From Gordius sp. MW1 (Eukaryota > Nematomorpha > Gordioida > Gordea > Gordiidae), in assembly GCA_964036665.1 (NCBI GenBank), contig OZ038526.1, forward strand, positions 28,768,001 through 28,832,000: 64,000 bases of DNA, given 5' to 3'. The notes under the pieces were generated by a model. The model was given only the letters and a program-made list of their open reading frames with translations, was not told where the DNA came from and did not search any database. Within the stretch, counting starts at the first letter, position 1; each line of letters opens with the position of its first letter. The translations under genes and the position numbers were made by a program. This document shows positions 1 through 64,000 of this stretch, piece after piece.

Positions 1-30
1 AATCTGTTTTCAGATAATGTTCATATTTAC

Positions 31-1038
31 CTGTAGGCGGACCTGAAGGAAGTGAAGGACCAGTTGGTACTACTGATGGGCCTGATGGAAGTGATGGACC
101 TGTTGGAGCCTCTGATGGACCTGATGGCAGACCTGATGGAAGCGATGGACCAGTTGGGGCCACTGATGGACCTGATGGGAGAGATGGACCAGTTGGTGCT
201 ACTGATGGGCCTGATGGAAGTGATGGACCTGTTGGAGCCATTGATGGGCCTGATGGAGGTGATGGACCCGTTGGAGCCATTGATGGACCTGATGGCTGAC
301 CTGAAGGAAGTGAAGGACCAGTTGGTAGTACTGATGGGCCTGATGGAAGTGATGGACCTGTTGGAGCCATTGATGGACCTGATGGAAGCGATGGACCAGT
401 TGGTACTACAGATGGGCCTGATGGAAGCGATGGACCAGTTGGTGCTACTGATGGGCCTGATGGAAGCGATGGACCGGTTGGTGCTACTGATGGTCCAGAT
501 GGAACTGATGGGCCACTTGGTGCTACAGATGGGCCTGATGGAAGCGATGGACCAGTTGGTGCTACTGATGGGCCTGATGGAAGTGATGGACCTGTTGGAG
601 CCTCTGATGGACCTGATGGCTGACCTGATGGGAGAGATGGACCTGTTGGAGCCACTAATGGACCTGATGGGAGAGATGGACCAGTTGGTACTACAGATGG
701 GCCTGATGGAAGCGATGGACCAGTTGGTGCTACTGATGGGCCTGATGGAAGCGATGGACCCGTTGGTGCTACTGATGGTCCAGATGGAACTGATGGACCA
801 CTTGGTGCTACAGATGGGCCTGATGGAAGCGATGGACCAGTTGGTGCTACTGATGGGCCTGATGGAAGTGATGGACCTGTTGGAGCCTCTGATGGACCTG
901 ATGGCCGACCTGATGGAAGCGATGGGCCAGTTGGTGCTACTGATGGGCCTGATGGAAGTGATGGACCTGTTGGAGCCATTGATGGGCCTGATGGAGGTGA
1001 TGGACCCGTTGGAGCCATTGATGGACCTGTTGGTTGAT
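31..1038 (-). CDS. Mucin-like exon M15 (1,008 nt, 336 codons)
   Basis: Splice sites and phase as in M2; the donor GTAAAT is intact at 25-30. This is the last exon visible, and the array very probably continues beyond the left edge because the intron sequence at 1-30 matches the repeated intron. Confidence 0.85.
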
Positions 1039-1386
1039 CTGATAGAAGATATGAAGCAGACGGAATATATGATTGGTGTAAATACAAAAATTATTTTAAA
1101 ATTATCTAACAATTTTTATATGTTGATGATTGATGCAATTAGCTTTTGAAGCAGCTACAATTTATTAATTGAGCTTGAAAGTAAACCTGGTGGGGTAACA
1201 TAGAGGCTAGTTGTGTGACATGGGATGGTTGGAGGAAACGATGGACCTTTAAAATTTGTTAAAAACATTATTCAGTAAGTCCTTATCTGATATTAATAAT
1301 AGAATTTAAAATTTTTAAATTTCGCCTATTTTAGGAAAATAAATAATAATTTATAAAATCTGTTCTCAGATAATGTTCATATTTAC
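1039..1386 (-). other. Representative 348-bp repeated intron
   Basis: AT-rich intron with donor GTAAATATG and acceptor TTCATATCTTCTATCAG. Copies of 348 bp lie at 3352-3699, 4708-5055, 7021-7368, 8947-9294, 11260-11607, 12901-13248, 14530-14877, 16045-16392, 17674-18021, 20080-20427 and 21436-21783; the copies at 23065-23411 and 25596-25942 are 347 bp. Substitutions are very few. I see no gene inside it. Confidence 0.8.
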
Positions 1387-3351
1387 CTGTAGGCGGACCT
1401 GAAGGAAGTGAAGGACCAGTTGGTACTACTGATGGGCCTGATGGAAGTGAAGGACCTGTTGGAGCCTCTGATGGACCTGATGGCAGACCTAATGGAAGCG
1501 ATGGACCAGTTGGAGCCACTGATGGACCTGATGGGAGAGATGGACCAGTTGGTGCTACTGATGGGCCTGATGGAAGCGATGGACCCGTTGGTGCTACTGA
1601 TGGTCCAGATGGAACTGATGGACCACTTGGTGCTACAGATGGGCCTGATGGAAGCGATGGACCAGTTGGTGCTACTGATGGGCCTGATGGAAGTGATGGA
1701 CCTGTTGGAGCCTCTGATGGACCTGATGGCTGACCTGATGGAAGCGATGGACCAGTTGGAGCCACTGATGGACCTGAAGGGAGAGATGGACCAGTTGGTG
1801 CTACTGATGGGCCTGATGGAAGTGATGGACCTGTTGGAGCCATTGATGGGCCTGATGGAAGCGATATACCAGTTGGAGCCACTGATGGACCTGATGGGAG
1901 AGATGGACCAGTTGGTGCTACTGATGGGCCTGATGGAAGTGATGGACCTGTGGGAGCCATTGATGGGCCTGATGGAAGTGATGGACCTGTTGGAGCCATT
2001 GATGGACCTGATGGCTGACCTGAAGGAAGTGAAGGACCAGTTGGTAGTACTGATGGGCCTGATGGAAGTGATGGACCTGTTGGAGCCTCTGATGGACCTG
2101 ATGGCTGACCTGATGGAAGCGATGGACCAGTTGGAGCCACTGATGGACCTGATGGGAGAGATGGACCAGTTGGTGCTACTGATGGGCCTGATGGAAGTGA
2201 TGGACCTGTCGGAGCCATTGATGGGCCTGGTGGAAGTGATGGACCTGTTGGAGCCTCTGATGGACCTGATGGCTGACCTGATGGAAGCGATGGACCAGTT
2301 GAAGCCACTGATGGACCTGATGGGAGAGATGGACCAGTTGGTGCTACTGATGGGCCTGATGGAAGTGATGGACCTGTCGGAGCCATTGATGGGCCTGATG
2401 GAGGTGATGGACCCGTTGGAGCGATTGATGGACCTGATGGCTGACCTGAAGGAAGTGAAGGACCAGTTGGTAGTACTGATGGGCCTGATGGAAGTGATGG
2501 ACCTGTTGGAGCCTCTGATGGACCTGATGGCTGACCTGATGGAAGCGATGGACCAGTTGGAGCCACTGATGGACCTGATGGGAAAGATGGACCAGTTGGT
2601 GCTACTGATGGGCCTGATGGAAGTGATGGACCTGTTGGAGCCATTGATGGGCCTGATGGAAGCGATGGACCAGTTGGAGCCACTGATGGACCTGATGGGA
2701 GAGATGCACCAGTTGGTGCTACTGATGGGCCTGATGGAAGTGATGGACCTGTGGGAGCCATTGATGGGCCTGATGGAAGTGATGGACCTGTTGGAGCCAT
2801 TGATGGACCTGATGGAAGCGATGGACCAGTTGGTACTACAGATGGGCCTGATGGAAGCGATGGACCACTTGGTGCTACTGATGGGCCTGATGGAAGCGAT
2901 GGACCGGTTGGTGCTACTGATGGTCCAGATGGAACTGATGGGCCACTTGGGGCTACAGATGGGCCTGATGGAAGCGATGGACCAGTTGGTGCTACTGATG
3001 GGCCTGATGGAAGTGATGGACCTGTTGGAGCCTCTGATGGACCTGATGGCTGACCTGATGGGAGAGATGGACCTGTTGGAGCCACTGATGGACCTGATGG
3101 GAGAGATGGACCAGTTGGTACTACAGATGGGCCTGATGGAAGCGATGGACCAGTTGGTGCTACTGATGGGCCTGATGGAAGTGATGGACCTGTTGGAGCC
3201 TCTGATGGACCTGATGGCCGACCTGATGGAAGCGATGGACCAGTTGGTGCTACTGATGGGCCTGATGGAAGTGATGGACCTGTAGGAACCATTGATGGGC
3301 CTGATGGAGGTGATGGACCCGTTGGAGCCATTGATGGACCTGTTGGTTGAT
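1387..3351 (-). CDS. Mucin-like exon M14 (1,965 nt, 655 codons)
   Basis: Splice sites and phase as in M2. It differs from M12 by a silent proline-codon change at 3283. That same base closes the overlapping plus-strand frame without affecting the peptide, which supports the minus PTS frame as the coding one. Confidence 0.85.
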
Positions 3352-3699
3352 CTGATAGAAGATATGAAGCAGACGGAATATATGATTGGTGTAAATACAA
3401 AAATTATTTTAAAATTATCTAACAATTTTTATATGTTGATGATTGATGCAATTAGCTTTTGAAGCAGCTACAATTTATTAATTGAGCTTGAAAGTAAACC
3501 TGGTGGGGTAACATAGAGTCTAGTTGTGTGACATGGGATGGTTGGAGGAAACGATGGACCTTTAAAATTTGTTAAAAACATTATTCAGTAAGTCCTTATC
3601 TGATATTAATAATAGAATTTAAAATTTTTAAATTTCGCCTATTTTAGGAAAATAAATAATAATTTATAAAATCTGTTTTCAGATAATGTTCATATTTAC

Positions 3700-4707
3700 C
3701 TGTAGGCGGACCTGAAGGAAGTGAAGGACCAGTTGGTACTACTGATGGGCCTGATGGAAGTGATGGACCTGTTGGAGCCTCTGATGGACCTGATGGCAGA
3801 CCTGATGGAAGCGATGGACCAGTTGGGGCCACTGATGGACCTGATGGGAGAGATGGACCAGTTGGTGCTACTGATGGGCCTGATGGAAGTGATGGACCTG
3901 TTGGAGCCATTGATGGGCCTGATGGAGGTGATGGACCCGTTGGAGCCATTGATGGACCTGATGGCTGACCTGAAGGAAGTGAAGGACCAGTTGGTAGTAC
4001 TGATGGGCCTGATGGAAGTGATGGACCTGTTGGAGCCATTGATGGACCTGATGGAAGCGATGGACCAGTTGGTACTACAGATGGGCCTGATGGAAGCGAT
4101 GGACCAGTTGGTGCTACTGATGGGCCTGATGGAAGCGATGGACCGGTTGGTGCTACTGATGGTCCAGATGGAACTGATGGGCCACTTGGTGCTACAGATG
4201 GGCCTGATGGAAGCGATGGACCAGTTGGTGCTACTGATGGGCCTGATGGAAGTGATGGACCTGTTGGAGCCTCTGATGGACCTGATGGCTGACCTGATGG
4301 GAGAGATGGACCTGTTGGAGCCACTAATGGACCTGATGGGAGAGATGGACCAGTTGGTACTACAGATGGGCCTGATGGAAGCGATGGACCAGTTGGTGCT
4401 ACTGATGGGCCTGATGGAAGCGATGGACCCGTTGGTGCTACTGATGGTCCAGATGGAACTGATGGACCACTTGGTGCTACAGATGGGCCTGATGGAAGCG
4501 ATGGACCAGTTGGTGCTACTGATGGGCCTGATGGAAGTGATGGACCTGTTGGAGCCTCTGATGGACCTGATGGCCGACCTGATGGAAGCGATGGGCCAGT
4601 TGGTGCTACTGATGGGCCTGATGGAAGTGATGGACCTGTTGGAGCCATTGATGGGCCTGATGGAGGTGATGGACCCGTTGGAGCCATTGATGGACCTGTT
4701 GGTTGAT
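3700..4707 (-). CDS. Mucin-like exon M13 (1,008 nt, 336 codons)
   Basis: Splice sites and phase as in M2. I see no difference from M15. It includes the in-frame variant GPLVAPTG. Confidence 0.85.
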
Positions 4708-5055
4708 CTGATAGAAGATATGAAGCAGACGGAATATATGATTGGTGTAAATACAAAAATTATTTTAAAATTATCTAACAATTTTTATATGTTGATGATT
4801 GATGCAATTAGCTTTTGAAGCAGCTACAATTTATTAATTGAGCTTGAAAGTAAACCTGGTGGGGTAACATAGAGGCTAGTTGTGTGACATGGGATGGTTG
4901 GAGGAAACGATGGACCTTTAAAATTTGTTAAAAACATTATTCAGTAAGTCCTTATCTGATATTAATAATAGAATTTAAAATTTTTAAATTTCGCCTATTT
5001 TAGGAAAATAAATAATAATTTATAAAATCTGTTCTCAGATAATGTTCATATTTAC

Positions 5056-7020
5056 CTGTAGGCGGACCTGAAGGAAGTGAAGGACCAGTTGGTACTACTG
5101 ATGGGCCTGATGGAAGTGAAGGACCTGTTGGAGCCTCTGATGGACCTGATGGCAGACCTAATGGAAGCGATGGACCAGTTGGAGCCACTGATGGACCTGA
5201 TGGGAGAGATGGACCAGTTGGTGCTACTGATGGGCCTGATGGAAGCGATGGACCCGTTGGTGCTACTGATGGTCCAGATGGAACTGATGGACCACTTGGT
5301 GCTACAGATGGGCCTGATGGAAGCGATGGACCAGTTGGTGCTACTGATGGGCCTGATGGAAGTGATGGACCTGTTGGAGCCTCTGATGGACCTGATGGCT
5401 GACCTGATGGAAGCGATGGACCAGTTGGAGCCACTGATGGACCTGAAGGGAGAGATGGACCAGTTGGTGCTACTGATGGGCCTGATGGAAGTGATGGACC
5501 TGTTGGAGCCATTGATGGGCCTGATGGAAGCGATATACCAGTTGGAGCCACTGATGGACCTGATGGGAGAGATGGACCAGTTGGTGCTACTGATGGGCCT
5601 GATGGAAGTGATGGACCTGTGGGAGCCATTGATGGGCCTGATGGAAGTGATGGACCTGTTGGAGCCATTGATGGACCTGATGGCTGACCTGAAGGAAGTG
5701 AAGGACCAGTTGGTAGTACTGATGGGCCTGATGGAAGTGATGGACCTGTTGGAGCCTCTGATGGACCTGATGGCTGACCTGATGGAAGCGATGGACCAGT
5801 TGGAGCCACTGATGGACCTGATGGGAGAGATGGACCAGTTGGTGCTACTGATGGGCCTGATGGAAGTGATGGACCTGTCGGAGCCATTGATGGGCCTGGT
5901 GGAAGTGATGGACCTGTTGGAGCCTCTGATGGACCTGATGGCTGACCTGATGGAAGCGATGGACCAGTTGAAGCCACTGATGGACCTGATGGGAGAGATG
6001 GACCAGTTGGTGCTACTGATGGGCCTGATGGAAGTGATGGACCTGTCGGAGCCATTGATGGGCCTGATGGAGGTGATGGACCCGTTGGAGCGATTGATGG
6101 ACCTGATGGCTGACCTGAAGGAAGTGAAGGACCAGTTGGTAGTACTGATGGGCCTGATGGAAGTGATGGACCTGTTGGAGCCTCTGATGGACCTGATGGC
6201 TGACCTGATGGAAGCGATGGACCAGTTGGAGCCACTGATGGACCTGATGGGAAAGATGGACCAGTTGGTGCTACTGATGGGCCTGATGGAAGTGATGGAC
6301 CTGTTGGAGCCATTGATGGGCCTGATGGAAGCGATGGACCAGTTGGAGCCACTGATGGACCTGATGGGAGAGATGCACCAGTTGGTGCTACTGATGGGCC
6401 TGATGGAAGTGATGGACCTGTGGGAGCCATTGATGGGCCTGATGGAAGTGATGGACCTGTTGGAGCCATTGATGGACCTGATGGAAGCGATGGACCAGTT
6501 GGTACTACAGATGGGCCTGATGGAAGCGATGGACCACTTGGTGCTACTGATGGGCCTGATGGAAGCGATGGACCGGTTGGTGCTACTGATGGTCCAGATG
6601 GAACTGATGGGCCACTTGGGGCTACAGATGGGCCTGATGGAAGCGATGGACCAGTTGGTGCTACTGATGGGCCTGATGGAAGTGATGGACCTGTTGGAGC
6701 CTCTGATGGACCTGATGGCTGACCTGATGGGAGAGATGGACCTGTTGGAGCCACTGATGGACCTGATGGGAGAGATGGACCAGTTGGTACTACAGATGGG
6801 CCTGATGGAAGCGATGGACCAGTTGGTGCTACTGATGGGCCTGATGGAAGTGATGGACCTGTTGGAGCCTCTGATGGACCTGATGGCCGACCTGATGGAA
6901 GCGATGGACCAGTTGGTGCTACTGATGGGCCTGATGGAAGTGATGGACCTGTTGGAACCATTGATGGGCCTGATGGAGGTGATGGACCCGTTGGAGCCAT
7001 TGATGGACCTGTTGGTTGAT
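5056..7020 (-). CDS. Mucin-like exon M12 (1,965 nt, 655 codons)
   Basis: Splice sites and phase as in M2. Its predicted peptide appears identical to that of M14, exactly 3,669 bp away. Confidence 0.85.
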
Positions 7021-7368
7021 CTGATAGAAGATATGAAGCAGACGGAATATATGATTGGTGTAAATACAAAAATTATTTTAAAATTATCTAACAATTTTTA
7101 TATGTTGATGATTGATGCAATTAGCTTTTGAAGCAGCTACAATTTATTAATTGAGCTTGAAAGTAAACCTGGTGGGGTAACATAGAGTCTAGTTGTGTGA
7201 CATGGGATGGTTGGAGGAAACGATGGACCTTTAAAATTTGTTAAAAACATTATTCAGTAAGTCCTTATCTGATATTAATAATAGAATTTAAAATTTTTAA
7301 ATTTCGCCTATTTTAGGAAAATAAATAATAATTTATAAAATCTGTTTTCAGATAATGTTCATATTTAC

Positions 7369-8946
7369 CTGTAGGCGGACCTGAAGGAAGTGAAGGACCA
7401 GTTGGTACTACTGATGGGCCTGATGGAAGTGATGGACCTGTTGGAGCCTCTGATGGACCTGATGGCAGACCTGATGGAAGCGATGGACCAGTTGGGGCCA
7501 CTGATGGACCTGATGGGAGAGATGGACCAGTTGGTGCTACTGATGGGCCTGATGGAAGTGATGGACCTGTTGGAGCCATTGATGGGCCTGATGGAGGTGA
7601 TGGACCCGTTGGAGCCATTGATGGACCTGATGGCTGACCTGAAGGAAGTGAAGGACCAGTTGGTAGTACTGATGGGCCTGATGGAAGTGATGGACCTGTT
7701 GGAGCCTCTGATGGACCTGATGGCTGACCTGATGGAAGCGATGGACCAGTTGGAGCCACTGATGGACCTGAAGGGAGAGATGGACCAGTTGGTGCTACTG
7801 ATGGGCCTGATGGAAGTGATGGACCTGTTGGAGCCATTGATGGGCCTGATGGAAGCGATGGACCAGTTGGAGCCACTGATGGACCTGATGGGAGAGATGG
7901 ACCAGTTGGTGCTACTGATGGGCCTGATGGAAGTGATAGACCTGTGGGAGCCATTGATGGGCCTGATGGAAGTGATGGACCTGTTGGAGCCATTGATGGA
8001 CCTGATGGAAGCGATGGACCAGTTGGTACTACAGATGGGCCTGATGGAAGCGATGGACCAGTTGGTGCTACTGATGGGCCTGATGGAAGCGATGGACCGG
8101 TTGGTGCTACTGATGGTCCAGATGGAACTGATGGGCCACTTGGTGCTACAGATGGGCCTGATGGAAGCGATGGACCAGTTGGTGCTACTGATGGGCCTGA
8201 TGGAAGTGATGGACCTGTTGGAGCCTCTGATGGACCTGATGGCTGACCTGATGGGAGAGATGGACCTGTTGGAGCCACTGATGGACCTGATGGGAGAGAT
8301 GGACCAGTTGGTACTACAGATGGGCCTGATGGAAGCGATGGACCAGTTGGTGCTACTGATGGGCCTGATGGAAGCGATGGACCGGTTGGTGCTACTGATG
8401 GTCCAGATGGAACTGATGGGCCACTTGGTGCTACAGATGGGCCTGATGGAAGCGATGGACCAGTTGGTGCTACTGATGGGCCTGATGGAAGTGATGGACC
8501 TGTTGGAGCCTCTGATGGACCTGATGGCTGACCTGATGGGAGAGATGGACCTGTTGGAGCCACTGATGGACCTGATGGGAGAGATGGACCAGTTGGTACT
8601 ACAGATGGGCCTGATGGAAGCGATGGACCAGTTGGTGCTACTGATGGGCCTGATGGAAGCGATGGACCCGTTGGTGCTACTGATGGTCCAGATGGAACTG
8701 ATGGACCACTTGGTGCTACAGATGGGCCTGATGGAAGCGATGGACCAGTTGGTGCTACTGATGGGCCTGATGGAAGTGATGGACCTGTTGGAGCCTCTGA
8801 TGGACCTGATGGCCGACCTGATGGAAGCGATGGGCCAGTTGGTGCTACTGATGGGCCTGATGGAAGTGATGGACCTGTTGGAGCCATTGATGGGCCTGAT
8901 GGAGGTGATGGACCCGTTGGAGCCATTGATGGACCTGTTGGTTGAT
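7369..8946 (-). CDS. Mucin-like exon M11 (1,578 nt, 526 codons)
   Basis: Splice sites and phase as in M2. It corresponds to M13/M15 with 570 extra bp, including a tandemly repeated block (SEAPTG to GQPSG) present one more time than in M9. Confidence 0.85.
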
Positions 8947-9294
8947 CTGATAGAAGATATGAAGCAGACGGAATATATGATTGGTGTAAATACAAAAATT
9001 ATTTTAAAATTATCTAACAATTTTTATATGTTGATGATTGATGCAATTAGCTTTTGAAGCAGCTACAATTTATTAATTGAGCTTGAAAGTAAACCTGGTG
9101 GGGTAACATAGAGGCTAGTTGTGTGACATGGGATGGTTGGAGGAAACGATGGACCTTTAAAATTTGTTAAAAACATTATTCAGTAAGTCCTTATCTGATA
9201 TTAATAATAGAATTTAAAATTTTTAAATTTCGCCTATTTCAGGAAAATAAATAATAATTTATAAAATCTGTTCTCAGATAATGTTCATATTTAC

Positions 9295-11259
9295 CTGTAG
9301 GCGGACCTGAAGGAAGTGAAGGACCAGTTGGTACTACTGATGGGCCTGATGGAAGTGAAGGACCTGTTGGAGCCTCTGATGGACCTGATGGCAGACCTGA
9401 TGGAAGCGATGGACCAGTTGGAGCCACTGATGGACCTGATGGGAGAGAGGGACCAGTTGGTGCTACTGATGGGCCTGATGGAAGCGATGGACCCGTTGGT
9501 GCTACTGATGGTCCAGATGGAACTGATGGACCACTTGGTGCTACAGATGGGCCTGATGGAAGCGATGGACCAGTTGGTGCTACTGATGGGCCTGATGGAA
9601 GTGATGGACCTGTTGGAGCCTCTGATGGACCTGATGGCTGACCTGATGGAAGCGATGGACCAGTTGGAGCCACTGATGGACCTGAAGGGAGAGATGGACC
9701 AGTTGGTGCTACTGATGGGCCTGATGGAAGTGATGGACCTGTTGGAGCCATTGATGGGCCTGATGGAAGCGATATACCAGTTGGAGCCACTGATGGACCT
9801 GATGGGAGAGATGGACCAGTTGGTGCTACTGATGGGCCTGATGGAAGTGATGGACCTGTGGGAGCCATTGATGGGCCTGATGGAAGTGATGGACCTGTTG
9901 GAGCCATTGATGGACCTGATGGCTGACCTGAAGGAAGTGAAGGACCAGTTGGTAGTACTGATGGGCCTGATGGAAGTGATGGACCTGTTGGAGCCTCTGA
10001 TGGACCTGATGGCTGACCTGATGGAAGCGATGGACCAGTTGGAGCCACTGATGGACCTGATGGGAGAGATGGACCAGTTGGTGCTACTGATGGGCCTGAT
10101 GGAAGTGATGGACCTGTCGGAGCCATTGATGGGCCTGGTGGAAGTGATGGACCTGTTGGAGCCTCTGATGGACCTGATGGCTGACCTGATGGAAGCGATG
10201 GACCAGTTGAAGCCACTGATGGACCTGATGGGAGAGATGGACCAGTTGGTGCTACTGATGGGCCTGATGGAAGTGATGGACCTGTCGGAGCCATTGATGG
10301 GCCTGATGGAGGTGATGGACCCGTTGGAGCGATTGATGGACCTGATGGCTGACCTGAAGGAAGTGAAGGACCAGTTGGTAGTACTGATGGGCCTGATGGA
10401 AGTGATGGACCTGTTGGAGCCTCTGATGGACCTGATGGCTGACCTGATGGAAGCGATGGACCAGTTGGAGCCACTGATGGACCTGATGGGAAAGATGGAC
10501 CAGTTGGTGCTACTGATGGGCCTGATGAAAGTGATGGACCTGTTGGAGCCATTGATGGGCCTGATGGAAGCGATGGACCAGTTGGAGCCACTGATGGACC
10601 TGATGGGAGAGATGCACCAGTTGGTGCTACTGATGGGCCTGATGGAAGTGATGGACCTGTGGGAGCCATTGATGGGCCTGATGGAAGTGATGGACCTGTT
10701 GGAGCCATTGATGGACCTGATGGAAGCGATGGACCAGTTGGTACTACAGATGGGCCTGATGGAAGCGATGGACCACTTGGTGCTACTGATGGGCCTGATG
10801 GAAGCGATGGACCGGTTGGTGCTACTGATGGTCCAGATGGAACTGATGGGCCACTTGGGGCTACAGATGGGCCTGATGGAAGCGATGGACCAGTTGGTGC
10901 TACTGATGGGCCTGATGGAAGTGATGGACCTGTTGGAGCCTCTGATGGACCTGATGGCTGACCTGATGGGAGAGATGGACCTGTTGGAGCCACTGATGGA
11001 CCTGATGGGAGAGATGGACCAGTTGGTACTACAGATGGGCCTGATGGAAGCGATGGACCAGTTGGTGCTACTGATGGGCCTGATGGAAGTGATGGACCTG
11101 TTGGAGCCTCTGATGGACCTGATGGCCGACCTGATGGAAGCGATGGACCAGTTGGTGCTACTGATGGGCCTGATGGAAGTGATGGACCTGTTGGAACCAT
11201 TGATGGGCCTGATGGAGGTGATGGACCCGTTGGAGCCATTGATGGACCTGTTGGTTGAT
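9295..11259 (-). CDS. Mucin-like exon M10 (1,965 nt, 655 codons)
   Basis: Splice sites and phase as in M2. It has the same length as M12 and M14 and is almost identical to them, with a few changes (PSLSSG in place of [13 protein letters not shown] in place of PLGLPSG). Confidence 0.85.
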
Positions 11260-11607
11260 CTGATAGAAGATATGAAGCAGACGGAATATATGATTGGTGT
11301 AAATACAAAAATTATTTTAAAATTATCTAACAATTTTTATATGTTGATGATTGATGCAATTAGCTTTTGAAGCAGCTACAATTTATTAATTGAGCTTGAA
11401 AGTAAACCTGGTGGGGTAACATAGAGTCTAGTTGTGTGACATGGGATGGTTGGAGGAAACGATGGACCTTTAAAATTTGTTAAAAACATTATTCAGTAAG
11501 TCCTTATCTGATATTAATAATAGAATTTAAAATTTTTAAATTTCGCCTATTTTAGGAAAATAAATAATAATTTATAAAATCTGTTTTCAGATAATGTTCA
11601 TATTTAC

Positions 11608-12900
11608 CTGTAGGCGGACCTGAAGGAAGTGAAGGACCAGTTGGTACTACTGATGGGCCTGATGGAAGTGATGGACCTGTTGGAGCCTCTGATGGACCTG
11701 ATGGCAGACCTGATGGAAGCGATGGACCAGTTGGGGCCACTGATGGACCTGATGGGAGAGATGGACCAGTTGGTGCTACTGATGGGCCTGATGGAAGTGA
11801 TGGACCTGTTGGAGCCATTGATGGGCCTGATGGAGGTGATGGACCCGTTGGAGCCATTGATGGACCTGATGGCTGACCTGAAGGAAGTGAAGGACCAGTT
11901 GGTAGTACTGATGGGCCTGATGGAAGTGATGGACCTGTTGGAGCCTCTGATGGACCTGATGGCTGACCTGATGGAAGCGATGGACCAGTTGGAGCCACTG
12001 ATGGACCTGAAGGGAGAGATGGACCAGTTGGTGCTACTGATGGGCCTGATGGAAGTGATGGACCTGTTGGAGCCATTGATGGGCCTGATGGAAGCGATGG
12101 ACCAGTTGGAGCCACTGATGGACCTGATGGGAGAGATGGACCAGTTGGTGCTACTGATGGGCCTGATGGAAGTGATAGACCTGTGGGAGCCATTGATGGG
12201 CCTGATGGAAGTGATGGACCTGTTGGAGCCATTGATGGACCTGATGGAAGCGATGGACCAGTTGGTACTACAGATGGGCCTGATGGAAGCGATGGACCAG
12301 TTGGTGCTACTGATGGGCCTGATGGAAGCGATGGACCGGTTGGTGCTACTGATGGTCCAGATGGAACTGATGGGCCACTTGGTGCTACAGATGGGCCTGA
12401 TGGAAGCGATGGACCAGTTGGTGCTACTGATGGGCCTGATGGAAGTGATGGAACTGTTGGAGCCTCTGATGGACCTGATGGCTGACCTGATGGGAGAGAT
12501 GGACCTGTTGGAGCCACTGATGGACCTGATGGGAGAGATGGACCAGTTGGTACTACAGATGGGCCTGATGGAAGAGATGGACCAGTTGGTGCTACTGATG
12601 GGCCTGATGGAAGCGATGGACCCGTTGGTGCTACTGATGGTCCAGATGGAACTGATGGACCACTTGGTGCTACAGATGGGCCTGATGGAAGCGATGGACC
12701 AGTTGGTGCTACTGATGGGCCTGATGGAAGTGATGGACCTGTTGGAGCCTCTGATGGACCTGATGGCCGACCTGATGGAAGCGATGGGCCAGTTGGTGCT
12801 ACTGATGGGCCTGATGGAAGTGTTGGACCTGTTGGAGCCATTGATGGGCCTGATGGAGGTGATGGACCCGTTGGAGCCATTGATGGACCTGTTGGTTGAT
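11608..12900 (-). CDS. Mucin-like exon M9 (1,293 nt, 431 codons)
   Basis: Splice sites and phase as in M2. It shares most of its sequence with M11 but lacks one internal block of about 285 bp, and has private changes such as GPTLPSG and APTVPSL. Its downstream intron carries the GTTTTCAG marker of the alternate unit type. Confidence 0.85.
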
Positions 12901-13248
12901 CTGATAGAAGATATGAAGCAGACGGAATATATGATTGGTGTAAATACAAAAATTATTTTAAAATTATCTAACAATTTTTATATGTTGATGATTGATGCAA
13001 TTAGCTTTTGAAGCAGCTACAATTTATTAATTGAGCTTGAAAGTAAACCTGGTGGGGTAACATAGAGTCTAGTTGTGTGACATGGGATGGTTGGAGGAAA
13101 CGATGGACCTTTAAAATTTGTTAAAAACATTATTCAATAAGTCCTTATCTGATATTAATAATAGAATTTAAAATTTTTAAATTTCGCCTATTTTAGGAAA
13201 ATAAATAATAATTTATAAAATCTGTTCTCAGATAATGTTCATATTTAC

Positions 13249-14529
13249 CTGTAGGCGGACCTGAAGGAAGTGAAGGACCAGTTGGTACTACTGATGGGCC
13301 TGATGGAAGTGAAGGACCTGTTGGAGCCTCTGATGGACCTGATGGCAGACCTGATGGAAGCGATGGACCAGTTGGAGCCACTGATGGACCTGATGGGAGA
13401 GATGGACCAGTTGGTGCTACTGATGGGCCTGATGGAAGCGATGGACCCGTTGGTGCTACTGATGGTCCAGATGGAACTGATGGACCACTTGGTGCTACAG
13501 ATGGGCCTGATGGAAGCGATGGACCAGTTGGTGCTACTGATGGGCCTGATGGAAGTGATGGACCTGTTGGAGCCTCTGATGGACCTGATGGCTGACCTGA
13601 TGGAAGCGATGGACCAGTTGGAGCCACTGATGGACCTGAAGGGAGAGATGGACCAGTTGGTGCTACTGATGGGCCTGATGGAAGTGATGGACCTGTTGGA
13701 GCCATTGATGGGCCTGATGGAAGCGATGGACCAGTTGGAGCCACTGATGGACCTGATGGGAGAGATGGACCAGTTGGTGCTACTGATGGGCCTGATGGAA
13801 GTGATGGACCTGTGGGAGCCATTGATGGGCCTGATGGAAGTGATGGACCTGTTGGAGCCATTGATGGACCTGATGGAAGCGATGGACCAGTTGGTACTAC
13901 AGATGGGCCTGATGGAAGCGATGGACCAGTTGGTGCTACTGATGGGCCTGATGGAAGCGATGGACCGGTTGGTGCTACTGATGGTCCAGATGGAACTGAT
14001 GGGCCACTTGGTGCTACAGATGGGCCTGATGGAAGCGATGGACCAGTTGGTGCTACTGATGGGCCTGATGGAAGTGATGGACCTGTTGGAGCCTCTGATG
14101 GACCTGATGGCTGACCTGATGGGAGAGATGGACCTGTTGGAGCCACTGATGGACCTGATGGGAGAGATGGACCAGTTGGTACTACAGATGGGCCTGATGG
14201 AAGCGATGGACCAGTTGGTGCTACTGATGGGCCTGATGGAAGCGATGGACCCGTTGGTGCTACTGATGGTCCAGATGGAACTGATGGACCACTTGGTGCT
14301 ACAGATGGGCCTGATGGAAGCGATGGACCAGTTGGTGCTACTGATGGGCCTGATGGAAGTGATGGACCTGTTGGAGCCTCTGATGGACCTGATGGCCGAC
14401 CTGATGGAAGCGATGGGCCAGTTGGTGCTACTGATGGGCCTGATGGAAGTGATGGACCTGTTGGAGCCATTGATGGGCCTGATGGAGGTGATGGACCCGT
14501 TGGAGCCATTGATGGACCTGTTGGTTGAT
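13249..14529 (-). CDS. Mucin-like exon M8 (1,281 nt, 427 codons)
   Basis: Splice sites and phase as in M2. It is a near-identical partner of M6. Its first half resembles M9 and M11 and its 3' end resembles M10, suggesting unequal exchange between units. Confidence 0.85.
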
Positions 14530-14877
14530 CTGATAGAAGATATGAAGCAGACGGAATATATGATTGGTGTAAATACAAAAATTATTTTAAAATTATCTAA
14601 CAATTTTTATATGTTGATGATTGATGCAATTAGCTTTTGAAGCAGCTACAATTTATTAATTGAGCTTGAAAGTAAACCTGGTGGGGTAACATAGAGTCTA
14701 GTTGTGTGACATGGGATGGTTGGAGGAAACGATGGACCTTTAAAATTTGTTAAAAACATTATTCAGTAAGTCCTTATCTGATATTAATAATAGAATTTAA
14801 AATTTTTAAATTTCGCCTATTTTAGGAAAATAAATAATAATTTATAAAATCTGTTCTCAGATAATGTTCATATTTAC

Positions 14878-16044
14878 CTGTAGGCGGACCTGAAGGAAGT
14901 GAAGGACCAGTTGGTACTACTGATGGGCCTGATGGAAGTGATGGACCTGTTGGAGCCTCTGATGGACCTGATGGCAGACCTGATGGAAGCGATGGACCAG
15001 TTGGAGCCACTGATGGACCTGATGGGAGAGATGGACCAGTTGGTGCTACTGATGGGCCTGATGGAAGTGATGGACCTGTTGGAGCCATTGATATGCCTGA
15101 TGGAGGTGATGGACCCGTTGGAGCCATTGATGGACCTGATGGCTGACCTGAAGGAAGTGAAGGACCAGTTGGTAGTACTGATGGGCCTGATGGAAGTGAT
15201 GGACCTGTTGGAGCCTCTGATGGACCTGATGGCTGACCTGATGGAAGCGATGGACCAGTTGGAGCTACTGATGGACCTGATGGGAGAGATGGACCAGTTG
15301 GTGCTACTGATGGGCCTGATGGAAGTGATGGACCTGTTGGAGCCATTGATGGGCCTGATGGAAGCGATGGACCAGTTGGAGCCACTGATGGACCTGATGG
15401 GAGAGATGCACCAGTTAATGCTACTGATGGGCCTGATGGAAGTGATGGACCTGTGGGAGCCATTGATGGGCCTGATGGAAGTGATGGACCTGTTGGAGCC
15501 ATTGATGGACCTGATGGAAGCGATGGACCAGTTGGTACTACAGATGGGCCTGATGGAAGCGATGGACCAGTTGGTGCTACTGATGGGCCTGATGGAAGCG
15601 ATGGACCGGTTGGTGCTACTGATGGTCCAGATGGAACTGATGGGCCACTTGGTGCTACAGATGGGCCTGATGGAAGCGATGGACCAGTTGGTGCTACTGA
15701 TGGGCCTGATGGAAGTGATGGACCTGTTGGAGCCTCTGATGGACCTGATGGCTGACCTGATGGGAGAGATGGACCTGTTGGAGCCACTGATGGACCTGAT
15801 GGGAGAGATGGACCAGTTGGTACTACAGATGGGCCTGATGGAAGCGATGGACCAGTTGGTGCTACTGATGGGCCTGATGGAAGTGATGGACCTGTTGGAG
15901 CCTCTGATGGACCTGATGGCCGACCTGATGGAAGCGATGGACCAGTTGGTGCTACTGATGGAAGTGATGGACCTGTTGGAACCATTGATGGGCCTGATGG
16001 AGGTGATGTACCCGTTGGAGCCATTGATGGACCTGTTGGTTGAT
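14878..16044 (-). CDS. Mucin-like exon M7 (1,167 nt, 389 codons)
   Basis: Splice sites and phase as in M2. A 9-bp in-frame deletion gives [10 protein letters not shown], and it carries the variants GTSPPSG and VALTGASL. Shared variants link its 3' half to M5. Confidence 0.85.
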
Positions 16045-16392
16045 CTGATAGAAGATATGAAGCAGACGGAATATATGATTGGTGTAAATACAAAAATTAT
16101 TTTAAAATTATCTAACAATTTTTATATGTTGATGATTGATGCAATTAGCTTTTAAAGCAGCTACAATTTATTAATTGAGCTTGAAAGTAAACCTGGTGGG
16201 GTAACATAGAGTGTAGTTGTGTGACATGGGATGGTTGGAGGAAACGATGGACCTTTAAAATTTGTTAAAAACATTATTCAGTAAGTCCTTATCTGATATT
16301 AATAATAGAATTTAAAATTTTTAAATTTCGCCTATTTTAGGAAAATAAATAATAATTTATAAAATCTGTTCTCAGATAATGTTCATATTTAC

Positions 16393-17673
16393 CTGTAGGC
16401 GGACCTGAAGGAAGTGAAGGACCAGTTGGTACTACTGATGGGCCTGATGGAAGTGATGGACCTGTTGGAGCCTCTGATGGACCTGATGGCAGACCTGATG
16501 GAAGCGATGGACCAGTTGGAGCCACTGATGGACCTGATGGGAGAGATGGACCAGTTGGTGCTACTGATGGGCCTGATGGAAGCGATGGACCCGTTGGTGC
16601 TACTGATGGTCCAGATGGAACTGATGGACCACTTGGTGCTACAGATGGGCCTGATGGAAGCGATGGACCAGTTGGTGCTACTGATGGGCCTGATGGAAGT
16701 GATGGACCTGTTGGAGCCTCTGATGGACCTGATGGCTGACCTGATGGAAGCGATGGACCAGTTGGAGCCACTGATGGACCTGAAGGGAGAGATGGACCAG
16801 TTGGTGCTACTGATGGGCCTGATGGAAGTGATGGACCTGTTGGAGCCATTGATGGGCCTGATGGAAGCGATGGACCAGTTGGAGCCACTGATGGACCTGA
16901 TGGGAGAGATGGACCAGTTGGTGCTACTGATGGGCCTGATGGAAGTGATGGACCTGTGGGAGCCATTGATGGGCCTGATGGAAGTGATGGACCTGTTGGA
17001 GCCATTGATGGACCTGATGGAAGCGATGGACCAGTTGGTACTACAGATGGGCCTGATGGAAGCGATGGACCAGTTGGTGCTACTGATGGGCCTGATGGAA
17101 GCGATGGACCGGTTGGTGCTACTGATGGTCCAGATGGAACTGATGGGCCACTTGGTGCTACAGATGGGCCTGATGGAAGCGATGGACCAGTTGGTGCTAC
17201 TGATGGGCCTGATGGAAGTGATGGACCTGTTGGAGCCTCTGATGGACCTGATGGCTGACCTGATGGGAGAGATGGACCTGTTGGAGCCACTGATGGACCT
17301 GATGGGAGAGATGGACCAGTTGGTACTACAGATGGGCCTGATGGAAGCGATGGACCAGTTGGTGCTACTGATGGGCCTGATGGAAGCGATGGACCCGTTG
17401 GTGCTACTGATGGTCCAGATGGAACTGATGGACCACTTGGTGCTACAGATGGGCCTGATGGAAGCGATGGACCAGTTGGTGCTACTGATGGGCCTGATGG
17501 AAGTGATGGACCTGTTGGAGCCTCTGATGGACCTGATGGCCGACCTGATGGAAGCGATGGGCCAGTTGGTGCTACTGATGGGCCTGATGGAAGTGATGGA
17601 CCTGTTGGAGCCATTGATGGGCCTGATGGAGGTGATGGACCCGTTGGAGCCATTGATGGACCTGTTGGTTGAT
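16393..17673 (-). CDS. Mucin-like exon M6 (1,281 nt, 427 codons)
   Basis: Splice sites and phase as in M2. It is nearly identical to M8; at least one silent base separates them near the 3' end of the exon. Confidence 0.85.
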
Positions 17674-18021
17674 CTGATAGAAGATATGAAGCAGACGGAA
17701 TATATGATTGGTGTAAATACAAAAATTATTTTAAAATTATCTAACAATTTTTATATGTTGATGATTGATGCAATTAGCTTTTGAAGCAGCTACAATTTAT
17801 TAATTGAGCTTGAAAGTAAACCTGGTGGGGTAACATAGAGTCTAGTTGTGTGACATGGGATGGTTGGAGGAAACGATGGACCTTTAAAATTTGTTAAAAA
17901 CATTATTCAGTAAGTCCTTATCTGATATTAATAATAGAATTTAAAATTTTTAAATTTCGCCTATTTTAGGAAAATAAATAATAATTTATAAAATCTGTTC
18001 TCAGATAATGTTCATATTTAC

Positions 18022-20079
18022 CTGTAGGCGGACCTGAAGGAAGTGAAGGACCAGTTGGTACTACTGATGGGCCTGATGGAAGTGATGGACCTGTTGGAGC
18101 CTCTGATGGACCTGATGGCAGACCTGATGGAAGCGATGGACCAGTTGGAGCCACTGATGGACCTGATGGGAGAGATGGACCAGTTGGTGCTACTGATGGG
18201 CCTGATGGAAGTGATGGACCTGTTGGAGCCATTGATATGCCTGATGGAGGTGATGGACCCGTTGGAGCCATTGATGGACCTGATGGCTGACCTGAAGGAA
18301 GTGAAGGACCAGTTGGTAGTACTGATGGGCCTGATGGAAGTGATGGACCTGTTGGAGCCTCTGATGGACCTGATGGCTGACCTGATGGAAGCGATGGACC
18401 AGTTGGAGCTACTGATGGACCTGATGGGAGAGATGGACCAGTTGGTGCTACTGATGGGCCTGATGGAAGTGATGGACCTGTTGGAGCCATTGATGGGCCT
18501 GATGGAAGCGATGGACCAGTTGGAGCCACTGATGGACCTGATGGGAGAGATGCACCAGTTAATGCTACTGATGGGCCTGATGGAAGTGATGGACCTGTGG
18601 GAGCCATTGATGGGCCTGATGGAAGTGATGGACCTGTTGGAGCCATTGATGGACCTGATGGAAGCGATGGACCAGTTGGTACTACAGATGGGCCTGATGG
18701 AAGCGATGGACCAGTTGGTGCTACTGATGGGCCTGATGGAAGCGATGGACCGGTTGGTGCTACTGATGGTCCAGATGGAACTGATGGGCCACTTGGTGCT
18801 ACAGATGGGCCTGATGGAAGCGATGGACCAGTTGGTGCTACTGATGGGCCTGATGGAAGTGATGGACCTGTTGGAGCCTCTGATGGACCTGATGGCTGAC
18901 CTGATGGGAGAGATGGACCTGTTGGAGCCACTGATGGACCTGATGGGAGAGATGGACCAGTTGGTACTACAGATGGGCCTGATGGAAGCGATGGACCAGT
19001 TGGTGCTACTGATGGGCCTGATGGAAGCGATGGACCCGTTGGTGCTACTGATGGTCCAGATGGAACTGATGGACCACTTGGTGCTACAGATGGGCCTGAT
19101 GGAAGCGATGGACCAGTTGGTGCTACTGATGGGCCTGATGGAAGTGATGGACCTGTTGGAGCCTCTGATGGACCTGATGGCCGACCTGATGGAAGCGATG
19201 GACCAGTTGGTGCTACTGATGGGCCTGATGGAAGTGATGGACCTGTTGGAGCCATTGATGGGCCTGATGGAAGCGATGGACCAGTTGGAGCCACTGATGG
19301 ACCTGATGGGAGAGATGGACCAGTTGGTGCTACTGATGGGCCTGATGGAAGTGATGGACCTGTTGGAGCCATTGATGGGCCTGATGGAAGTGATGGACCT
19401 GTTGGAGCCATTGATGGACCTGATGGAAGCGATGGACCAGTTGGTACTACAGATGGGCCTGATGGAAGCGATGGACCTGTTGGTGCTACTGATGGGCCTG
19501 ATGGAAGCGATGGACCGGTTGGTGCTACTGATGGTCCAGATGGAACTGATGGGCCACTTGGTGCTACAGATGGGCCTGATGGAAGCGATGGACCAGTTGG
19601 TGCTACTGATGGGCCTGATGGAAGTGATGGACCTGTTGGAGCCTCTGATGGACCTGATGGCTGACCTGATGGGAGAGATGGACCTGTTGGAGCCACTGAT
19701 GGACCTGATGGGAGAGATGGACCAGTTGGTACTACAGATGGGCCTGATGGAAGCGATGGACCAGTTGGTGCTACTGATGGGCCTGATGGAAGCGATGGAC
19801 CCGTTGGTGCTACTGATGGTCCAGATGGAACTGATGGACCACTTGGTGCTACAGATGGGCCTGATGGAAGCGATGGACCAGTTGGTGCTACTGATGGGCC
19901 TGATGGAAGTGATGGACCTGTTGGAGCCTCTGATGGACCTGATGGCCGACCTGATGGAAGCGATGGACCAGTTGGTGCTACTGATGGGCCTGATGGAAGT
20001 GATGGACCTGTTGGAGCCATTGATGGGCCTGATGGAGGTGATGGACCCGTTGGAGCCATTGATGGACCTGTTGGTTGAT
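18022..20079 (-). CDS. Mucin-like exon M5 (2,058 nt, 686 codons)
   Basis: Splice sites and phase as in M2. It looks like an M7-type exon enlarged by an internal duplication of about 0.8 kb: the block from [14 protein letters not shown] onward appears twice, and its 3' part shares the [11 protein letters not shown] and [11 protein letters not shown] variants with M7. Confidence 0.85.
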
Positions 20080-20427
20080 CTGATAGAAGATATGAAGCAG
20101 ACGGAATATATGATTGGTGTAAATACAAAAATTATTTTAAAATTATCTAACAATTTTTATATGTTGATGATTGATGCAATTAGCTTTTAAAGCAGCTACA
20201 ATTTATTAATTGAGCTTGAAAGTAAACCTGGTGGGGTAACATAGAGTCTAGTTGTGTGACATGGGATGGTTGGAGGAAACGATGGACCTTTAAAATTTGT
20301 TAAAAACATTATTCAGTAAGTCCTTATCTGATATTAATAATAGAATTTAAAATTTTTAAATTTCGCCTATTTTAGGAAAATAAATAATAATTTATAAAAT
20401 CTGTTCTCAGATAATGTTCATATTTAC

Positions 20428-21435
20428 CTGTAGGCGGACCTGAAGGAAGTGAAGGACCAGTTGGTACTACTGATGGGCCTGATGGAAGTGATGGACTTGT
20501 TGGAGCCTCTGATGGACCTGATGGCAGACCTGATGGAAGCGATGGACCAGTTGGAGCCACTGATGGACCTGATGGGAGAGATGGACCAGTTGGTGCTACT
20601 GATGGGCCTGATGGAAGTGATGGACCTGTTGGAGCCATTGATGGGCCTGATGGAGGTGATGGACCCGTTGGAGCCATTGATGGACCTGATGGCTGACCTG
20701 AAGGAAGTGAAGGACCAGTTGGTAGTACTGATGGGCCTGATGGAATTGATGGACCTGTTGGAGCCTCTGATGGACCTGATGGCTGACCTGATGGAAGCGA
20801 TGGACCAGTTGGAGCTACTGATGGACCTGATGGGAGAGATGGACCAGTTGGTGCTACTGATGGGCCTGATGGAAGTGATGGACCTGTTGGAGCCATTGAT
20901 GGGCCTGATGGAAGCGATGGACCAGTTGGAGCCACTGATGGACCTGATGGGAGAGATGCACCAGTTGGTGCTACTGATGGGCCTGATGGAAGTGATGGAC
21001 CTGTGGGAGCCATTGATGGGCCTGATGGAAGTGATGGACCTGTTGGAGCCATTGATGGACCTGATGGAAGCGATAGACCAGTTGGTACTACAGATGGGCC
21101 TGATGGAACCGATGGACCAGTTGGTGCTACTGATGGGCCTGATGGAAGCGATGGACCGGTTGGTGCTACTGATGGTCCAGATGGAACTGATGGGCCACTT
21201 GGTGCTACAGATGGGCCTGATGGAAGCGATGGACCAGTTGGTGCTACTGATGGGCCTGATGGAAGTGATGGACCTGTTGGAGCCTCTGATGGACCTGATG
21301 GCCGACCTGATGGAAGCGATGGACCAGTTGGTGCTACTGATGGGCCTGATGGAAGTGATGGACCTGTTGGAGCCATTGATGGGCCTGATGGAGGTGATGG
21401 ACCCGTTGGAGCCATTGATGGACCTGTTGGTTGAT
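20428..21435 (-). CDS. Mucin-like exon M4 (1,008 nt, 336 codons)
   Basis: Splice sites and phase as in M2. It has the same length as M13 and M15 but differs in sequence (for example [17 protein letters not shown]), so equal length here reflects repeat number, not recent copying. Confidence 0.85.
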
Positions 21436-21783
21436 CTGATAGAATATATGAAGCAGACGGAATATATGATTGGTGTAAATACAAAAATTATTTTAAAATT
21501 ATCTAACAATTTTTATATGTTGATGATTGATGCAATTAGCTTTTAAAGCAGCTACAATTTATTAATTGAGCTTGAAAGTAAACCTGGTGGGGTAACATAG
21601 AGTCTAGTTGTGTGACATGGGATGGTTGGAGGAAACGATGGACCTTTAAAATTTGTTAAAAACATTATTCAGTAAGTCCTTATCTGATATTAATAATAGA
21701 ATTTAAAATTTTTAAATTTCGCCTATTTTAGGAAAATAAATAATAATTTATAAAATCTGTTCTCAGATAATGTTCATATTTAC

Positions 21784-23064
21784 CTGTAGGCGGACCTGAA
21801 GGAAGTGAAGGACCAGTTGGTACTACTGATGGGCCTGATGGAAGTGATGGACTTGTTGGAGCCTCTGATGGACCTGATGGCAGACCTGATGGAAGCGATG
21901 GACCAGTTGGAGCCACTGATGGACCTGATGGGAGAGATGGACCAGTTGGTGCTACTGATGGGCCTGATGGAAGTGATGGACCTGTTGGAGCCATTGATGG
22001 GCCTGATGGAGGTGATGGACCCGTTGGAGCCATTGATGGACCTGATGGCTGACCTGAAGGAAGTGAAGGACCAGTTGGTAGTACTGATGGGCCTGATGGA
22101 AGTGATGGACCTGTTGGAGCCTCTGATGGACCTGATGGCTGACCTGATGGAAGCGATGGACCAGTTGGAGCTACTGATGGACCTGATGGGAGAGATGGAC
22201 CAGTTGGTGCTACTGATGGGCCTGATGGAAGTGATGGACCTGTTGGAGCCATTGATGGGCCTGATGGAAGCGATGGACCAGTTGGAGCCACTGATGGACC
22301 TGATGGGAGAGATGCACCAGTTGGTGCTACTGATGGGCCTGATGGAAGTGATGGACCTGTGGGAGCCATTGATGGGCCTGATGGAAGTGATGGACCTGTT
22401 GGAGCCATTGATGGACCTGATGGAAGCGATGGACCAGTTGGTACTACAGATGGGCCTGATGGAACCGATGGACCAGTTGGTGCTACTGATGGGCCTGATG
22501 GAAGCGATGGACCGGTTGGTGCTACTGATGGTCCAGATGGAACTGATGGGCCACTTGGTGCTACAGATGGGCCTGATGGAAGCGATGGACCAGTTGGTGC
22601 TACTGATGGGCCTGATGGAAGTGATGGACCTGTTGGAGCCTCTGATGGACCTGATGGCTGACCTGATGGGAGAGATGGACCTGTTGGAGCCACTGATGGA
22701 CCTGATGGGAGAGATGGACCAGTTGGTACTACAGATGGGCCTGATGGAAGCGATGGACCAGTTGGTGCTACTGATGGGCCTGATGGAAGCGATGGACCCG
22801 TTGGTGCTACTGATGGTCCAGATGGAACTGATGGACCACTTGGTGCTACAGATGGGCCTGATGGAAGCGATGGACCAGTTGGTGCTACTGATAAGCCTGA
22901 TGAAAGTGATGGACCTGTTGGAGCCTCTGATGGACCTGATGGAAGCGATGGACCAGTTGGTGCTACTGATGGGCCTGATGGAAGTGATGGACCTGTTGGA
23001 GCCATTGATGGGCCTGATGGAGGTGATGGACCCGTTGGAGCCATTGATGGACCTGTTGGTTGAT
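21784..23064 (-). CDS. Mucin-like exon M3 (1,281 nt, 427 codons)
   Basis: Splice sites and phase as in M2. It has local variants ([20 protein letters not shown]), and the 12-bp GRP/GQP insertion seen near the start of its neighbours is missing. The intron after its 5' end is one base shorter than most. Confidence 0.85.
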
Positions 23065-23411
23065 CTGATAGAAGATATGAAGCAGACGGAATATATGATT
23101 GGTGTAAATACAAAAATTATTTTAAAATTATCTAACAATTTTATATGTTGATGATTGATGCAATTAGCTTTTGAAGCAGCTACAATTTATTAATTGAGCT
23201 TGAAAGTAAACCTGGTGGGGTAACATAGAGTCTAGTTGTGTGACATGGGATGGTTGGAGGAAACGATGGACCTTTAAAATTTGTTAAAAACATTATTCAG
23301 TAAGTCCTTATCTGATATTAATAATAGAATTTAAAATTTTTAAATTTCGCCTATTTTAGGAAAATAAATAATAATTTATAAAATCTGTTCTCAGATAATG
23401 TTCATATTTAC

Positions 23412-25595
23412 CTGTAGGCGGACCTGAAGGAAGTGAAGGACCAGTTGGTACTACTGATGGGCCTGACGGAAGTGATGGACCTGTTGGAGCCTCTGATGGA
23501 CCTGATGGCTGACCTGATGGAAGCGATAGACCAGTTGGAGCCACTGATGGACCTGATGGGAGAGATGGACCAGTTGGTGCTACTGATGGGCCTGATGAAA
23601 GTGATGGACCTGTTGGAGCCATTGATGGGCCTGATGGAGGTGATGGACCCGTTGGAGCCATTGATGGACCTGATGGCTGACCTGAAGGAAGTGAAGGACC
23701 AGTTGGTAGTACTGATGGGCCTGATGGAAGTGATGGACCTGTTGGAGCCTCTGATGGACCTGATGGCTGACCTGATGGAAGCGATGGACCAGTTGGAGCC
23801 ACTGATGGACCTGATGGGAGAGATGGACCAGTTGGTGCTACTGATGGGCCTGATGGAAGTGATGGACCTGTTGGAGCCATTGATGGGCCTGATGGAGGCG
23901 ATAGACCAGTTGGAGCCACTGATGGACCTGATGGGAGAGATGGACCAGTTGGTGCTACTGATGGGCCTGATGGAAGTGATGGACCTGTTGGAGCTATTGA
24001 TGGGCCTGATGGAGGTGATGGACCCGTTGGAGCCATTGATGGACCTGATGGCTGACCTGAAGGAAGTGAAGGACCAGTTGGTAGTACTGATGGGCCTGAT
24101 GGAAGTGATGGACCTGTTGGAGCCTCTGATGGACCTGATGGCTGACCTGATGGAAGCGATGGACCAGTTGGAGCCACTGATGGACCTGATGGGAGAGATG
24201 GACCAGTTGGTGCTACTGATGGGCCTGATGGAAGTGATGGACCTGTCGGAGCCATTGATGGGCCTGATGGAAGTGATGGACCCGTTGGAGCCATTGATGG
24301 ACCTGATGGCTGACCTGAAGGAAGTGAAGGACCAGTTGGTAGTACTGATGGGCCTGATGGAAGTGATGGACCTGTTGGAGCCTCTGATGAACCTGATGGC
24401 TGACCTGATGGAAGCGATGGACCAGTTGGAGCCACTGATGGACGTGATGGGAGAGATGGACTAGTTGGTGCTACTGATGGGCCTGATGAAAGTGATGGAC
24501 CTGTTGGAGCCATTGATGGGCCTGATGGAAGCGATGGACCAGTTGGAGCAACTGATGGACCTGATGGGAGAGATGGACCAGTTGGTGCTACTGATGGGCC
24601 TGATGGAAGTGATGGACCTGTTGGAGCTATTGATGGGCCTGATGGAGGTGATGGACCCGTTGGAGCCATTGATGGACCTGATGGCTGACCTGAAGGAAGT
24701 GAAGGACCAGTTGGTAGTACTGATGGGCCTGATGGAAGTGATGGACCTGTTGGAGCCTCTGATGGACCTGATGGCTGACCTGATGGAAGCGATGGACCAG
24801 TTGGAGCCACTGATGGACCTGATGGGAGAGATGGACCAGTTGGTGCTACTGATGGGCCTGATGGAAGTGATGGACCTGTTGGAGCCATTGGTGGGCCTGA
24901 TGGAAGTGATGGACCTGTTGGAGCCATTGATGGACCTGATGGAAGCGATGGACCAGATGGTACTACAGATGGGCCTGATGGAAGCGATGGACCTGTTGGT
25001 GCTACTGATGGGCCTGATGGAAGCGATGGACCGGTTGGTGCTACTGATGGTCCAGATGGAACTGATGGGCCACTTGGTGCTACAGATGGGCCTGATGGAA
25101 GCGATGGACCAGTTGGTGCTACTGATGGGCCTGATGGAAGTGATGGACCTGTTGGAGCCTCTGATGGACCTGATGGCTGACATGATGGGAGAGATGGACC
25201 TGTTGGAGCCACTGATGGACCTGATGGGAGAGATGGACCAGTTGGTACTACAGATGGGCCTGATGGAAGCGATGGACCAGTTGGTGCTACTGATGGGCCT
25301 GATGGAAGCGATGGACCCGTTGGTGCTACTGATGGTCCAGATGGAACTGATGGACCACTTGGTGCTACAGATGGGCCTGATGGAAGCGATGGACCAGTTG
25401 GTGCTACTGATGGGCCTGATGGAAGTGATGGACCTGTTGGAGCCTCTGATGGACCTGATGGCCGACCTGATGGAAGCGATGGACCAGTTGGTGCTACTGA
25501 TGGGCCTGATGGAAGTGATGGACCTGTTGGAGCCATTGATGGGCCTGATGGAGGTGATGGACCCGTTGGAGCCATTGATGGACCTGTTGGTTGAT
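23412..25595 (-). CDS. Mucin-like exon M2 (2,184 nt, 728 codons)
   Basis: Acceptor TCTTCTATCAG|AT, donor CTACAG|GTAAAT, phase 1-1. It has the same 13-residue repeats with many [12 protein letters not shown] variants from a 12-bp insertion. The PTS frame is open throughout, whereas the other minus frame is closed near 24.46 kb. A lone cysteine (LPSCQPSG, about 25.18 kb) interrupts an otherwise cysteine-free array. Confidence 0.85.
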
Positions 25596-25942
25596 CTGAT
25601 AGAAGATATGAAGCAGACGGAATATATGATTGGTGTAAATACAAAAATTATTTTAAAATTATCTAACAATTTTTATATGTTGATGATTGATGCAATTAGT
25701 TTTTGAAGCAGCTACAATTTATTAATTGAGCTTGAAAGTAAACCTGGTGGGGTAACATAGAGTCTAGTTGTGTGACATGGGATGGTTGGAGGAAACGATG
25801 GACCTTTAAAATTTGTTAAAAACATTATTCAATAAGTCCTTATCTGATATTAATAATAGAATTTAAATTTTTAAATTTCGCCTATTTTAGGAAAATAAAT
25901 AATAATTTATTAAATCTGTTCTCAGATAATGTTCATATTTAC

Positions 25943-28900
25943 CTGTAGGCGGACCTGAAGGAAGTGAAGGACCAGTTGGTACTACTGATGGGCCTGATGG
26001 AAGTGATGGACCTGTTGGAGCCTCTGATGGACCTGATGGCTGACCTGATGGAAGCGATGGACCAGTTGGAGCTACTGATGGACCTGATGGGAGAGATGGA
26101 CCAGTTGGTGCTACTGATGAGCCTGATGGAAGTGATGGACCTGTTGGAGCCATTGATGGGCCTGATGGAGGTGATGGACCCGTTGGAGCCATTGATGGAC
26201 CTGATGGCTGACCTGAAGTAAGTGAAGGACCAGTTGGTAGTACTGATGGGCCTGATGGAAGTGATGGACCTGTTGGAGCCTCTGATGGACCTGATGGCTG
26301 ACCTGATGGAAGCGATGGACCAGTTGGAGCCACTGATGGACCTGATGGGAGAGATGGACCAGTTGGTGCTACTGATGGGCCTGATGGAAGTGATGGACCT
26401 GTTGGAGCCATTGATGGGCCTGATGGAAGTGATGGACCTGTTGGAGATATTGATGGACCTGATGGAAGCGATGGACCAGTTGGTACTACAGATGGGCCTG
26501 ATGGAAGCGATGGACCAGTTGGTGCTACTGATGGAAGCGATGGACCGGTTGGTGCTACTGATTGGCCTGATGGAAGTGATGGACCTGTTGGAGCCATTGA
26601 TGGACCTGATGGCTGACCTGATGGGAGAGATGGACCAGTTGGTGCTACTGATGGGCCTGATGGAAGCGATGGACCAGTTAGTGCTACTGATGGTCCAGAT
26701 GGAACTGATGGACCACTTGGTGCTACAGAAGGGCCTGATGGAAGCGATGGACCAGTTGGTGCAACTGATGGGCCTGATGGAAGTGATGGACCTGTGGGAG
26801 CCACTGATGGACCTGATGGCTGACCTGATGGGAGAGATGGACCAGTTAGTGCTACAGATGGGCCTGATGGAAGCGATGGACCAGTTGGTGCTACTGATGT
26901 GCCTGATGGAAGTGATGGACCTGTTGGAGCCACTGATGTACTGGATGGCTGACCTGATGGGAGAGATGGACCAATTGGTGCTACTGATGGTCCAGAAGGA
27001 ACTGATGGACCACTTGGTGCTACAGATGGGCCTGATGGAAGCGATGGACCGGTTGGTGCTACTGATGGTCCAGATGGAACTGATGGACCACTTGGTGCTA
27101 CAGATGGGCCTGATGGAAGCGATGGACCAGTTGATGCTACTGATGGGCCTGATGGAAGTGATGGACCACTTGGTGCTACAGATGGGCCTGATGGAAGCGA
27201 TGGACCAGTTGGTGCTACTGATGGGCCTGATGGAAGTGATGGACCTGTTGGAGCCATTGATGGACCTGATGGCTGACCTGATGGGAGAGATGGACCAGTT
27301 GGTGCTACTGATGGGCCTGATGGAAGCGATGGACCAGTTAGTGCTACTGATGGTCCAGATGGAACTGATGGACCACTTGGTGCTACAGAAGGGCCTGATG
27401 GAAGCGATGGACCAGTTGGTGCAACTGATGGGCCTGATGGAAGTGATGCACCTGTGGGAGCCACTGATGGACCTGATGGCTGACCTGATGGGAGAGATGG
27501 ACCAGTTAGTGCTACAGATGGGCCTGATGGAAGCGATGGACCAGTTGGTGCTACTGATGTGCCTGATGGAAGTGATGGACCTGTTGGAGCCACTGATGTA
27601 CTGGATGGCTGACCTGAGGGGAGAGATGGACCAGTTGGTGCTACTGATGGTCCAGAAGGAACTGATGGACCACTTGGTGCTACAGATGGGCCTGATGGAA
27701 GCGATGGACCGGTTGGTGCTACTGATGGTCCAGATGGAACTGATGGACCACTTGGTGCTACAGATGGGCCTGATGGAAGCGATGGACCAGTTGATGCTAC
27801 TGACGGGCCTGATGGAAGTGATAGACCTGTTGGAGCCATTGATGGACCTGATGGCTGACCTGATGGGAGAGATGGACCAGTTGGTGCCACTGATGGGCCT
27901 GATGGAAGTGATGGACCTGTTGGAGCCATTGATGGGCCTGATGGAAGTGATGGACCTGTTGGAGCCATTGATGGACTTGATGGCTGCCCTGATTGAAGTG
28001 ATGGACCAGTTGGTACTACAGATGGGCCTGATGGAAGCGATTGACCGGTTGGTTCTACTGATAGTCCAGATGGAAGCGATGGACCAGTTGGTACTACAGA
28101 TGGGCCTGATGGAAGCGATGGACCGGTTGGTGCTACTGATGGTCCAGAAGGAACTGATGGACCACTTGGTGCTACAGATGGGCCTGATGGAAGCGATGGA
28201 CCGGTTGGTGCTACTGATGGTCCAGATGGAACTGATGGACCACTTGGTGCTACAGATGGGCCTGATGGAAGCGATGGACCAGTTGGTGCTACTGATGGGC
28301 CTGATGGAAGTGATGGACCTGTTGGAGCCATTGATGGACCTGATGGCTGACCTGATATGAGAGATGGACCAGTTGGTGCTACTGATGGGCCTGATGGAAG
28401 CGATGGACCAGTTGGTGCTACTGATGGGCCTGATGGAAGTGATGGACCTGTTGGAGCCACTGATGAACCTGATGGCTGACCTGATGGAAGAGATGGACCA
28501 GTTGGTGCTACAGATGGGCCTGATGAAAGCGATGGACCAGTTGGTGCTACTGATGGGCCTGATGGAAGTGATGGACCTGTTGGAGCCATTGATGGACCTG
28601 TTGGAGCCATTGATGGACCTGATGGCTGACCTGATGGGAGAGATAGACCAGTTGGTGCTACTGATGGGCCTGATGGAAGCGATGGACCAGTTGGTGCTAC
28701 TGATGGTCCAGAAGGAACTGATGGACCACTTGGTGCTACAGACGGGCCTGATGGAAGCGATGGACCCGTTGGTGCTACTGATGGTCCAGATGGAACTGAT
28801 GGACCACTTGGTGCTACTGATGGTCCTGATGGAACTGATGGACCTGTTGGAGCCATTGATGGACTTGATGGCTGCCCTGATTGAAGCGATGGACCAGTTG

Positions 28901-29947
28901 GTACTACAGATGGGCCTGATGGAAGCGATTGACCGGTTGGTTCTACTGATAGTCCAGATGGAAGCGATGGACCAGTTGGTACTACAGATGGGCCTGATGG
29001 AAGCGATGGACCGGTTGGTGCTACTGATGGTCCAGAAGGAACTGATGGACCACTTGGTGCTACAGATGGGCCTGATGGAAGCGATGGACCGGTTGGTGCT
29101 ACTGATGGTCCAGATGGAACTGATGGACCACTTGGTGCTACAGATGGGCCTGATGGAAGCGATGTACCAGTTGGTGCTACTGATGGGCCTGATGGAAGTG
29201 ATGGACCTGTTGGAGCCATTGATGGACCTGATGGCTGACCTGATGTGAGAGATGGACCAGTTGGTGCTACTGATGGGCCTGATGGAAGCGATGGACCAGT
29301 TGGTGCTACTGATGGGCCTGATGGAAGTGATGGACCTGTTGGAGCCACTGATGAACCTGATGGCTGACCTGATGGAAGAGATGGACCAGTTGGTGCTACA
29401 GATGGGCCTGATGAAAGCGATGGACCAGTTGGTGCTACTGATGGGCCTGATGGAAGTGATGGACCTGTTGGAGCCATTGATGGACCTGATGGCTGACCTG
29501 ATGGGAGAGATGGACCAGTTGGTGCTACTGATGGGCCTGATGGAAGCGATGGACCAGTTGGTGCTACTGATGGTCCAGAAGGAACTGATGGACCACTTGG
29601 TGCTACAGATGGGCCTGATGGAAGCGATGGACCCGTTGGTGCTACTGATGGTCCAGATGGAACTGATGGACCACTTGGTGCTACTGATGGAACTGATGGA
29701 CCAGTTGGTGCTTCTGATTGACCTGATGGAAGCGATGGACCTGTTGGTGCTACAGATGAGCCTAATGGAAGTGATAGACCTGTTGGAGCCACTGATGTAC
29801 CGGATGGCTGACCTGATGCGAGAGATAGACCAGTTGGTGCTACTGATGGTCCTGATGGAACTGATAGACTAGTTTGTGCAACGGATGTTTTAGTTGAATG
29901 ATCAGATGGACCTGTTGGTAGTGAACCCGTTGATGCAACTGTCGAGC
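25943..29947 (-). CDS. Mucin-like exon M1 (4,005 nt, 1,335 codons)
   Basis: Acceptor TTGACAATTTAATCAG|GC, donor CTACAG|GTAAAT, phase 1-1. It begins [17 protein letters not shown], less regular than the rest, then settles into the 13-residue repeat [13 protein letters not shown]. This frame is open for the whole exon, while the alternative frames on both strands are interrupted. Ser plus Thr make about a third and Pro another third of residues, with almost no charge or cysteine: a PTS domain suited to dense O-glycosylation. It is the most diverged of the mucin-like exons, carrying variants such as [10 protein letters not shown] and [11 protein letters not shown], and contains internal duplications with 660-bp and 888-bp periods. 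It is probably the oldest copy. Confidence 0.85.
26581..27900 (-). repeat. 660-bp tandem duplication inside exon M1
   Basis: Sequence from 26581 recurs at 27241 with only scattered changes (for example the AGTTAGTGC variant at 26667 and 27327). 660 is a multiple of three but not of 39, so the duplicated block includes length-variant repeats. Confidence 0.75.
27980..29755 (-). repeat. 888-bp tandem duplication inside exon M1
   Basis: Rare variants GGCTGCCCTGATTGAAG (27982 and 28870) and GATGAACCTGATGG (28462 and 29350) are each 888 bp apart, marking two copies of one block. 888 keeps frame. Confidence 0.75.
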
Positions 29948-32905
29948 CTGATTAAATTGTCAAAAATGGTAACGGAACTCAATCAAAATGTTAAACTTTG
30001 CATTCAACGTTTGAAAATCTTCATTTTAATTACTATCGAAATTATGATCGAAGACTTACTGTAAATTGTGCCTTGTGTGGTTTTCGTTGCGTTTGTTGCT
30101 TTACAAATGACATCTGATAAGTCTAATAGAATATTTTTATAATTCGCATATATTTAAAATTTAATTACTTATCACATCAATAACAATATGTATCTTGATT
30201 CTTATGTAGAACACTAAATAACAAAATATTTATTAATTTTCATATTTAAACTATCTTATATGAGACTTTTCAAAAACCAATATTACCTTTTTGCACAGAC
30301 ACTCCAGAATAATTGCATTCAAAAACTATAAAAAATAAATAGTATAATTATTAGTTTACACAAAATAAATATGTAATAAGTGTCTAGTAATTATTAGTTT
30401 TACAAATTATATATAAATATAAAAAAATATAATTATATTTATATTTTAATATACTTTAAAATGACTATTGTTTCTAGGGCGCCCAGGTCTTAAACTATTT
30501 TTTAGTGTTATACACCTTAGTTTAACTATATAACATGTGTGTTAAAGGAAGATAGTAACAAAGTTGTGATGTAATATGTATCAGCCCACGTTGCGAGGTT
30601 TGAACGTTTATCATCTTATGTTATAGTTTGGGCCCTGCCCCCAAAAATATTTCGGGTTTGGCCGGGATCGCCCGCCCTACAAAAAACCTGTGCCCGAAAA
30701 AGACCAGATTGCCCGGCCCGGCCCGCTGCCCAAATCTGCCCTGCCCGCCCTTGTTTAAATAATGTATTATTTTGTTACTTTTTTATTTAATTGTATATGA
30801 AAATGCTAAAAGAGTTATGAAACTTGATTTCGCCATCCATCCCCAAGTTATTAATTTTTCTATAATTTTTGCCCTAACTACTCTATTTCCATCAAGTCCC
30901 TATCCTACCTACGTTCCTGGAAAGGATTAAAATATTTATATTTATGTAGCCCTTTCATTGTTCGTTAATACAAAAGCGTCATGCCCAAATTGACACAATT
31001 CTTGCAAGTGTTAAATTTCATTCTAATATCATTTAATTTTTTTTATCAAATCTTATTCGGTTTAACAAAGCTTCCTCAATTCGCCTTTATTATTCCCTTA
31101 TCACTCGTTGCTATCGCTAAGCTATTACTTATTTTTACAATAATAGATTTCTATACTTTTCTTTTTTTGCTTTAAATTAAAAAAAAAATCCATTAATTAC
31201 ATTTAAATCATATTGATATTATGAAAAAAGTAAGTTCTAAGAGTACAGATTAACTAATTGAACTAATTTTATTCAATAAAAACTTTATTTATAGGGTAGT
31301 GGCTTAACCGGGTTTACCCAAAAGGGGAGTATAACTTTGTTTATTGTAAGTTTATTTATAAATATGTATAATTTAAACTTAATTAAAAAATATCTACATA
31401 ATAACTAATATTTTGCTGTTATATGATTTGTAACGTTCTGACATGTTTGTACCTTAATGCATTAGCAATTAATATATAAAATATTTGACCTAGAGCGCTT
31501 TTGCCAGTGATAACAATATTTTAAAGACACTCTGGCCAAATATTTTAGAGACCTATTAGGATTAAAATTAAAAATTAAAAGTTTCATTTGGAAATCATTC
31601 GACTTTCAAATAATCAAGGAAATTACATTTTGTCTGGTGTAATAAAATATTTGTTTCATTCAATATGCCATTAATTCAATGTTTATTTTTTTAAATTGGT
31701 TGAAAGAATTTGAGATCGCAAAATTTCGGGCCTAACAGGCAAATTTAATATTTCGGGCCGGGCATTTCGGGCAGCTCTAATGTTTCGGGTGGGCCCGGGC
31801 GGACACCTAAAAGGGTTCGGGCGGGAAACAAGGTTAAAACATTGAACCGGGCCGGGTTCGGGCATAAAATTCCAAACAAATCTGACCTCTGGTGCCCGAC
31901 GCAATGCAATCCCACAGAAATAACAATTTAAAAATTATTTTTTTAAATACACACAACTATATTTTAGATAAATATAACGTTTGTTCAGAAGATCTAATAT
32001 AAATTTAAAACTCCAACCCCTCCTCCCTTATAATCATAATTTGATCAAATTGGGAATATTAAACTGTTTTTACATTTCTTAATAGCAGTTAGATCTTTAA
32101 TTAGCTAATACAATAAAGTTTGATTACTTAAAAATTTAGCTGATTAGGTTGTAGCAAGAGTAATTGATCTTATTCATCATACTTACCCTGTAAAAAGTAG
32201 ATTAATTGCAATCAATTTCTTTATATCATGTTGTAAAATAATTTTCAAATGTAAGATAAGCCTAAATTTTTAATTGAAAAAATAATGAGGCGAGATCGGG
32301 CTCTAAAAATTATACACATTTCGTTTCGGAAGGAATTTGGACAAAATGAAAATGGAAATATTGGGCTCAGGCCTTCTATTACATTTAGCTATCTAGGCCA
32401 GAGTCATACACGTGTCACACAAAATCGAACCCGAAATTGTCGGCTATGGGTTAAAACAAATTGACTTTAAAAAACTCTGACATATTTTCATATATTTTAT
32501 AAAAATTGTGTAAAAAGGGTAATCTTCGGAGGCTGTTGCATCAATAATGTTTTTTTATAATTCAATAATTTAATACTTGGTTTTTGTTGTTGTTTGGGTG
32601 CGGGGTAAGGGTAAAAATGTATTTTGGAGTCAGGTGAAAAATACGAAAATGATTTCCGAGTCGGGTCGGATGTGTGTTTAAATTCCAAAAGAGTTTACGG
32701 ATGGGGTTAAAAAAAATCACATTCAAAGGACTCTAGTCTAAAGGTTGCGCACATGTGTATGCGCCTAAATTCTCTCCTTTTAAGTCTAATAAGGTAAGTG
32801 TAGCCGCTTATTATTTGAGCCTTAGCATTTTTAGCTAAAAATATCAATCTTATATAGGCTGTGAAAAAATTGGTATTATTATGCAAACCAATGTTTATAT
32901 CTTAC
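29948..32905 (-). other. Intron between exon 27 and M1
   Basis: AT-rich, non-coding. It holds the transposon at 30698-31891, itself inserted in an older GC-rich sequence (about 30630-30697 and after 31899). Short ORFs here look like chance or transposon debris. Confidence 0.6.
30698..31891. mobile_element. hAT-like non-autonomous element, copy 1
   Basis: Flanked by the exact 8-bp duplication GTGCCCGA (30690-30697 and 31892-31899). The right end in reverse reads CAGAGGTCAGATT and the left end is a decayed version (AAAAGACCAGATT). Both ends carry GC-rich subterminal CCCGGCCCG blocks in an AT-rich body. The interior aligns with the element at 44038-44839. No intact transposase. The target itself was a GC-rich repeat, so this is a nested insertion. 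Confidence 0.8.
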
Positions 32906-33133
32906 AAAATTTCCAATCAGGATACTTCCAATTCCAATTATTAACCAAGCACGCTGGTATGTATTCTTTCAAATTGGATATGAAACAAGAACACATCGAT
33001 TTATAGATAGAAAACACAACGATTTTAATATCCTTAGCCTCACACCCGGTATTTTGGATATCTTGACATCGATATGTGAAAATATAGACAGGAACACCGT
33101 TGAAATCCTTTTTATAGAAAACCAATAGTTTTC
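32906..33133 (-). CDS. Exon 27: globular region, part 3 (cysteine-containing)
   Basis: 228 nt, acceptor TATTTTAAATAG, donor TTTT|GTAAGATA, phase 1-1. It encodes 75 full residues beginning KLLVFYKKDFNGVPVYIF, with five cysteines, and a sixth is created at the junction with the first mucin-like exon (T plus GC). The pattern K-L-x-V-F...Y-I-F-T-Y-R-C loosely recalls the second conserved region of lipocalins, but I would not assign that family without a profile search. Confidence 0.6.
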
Positions 33134-33204
33134 CTATTTAAAATATACATACGCATATATTATCAACTTCGTATGCAAAAAGTAATATTTAAGGCGAATG
33201 ATAC

Positions 33205-33305
33205 CTTGTAAATTGTCTGAACCCGTGAATTGGGTGGGGCTAAGTATGCTTCCATCTTCATTTATGTCCAATAAAATTTCACGAAAATTGCCGAAACGTC
33301 CCTTG
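33205..33305 (-). CDS. Exon 26: globular region, part 2
   Basis: 101 nt, acceptor ACATTCGTTCTTAG, donor CAAG|GTATCA, phase 2 to phase 1, which joins in frame with the preceding and following exons. It encodes 33 residues beginning KGRFGNFREILLDIN and ending FTGSDNLQ. Confidence 0.6.
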
Positions 33306-34973
33306 CTAAGAACGAATGTAATTAATATAAAGTTTAAAGGTTTCAATGGAATGTGTAAATGTCCAACCTAGCATGACGCTTGTATGTTTGGAAATAAATT
33401 TCGCAACGAAATTAGACAAGACATTTTTGGGTGACTTAGTCATTTTAAAGTTTAAGACAAATGTTATCTACTTTCTTAAGATTTGTAAATAAGTTAATTA
33501 GGGGAGACCGGGGACTAAATAGCCATAAAAAAATTCAATCGCGTTTAAAAAAACTAAAAATTATTTTTTCAATTTTTTTGTTGGAACGTAATTTTAAGGT
33601 CTTTAGGAAAAAACTTCGAATTGAAAGAATTCATAGTTTTCTCTCAAATTAAATTTAAAAAAAACAAAAATCCTAAAAATTTAAAAAATGCCCGGGGCAA
33701 GTCATAGCCCCTTTCGGGGATAGATTATCTCTTACATTTTCGCTTCCTATTGGTGTATAATAACTCAAATCAATAAAAAACTGCTATATTATAAAAAACA
33801 TAAAGAGTGCAAATGTAGTATGGTTATATTTTACATAATACAAATAAAAAAGGGTCAAGATGACAATCTGAGTTAGGTACCCATAAAAGACAAATTCTGC
33901 AATGGTAAAATCTTTAAATAGTCTATTAATATTCCAAATTACATTAATAAATTATTATTAAACAAAATTATTGTTTTTTAAATCTTTATATTTGTCTACG
34001 GAATGAAAAATGGCTAGCACTAGCCCCTCTTCGACTAGCCCCGACCCCTATTTTTATAAACAATTAATAATTTAACATGTTATATTGCAAATAAAAATTT
34101 AATTTAGACGGTTTTTATATAAAAAAGATAACTTAAATTAGTCCAAAATATACAGCCAAAAAATTTTTATGTCCAAAATACAAAACTTTCTCAAGGCTAC
34201 TAATAGCTCCAAAAAATAGTTTTTCCTCTATAAAAATTTTAAATTTTATTTTTTATAAAAAAAAATGTTTACTTATACCTTATGAAAAAATACACATATG
34301 GTTTAAATTTTAATTATATATCATTATTATTTAAATAAATGATTACAAAGATAATAGTAACCCCGGGCTACGATTAGCCCCGGTCTCCCCTATAACCACT
34401 CGCACTCTAATATAACTAAGGGCCTGCAAGTCACTTCTTTCAACTCGAACCCATCATTAATGCATTTTTAACTTTTCAACTCGAAGCAGACCCGACCCAA
34501 AAATAAAAAGAAATCGAAATACATTTTAAATTTATACGACATATTAGATTATCAGTTTCAAAAAACGAATTGATGTCACAAATCCCGAGTTTACAACGTG
34601 TTTTTTTTAATTTAGAATAAATATCGTTACGTTCAAAATTTTGGATCTCATTGATCTGCTCATAGTTTTGTAAAAATTTTATCATAAACTTGTTTGGATA
34701 ATCAATATTTTTAAAGACTTATTATCGGGATTATTTTAGGACGAAATAAAATAATAATGATTAAAATTAGGAGAAATGCAAATTACATTTTCATCAATTG
34801 TATACTATAAAAAACCAACTCAAATAAAGTTGTTAATTAATCTTCCAGGCTTCTACAAAACTGCATGACTCTGTATTTTTATCGCCCTAAAATATTTTCG
34901 ATATTTAATCTTTAAAAATGTTCTTTACAAGGGTCAAAATCATCTATAAAACAATATTTTAAAAAGCATTTAC
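33306..34973 (-). other. Intron between exons 25 and 26
   Basis: AT-rich; contains the TA-flanked element at 33501-34390 and nothing else I can support. Confidence 0.55.
33501..34390. mobile_element. TA-flanked inverted-repeat element (MITE), copy 1
   Basis: Ends in the inverted repeat GGGGAGACCGGGG, both sides bordered by TA, as for Tc1/mariner-type target duplication. The 890-bp interior has repeated AGCCCC motifs and no coding potential. A diverged relative lies at about 40790-41356. Confidence 0.7.
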
Positions 34974-35098
34974 CTATAACCGATGCTGGTGTACATTAAG
35001 GTATTATCACTGTTAATGTCCAAATTTTCATAAATATCAACGGTCGGATCTAAAGAGCCATCATAGAATGCAACGGAATGATAATCTTTATTGGGAAG
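34974..35098 (-). CDS. Exon 25: globular region, part 1
   Basis: 125 nt, acceptor CATATTTAG, donor TATAG|GTAAATG. It is open in one frame only, phase 0 at the start and phase 2 at the end, encoding 41 full residues beginning LPNKDYHSVAFYDGSLD and ending TLMYTSIGY. Composition is that of an ordinary folded domain, rich in Asp, Asn and Tyr, unlike the linkers. I do not recognise the family. Confidence 0.6.
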
Positions 35099-35478
35099 CT
35101 AAATATGAAATAGTTCATAATAAATTTATTACTATAATGTCATTAAAATAATAATGCATCTTTTAGAGTACTAATGTCGATACTCTCTTCCAACATCATG
35201 ATTTATCCGTGTAAAATAAATTTTTTAATAGAGGTGTTATTTTTTATCCAGAAAAATTATAAGTTTAGGTGAACTTATGTTCTAAATTAAAATCCTATAG
35301 ATCGGACAAATGACAAAAAAAACAAAATAAAAAGGACTATGATCTAATCTTTTAGCCAACTTTATAAGGCACACTAATTTTTACCAACTAACATCATCTT
35401 AAAAGTGCAGTATGATGCTACTTATTTTTACAAAAAGTAATGGCAATAAATATTGCTGAAAACGTTTTGCTTAGTTAC

Positions 35479-35530
35479 TTATCAGGCAAAAGATCACAAT
35501 GGAAATCGTTAAATCCAACACGATTTCCAT
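35479..35530 (-). CDS. Possible alternative first exon with signal-like peptide
   Basis: An ATG followed by 17 hydrophobic codons (MEIVLDLTISIVIFCLI) ends at a fair donor (A|GTAACT), phase 1. If the exons at 35.1-32.9 kb belong to a separate gene or use an internal promoter, this could be its secretory start. Against it, the ATG end lies in an 11-bp inverted repeat (35499-35530) and the phase does not fit the next exon directly. Confidence 0.25.
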
Positions 35531-35767
35531 ACACGGATCAATGCCATCCGTTTAGTTATAGAGCGTTTTTATATATTTTAGTCGTGCGTGTATGTAAATT
35601 TTTGTATACCATTTAATAAAGATTTTATTGTCTTTATAATATTAACAACACAAACAAAGTTATTAATAACTTTGTTGACCCTTTAATCTTACATGATTTG
35701 TACATCGATATAAATCTTAGTTTTAAAGAAAATAATAGATAAATATATATATAATCCTTGTAATTAC

Positions 35768-35787
35768 TCCAAGCCAGTCGATAGGAA
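35768..35787 (-). CDS. Candidate bridging exon (20 nt)
   Basis: Acceptor TTGCCCTTAG, donor GGA|GTAATT. Read from phase 1 it encodes PIDWLG and ends in phase 0, which is what is needed to join the phase-1 micro-exons to the phase-0 acceptor of the next exon. The support is only phase logic and moderate splice sites. Confidence 0.25.
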
Positions 35788-36802
35788 CTAAGGGCAATCT
35801 TGATGGAAGACAGTTTTGACTTTTACCATATAAAGACTCTATTAAAATACAATATTATTACAATTAGATCAATCAATCTAGATATGTAAGTGAAAACAAA
35901 GATAACATTGTTTTTTAAGCGTTAGTTAAAATTGTATTTTAAGTTAAATTTATACTATCCAGTTTAAAGTTTAATATTCTAAATACGTCGATAGAGCTAA
36001 ATGTGGAAGACTTAAGGATATTATAAGTCGATGCTTACAAAAAATGAAACGATTTAAAATGTTTCAGGCTATGCTAAAAGGTTTAATGAATGCTTCTAAA
36101 AGATAGTTCGTATAGAGGCGTAATGGGGCAAAATGATTTTAGAGGCGCAAACCCTAAAAACATTGTGTTTTTTACTTATTTTTTACTTATGATTTCTATT
36201 TTGTATGAAAAATATAAGGGGGAGGAGCATAAATTATCAAAAATAAACTTAAGCAAAACCCGACCTACACAAAATAGTTATTATTTATTAGTGAGATTAC
36301 CGTATATTGCAAATTTTATTTTGATTTGAACAGATATTTGAATGCCTGTATAAAAAATGCAAATATATTGAAAATATTTTTTACATATGAAATAATGGTA
36401 TTGTAAAATGGATTATGATAAAATTTATTATATTCATTTATTGAAAAATTTTTATTTTAATTTTAAGATAAATTTATGTATGTCCCTAAAACTAGCCTTT
36501 TCCCGTATTTTTTTAAATACTTTATAATTCTTTTTATGAATATTTATCGCTATTTTAAATAAAGGGTATAAAAATATAAATTATTACAAATATTGTTTCA
36601 TTTAAAAAGTCCTTCCCTTAAAAATTTGATAGTTTTAGAGATTTTGGATAATTTAAATGTTGTAGGAAAACATAGTTTGGAAATATCTTACTGATTTGAA
36701 CAAAGGTGATTGATGAATATACATATGATCGATCTAAGTGGCGTATAAAAAAATTAATTATGTGCGCAATCCAAATCGAGTTGTAGAATTAAAATAACTT
36801 AC

Positions 36803-36853
36803 AATTAATTTTTTTGACGACAGTGATTTTTAGGGAAAAGAACAATTTGATCA
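36803..36853 (-). CDS. Exon 24: 51-nt micro-exon
   Basis: Acceptor CATTTTTAG, donor AATT|GTAAGTT, phase 1-1, encoding IKLFFSLKITVVKKIN. It is the counterpart of the exon at 52114-52164 by length, donor and the shared pattern L..SL.I. Confidence 0.65.
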
Positions 36854-36899
36854 CTAAAAATGATTAAAAAGAATTAATAATATTGATTTTGTTAAATAC

Positions 36900-36938
36900 T
36901 GATGACGTCCACTCTTCCCATCATAAAAGAATCAATTT
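36900..36938 (-). CDS. Exon 23: 39-nt micro-exon
   Basis: Acceptor TTAATTTTTAG, donor A|GTATTT, phase 1-1, encoding IDSFMMGRVDVI. It is the counterpart of the exon at 52214-52252 (IEELFTNQINQI), and the next exon is only 46 bp away, as in the first cassette. Confidence 0.65.
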
Positions 36939-37383
36939 CTAAAAATTAATAAAAATATATATGATAACATTATAATGCAAAGTATATATTTACAAAAAAT
37001 ATTAATCATTTCATTAAATTAATAATCATTTAGGGTAGTGTCATTTTTAATATAGGCAAAGGTTATTGTAATTTAAAAAATAAGAAGCGCCTTCAAGTCT
37101 GGTTATTTTTTTTTAATATAGCAATGGTTTTATTGAGAGGTTTTAAGATAGAATGCAAAAAAATTTGAAAAATTATAAATATTTTGTTATATACATTTTT
37201 AATGTTTTAAGTTAAAATTTGTCAATATAGTTTATTTAGATTGTCTAATTTAAATAACTTTTTGTCATACATATTATATTAATAATTATATTATTAGTAT
37301 TTAAAGCCTGGAAACGAAGGTATATTTGTTTTTATGATAAATATATTGAGGGTTTTCTTAATCTAAGTTTAAAGAGTTTATAC

Positions 37384-37428
37384 CTTCTTCACTATTGGAG
37401 TTATCGGAAATATCTTTCAACTCGTTCG
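37384..37428 (-). CDS. Exon 22: 45-nt micro-exon
   Basis: Acceptor AACTTAATATAG, donor GAAG|GTATAAAC, phase 1-1, encoding NELKDISDNSNSEE. It is the counterpart of the exon at 52776-52820, with the same length, first dinucleotide CG and donor type. Confidence 0.65.
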
Positions 37429-39656
37429 CTATATTAAGTTACATTAGATAAGTCATATGTATAAAAATGTTTTATGTGTAAAACATTGAATGTATTTGTA
37501 TATTTGCAAAATGTAGATAAAAAATCCTTAAATTATGTATATAATATCAAGCGTATAATATATGTGTACGATAGAGTTGATTAAAATTTAAAAAAATAAT
37601 AAAACATGTTGAATTATGATTTCGCCGTTAGAAAATCAGTTATTCAGATTTAACTGAGAGGTTTTAAGACGCAAGTTAATGTCGGAGTTTAGCTTTGTAA
37701 TTGAGCCTTAAAGTGGTACAGTTTAAAATGTGACACTATAAATTAAAAGTTAAATTATTGCTTTAGAGAAACGCAAAACATGATCGATTCTCACGTTTAA
37801 AAAATGTTTATCATATTTTATAAATATGGAATTATTTATTATGTGAATTAGTTTTAAATAAAAATGAAGAAAATATTGCCCCAAGCGCCAAAGGATGATC
37901 AAATTTCTTTAATTTTACAAATATTTTTTTTTATTTAAGTATACTAAGATAGTTTTTATATAGCTTAATTCCCTAAATGAGACATTGAGCCCAAAATTTA
38001 AAAGGGTGGACAAGATTGCGGTCAATTTTATTCCAATTATTATAACTCAATACAAATTTAACTTACTATTCGCTTTTAAAAATTAATTGTTTTAAAAACT
38101 AACGAACTACAAATTAAAGACCTCTTATATTTTTGTTGCTTTCGGTTTTTTAGGAATAATTTGTACTCCAAATCAAAATTTTAAGAAACACATTGGATTA
38201 TTTATAAATCTTTAGTTTTAGAGATGACACAAAATTTGGAAGATTGGGAAATTTTCCCTGGAAATTCAATTGGTAATTATCAAATTCTCTTGTAGTTTCC
38301 CTTTTCGTTTATTATATATGATACAGATACACCATAAATTTTAAATAATATTTTATTATACCTCATAGTTATTCAATTTTCATTTAATATCGGCTTTTGA
38401 TTTTGATTTATTCTCAGGTCTACATTTGCAAAATAAATATTGAAAGTTTATATGGGCTAGTTTTGCTTTTGATTACACAACGCCTTGAATTTTGGGAATG
38501 GATGTGCGCTAATTAAGCTATTGGGGCACTTGCGGTTAGAATAATTCCACTGCCGCTTTCTAGTGCGGCTTCAGAAATAATTTAGTTTAAGTTCGGTAAT
38601 ATTCGTAGTAAACAGTGAAACTAACTGGCGAATCAAAAGGTTCGCTAAATTGTGGCATTAAGACAAATTATATGGCGATAATATCTTTCTATTCTAGGTC
38701 ATCATCACTGTGTGTGAGTGTAGATGAAGATGTTGCAAAAAAATGAATTAGAAAGCGATTTACGATGATGAAATGCCTATGAAATTATTTATTGTCAATG
38801 CCTTGTAATTATATATGTTGTTAAAAGAGTTGTTAAATTGCTAACTTGCTTCAACTCCAGCTACCATCTGCTCGAGTTTCTGCTCGGCCCTTCAGCATTT
38901 TTATATGCTACTGTTCTGCCTAGTGCCCCGAACAGCGAGCACATATTGTGCTAACGAGCATATTAAGCAACTCAGTGTGCGTGCTCGCTTCTGGAGTTTG
39001 AAGCAAGTTAGCAATTTAACAACTCTAGTTGTTAACAAATGGTGAGGTTGGATGATGGGATTCAATATTTCTATGTCTCATAATTACGTGCAAAGTTTAT
39101 ATTAAATTTCTTGATGCATGTTTTTAAATTAATTTACCGTATATAGTAGTCTCAGTAAATAGGTTAGAGTTAAATGGTTTGTTTTTTGTATTTATATTAT
39201 TTATTTAAATGACCTTACATGGGGTCCTCTATTTCTCATATTATTTATTATTTTCCGTATTTCCCCTGGGAAATTATAGCATCTCTAACCATGGCATACA
39301 ATCTTTATATAATTTAACCAAGAAAAATACCCTGCTTTTTATTGTAAAGATAAGTTTAGTATTTTTGAAAGAGAAGCATCTTATTATTATGTGCATTTAT
39401 GACTTCAACTATGAATATTATAAAAAAAATGGCCTTTTAGTTAATTATTATCAAGTCTCGTTAGATAAAAGGTCGAGGAAATTTTGTAACCTATCCATAT
39501 TTTAATCGATATTGTTGTATAATAGTATTATTTAAACAAATTCTACATGAAATTTTAAGCTATATGAATTTTTTGAATAATACATGTGACATAGCAAACA
39601 CATATGTCGGTTAAGCATTTTTAATCATATACATTTTCTATAAATAAAGGACTTAC
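37429..39656 (-). other. Intron between exons 21 and 22
   Basis: AT-rich; contains the 203-bp inverted-repeat element at 38825-39027. No other feature seen. Confidence 0.5.
38825..39027. mobile_element. 203-bp hAT-like MITE
   Basis: Inverted ends of about 33 bp beginning AGAGTTGTTAAATTGCTAAC, with the exact 8-bp target duplication GTTGTTAA (38817-38824 and 39028-39035). No ORF. Confidence 0.85.
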
Positions 39657-39695
39657 TAAGTTCGCCGATATGATTCATAGCATTTTGATCATCAC
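39657..39695 (-). CDS. Exon 21: 39-nt micro-exon
   Basis: Acceptor AATTATCTTTTAG, strong donor A|GTAAGTCC, phase 1-1, encoding DDQNAMNHIGEL. Confidence 0.7.
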
Positions 39696-40273
39696 CTAAA
39701 AGATAATTGTTCATAAATTAAACATTTGTATCAACATAAAATTCAAAGATTTTATATTATATGGTTACATAAAGTTATATACAATTTATTATTTGCTTTA
39801 CAGTGTTAAATATTTTGAAAGAACGTTATTGTTAATTTAGTAAACATTGTTATGTTCATAAACGATTCTTTTGTTTTCCCAATTATTGTGTTATATCATT
39901 AATTTAGTTCCAGTAGTGCCTCATTATTAAGGCATTTGAATAATTATTCACTTCATATAAATGACATATGTTTAATAATAATTGATGTAGCCATTAATTC
40001 AACCTATTTATAAAGTAAATTCCGATCCTTTAGGTGTCCAGCAGGTATAATATTTCAACATTTTCTTATATTAAAAATGCATTAAAAATTTGCTTTTGAA
40101 AAAATGGCATTGGCAAAAAATTAGAATATTTAATAAAAATATGGCAAACAATGACCTTTAATAAAACAAAATAAATAGGATATGCAAGCCTAAACTCGGT
40201 TAAATTATTATATTTTGTCTTCTTAATGATTTTATGAACAAATGTAAACTAAATTAATTAAAGTGTAAATTAC
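39696..40273 (-). other. Intron between exons 20 and 21
   Basis: AT-rich intron of 578 bp; I see nothing in it. Confidence 0.5.
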
Positions 40274-40306
40274 CCGATGAATTTGGATCAGAACTATCGC
40301 ATTTAC
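40274..40306 (-). CDS. Exon 20: 33-nt micro-exon after domain 2
   Basis: Acceptor GATAATTAACAG, donor TCGG|GTAATT, phase 1-1. Its GT completes the sixth cysteine of domain 2 and it then encodes KCDSSDPNSS, adding an extra cysteine. It matches the 33-nt exon after domain 1 in length, position, first dinucleotide and donor. Confidence 0.75.
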
Positions 40307-40542
40307 CTGTTAATTATCAAATTGCGTTTATATTATTAGAGATTAATCATAATAACATATAATCGTATAGATATAGACAAATCAAATTTTCATGTATGCC
40401 ATTATGAAACAACCTTAAAATCTTACTTTTACATATACCTTTTTCTACCATTTTTAAAGGCGTTTTTTAAAGTAAATTTATTAATTGCAGCTAACAACTT
40501 CTTTTAGAGCGTATTAATAATAGATATATATATAATACTTAC

Positions 40543-40620
40543 ATCTACATATAACACAACCCTTTGAATCAGTAATATAACCATATGGGCATTTGGTTTG
40601 ACATTTGGGAGGACAAGGCG
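40543..40620 (-). CDS. Exon 19: antistasin-like domain 2
   Basis: 78 nt, phase 1-1. It encodes a second module starting PCPPKC with the same spacing as domain 1: C-x3-C-x3-C-x10-C-x2-C-x-C. The middle reads CPYGYITDSKGC, the canonical antistasin G-Y-x-x-D-x-x-G-C pattern. The sixth cysteine is split at the donor (T|GTAAGTATT), exactly as in exon 3, so the two exons are duplicates. The likely role is serine-protease binding outside the cell. Confidence 0.85.
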
Positions 40621-40789
40621 CTAGTGGATTAAATACACTAATTTTAGATTAATTAAAAAATATTTATGTAATAAATATAAATTAGTTAAATATTAAATAT
40701 TGACAAATTTAAGTTTTTATGGAAATATTTGACAGGTCAAATTAAGTTTTTAGTAACCGCAAGGTTGCTATTAGATCTTAAGTGCGGGG

Positions 40790-41356
40790 CTATCGTGGCC
40801 ATAAAAAATTAAAACGCCCTTGACAAAAATGGATAAACTATGCAAACAAATTCTTCACATAAAAATGTTTTTAGTCATAAAATCTATGTTAGAAATTTTT
40901 TTCACGTTATATCAATCCATATTTTTGATTCCAGAAAGGTTTGAAAAAAACGTATTTCGAGAAATCAAAAAAATGCCCTGGGCTCTACAAGTCCCATAAG
41001 CGGAGCTATAAGGGTAATTATAGCCCCGGTCTCAATAGCCCCGTGGTTAAAATATTTCTTGGGTGTTTTATTACAAAGTTATTTACAACAAGACTGTTTA
41101 TTCCTATCAATTTTTTATATTAAAATTCACACTCTGTTAACTAAAACATGTTTGGGCTTTAAAAAGCTGATAGTTAAAAAGTTATTAACGAAAAAGATAG
41201 ATTAAGAAAGGTACTTTTGGTGTTGAAGATTCCTGGTCAAAAATTACCAACAACTTTTTATGCCCGAAATGCGCCTTTATAAAGTACATTTTGTATATGG
41301 GTAAAACTAATATAACGAAAATTAATCGACAAGATATGTATAGCCCCGGTCTCCCC
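40790..41356. mobile_element. TA-flanked MITE, copy 2 (left end decayed)
   Basis: The right end (GGTCTCCCC followed by TA) matches the element at 33501-34390, and the interior shares the AAATGCCC..GGGC segment. The left end is mutated (GTGCGGGGCTATCG) so its exact start is uncertain. Confidence 0.55.
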
Positions 41357-41656
41357 TAATCATTTTTTAAATTAGTTTAAAATTTGAATTTTTAGGGAAT
41401 TTTATGCATGTTACAAGAGCGTTCGTACAAAATGAGGAAGTTAAAAAAACAAATCTGGTTCAATTTAAGGTTTTTAAGTCGTTTACAAACCCGATTATGT
41501 CTACGAGGAGGCTTCAACAAAATTATGAATAAGTAATTGGAGGTAGTGTTTATCAAGCCTTTATAAGGTTTCTACATTTAGGTAAATTAATTAGCTTACA
41601 CAACAACGTTTCTTTAAGAGAGAGGAATAGGAATTAAGAATTTTAATAAAAAGTTA

Positions 41657-41803
41657 CATGGGCGTGGCTATAGGATGGCAAGGAGGGGCGGCTGCCCCCA
41701 TTAAAACCAAAAATTCTTCAAATTTAAATATAATTATGGCTAAAATTACTAAAAATTATCATTATTGCCCCCCCCCTTTAGATCTAATTCTGTCTACGCC
41801 CAT
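41657..41803. mobile_element. 147-bp MITE of the CATGGGCGTAG family
   Basis: Starts CATGGGCGTGG and ends CTACGCCCAT, with the 8-bp target duplication AAAAGTTA (41649-41656 and 41804-41811). Poly-C and poly-G tracts lie just inside. Confidence 0.75.
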
Positions 41804-42642
41804 AAAAGTTATATTTTAGCCCTCCCCCAAAAAAACATTTATATGGGCGATCTGTTTTATAACTTAGGACTATAAATGTGCCGATGTATTCGAATTTGCC
41901 CCAATCTAACCAAAACCAAGATCTTATCTCTTAGCACGAGACACTAAAATTCAATATATTGTAAACCTAACTATTCCACTTTTTGCTGCGTTGCGAAAAA
42001 CTCTAAAAACCTTTGGCCCTCAGGCCTTTAAAATTATCCATGGGCGGACGGTTTTGAATTGGGGGGGGGGGGCAGATTAATTTTCCTGAGAGCAAAAAAG
42101 AAAAAAAAAGGTCTCGACATTCACATGATGGCCGCGAATCGTTTTTTATAAGACTGAAAATTGGCATGACTTTTAGTAAATCAATTCACTTGCAATATCA
42201 GAATGTTTTCCAAATATTAATTATACTTAACTTTTTTATTTATTTCATTAACCTTAACAAAATATGTATCTTTTAACGAATATTAAAATAATTTGTAATT
42301 AAAAGTTATTTTTAAATCAAAATCTATAAATAGTCAAAAAAATTTATACCTTAATTAATTTTAGAAATATAACTGTCAGAACACTTAAAAAAATCTTAAT
42401 TACATATAAAATAAATTTTGAAAAGGTTAATAAAATAAGACAATAGAAAAATTTGTCCTACAATACAAAAATAATTTATCATTCTTATTAATTTGTAATA
42501 TGCTTAATATTTATATCATTTAGAGTAACAAAGTTGTTAATTTCAAAGGGGTGGAGCAAATGAAAAGCCTAAGAATAACAATAATACATAGTCACTTTAA
42601 CTGACAATATATCTTCCACTCTATTTTCAAGGGTTAATTTAC

Positions 42643-42675
42643 CTGATGGCACAACAGACGGACTTGATGGTGCAA
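42643..42675 (-). CDS. Exon 18: 33-nt micro-exon (APSSPSVVPS)
   Basis: Acceptor TTGTTCCATTCAG, donor ATCAG|GTAAATT, phase 1-1. It encodes APSSPSVVPS, a partial mucin-repeat motif, and is the last exon before the second antistasin-like domain. Confidence 0.7.
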
Positions 42676-42755
42676 CTGAATGGAACAATATTTATTTAGA
42701 GGTATAGTGATCAACAGGGTATGCTTCATTATGTCTAAAATCGAACTATATATAC

Positions 42756-42815
42756 CTAATGAACTTGAAGACGAAAGAGGTGGATTTGATTGGAGTGTTG
42801 GTACTTTCGAAACCA
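42756..42815 (-). CDS. Exon 17: Ser-rich linker
   Basis: 60 nt, phase 1-1, acceptor GAAACTTCAG, donor TTAG|GTATAT. It encodes VSKVPTLQSNPPLSSSSSL with a run of five serines. Confidence 0.65.
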   Translation of the reverse strand, partial: WFRKYQHSNQIHLFRLQVH

Positions 42816-42899
42816 CTGAAGTTTCAAAAAATTAAATAGAGTTAAAATGGTTCACAATATTTAAATCAATTAAGTATTCATTAAGTAGTCTCTTTTAAC

Positions 42900-42968
42900 C
42901 CGATGCTGGCAACGATGGACCTGTAGACGGAGCAGATGGAGCTGATGGGAGTGCTGGAATTGAGGCAA
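42900..42968 (-). CDS. Exon 16: Pro/Ser/Ala-rich linker
   Basis: 69 nt, phase 1-1, acceptor AATCTTTTCAG, donor TCGG|GTTAAA. It begins ASIPALPSAPSAPSTG and ends PSLPAS, close in composition to the mucin repeat. Confidence 0.7.
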
Positions 42969-43002
42969 CTGAAAAGATTAAAAATACGTTATTATATGTA
43001 TT

Positions 43003-43151
43003 CATGGGCATACCCAAGGGGCTGCCCCCCTCTATATCCAAAAATTGGTTAAAATTTATTAGAATTATGGCTAAAATTTCAAAAAAGTTTTTTTTGCCCC
43101 CCCCCAAATTATTATTGCCCCTCTCTAAATCCAATGCTGGCTACGCCAATG
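43003..43151. mobile_element. 149-bp MITE of the CATGGGCGTAG family
   Basis: Starts CATGGGCATACCC and ends GGCTACGCCAATG, with the exact 8-bp duplication TATGTATT (42995-43002 and 43152-43159). It lies in the intron between exons 15 and 16, only 32 bp from the exon 15/16 side acceptor region. Confidence 0.8.
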
Positions 43152-43204
43152 TATGTATTTGAATAATTTTGTTCTATATAAACGAGATGCTGCCTTAGAT
43201 GAAC

Positions 43205-43285
43205 CTGTAGGCGCAACGGGTTGGCCGGATGGAAGAGAAGGTACAGTTAGTGTCGGTGATTGACCTGATGGTAAAACAGATGAAC
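43205..43285 (-). CDS. Exon 15: repeat-like linker (SLPSGQPVAPT)
   Basis: 81 nt, phase 1-1, acceptor TTAATTTAG. It encodes a segment beginning SSVLPSGQSPTLTV and ending [12 protein letters not shown], again like the later mucin repeat, including the GQP variant. The donor is uncertain: CTACAG|GTTCAT is used here. Alignment with the end of exon 14 (GSSKA.S) suggests a second possible donor at C|GTTTAT that would extend the exon to 43184, also phase 1. Confidence 0.7.
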
Positions 43286-44874
43286 CTAAATTAAGTGGGA
43301 CTTATTAACGCACTAAAAGGCCTATAAATTATATAAAGTTACAGTAGTGACAATAGGTCTCATCCAAATATTAAATTTGTCTACCCCAGAGGAATTCTAA
43401 TTTTTTTTTAAAAATTTAGTTTCCGGTAGAATTAGTGTTTTTATTAAAAGGGTAAAATTTAGTTTAACTATTAACCTCTTTAATTGCGTGAGATTTCATA
43501 TTTAATTCGTGGTAACTATCATTCTACATTTTGCCGCCTTTCTACAATTCCAAAAAAAACTCAGCTCAGCCATATTTTAATTTTAAATTAATTTTTACAC
43601 CCTTGAGCTTTAATAAAACTACACATACATTGAGATTTAAATCAATTTTTTGTCATTATTACTTTTTAATTTAATTATACTCAAATAAAATCTAATGTAC
43701 TTTTTAATTTAAATGAACTATTTGGTTTTTAACATTTTATTTTTTTGCTTGTAGATAAACTAGCAGCCCATGGGAAAAATAAATGGGAAAAATAAAACTT
43801 ATAAATATTTTTAATATAAGCTCGTTTGTGGCCGTTTGAAATTTTTAAGATTTCAGGACCCACTTTTTGAATTTCATGTCCAATAAAAATCGAGGGGCCG
43901 AGCCCCCCAGATCAATACACTATATTCCCCATCCCTTAATTCCTTCTCACATTCTCGTGAAAACTCCATCTATTTATTGAACTTGTTGAATCATATAAAG
44001 TGTTAAGAATTTCGAAATTATATATAGCCATATATATCAGAGATCAGATTGCCCGGCCCGGCCCGCTGCCCGCACAGGCCCGGCCCGGCCCGTGGGCCGG
44101 GTCGGGCCGGGCAACTGTCCTAAATTTTTATTTTCGGGCGGGCTCGGGCGGGCACGAAGAAGATAGCATTCGGGCAATTCGGGCTTAATGAGATTTTTTA
44201 GATAGTATATTTTTTTGTTACTTTTCATTAAATTGCATAAGAAAATGCTAAAAAATCGCCATCCGTCCCCAAGTTATTTTTACAATTTTTGCCAGAACCC
44301 CTTTATTTCCATCAAGTCCCTAGCTAGGTTATGGAAAGGATTAAAATATTTATATTTATGCAGCCCTTTCATTGTTCGTAATTCGCATGTGCCGTCTATA
44401 CATAGTACAAAATCGTCACGCCCAAATTGATACAACGCCGAAAGTGTTAAATTTCATTCTAATATCATTTAATTTTTTAACAAATGATTTAACAAGGCTT
44501 CTCCAATTCGCCTTTATTATTCCCTTATCACTCATCGCTATCGCTAAAAATATTTTAGAAAGACCAAATACTACGTTTTTTGACCAATTAGGATTAAAAT
44601 TAAAGTACAAAAGTTTCATTTGAAAAAATCATTCGACTTAAATATTGAAAGAATTTTAGGTCGCAAAATTTCGAGCCTAACAGGCAAATTTAATATTTCG
44701 GGCCGGGCATTTCGGGCAGCATTAATGTTTCGGGCGGGCTCGGGCGGACACCAGAAGGGTTCGGGCGGGCTCGGGCTGAGGTTAGAGAATTGAACCGGGC
44801 CGGGTTCGGGCAGAAAATTCCTAACAAATCTGACCTCTGATATATATTACTAACATCTATTTGTCTATATTTAC
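43286..44874 (-). other. Intron between exons 14 and 15
   Basis: AT-rich except for the element at 44038-44839. No exon seen. Confidence 0.5.
44038..44839. mobile_element. hAT-like non-autonomous element, copy 2
   Basis: Inverted ends CAGAG(A/G)TCAGATT with the 8-bp duplication ATATATAT (44030-44037 and 44840-44847). GC-rich subterminal blocks of CCCGG repeats at both ends. The body aligns in the same orientation with 30698-31891, about 390 bp shorter by internal deletion. It ends within 35 bp of exon 14. Confidence 0.85.
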
Positions 44875-44979
44875 CAGATGGTGCCTTCGATGAACCAGTA
44901 AGCGGAACATTCGGGGGTGATAGACCAGTTGGTGCCGCCAACGGACCTGTTGGTGCCACACCTGGAGCAACTGAGGAGC
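44875..44979 (-). CDS. Exon 14: repeat-like linker (VAPTG motifs)
   Basis: 105 nt, phase 1-1, acceptor TACTTACTTTAG, donor TCTG|GTAAATAT. It encodes 34 full residues beginning SSVAPGVAPTGPLAAPTG. VAPTG and SSKAPSG recur in neighbouring exons and in the mucin-like array, so this exon resembles a unit from which the 13-residue repeat could have grown. A transposon ends 35 bp beyond its donor-side edge. Confidence 0.8.
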
Positions 44980-47120
44980 CTAAAGTAAGTACAACCGGTG
45001 TAGTTGAATCGTATCTTTTTATAAATTGTAAGATAGGGGTAATTTTTAAATCAACTACTAGTTAAACATTAACCTAAAAGAATATTTGACTTTAGAGAAG
45101 AGCTTCTCGTTTACAAAGGTGGCAAAGGAGTATTTGAGTTAAAGGGGGGAAGCGTCATTTTAGTGATTTAGGGAGGGGTAAAATTATGATTTTTTGGCAT
45201 TTTAAAAAATTTTGACGCCAAAGGACAGCTGCCTTCTGTCTCCTAATATTAATTGGAATTCAAACATGAGATTCATTACTGAAAAGTATTTTTCAAAAAA
45301 AATTTTAAAATGACTTTAATTTTAATTGCTATGCAATTTATGGGCTCGTTTTTTGGTTGTCCGTTGTCCGTCGTCCGTTGTCCGTTGTCTACCCTCCCTA
45401 TCTATTTGCATTGGGTATATTAGGTTATCGATTTTTTAAATTAATGCATGAGAAAGAGGTGCCCCACCCCTCATCTCTATCTCCCTCGCTGTGTTATTTT
45501 TTAAATTAATGCATAAGAGGTGCCCCACCCCTCATCTCTATCTCCCTCGCTTTCGGGCGGGGTCGGGTTTTAATTGCTACGTTAAATTAATGCATAAGTA
45601 TATCTATTCGTTTATATATTTTTCCTGTTACTACCATTGATAATATGACTTTTTGGCCGTCCGCTTGTTCTATCATTGTTTCATTTTAGTATATAATAAA
45701 CATAAATAAAAGTTGTTTACTTTTAATTGCTATGCAATTTAACGAGTTTTTGGGTTAGAATCCCGGAGTTTTTTTTGACTCTTATGATTGTTCTTGTTAC
45801 TATCATTGCTGGCTGCTGACCAATGAAAAAATGACCATTGGCCAAAATGTGAATCCGAGTTTATTTTTTCGCTTTTTTTGACTATTATGATTGTACCATT
45901 GCTATTATGACTTTTTGGCCGTCCGCTGGCTCCTGACCGATGGAAAAAATGACCATTGGCCAAAATGTGAATCAAAATTATTTTTTTCGTTTTTTTTTGA
46001 CTATTATGATTGTTCCTGTTCCTACCATTGCTATTATGACTTTTTGGCCGTCCGCTGGCTGCTGACCAATGGAATAAAATGACCATTGGCCAAAATGTGA
46101 TCCGAAAACTTTTTTTTCGTTTTTTTTGACTATTATGAATTTATATCCACTTTTACCGTGTCCTGGCTGCTGACCAATGGAAAAAAATGACCTTTGGTCA
46201 AAATGTGATTCGAAATTTTTTTTTTCGTTTTTTTTACTCTTATGAATTTATATCCACTTTTACCGTGTGCTGGCTGCTGACCAATGGAAAAAAATGACCA
46301 TTGGCCAAAGTGAGCATCAAAATTTTTTTTCCGTTTTTTTGGCTATCATTGACTTATAGAGTATCTGTTGGTACTGACCAATAGAGAAAAAATGACCATT
46401 GGCCAAATTTTTGATTTTTTTAATTAAAAATTGTTCAAATCCAACAAAAAATTTCTCCCAACAATTCTGCAAATTCTTAACATTGTGATGTTTTATAATA
46501 TAATGTTTGTTAGACCCATAATCACTAAAGGCCATAAAAACTAATGTAATACGCAACTAGATGCAAACACTAAATCTAACCCTAACCCTTGCCTATATTA
46601 CATTTTGCCTATAAATGGAAAATTTGTATAAATAATTAATTAATCATTAGGCATTTAATACCCCCCTATAGGCATTCTCGCCCCTTCCCACCTTTCTCGC
46701 CCATAAATTGCATAGCAAATATGATACATTTATACGAAGTACAGATGAGTCGTCCCCCCTTCCCTTCCCCTCTTCCCTTCCCTTCTCCCCCTTCCCACGA
46801 GGGCCGAAGGCCCGAGTTATTGAATAACTATTGAGTTATGTCTGATTTTTTCTTTCTTTTCTTTAAATTTATAACAAATTGCTTTTGTATGTGCTTATTA
46901 AAACCTACAGGACAACTACAAAGATAGTGATATGAAGATCTTAAAAGGGGGTATATTCAATTTTTTATGATTTTGTTTTTAATATTACAAATATTTAACG
47001 TTTATTACAATCTTAACGTTAAGAATTAGTCTATAGTTCCAGCTATTTATAGTTTAAGGAAAACATATTATTAGGAATTATCAAAAATATAATATAAATT
47101 CTTCATAAAATACTACAAAC
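44980..47120 (-). other. Intron between exons 13 and 14
   Basis: Mostly occupied by the inverted-repeat/tandem-repeat element at 45321-46721. A polypyrimidine tract follows at about 46746-46798. No exon seen. Confidence 0.5.
45321..46721. mobile_element. Inverted-repeat element with internal degenerate tandem repeats
   Basis: Left end contains TTGCTATGCAATTTATGGGC, and the reverse complement closes the right end at 46699-46721. Just inside the left end are repeats of GTCCGTTGTCC. The interior (about 45640-46430) has at least six copies, 98-130 bp apart, of a unit with GCTGCTGACCAATGG and AATGACCATTGGCC. The same ends occur at 57811-60983. Confidence 0.6.
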
Positions 47121-47192
47121 CTTTCGTGACTATTGGTGTTTCCATGATTTGAACAGTTGTAAGTGATGTAAGCTTTGGGGTTGACCAAGCTC
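47121..47192 (-). CDS. Exon 13: Thr-rich linker
   Basis: 72 nt, phase 1-1, acceptor CGTTATTTAG, donor AAAG|GTTTGT. It encodes a segment beginning AWSTPKLTSLTTV and ending METPIVTK. Confidence 0.6.
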
Positions 47193-47305
47193 CTAAATAA
47201 CGCATTTACTTATTAGCTTTTATAATAACTATAAGGGTCAAAATGCTTTAGGAAGAGACCATTTTATAATCTAGTAAAATTTGCTACTAAATGAAGGGTA
47301 AATAC

Positions 47306-47383
47306 CCGCCATAGTTGATGGCAACGAGGAACCACTTAGAGTTACAGAAGGAATATAGCTTGAGGCGATAGACTTAAGACCCC
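47306..47383 (-). CDS. Exon 12: Ser-rich linker
   Basis: 78 nt, phase 1-1, acceptor TTATATCTACAG, donor GCGG|GTATTT. The peptide begins GLKSIASSYIPSV and ends SGSSLPSTMA. SGSSLPS already resembles the later repeat motif. Confidence 0.6.
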
Positions 47384-48531
47384 CTGTAGATATAAATTAG
47401 TATAAACAAATGTAAATTAATTTAAGTGGATATCCAATACAACTTTAAAATTTAAAGTATCTGTTATTAATATTTACAATAATGTTGGTTTGGGGTCTTT
47501 GTTTGAAGTGCCATCAATTAACAAAATGTACAAATTTAATTGTAAGTATAAGTAGCATGATATATGCCAAGATAACAATACCAATTGGGTTTAAAACTAT
47601 TTTAAAAATTCCCTATTTTTACCTCAATTGCAAATAGCCATATTATTGTTGAACAACAGAATGTAATCAATATAAGATGATTTAGGATTGATAGAACAAT
47701 AGTTGTGTGGTTATAAATTTAACCATACATATATTTCACCTTAACATTTTAAACGAATTAAGTCTTAAATGCATATAGGGAGCTTTTTTACTAACAGAAA
47801 TGCTATAAAATATGTTTTTATTTTTTCTAAAATTATTATGACGATAAATCTAAATGTTTTATCTTTTTAAAACATTTGTATTTATTCTATACACTTTTAT
47901 AAAATTATTAAAACAAACAATTGCCTACAATATTATGGCATCGATAATTCAAATTTTATGAATTATTATAAGTTATCTTTTAACAGACAACATAGACACA
48001 ATCATGCAGCTCTTGTAATTAATAAATATGTGTGTGAGTATATATTTTGATTTTGATATTTTAGGCAATAGAATATATACATTTAATATATCGAATTAAT
48101 CTTAATTTTTCAAAATTAATTGTTATTAGATTTAAGATATGTATCATTCCGAGTGCACTATATTTTCGCAAATTCGATCTAAAATATACATTTATATCAA
48201 AAAAATAGTGTAAAATTAAATCCCATAATTGTTCTTAAACCAATACTGTCTATTTGGTTCAAGTTTGAAAAAAACGTTTAATTAAAAAAAATATAATACA
48301 TTGGTCACTCTTATTATTGGGTAATTGGATTTATACCCTATTAATAGGTGATAAAATCCACACATAGATTGAAAAAATAAAATAGCTGTTTCAGTCATAT
48401 TTGCACATAGCTTAAAAGTAAGTTAATCTGTTATATATTTTAAGATACCAATAATGGCACAAAATTAGTAGGAAAATAAAAAAATATTTTTCGAGTTCCC
48501 CATCCCATAATTTCTGAGGCAATAATTTAAC

Positions 48532-48600
48532 CTGTGGTGACGATCGAGGATGTTAACAGTGATAGCCGGGTCGATGAGGCAGAGCTTGGTTTATAGGAAT
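48532..48600 (-). CDS. Exon 11: Ser/Thr-rich linker
   Basis: 69 nt, phase 1-1, donor ACAG|GTTAAA. It encodes a segment beginning SYKPSSASSTRLSLL and ending SSIVTT, rich in Ser and Thr and without cysteine. The 110-bp intron to exon 10 is short. Confidence 0.6.
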
Positions 48601-48710
48601 CTAACGATCATAACATAATGCGATTGTATTTGAGTGCTTGTTAAAAATGTTTAGGAATAAAATAATTCTGAAAAAAATTAGCAATTGTATCAATAATTAT
48701 CTTATCGAAC

Positions 48711-48773
48711 CCGAAGTATATGCTCCCGGAGTTTTATTCTGTATAGTTGTGGTGGTGGTTATTATTCTTGCAC
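48711..48773 (-). CDS. Exon 10: Thr-rich linker
   Basis: 63 nt, phase 1-1, acceptor CGTTTTAG, weak donor G|GTTCGA. It encodes ARIITTTTTIQNKTPGAYTS with five threonines in a row, suited to O-glycosylation. Confidence 0.55.
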
Positions 48774-49170
48774 CTAAAACGATTGCAATTATGTAAACAA
48801 TGCCTAAAAAGTATTTAACTATTTAAATCAAATAGTCAATATTCAGAAAATTGACATATGAGCCTAGCCTAGAGCAAATCCATCATATAATTTTAAATTT
48901 TTTAAGTGAACACAAACACAACTTTATTTAAAAGAAAAAAAAAGTACGTATGGCTTACGCCTTCTTTTCCATTCATTAAATTTATTAAAGCAATTTACAT
49001 TATTGCGATAATTTTTTTTATTTAAAATTTGATTTGTCTTAAAACTATATTTGAAAAAAAAATGTAAAACGGTTTGGGGTTAAACATAAACTTATTTAGG
49101 GTTCGAGTCATGCTCATAAAAAGATCGATTGCGAACCACCCAAGCTCACTCTGTCAAACTTAGGTATCTC

Positions 49171-50291
49171 TAGAGACCTGCACGGGCAGCCCGAGGCCCG
49201 GCCCGGAGAAGCCCGGGCTCGGGCCTTAAATTTTTAGGCTTTAAAATTCCGGGCCGGGCCTAATTTATAAATTATAGGCCCGGCCCGGAATAATTTAGAA
49301 GAGTCTAAGTAGTCTTTTATTCTGTTTAAAACAATCTTTAATATTTCAATTACAAGTTATTGAATCTGTTAAACACTCATTTATTCATTTCGCGCTTATT
49401 CTAATATAAAAACAATTAAGTATGGAACAAAAAAAATCTACTGCTAATAGCTGAAAATATTCAGAAAGAATTTTATAAAGTGAAAGAAAATCTTAGAGAA
49501 AAGAGTGAAGTATGGAAAAGATTATAAGAAAATAAATTTTGTTTTTTGTAAGATTTGCAGGAATGTGTTATCCTATAATTCCTGCTCATTAGGCAATATT
49601 TATGTTAGTTTTGATAATGCTTAATATGGAACACCTATCTCCAAAAACATAAATGCTGTAAAAAAGTCCAGGAAAATAAAAATTGGACAATTACCTATGC
49701 AAGCCACTTTTAACAAAACTTACAAATCCTGCAAAAATCAAAAAAGATCTCATATCCTCAATAGCCCAATTTTGTTGAATGGATATAGCATGAAACATCT
49801 TCTATGAAGAAAGAGGTAGAGGAAAATGAAGTTGACACCAACACAAAGTTAAAGATCAACGAGAAAAAAAATTATCGGATTGGTCGAAAGACCACAGTGG
49901 TCATTTCCAGCGCTTAGCCCTCTTGTTTGTAAGATTTTTTCGAGACCTGATTTGGCCTCGAGTGCGTCAGCTGGCCGCATTTATGAGGAGCGGAAAACAA
50001 ATCTAAAACACGGAAATTTTTGATGCCTGTGCTTTTTGCATCAAAATAGTTTTATTATCAATTTATAATTTTTTTTATGTGCGTTTTATTATTTAATAAA
50101 ATTTTTTACCAAAATTAAATTTGATTAAGTTTCTGCAATTACTAAAATTCCGGGCCGGGCCCGGGCCGGGCTCGGGCCTTGTTTTAAAGATGCTAAAATA
50201 CGGGCCCGGGCTTGGCCTATTTTCTCATTTTAATTCCGGGCCCGGGCCGGGCCGGGCCGGGCCTTAAAAAAATTGATTTTGCAGGTCTCTA
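49171..50291 (+). mobile_element. Decayed hAT transposon
   Basis: Perfect 12-bp inverted ends TAGAGACCTGCA with the exact 8-bp duplication GGTATCTC (49163-49170 and 50292-50299), and GC-rich subterminal CCCGGCCCG blocks. Inside, plus-strand relics of a transposase survive (see the pseudogene entry). Confidence 0.9.
49420..50035 (+). pseudogene. hAT transposase relic
   Basis: Around 49.50-49.58 kb a broken BED-type finger can be read (W followed by FCKICRNVLSYNS). Near 49.96-50.03 kb the text ASAGRIYEERKTNLKHGNF, followed after a frameshift by DACAF, matches the hAT C-terminal dimerisation motif. Stops and frameshifts are frequent and the middle is deleted, so it cannot encode an active enzyme. 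Confidence 0.7.
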
Positions 50292-50363
50292 GGTATCTCC
50301 AAAAGCCACGTCATCTTTCATTGTGCTCTTAAAAAAGGCTTAGCTTCTAACCCATACTATATT

Positions 50364-50485
50364 CATGGGCGTAGCCAGGGAGGGGCAGGGGGGGGGGGGC
50401 GGGTAAATAAATTTCCCCCCCTAATTGAACTTTTGAACGTTTTGCCCCCCCCCCCCCCCTAATCCAAAACCTGGCTACGCCCATG
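50364..50485. mobile_element. 122-bp foldback of the CATGGGCGTAG family
   Basis: Perfect 16-bp inverted ends CATGGGCGTAGCCAGG, with long G and C runs inside that would pair. I find no matching 8-bp flanks. Confidence 0.65.
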
Positions 50486-51356
50486 CTTATCATGATACAT
50501 TTCTTGTGGCTAAAGTATCCCGGGCTCAGTTCAATTTAATTTATCTTTTAGTCAATAACATTGCCTAAAAATCGCGCGAATTTATCATTGTCTAAATATC
50601 CGATTCAATTTCATGGATTAAACTCGGATGTAATTATTAATATTTTATTTTCTGATAGTTATAAACGTTTTTTTGTTTATTTTAACTCTTGAGATTAAAT
50701 CAAAACTTGCTGATACCTAAAAATTTAAAAACATACAGCATTTAAGCTTAGGAAAACTTTTGCATCTTATAAAATCGCTGTTATGTTATGCGTCTCAGCA
50801 AATTCCGATATTAAGACAAGCCCTAACACTTTTATTGAGATTATATCTTGTTAATAATCCTTAAATTTTAACGTCAATCTGGTGCCAAGCCCGAACACTC
50901 CAAAACCTTAATTTACTTAAATTTTTACCCATCGCCAACTCAACCCTCTCATTATTTCGTAGTGTTCTTACTAGGTAGATAAAAAAAAATTTTCTTTTAA
51001 ATTTAAACTTAAAAAGTTGGAGGCAGAAATGAATGGCAAGTTCTAAGCCTTTGCAATTAGAGCCTTTTCCATTTTCCATTTTTTTAAATCCTCCATTTCT
51101 TAATATCAATGTATTTACAACAAAAATTTCAACAATATTTAAAATTATTGCTTTATTTAATTTACACTTATGCCTATATAAATTTTGGTTTCCGTTCCCT
51201 TTAGTAATTCATAGTTGGTGTTATTATGCACTCCCTGTATATTATTAAATGAATGTTTCATAAGTCCTACTACGTATTAAACGAGGATTTAATATTGTAA
51301 ATTCACAAAATATAGCGATGAAGATTTATTTATTAATATCTATTATAAACTTTTAC

Positions 51357-51398
51357 TTGTAGGTGGTGAAGTTTGTTTAGGTTTTTTATATGTTGATT
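51357..51398 (-). CDS. Exon 9: 42-nt micro-exon
   Basis: Acceptor ATACTTTTAG, donor ACAA|GTAAAAG, phase 1-1, encoding STYKKPKQTSPPT. It marks the change from the mixed-composition micro-exons to the Ser/Thr/Pro linker. A possible 15-nt phase 1-1 exon lies between this and exon 8 near 51.68 kb, but it is too small to assert. Confidence 0.55.
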
Positions 51399-51734
51399 CT
51401 AAAAGTATAGGACAATTAATCTTTGTAATTGCAAAATAGAAAAAATAGTATCAAAAGATTTCGTAATCATACTAATGCTCGATACAATTACACTAAACTA
51501 AAGATAAAAGGGCTGACTCAGAGAAAATACCCTTCATGTTCCAAATTCTTTCTTAGATCATTAAATTGTTTTGCTATTGATAGGAATCAGGATTTTCAAA
51601 GATATTTGACAAATTAAATGAGATTTGTTGAGCATAAAATTAATATAATAACGGCCTGCATAGTGGAAGTTAATACTATACGAGGGTCAACTTCTTCTGT
51701 AATTGTAACACTGTTGCAAAATAATATTACTCAC

Positions 51735-51779
51735 CATACACTGTTATTTTGGCTGTTATTTGTACCGACACTTTAGCCA
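51735..51779 (-). CDS. Exon 8: 45-nt micro-exon
   Basis: Acceptor TATATTTTAG, strong donor G|GTGAGTAA, phase 1-1, encoding AKVSVQITAKITVY. Joining exon 7 directly to exon 9 would create TAA at the junction, so skipping this exon would end translation. I found no counterpart in the second cassette. Confidence 0.65.
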
Positions 51780-52113
51780 CTAAAATATACGGATTATAAA
51801 ACTTTCCACGAAAAATATTCCTTGATATTTAAACTTTAATATCAAGAATGTAAATTTTATTACGTAAAGTGACAGAACTTGGGGTCGATTTCATGATGTT
51901 AGAGTCTAGACGTGACAAAAAATAATTATAAATAATCGTAATTATAAATGCTTTTAAAACCTATGAGTTAATTTACAAATATTGCTTCAAATATCTTATA
52001 TATGAAGAATAAAGAATGATCTTAAATCTAAAATATAATTTGAAAGACATGAAATAAATAGATTTTAAAAATTAGTTCAAAATTAACATTGTAAAAATAT
52101 TAATAAGACTTAC

Positions 52114-52164
52114 AATTGAGGAGGGAAGAAAGCACAATTTGTAGGGATGACATTAACTGCGTCA
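52114..52164 (-). CDS. Exon 7: 51-nt micro-exon
   Basis: Acceptor CAATTTTCATTAG, strong donor T|GTAAGTC, phase 1-1, encoding TQLMSSLQIVLSSLLN, probably a short amphipathic segment. Its paralogue at 36803-36853 is also 51 nt with the same donor AATT|GTAAGT. The intron to exon 6 is only 49 bp, unusually short in this gene. Confidence 0.7.
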
Positions 52165-52213
52165 CTAATGAAAATTGAGTTGTTATAAATGTTTATGCAA
52201 TTTTTGAACTTAC

Positions 52214-52252
52214 TTATTTGATTAATTTGGTTTGTAAACAGCTCCTCGATTG
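52214..52252 (-). CDS. Exon 6: 39-nt micro-exon
   Basis: Acceptor ATACTTTTAG, strong donor A|GTAAGTTC, phase 1-1, encoding IEELFTNQINQI. Its paralogue at 36900-36938 (IDSFMMGRVDVI) has the same length and the same pattern of hydrophobic positions. Confidence 0.7.
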   Translation of the reverse strand, partial: QSRSCLQTKLIK

Positions 52253-52266
52253 CTAAAAGTATAGTC

Positions 52267-52376
52267 AAAAAATATATTCATTGATTAAACCAATATTCCG
52301 TTTTTGTTCTGGGAACACGAAAAAAAATATATTCATTGATTAAACCAATATTCCGTTTTTGTTCTGGGAACACGAA
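52267..52376. repeat. 55-bp perfect tandem duplication
   Basis: A 55-bp segment starting AATATATTCATTGATT at 52271 is repeated directly from 52326. It lies in the intron between exons 5 and 6, just upstream of the exon 6 acceptor. Confidence 0.85.
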
Positions 52377-52775
52377 AAACCAGGATTTTTAAAATAATCT
52401 TGCCATGTATTTTATATTTCCGAATTTTTTTATTATATCATTTGTATTGTTTTATTAAATTTTTGATCGATTAAAAACATTAGTTAAGCGTTTTTTAGCA
52501 AAATACTGGATATACGCTGATTGAATTCGTATTTCCAATATTAAGTGCTCCTCTTGTTTTATGCACGATAAATTAATACATTATTAGCCATCTGTTAATT
52601 GCAATATATAACCAAATTAGAAAATATTTTTTGGTCCTCAAGCAAACCAATGTTCTCAGTCTGCTTAAAGATATGATTTTATAAAATCACTTATATTATA
52701 AAATTGCCTCAACAAAAAAAATTAATAAAACAGTCATTTGCATTGAATTAAGTTAATATATTATTATTTTTATAC

Positions 52776-52820
52776 CTTGCGCATTGTTTGGTTTTTTAGT
52801 GGCTTCCGCTAATTTATCCG
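52776..52820 (-). CDS. Exon 5: 45-nt micro-exon
   Basis: Acceptor TTCTTTTTTTAG, donor CAAG|GTATAAAAA, phase 1-1, encoding DKLAEATKKPNNAQ. It matches the exon at 37384-37428 in length, first dinucleotide (CG) and donor (G|GTATAAA), which points to duplication of a multi-exon block. Confidence 0.7.
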
Positions 52821-53446
52821 CTAAAAAAAGAACACACATGATATTTTTAATGATTTTAAAAGGCCTATATTATAATAAAGTCAAAAATAAATTTATTTGG
52901 ACTTATATGGGAATTTTAATAATAGATTATATATTACTTTTTTTCCCCATTGAATTGACGACACTTTTATCTTTTGCTAAAATATGCAAAGATCTTTATT
53001 TGTGACATCAAAATAGGAATCAACGCAAAACACTGAGGCAACATTTTAATTTCTATAATCGCAATTTAAACAAATTGCGATTTTATGGCTATAATTGATG
53101 TGAAAGTTTTTCAAATAAAACCTAACATCCTTGATATAGTATTTGCCTTAGTAATGTTCATGGCATGGGCACTGAATTATAGATATTAAAAGTATTTTAC
53201 ACACAATTAAAATGCTATGCAAGTTTCATAAACTATTTAGGCAGGCAAAAATGTATAAAAACCACATTTTGAAACTGCTGTCTATCAATTTTTGGGTTAG
53301 GTTTGTTTTTTTAATTTTACCATTTTAATAATGTTTTATAAGTTTTAATGTATAATATAAAAAAGCGAAAAGTTATTTAAAGTGTCAGTCATGGTTTCAA
53401 CGTTACAAATAGCAACAACAATCATAAAAATAGATGTCAATAAATT

Positions 53447-54341
53447 CAGGCGCGTAGCCAGGATTTTCACGGGGGGAGGAATCTGGCAAAATATTTTTCC
53501 CATTTTAATTGTAATTAAAAGTAAAAATTAAACAAACAACAAGTCGGGCTCGCTACTGGGCCCACTCGGCTAAGGGGTCGGACAGTCTACCGTTCTAAAT
53601 TGAGATTTTTAAGTAGGCCTGGGCGGGCACCATAATGAGATTTTTTATATTGTTTAATATTTTTTGTCACCTTTCTATTTATAAAAATTCTAGACTGGCC
53701 TTGGCAGGGTTATCAAACCTTGATGGGTTCTGGCAGAAAATTTTAAACAACTATGTTAAATGATAAAAATATTAATATTATATAGAATGAGGAACATTAT
53801 AATTGCTTAGTTACAATGGCGTATATACGGGGGGGGGGGGGAATTCCCCCCCCCCCCTCCGATTATTTATGAAAAAAAAAATATTTTAGATCTAAAGTTT
53901 ATATTTTAAAGTTGTGCAACGTAACTGACCAAGTTAATTATTTATAATGACTTTCTTTATGTTTTATACCAGATTATATAATTTTGACGTTGAAATAAAA
54001 ATGTTATAAAAAATATTTGGAAATTTCCCCCGCCCCGGGAGAAAATCCTGGCTACGCGCCTGCTTAGTTATCTACTTCCTGGGGCGGTCTGGTGTTTTCA
54101 CAACGTCCAAACAAGTTTTTTTTCATAGCAATTTTCACAATCATATTTGGAAATTTTACAACTTGTCGAAAATTAAATCAAAAAAATTAGATGGATGTAT
54201 GATGTTTATAGGTTTTTATAAGTGTCTTAGAGTCTTTGATGTAACTAAACTATAATAGTTTAACCCATTCAATTTAGTTATTAATCAAAAAACAGGGGGG
54301 GGGGGAATTTCCCGCCCCCCCCCTTCTCATTTACGCCACTG
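53447..54341. mobile_element. Outer hAT-like element of a nested pair
   Basis: Starts CAGGCGCGTAGCCAGG and ends with the reverse complement of CAGTGGCGTAAATGAG, flanked by the exact 8-bp duplication AATAAATT (53439-53446 and 54342-54349). It was later split by the element at 53814-54062. Confidence 0.8.
53814..54062. mobile_element. Inner hAT-like element of a nested pair
   Basis: Starts CAATGGCGTATATACGG and ends CCTGGCTACGCGCCTG, flanked by the exact 8-bp duplication CTTAGTTA (53806-53813 and 54063-54070). Same family as its host element, inserted in the opposite orientation of ends. Confidence 0.8.
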
Positions 54342-54638
54342 AATAAATTACTTAAAAATCTCAAAAATATATTTTATCAATCTTAAAAACTGACCTATAT
54401 GTTTTCACTATTAAAATTCCACTTATTGGAGGCAACGGGAATCTGCGTCAATTTAGTGGCGAAGCATAGATAATTAAGATAAAACTCTAAAATTATATGA
54501 CTTACATTTATCATTAATACACAATTAAATAAAATAGTAAATTAATTAATAAATGGCATGAAAATCTTTTTGTTATATAATTCTATGGATATTCCGTTTT
54601 ATTCAGTTATAAATCAATAACACAGGTCTACAATAAAA

Positions 54639-55410
54639 ACATCCCTCAATCCGACCAATAATTCTGATAGAAAATTTTGCGCTGAAAAATAATATGTTTT
54701 AGTTTTTTTCTACAATTACCAGTTTTTTAGATATAGGAGGTTGAAAGTGCCAAAAATGCCCATTTTAAGCCTTTTTGAGGCTATATTGCCACAACATTCT
54801 TAATATTTAGTGAAAAATATTAAAATATTCACGTAGATTAAAGTTTTATCTATAGGTCTACTCTTTTATTTTTTATATCAACCTTATACTTAAATTTAAG
54901 AGTTTGCGTAAACCCCTTCTCCTTATCAAAATTTGTCCCACGATGTCTGGTAAATGAAGTACTTAAGAGTTCATACAGCGTACGCAATGTTTACTAACAC
55001 ATATCTCTCTCCCATCACCTACTCTCCTCTCTTTCTCCTCCACTCCCGCCCCCGTGTTATTAGTAAACAGCGCGTGTGTAGTATGTACTTTAATGTAGTC
55101 CATTTTCCAGACATAGTGGGACGAATTTTGATAAGGGGAAGGGGTTCACAAAGATGCGAATAAATTTAAATATAGAGGTGTAACAAAATAAATAAATTTA
55201 TGGACTCATAGATGAAACTTTAATCTACATGAATATATTATTATTTTTTACTATATATTAAAAATACCGTGGCAATATAGCCTCAAAAAGGCTTAAAAAA
55301 ACATTTTTGGCACCTTCAACCTCCTATACCTAAAAAATAAGTGTAGAAAAAAACAGCTTATTTTTCAGCGCAAAATTCTCTATCAGAATTATTATCGAAT
55401 TGCGGGATGT
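54639..55410. repeat. Foldback element with about 365-bp arms
   Basis: The left arm begins ACATCCCTCAATCCGAC and the right arm, read in reverse, begins ACATCCCGCAATTCGAT. The arms stay alignable to a central loop near 55003-55060. No ORF of note and no clear target duplication. Confidence 0.75.
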
Positions 55411-56515
55411 AATCACAAAGTCAATATTTGTAGAGCTGTGGAAATTTATTTATCAAACCCCAAAGTAAAGATACTTAGGGGTTTAATAAATAAATTCTGC
55501 TTTTTATTTATTATATTTACTTGAGAAATCTGATTTTATTTTTACATAATTTAAAAAATTAGGTTTGGAAATGAAGCGTTGACCTATTATAATGATTAAA
55601 AGTGCCCAATTGACATCTATCTGACAATAAAATAAATATTCATTTTTTGGATTACTTTTAAGGCCCACAATTATTCAAAAATTATAATCATTAATTTTAG
55701 TTTAGAATTTGATTAAAATTTAATATTTTAATGGGGGTTTATCAATATGTAACAACTAATTAAAATAAAAAATTATTATATATAGGCAAATAAGGATAGT
55801 ACTTAAAAAACCTTGTTAAATAGTTTTACAAAGTTCCGTTTTTCCTCGTGATTTTATTCATTTGCATAAAAATGCCAAGTAAAAATGTGTTAGCTTTTAA
55901 CCATTTCATCTAATTCCCAAATTTAATTTCACGCTCAACAATTTTTACACATTGTTAAATATCAAACTTATGGAAAAAATGTCAAAATAAAAATTAGATT
56001 CATTATTTTTTGCATCGGCATGTAATTTTACTATAAAAAGCGTAAAAATAAGATATTGACCCCCGATCCTTAAGTTAAACGGGAACTTAGATACTTTTAA
56101 AGCAAATATCAAAATTTATGCTGCTTTTAAATATAATCAAAATTGATATATATAATTAAATGTTATAATAAAACCTAAATTAATTAAAAATTAAAATTAC
56201 ATTTAAGTAAAAAATTGTAAAAATATTTATATTAAGAAATTCATGAAATATAAAAGATTTTACTTAACTAAAGAATACAAAAGCAAATTCCTAAACTTAA
56301 ATAATGCCTGCAGTCAAACATGTGTTTATTTTACGACGTTTGAGTCTAATAAAACCTCTGCTGTGTGTTAGTAAAACACCGTAAATCATATCTCCAATCT
56401 GATTCATGACTTGACTTTTCCTACCATTTTAAATCATATAATTTATGAATTAAAGAACGTAATGCCAATATTTTTAAACGCTTGTAAAATGCATCACTCC
56501 TTTTAATTTTTTTAC

Positions 56516-56554
56516 ATAGATTTTTAGGATCAAAAATGATGGGGTAAGCATTTT
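56516..56554 (-). CDS. Candidate exon 4b: 39-nt micro-exon
   Basis: Phase 1-1 and open, encoding NAYPIIFDPKNL, with donor T|GTAAAA. The acceptor is a weak AAG. It is included because the second cassette has a 39-nt exon at the equivalent position (39657-39695). Sequence similarity to that exon is slight, so it may be chance. Confidence 0.3.
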
Positions 56555-56931
56555 CTTATTAAACGTCTTCATTATTTTTAGAAACCTTCACCCATTACAT
56601 TATATTTATTTACAATTAAATATTGTAAGTGTTTGTTTTTAATGTATTTAACGATATTGTATTCATCCCTTAAAGTTTTAATTTTAAAATTTGTCAATTA
56701 TGTTTTCTGTTTATATTTAGCAAAGAATTGACATTTTACACGTTGCATGTCAAAACATGCTCAATAAATTTTTAAAAAATTGAAATTTGCGGCTGCCGAC
56801 CAATTCATTTTTTAATAACAACATATAAATACTATTTCGATTTAAAAAAAGTTTTTTTGTTAATTACTTTAAAATTTTTACATTGTTCTGCACATTTTTT
56901 AATTATGCTTATATTAAAATTTAATAATTAC

Positions 56932-56964
56932 CCTTGGCTTGAGGTGTTTTGGTGTCTCCACTAC
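56932..56964 (-). CDS. Exon 4: 33-nt micro-exon
   Basis: Strong acceptor (TTTTTCATATTTTCCAG), donor AAGG|GTAATT, phase 1-1. Its first two bases complete the last cysteine of the preceding antistasin-like domain, then it encodes SGDTKTPQAK, a short charged linker. The matching exon after domain 2 (40274-40306) is also 33 nt. Confidence 0.75.
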
Positions 56965-57042
56965 CTGGAAAATATGAAAAACATTAAAATTATAAATTTT
57001 ATTTGGAGCTTAAGAATTTTAAAAAATTTATTTCACGCTTAC

Positions 57043-57123
57043 ATCTGCAGATGTAACACCCATTACTATCCGCTATGAAACTGTTGGGGCATTTCAAACT
57101 ACATTTAGGAGGACAAGGGACTT
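57043..57123 (-). CDS. Exon 3: antistasin-like domain 1
   Basis: 81 nt, phase 1-1. It encodes a cysteine-rich module starting VPCPPKC with spacing C-x3-C-x3-C-x10-C-x2-C-x-C, including a conserved Asp and Gly before the fourth cysteine. This is the antistasin signature of small serine-protease inhibitors. The sixth cysteine codon is split: T is the last base of this exon and the next exon supplies GT. The donor T|GTAAGCG is strong. The acceptor has tandem AG sites (TAGAAG). The closest relative in the window is the exon at 40543-40620. Confidence 0.85.
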
Positions 57124-57181
57124 CTAAATAAACGAAAAGATCAATATCGTAATAAATTTATCGGAGAAATAATTATTTTAC

Positions 57182-57208
57182 CATCTTGTCCCCTAACAAA
57201 GGTATTAT
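57182..57208 (-). CDS. Exon 2: 27-nt micro-exon
   Basis: Acceptor ends TATGCCACAG with a pyrimidine-rich lead; donor is GATG|GTAAAA; phase 1-1. It encodes NTFVRGQD between split codons. It appears obligatory: joining exon 1 directly to exon 3 would create TAA at the junction, while inclusion gives a clean reading (Y before, E after). Confidence 0.6.
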
Positions 57209-57258
57209 CTGTGGCATAAAATAACATAACTATGTGTCAATTTTATTTTATATCTTAC

Positions 57259-57343
57259 ATGAGGCAACGATTAAAATTAATAGAAGTAGGAACCCTGTAA
57301 TCCCTCCAAAGAGTCCCCTATTAACCAGGGGAGTCATTCTCAT
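57259..57343 (-). CDS. Exon 1: start codon and signal segment
   Basis: 85 nt, 28 codons plus one base. The peptide begins MRMTPLVNRGLFGG and continues into a leucine/isoleucine-rich core (FLLLLILIV) ending VAS, a typical secretory signal peptide with a small residue at the cleavage position. The start is the first ATG after an AT-rich leader; a second Met at residue 3 could serve instead. The donor is T|GTAAGATA, phase 1. The ORF stops just after the donor, so splicing is required. Confidence 0.7.
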
Positions 57344-57810
57344 TTTTAGTATTTGAAAAATTTGAAATATACCGACAAGTAAAATACCAAAAAATATTAA
57401 GTAATGTTGTGAAGTTAAAATGAAATTTGTGAGGCTTTAAAAATTATGAATGATAAATTAAAGCGTTTAAACCGTAAATATATAATCCTAGTGACCCTAA
57501 TTATGTGGCCTAAAAGCCATTAAATGTTGCACAGTTTAAAAAACTTTATTGATGCTAAATCAATTGATGCAGAGAAAGGGGTTTAGTTTAAAATGGCCTT
57601 ATATAAAGTCACTAACCTACGTGCTCTTTAAACTGTCCTAAATAGTTTTTACTCAAAGCTGTCTATTAACACGAGGTGACTCACGTGTTTTAAACTTTTG
57701 GTGGGGCAGTGGAATGAATACAATTACTGGAGATGCTATTTAAATTTTGATTGTAAAAAAATTTTTCAAATGTAATTTTACCTAAAGTCAGATAGCAAAA
57801 TAGATGTTTT
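57344..57810 (-). promoter_or_regulatory. Presumed 5' flank and leader of the giant gene
   Basis: AT-rich sequence between the proposed start codon and the transposon cluster upstream. Two TATA-like words are present; nothing else can be assigned. Confidence 0.3.
57598..57605 (-). promoter_or_regulatory. Possible TATA box
   Basis: On the minus strand this reads TATATAAG, about 255 bp upstream of the proposed start codon. A second AT-rich candidate, TATATA at 57479-57484, lies about 135 bp upstream. In such AT-rich DNA either could be chance. Confidence 0.2.
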
Positions 57811-58873
57811 AATTGTTATGCAATTTATGGGCTGTTTTTGGTTGTCCGTCCGTCCGTCCTGTCCTGTCCTGTACAACTTGTAATTTTCAATAAATGCCGG
57901 TGGAACTTATATGGGTTTTAATGGCTGTGGACTTATGCTTCTATAAAAGACTTTTATTTTGCTTTCACACATAGACTAGCTAATGACCGCTGATTGGCTT
58001 TACTTTTTTCGACCTCGCCTGAGCCCAAATTCCATTATTGTTTTTGCACGTGACTACTTGCCATTGATGAATTTCTTTTAGCAACTTGTCTAGGTTGTTG
58101 CTATAGATCGGGCTAAATAATTCCCTGCAAATTAATGATAACCGTTGCTTACTTTTACTTTGTCTAATTCTGGCCCGAGGCCAAAATACTTGTTATTGCT
58201 ATTTATTTTTCCTGCTTATTTTCGTTTACTTAGTTTTACCCTTGCTTAATGTCTAATCCTGGCCCGAGGCCAAAATACTTGTTAATTGCTATTTATTTCT
58301 GCTGCTTATTTTCGTTGATTTTACTTCTTGAAGCTCGTCCCACATTTACTTTTTCTGACCCCGGCCCGAGGCCAAACTTGATTTTGCCTAAATCGCAGAT
58401 ATACTAATGACCGCGGTGTGAAATTAATTTGTCTGACTCCGGCCATAAACCAGAATCCATTTTTATTTTTGACCTCGCAGCTTTTGGCCATTATGGTACC
58501 TAAGCGTCAAATATACATTTTCCCGGTAAAATTTTTTTGCCTGAAAATAAATGATGACCTTTCCTCTGCCAAAGATCAACCATTGTGTCCTTTTCATGGG
58601 CCTCCATAAATTCTTAATTTTTCGTGACTTATTTCGTTAATTTGTCCATTTTGTTGGTGTGGGTGGCTAATCTTTAGGCCAGATATATTTGTTTCTGACC
58701 CCCTAGAGTTCGATCATTGCCTCTCCCCCCCCCTCTTTGCCCACCCTTCCCCCATTTTAAACCCTCGGCCCTTTAACCCCCTTCCTAGGACGCGCCCTTA
58801 CGTCACTCGTCTCCCCCCTCCCTCGCTCTTACACTAGCGTCGACGCAACAAAGTGCACAATTATCGTTAGAGC

Positions 58874-60453
58874 CAGGGGTTTGTCCCGAACCCGTGAACC
58901 CGAACCGGGTAAAACCTGATGATTTACAGAACCCGAACCCAAACCCGAACCCATTTTTAAAAATACCCTTAAAACCCCAACCCGAACCCGATAAATACAA
59001 AAAAGGGTTCGGGTTCGGGTTTTTAATTCAAAAATATATTGTGAATTGAATATCTCAGTTTTCTCTATCATGACAATGTAACGAAACGAAGAAAACCATA
59101 TGATTTTAATTTCAATATTTTTATGTTTCCGGCATTTTTCATTCATTAATCAATACTAATTATCTCAAGAATTATTTGTAAGTATTATATATATAATTGA
59201 TATATATTAGTTATGGTATATAGTCTAAAATGGTGAGGGAAAATAACCCCATTAAGAAATATTATAAAATATCTCCATTATCAAATAATTCAGAATGCCT
59301 TGCCATAGATTGTGGTAAAAAAATGAAAGGGACACATTTAACCAATCTTGAAAAACATTTAGAAAGATTTCATTCAACTCTCTTTGACAAATATAAAGAA
59401 GAAAAGAAGGCACTTTGTATTTCTCCTTCTCCGAAAAAACTCAAATCCAATCAAGAGTCAACTTTAGACAATATATTTGAAAAATTGACAATAATTGAAA
59501 ATATGAAGGCACGCGAGGAAAAGCTTCTTAAAAATGATGTTCTTTTAGCAGCTTTATACGTTGATCTGCGTTATCAATGTCTACTATCCGAGGAAGAAAT
59601 TCACATAGCCAAAATACATTTACTAAAAATTTGGGGGAAGTTGGAGGTATTAAAGAATGGCTGTAATGATTCTAGTGATAAAATACAATTATCATTGCCT
59701 GATAAAACGGATAAGCTTGAGAAGCTTTTAAGAATGAAAGAACAAAGTAAAACAAATAATATGGAAAATGTTAAAAGTGCAGGAAAAAGTATAGGTTCTG
59801 TCTTGACATTGTTTTTAGATCAAAATAGAATTGGACGAGATAAGAACGTATCAGAATTTTGGGAGAAAAATAAACGTGAACATCCCAAGATTTATCAGTT
59901 AGCCCAGGTTGTATTAGCTGTTCCACCTACCCAAGTTAGTGTGGAAAGAGCTTTTTCCTCATTAAAATTTATTCTATCAAATTATCGATCACAAATGACT
60001 GATCAAATATTAGAAGATGTTTTAATTGTAAGGTTAAATAATATATCAAAATTATCTACATAATTTATGTGTCAACTGTATTTATATTTAATGATGTGAA
60101 GTATACGTTGAATAAAAATATTTTGTAATTTAGAATATGGTATGGCTTTTATTAATTATATTTTTATTGCTTTTAAATCCAAAAATAAATTAGAACATTA
60201 AAAATTCAATAAATACATATGCACTGAAATAATTGGCATGTGAATTTAATTAGGTGCTATTTAAAAATTAAGTTAACTATTCAATAATTTTTTGAAGGTA
60301 AAAATGTATTATTAATATAATAAAATTTCTTGAACCCGAACCTGTACCCGAACCCGCACCCAATTCCTTAAACCGAACACGAACCCGAACCCAATTCCTT
60401 AAACCGAACACGAACACGAACCCGATTTTTTTTTGGGCGGGTTCAAACCCCTG
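58874..60453 (+). mobile_element. hAT element, 1,580 bp, with exact target duplication
   Basis: Inverted ends CAGGGGTTTG (right end in reverse identical), exact 8-bp duplication GTTAGAGC (58866-58873 and 60454-60461). Both subterminal regions hold many copies of a CCCGAA/TTCGGG hexamer, as expected of transposase-binding sites. It carries one ORF (59230-60063). The ends are well preserved, suggesting a fairly recent insertion. Confidence 0.95.
59230..60063 (+). CDS. hAT transposase derivative lacking the catalytic core (277 aa)
   Basis: Residues about 8-50 form a BED-type zinc finger with C23, C28, H43 and H48. Residues 105-115 (LLAALYVDLRY) match the hAT stretch usually written LAaaLDPRyK. 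Residues about 209-269 are the C-terminal dimerisation domain, with VERAFSSLKFILSNYRSQMT. Full hAT transposases are commonly 600-700 aa; the RNase H-like core with its acidic triad is missing between residues about 75 and 100, yet the frame is intact. The protein could still bind the element ends and dimerise, so it may act as a repressor or be moved by a full-length relative. It is the only ordinary single-exon ORF in the window. Confidence 0.9.
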   Translation: MVRENNPIKKYYKISPLSNNSECLAIDCGKKMKGTHLTNLEKHLERFHSTLFDKYKEEKKALCISPSPKKLKSNQESTLDNIFEKLTIIENMKAREEKLLKNDVLLAALYVDLRYQCLLSEEEIHIAKIHLLKIWGKLEVLKNGCNDSSDKIQLSLPDKTDKLEKLLRMKEQSKTNNMENVKSAGKSIGSVLTLFLDQNRIGRDKNVSEFWEKNKREHPKIYQLAQVVLAVPPTQVSVERAFSSLKFILSNYRSQMTDQILEDVLIVRLNNISKLST

Positions 60454-60983
60454 GTTAGAGCTCGTATTAAATGGTAATTAATAATCAAAAGTGCTGGCTT
60501 TTTGATGATTAATTCTTTCGGGCCATTTTGCTGGTGCAAATAAAACATTTGCTAAGACCTCGCTTGAGCCCAAATTGCATTCGCGAATTTACTAACTAAT
60601 TCTATATTATTGCTAAAATTACTTAAATATTTTTCATATAAGTTCTAATATTGTTATTAATTGACTTATTTTTTTTAACTTAATTATAAGTTCTATGGTC
60701 ATTAATTATTTACACCTGTTTAAGCAAAAATTTAGCCCTGTATATTGTTGTTCTTTTAGCTAGGCCCGAGCCTGGTTCTATAGTTTTTGTACTGACTGTC
60801 CCAAAAAATGATATTCCCTCTGTTGCCTAAAATTGATTGATGCCCGCTATGTAAATTTTATTTTCTCCAACCCCTATTTAATGTTTGGCCATTTAGCACA
60901 ATAAAAATTCTATCCTCATAAACATTTTCCACGCCCCCTCCCCTCGCCCCTTTCACTTCCTCCTATAAAATGCATAGCAAATG

Positions 60984-63900
60984 TAGTATGACGAGTTTTG
61001 TAAGAGGAGTAGCCCAAAACTAAGCGCAAATTGGCCCCAGCTATTTCCCTTGCCCCCCTCTCCACCGGCGAGGCTCTTGTTTTATGATTGAATTTATATT
61101 GGGAGGGGGATTTTTGTCATTTACAACATTCAAGAGCCCCTAAAAATATCTTTTCCATCATTTCGATCGGCCAGCATATGATTTTATGTCTTACTTATAG
61201 CCTTTTTTTATGTCCCCAATGAGCAAGTTCCAGTCCTCGTTCATATTCAGTTTCAACTTTATGGCACCCAACAGTGTAAAAGCTTTTTGATTGTATTTAT
61301 CGCTTGTCAAGGTTTTCTTTGACATTTTGTATATTGGCGTTCATATAAATCCTTCTTTCGGGATAAATCTTCTATCAATATACCTAACAAGTGGAAGGTG
61401 TTACCTGGCGATTCTTTCTCCCGGTATTGCTTAGCAATCCTTTGTCCTCCATAAATCTTTCATATATACAGATATTCTATTATAAAAAAATTTCATTTCT
61501 ATAAATCAATAATCTTTGCGCTTTACAATATAATTGACTAGTGCCAGGTCTATTTCATGTGTGCGTTGAAGTATGTCCCCATGATAAGTTTCTTATCCTG
61601 CCATATCATGTGTCTCCTTTACAAATAACTCAATGAATATTTTTTGTTTCATTTCCATACACCCAATTCGTGAGTCTTGTGCACACCTAGCGGTAAGAAA
61701 TATTTTTTAATCTACAATTTTTACTTACATCAACCGATTCGATCATTTTTTGACTTTCATCGTGTCCTTGTACAATTTACTCCAGACGAATCGACCCTTT
61801 TTAATTTGGTGATCCACCGCATTGATTCCAATCCACCTCATCGTTTGAAGGTAGACGATGGGTATCTTTCGTCTTTTTAGCATTTGTGCAACTCAATGCT
61901 ATTTATTTAACGTTCCTACATTCCAGCATGCTATTCACATCCTATTTTCCACTAGTCTCCCAATCCGTCTTCGTTGTGAGTTATGTTTAACCCTAGTTTA
62001 TTCGCCACATTACACGGGCAGAAGATGCACTGCGCGGGACATCTTAGCTTTCTGTTGCAAAATTTTATTTAAAAAAAATCATTACCTTTAAGTAGGTTCT
62101 AATGTCGATTTCTAGCCTGACGCCAATTCTCCCCTATTTGCACACCCACTTGAGACCGTCGCAAGTAGAGTTGTGAATATTCTTTATCTATATTTTAAAT
62201 GTTAAGGATGAGTCATTAATCCATTATTTGCCGTCCCCTCATACTTTAAATTAAAATTATGCCTTTAGGAGTAAGAACTCAATTTGAAGAGCGGACTATT
62301 TATCCTGAAGTTCAACATCCATCACAGAGGCCTTGCCCGAATTACATGACAATGATATGTCAATTAAGAAAAGAAAAAACGATTTTGTTACCAATGCTTG
62401 TATGAGAAGCTGATCAATCACAGGCCTTAATGATGTACCTATTTCTGAACTATCAATACCTTACCCCCCCCCCCCCCCCCCAATTTTCCTTCTACTGCGG
62501 ATAGAGCGAGTTAGCAGATGAATAAAAAGGGAGGTGGTATACTAAACACACGAGTAAATTTTTGTTTTACAAAACTTATTCCATGAATTTCCCTCTCCAT
62601 TTTGTATTCGTTGCGCGTTGAAACTTTTGATTTTATATCTTTGCGCACCGCACCATTGAAATAAAATTAATATTTCTTTGTATAATATATAATTATATGT
62701 TAGCATTTTAATTTAATAAATATATTGACATTGCAAATTTTTAGTTTGAATGAGAATTATCAATTCAAACTCGTTAATATTTCCTTATGTTATAATATTC
62801 AATTTTTAAGCTGCAGAAGTCCATCCTCAGGAAATAAAAAGTGGAGAAATTACACAAATAATAAATTGAAGTGAGTGTATGGGTAAGATGACAAAGATAT
62901 TAATGGATTAAAACAATAATTACTAATCAGGTTGAGCGAGAGGGTAACAATAGGATTGTAGGGATAGGTTTTAAAAAAAATGATTACAGATATTGTTAAC
63001 AAAAGGTGCGAAAAAAAGGAAAGAGGCGAACTCAGGTTTTATAAAAAATAGAATGATGCAACTATTGTGTTTAACAAAAAAATAGCATGTATATAGTGAT
63101 GAATCCGCGAAAAGGCTCGGTCTAGTCTAGTCTAGTGACGAGAATTTTCTCGAGATGAGCGATAGGAGATGTTAGAAACGAGATCTCGTATTATAATTCT
63201 CTTTGTTGATCCTCATAATCATATATAGTAAATTTAGTTTATATTTATATCATGTATAATTCACATTTAGAAAATTTACACAGCCAGGTAGAATATATCC
63301 GCCTAATATTTAAATTTTAGTAATTATAGTTCGTTCAATATAATATGAATGGCCCTTGGGGCATACAAATAGTAACATTTATTATATATTTATATACTTA
63401 GCATTATTATGTACGATGAACATACAAAATTGACATGAAATATACTAAAGCATTTATAATCAATCGGTCGTTAATCAGACAAAATACTTATATAACTTTG
63501 GCTAATTTTAAGCACCTCAACGATTTCTGTGCCTACCAAACGATAGTTTTCAGAGCATCTTTCATTATTTGATAAGACCGTATTTCAATCTTGAGTCTAC
63601 CCAGAGTTATGCTTGAACATAATGGCACACCTTTGAAATTTTCAAACTATAAATCACATTATTAATTTGTTTTGTTATATACATTGCTCTTAATCTTTTA
63701 TAACAAATAAATATTTCATGGCAAATTTATCTTAAAAATTGTATAAGTAAATATTTTGGGACATAATATAGCGTCGAACACTATACTAGAAGTATTTTTT
63801 TTAATGTAAATATATTAGTTATAAAATTATATGCAATTTGTCAAAACCTCGAAACTTTTATGTTCCAAATTTATTAACAATGCTACTTTCGCTTTTACAA

Positions 63901-64000
63901 CTTAAACTTAATGTGTGCTACTAATTAACTTGCTTTATGGTTAATTATAAAAAGTATCTACACGCGCCTTTTTGATTTCTATGAAAATATGATAATAATA
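60984..64000. other. Intergenic flank
   Basis: Apart from the LINE relic I see no gene. It includes a 20-base C run at about 62464-62483 and a short TCTAG tandem (63120-63135). Confidence 0.5.
61540..61950 (-). pseudogene. LINE-type endonuclease relic
   Basis: On the minus strand near 61.94-61.74 kb one frame reads IACWNVGTLN, then after two stops VAQMLKRRKIPIV and RWIGINAVDH. These match the start of the AP-type endonuclease of non-LTR retrotransposons (WNVRTL ... LQETRW). Further on, near 61.55 kb, MGTYFNAHM recalls its GDFNA motif. Key residues are altered and stops are present, so it is dead. Confidence 0.55.

What the first reader, a model, noticed from the sequence alone, without database searches (positions are those of the whole stretch)
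1..57343. A giant, probably undescribed secreted protein combining antistasin-like domains with at least 8,349 codons of mucin-like repeats
Seen: minus-strand exons with good splice sites and matching phases run from a signal peptide through two six-cysteine modules into 15 PTS-repeat exons. Known: antistasin domains inhibit serine proteases; PTS repeats are O-glycosylation scaffolds. Inferred: a secreted protease-inhibiting mucin, perhaps for host interface or mucus. The combination and the size are unusual.
Basis: partly seen in the sequence, partly recalled or inferred. Interest (0 to 1): 0.95.

Follow-up and report, generated by a model that had tools for sequence, protein, structure and literature searches.

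The report
Giant mucin-like gene of a hairworm
A parasitic hairworm carries what looks like one gene for a secreted, mucin-like protein of roughly 20,800 amino acids with two small antistasin-type modules near its front end, a candidate for the unidentified mucus that coats some of these worms.

Summary
The exons are real. The array continues 44.6 kb past window position 1, to 38 exons and 20,559 codons in one frame, ending in TGA. A scrambled, stop-ridden relic of the same repeat about 620 kb away shows the repeat without coding constraint. The organism is a hairworm close to Gordius: COX1 95% identical, hairpin-rich mitochondrial DNA. Two exons exceed the Pfam Antistasin cut-off. Small proline/serine/threonine-rich (PTS) exon candidates lie between them, and the only leader exon found is at 57.34 kb. 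One 51-exon gene of about 20,830 residues is the best model, unproven without RNA. It meets a published mucin criterion (Ser+Thr 30.7%). The inhibitor claim is weak: each module is only the six-cysteine half of a ten-cysteine domain, with Ser or Gln where leech inhibitors carry Arg, Lys or Met. I propose a structural component of the mucus coat reported for other Gordiidae.

The parts
57259..57343 (-). first exon: ATG plus hydrophobic leader (signal peptide or anchor), ends in phase 1
   Evidence: the only exon passing the leader + phase-1 donor screen on the minus strand of 57.5-29.96 kb (two ATGs of the same exon); 0 on the plus strand of the same stretch
57182..57208 (-). 27-nt exon, phase 1-1, needed (or a 3-nt acceptor shift) to avoid an in-frame TAA at the leader/antistasin junction (model)
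   Evidence: AG/GT flanks; spliced frame open
57043..57123 (-). exon with antistasin-type six-cysteine module 1
   Evidence: Pfam PF02822 30.8 bits, 29.8 bits in genome search; phase 1-1
56932..56964 (-). 33-nt exon completing the last cysteine codon of module 1, phase 1-1
   Evidence: score 21.3, mostly from its splice sites
47306..47383 (-). candidate S/T-rich mini-exon, phase 1-1
   Evidence: score 28.4
44875..44979 (-). PTS mini-exon candidate, phase 1-1, donor GTAAATAT as in the array exons
   Evidence: score 57.5
43205..43285 (-). PTS mini-exon candidate, phase 1-1 (3' end uncertain)
   Evidence: score 43.4; the sequence shows another possible donor further 3'
42900..42968 (-). PTS mini-exon candidate, phase 1-1 (donor GTTAAA)
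   Evidence: score 45.5
42756..42815 (-). S/P-rich mini-exon candidate, phase 1-1
   Evidence: score 27.0
42643..42675 (-). P/S-rich mini-exon candidate, phase 1-1, donor GTAAATTA
   Evidence: score 34.5
40543..40620 (-). exon with antistasin-type six-cysteine module 2
   Evidence: Pfam PF02822 35.2 bits, 32.9 bits; phase 1-1
40274..40306 (-). candidate 33-nt exon following module 2, phase 1-1
   Evidence: score 13.2, weak
30060..30113 (-). candidate T-rich exon just before the array, phase 1-1
   Evidence: weak, not among the candidates above 10
25943..29947 (-). first and longest array exon, 4,005 nt (1,335 codons) of PTS repeats
31..25595 (-). 14 further array exons in the window (1,008 to 2,184 nt each), separated by 347-348 bp introns; the array continues left of the window to C8:28723402 (23 more exons, terminal TGA)
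   Evidence: intron copies 98-100% identical

Best explanation
One minus-strand gene of a Gordius-like hairworm, from window 57343 to -44598 (C8:28825343-28723402, 101.9 kb, 51 model exons, 20,831 residues), encodes a secreted mucin-type protein: leader, antistasin half-module, short PTS linkers, a second antistasin half-module, then a 20,559-residue repeat of alternating GPSLPS and GPSVAPT-like units. Shown: the array's exon series, its open frame, its phase-1 symmetry and signs of constraint on that frame. Inferred: that all exons are spliced together, that the Ser/Thr are O-glycosylated, and that the product forms a long, nearly uncharged, hydrated coat (the body-surface mucus reported in Gordiidae, or egg-string jelly). 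In this model the cysteine-rich modules at the N-terminus act as compact caps or attachment points, or as vestigial or altered protease inhibitors that guard the coat. The array grew by recent unequal exchange of whole exon-plus-intron blocks; symmetric phase-1 introns let any number of exons be added without breaking the frame.
For: Single open frame over 38 exons, with only the terminal stop. The first 37 array exons have lengths divisible by 3. All 37 introns have GTAAATAT donors and CTATCAG acceptors, but the exons were located by those motifs, so this uniformity is partly by construction. Unit matches in the spliced array lie in one frame and on one strand (2,593 of 2,593 and 1,449 of 1,449; none on the reverse strand); in the relic they lie in three frames and on both strands. 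Synonymous share of differences among distinct array units, cut by reading frame: 77 of 141 and 195 of 302, against 33% expected. Nonsense at Ser slots by the same scan: 0 of 6,635 in the array against 15 of 502 in the relic. Seven phase-1 mini-exon candidates score above 20 on the minus strand, all between the two antistasin exons; three control stretches (53.4, 53.4 and 39.9 kb) have none above 20, and the plus strand of the same region has one, which by eye is the antisense of one exon. One leader exon found. Published mucin criteria met. A surface mucus is reported for species of Gordius and Acutogordius.
Against: No RNA or protein data. There is a 9.5-kb gap with only weak candidates (11.2, 15.3, 18.0) between 56.9 and 47.4 kb, and a 10-kb gap with none above 10 between 40.3 and 30.1 kb. 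The mini-exon scan used the array's own composition as its model and splice thresholds that I loosened after a first pass, so it leans towards PTS exons. Of 14 candidates above score 10 I kept 8 and dropped 6. The splice at 57.2 kb needs a tiny 27-nt exon between 50- and 58-bp introns, or a shifted acceptor. By the same approximate scan, without using the frame, the synonymous share is 36% (six-residue unit) and 61% (seven-residue unit) in the array against 28-31% and 45-47% in the relic: for the six-residue unit the contrast is small. Array copies are near-identical duplicates, so codon and stop counts are not independent events. Ser/Thr content is 31%, below that of densely glycosylated vertebrate mucin domains (recalled).
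Confidence: 0.6

Rival explanations
1. Two genes: a short antistasin-type gene (57.3-56.9 kb, perhaps to 40.3 kb) and a separate giant PTS gene whose leader exon was missed.
For: Long exon-poor gaps at 56.9-47.4 and 40.3-30.1 kb. The same genome has clusters of antistasin modules elsewhere (77 matches), so an antistasin gene next to another gene would not be odd.
Against: PTS mini-exon candidates lie between the two antistasin exons and the PTS array follows module 2. No second leader exon with a phase-1 donor passed the screen in 27.5 kb. All model exons share phase 1.
Confidence: 0.25
2. The array is a non-coding minisatellite or a dead gene whose open frame is a by-product of a 3n repeat unit and recent homogenisation.
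For: Introns 99.3% and one block 99.97% identical, so little time to accumulate stops. A second minus frame has only 7 stops. A relic of the same repeat elsewhere is clearly non-coding. By the frame-blind scan the six-residue unit is only slightly richer in synonymous differences than in the relic.
Against: Units cut by reading frame differ mainly at synonymous sites, and no nonsense change occurs before the terminal TGA. All 37 introns keep GT and AG ends. The relic shows that unconstrained drift of this repeat does produce stops, frameshifts and inversions.
Confidence: 0.08
3. Coding and secreted, but a structural elastomer, glue or egg-string fibre rather than a glycosylated mucin.
For: Pro 30%, Gly 16% and a regular [10 protein letters not shown] rhythm; Ser-rich rather than Thr-rich. 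Antistasin domains are known from adhesive secretions of limpets and sea stars (passages).
Against: Almost no Lys, Tyr or Cys for cross-linking in the repeat (K 3, Y 0, Cys 1 in 20,559 residues). The composition passes the mucin screen.
Confidence: 0.3
4. The exon number is partly an assembly artefact, and the true array is much shorter or longer.
For: Tandem blocks of 3,669 bp (1 mismatch) and 4,893 bp (7 mismatches) are hard to assemble, and three pairs of array exons of over 1 kb are identical.
Against: No N in 204 kb. Most equal-length exon pairs still differ by at least one base, and exon lengths range from 477 to 4,005 nt.
Confidence: 0.15

Closest known systems
Secreted and giant PTS mucins, as catalogued for Drosophila (PMC2515642)
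   Same: More than 25% Ser+Thr (30.7% here), many repeats, repeats far over one third of the length; the Drosophila set spans 300-23,000 residues (abstract and passages)
   Different: Repeat is Pro/Ser/Gly-led (P 30, S 24, G 16, T 7%), nearly without charge, and carried on 38 duplicated phase-1 exons; N-terminal antistasin modules in the model
Antistasin-type inhibitors (Pfam PF02822)
   Same: Two modules above the Pfam cut-off with the six-cysteine pattern; single-module phase-1 exons
   Different: Only six of ten cysteines per module; Ser or Gln at the presumed P1; probably fused to a giant repeat
Multi-module antistasin proteins of hairworms (Gordionus sp.) and of this genome (C5, C3 clusters)
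   Same: Same phylum and module type
   Different: Those seen are strings of antistasin modules. In the 20 loci of about 3 kb read from this genome (of 77 matches) no PSGPS/APTG array appeared; one, L018, had an 88-residue Gly/Pro/Ser-rich frame of another kind
Antistasin-domain proteins of limpet mucus and sea-star adhesive (PMC7333891, PMC9382459)
   Same: Antistasin modules in a mucus or adhesive secretion
   Different: Separate proteins with WAP and other domains, not described in the passages seen as part of a mucin

Membership tests
[quoted passage not shown]
   ST 30.7%, P 30.4% over 20,559 residues, minimum 29 per 100-residue window; 3,228 G-led units of mostly 6 or 7 residues, read as pairs of about 13
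PTS-repeat mucin (Drosophila criteria, PMC2515642) | Repeats at least one third of the protein | tested here: met
   20,559 of 20,831 model residues
PTS-repeat mucin | Secretion signal | tested here: inconclusive
   Leader exon at 57343-57259, joined to the array only in the model; judged by hydrophobicity, no signal-peptide predictor run
PTS-repeat mucin | Dense O-glycosylation | not testable with these tools
   No protein data
Gel-forming mucin (MUC2 type) | Cys-rich VWD/CTCK assembly domains at the ends (definition recalled) | tested here: not met
   One Cys in the 20,559-residue repeat, which runs to the stop; upstream model exons hold only the two antistasin modules and a few single Cys. 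Judged from composition; no Pfam scan of the whole model was run
Antistasin family (PF02822) | Pfam profile above curated cut-off | tested here: met
   30.8 and 35.2 bits against 21.2
Antistasin-type serine protease inhibitor | Ten cysteines, five disulfides per domain (PMC6265900) | tested here: not met
   Six cysteines per module; no cysteine in the model exons just before module 1 or between the modules
Antistasin-type serine protease inhibitor | Arg/Lys (trypsin-like) or Met (elastase) at P1 | tested here: not met
   Gln aligned with Arg34 of 1skz in module 2, Ser in module 1 by the same spacing; that Arg34 is P1 is recalled. Among 59 distinct modules in 20 other loci this place held L 12, K 9, A 8, S 5, T 5, Q 4, P 4, R 4 and others 8, so Ser and Gln occur elsewhere too
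Antistasin-type serine protease inhibitor | Inhibits a serine protease | not testable with these tools
   Needs an assay

The most novel reading that the evidence does not exclude
A single, roughly 2-megadalton secreted mucin with antistasin caps is the main constituent of the Gordiidae surface mucus. It expands and contracts by exon-block exchange, so its length and the mucus properties differ between hairworm lineages (Gordius and Acutogordius coated, Chordodes not).
Probability: 0.2. Interest if true: 0.75.

Novelty: new variant of a known kind. Interest (0 to 1): 0.56.

Why it matters
If right, this is among the largest predicted secreted proteins (Drosophila mucins reach 23,000 residues; human MUC16 is about as large, recalled). 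It gives a molecular candidate for a mucus that a 2017 paper called the first report of its kind in horsehair worms, with unknown function (PMC5523353, passages). The intact array and its scrambled relic on the same chromosome also form a natural pair for asking how a 60-kb coding repeat is kept in frame.

Tried and rejected
Species by paper search on assembly size: nothing relevant. First guesses from base composition and antistasin clusters (cnidarian, leech, insect) were dropped. The annelid and arthropod marker families gave no match, but the tool says such an empty answer does not show absence because no control rang either. The COX1 protein and the hairpin mitochondrial DNA settled on hairworm. 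Searching 5.8 billion proteins with the first array exon: 7,982 candidates scored, none at E <= 0.001; a low-complexity query is poorly served by this search, so this is not evidence that relatives are absent. A continuation into the Ig-like open frame 3 kb downstream was rejected: the array ends in TGA and the Ig match is sub-threshold, E 0.061. Reading the + strand ([13 protein letters not shown], collagen-like at first sight) was rejected because its three frames hold 174, 3,642 and 235 stops over the exons. Rfam at gathering thresholds: nothing in the window. A candidate exon at 42.57 kb was dropped because it meets a stop before a donor. Paper searches that listed no description of this gene or of an antistasin-mucin fusion in hairworms (top results of each listing seen, a few papers by passages).
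Full report
WHAT WAS CHECKED. The window lies at C8:28768001-28832000 of an animal assembly of 211.8 Mb in 12 contigs. The left 30 kb are about 50% GC with strong strand skew; the rest is mostly about 30% GC.

THE ARRAY IS MUCH LARGER THAN THE WINDOW. With 100 kb of left flanking sequence fetched, the same exon series continues to window position -44598. It has 38 exons and 61,679 nt (20,559 codons plus stop). The first 37 array exons (477 to 4,005 nt) all have lengths divisible by 3 and start and end in phase 1. The last exon ends in TGA. Donors are GTAAATAT in 37 of 37 introns; acceptors are TCTATCAG in 36 and CCTATCAG in 1; the exons were located by these motifs, so the uniformity is partly by construction. 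Composition: P 30.4, S 23.6, G 15.7, T 7.1, L 6.8, A 6.3, V 5.7%; 40 Lys+Arg, 226 Asp+Glu, 10 F+W+Y+H, 1 Cys; 1.84 MDa before any glycan.

IS IT CODING? Three tests. (1) Stops per frame over the same exons: PTS frame 1 (terminal), other minus frames 750 and 7, plus frames 174, 3,642 and 235. (2) Units cut by reading frame: 1,452 of six residues and 1,442 of seven. Differences among distinct unit sequences are synonymous in 77 of 141 and 195 of 302 cases, against 33% if all changes were equally likely. The one nonsense change among them is the terminal TGA. (3) A natural control. Searches of the whole genome with array protein and intron DNA listed one other locus, near C8:28.094-28.101 Mb (150 of 396 protein candidates were scored and not all matches were listed, so others may exist). 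It holds the same repeat and a 201-bp piece of the array intron at 83% identity. Its units lie on both strands and in three frames (88 and 104 six-residue matches on the two strands, 50 and 68 seven-residue ones), whereas the spliced array has 2,593 and 1,449 matches, all in one frame and none on the reverse strand. The relic has 96-162 stops per frame in 6.7 kb. At the Ser positions the same scan finds 0 nonsense codons of 6,635 in the array and 15 of 502 in the relic (Fisher p 4e-18; copies are not independent, so the p-value is only indicative). Against: by this frame-blind scan the synonymous share of differences is 36% in the array against 28-31% in the relic for the six-residue unit, a small contrast, and 61% against 45-47% for the seven-residue unit. 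On balance the array frame is under constraint, or was until very recently.

HOW IT GREW. The 33 introns of exactly 348 bp (of 37) are on average 99.3% identical. Blocks of two exons (3,669 bp, 1 mismatch) and three exons (4,893 bp, 7 mismatches) are repeated in tandem, and three pairs of array exons (1,008, 1,110 and 1,074 nt) are identical. This fits recent unequal exchange of exon-plus-intron blocks, harmless to the frame because all these introns share phase 1. Copy number in the assembly should be checked with reads.

WHAT LIES UPSTREAM. Antistasin exons at 57123-57043 and 40620-40543 pass Pfam's cut-off. A scan for phase-1 mini-exons with PTS composition, with splice thresholds loosened after a first pass, gave 14 candidates above score 10 on the minus strand of 57.5-29.96 kb, seven of them above 20 (56964, 47383, 44979, 43285, 42968, 42815, 42675). 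All seven lie between the two antistasin exons. Controls: plus strand of the same region 4 above 10, one above 20 (32.1; by eye the antisense of the 44979 exon); 53.4 kb minus 4 (best 11.5); 53.4 kb plus 4 (best 19.7); 39.9 kb minus 1 (12.4). I kept eight of the 14 in the model and dropped six (51905, 51398, 48600, 47192, 46061, 44775). The other five exons of the 5' model were chosen on other grounds: leader, 27-nt exon, the two antistasin exons and the 30113 exon, which did not reach 10 in the scan. A leader-exon screen returned only 57343-57259 on the minus strand and none on the plus strand of the same stretch. The spliced 13-exon 5' part is open throughout, giving 51 exons, 62,496 nt and 20,831 residues over 101.9 kb.

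WHICH ANIMAL. The best four matches of an antistasin multi-module frame from the same genome are Gordionus sp. proteins. The mitochondrial contig's COX1 is 95% identical to Gordius sp. VVA-2019 and 88% to Gordionus alpestris. Its 4.3-kb stretch holds perfect inverted repeats with arms of 108, 95, 62 and 53 bp (longest arm in 20 shuffles: 12). Such repeats are described for hairworm mitochondrial genes in PMC6649704 (abstract and outline).

WHAT IT PROBABLY DOES. Shown: the array's exon anatomy, its frame and the module identities. Inferred: secretion, splicing into one product, glycosylation. The protein meets the Drosophila mucin screen of PMC2515642 (abstract and passages) but shows no gel-forming end domains. 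Two taxonomic papers report that Gordius chiashanus and Acutogordius taiwanensis are covered by a mucus or mucus-like layer, not seen by those authors in Chordodes formosanus; its function was called unknown, and protection against drying is their suggestion (PMC7311483 and PMC5523353, passages). A giant, nearly uncharged PTS protein is a natural candidate for that layer; egg-string jelly, cuticle lubricant or a coat facing the arthropod host are alternatives. Antistasin modules occur in separate proteins of limpet mucus and sea-star adhesive, where the authors suggest protection of the mucus, stability or antibacterial activity (PMC7333891, PMC9382459, passages). Here they would be fused to the mucin.

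AGAINST THE INHIBITOR READING. Leech inhibitors of this type have ten cysteines and Arg/Lys or Met at P1 (PMC6265900, passages). The modules here have six cysteines, with Gln (module 2, aligned to 1skz) and Ser (module 1) at that place. The alignment to 1skz is weak (E 3.5, below RING-finger chains), and that its Arg34 is P1 is recalled. In 59 distinct modules read from 20 other antistasin loci of this genome (of 77 matches) the place is L in 12, K in 9, A in 8, S in 5, T in 5, Q in 4, P in 4 and R in 4: more inhibitor-like modules exist in the genome, but Ser and Gln are not unique to this gene.

VERDICT. Observation confirmed and enlarged; interpretation partly supported. A giant mucin-like gene in a hairworm: a new variant of a known kind, worth an RNA and proteome check.

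Noticed in passing
window 59224-60063 (+): hAT-type transposase fragment (Dimer_Tnp_hAT E 3e-13, weak BED finger) just upstream of the gene.
   Followed up: partly
L049 (C8:28094001-28100968): Scrambled, inverted, stop-ridden relic of the same PTS repeat with a piece of the array intron; a natural non-coding control.
   Followed up: yes
L050 (C12): Mitochondrial contig with perfect hairpins up to 108-bp arms and a short tandem repeat just before COX1; COX1 needs TGA=Trp.
   Followed up: partly
G000 C8:2829490, C5:673008, C1:25292753, C4:356383 and others: Many nuclear COX1-like matches (24 in all, one being the mitochondrial gene), including a nearly full-length one on C8 and equal-scoring repeated ones on C4.
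   Followed up: no
G000 C5:4181000-4190300, C3:9201000-9235600, C3:2107000-2113600: Clusters of antistasin modules, some as long strings in one open frame.
   Followed up: partly
window 44619-44846, 31686-31934 (-): Similar GC-rich coding-like stretches in two introns of the model, probably a dispersed repeat.
   Followed up: no
window 45743-46342 (-) and L033 near window 84133 (+): Tandem SFFSIGQQPAHGKSGYKF-like frames at distant places, probably a dispersed repeat; no Pfam match for the window part tested.
   Followed up: no
L034:3496-4620 (+), window 97496-98620: Noggin-like gene 40 kb upstream (Pfam Noggin 51.7 bits).
   Followed up: no
L025:1603-2190 (-), window -48397 to -47810: Ig-like open frame 3 kb downstream of the array's stop, same strand, sub-threshold Ig_3 match.
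   Followed up: partly
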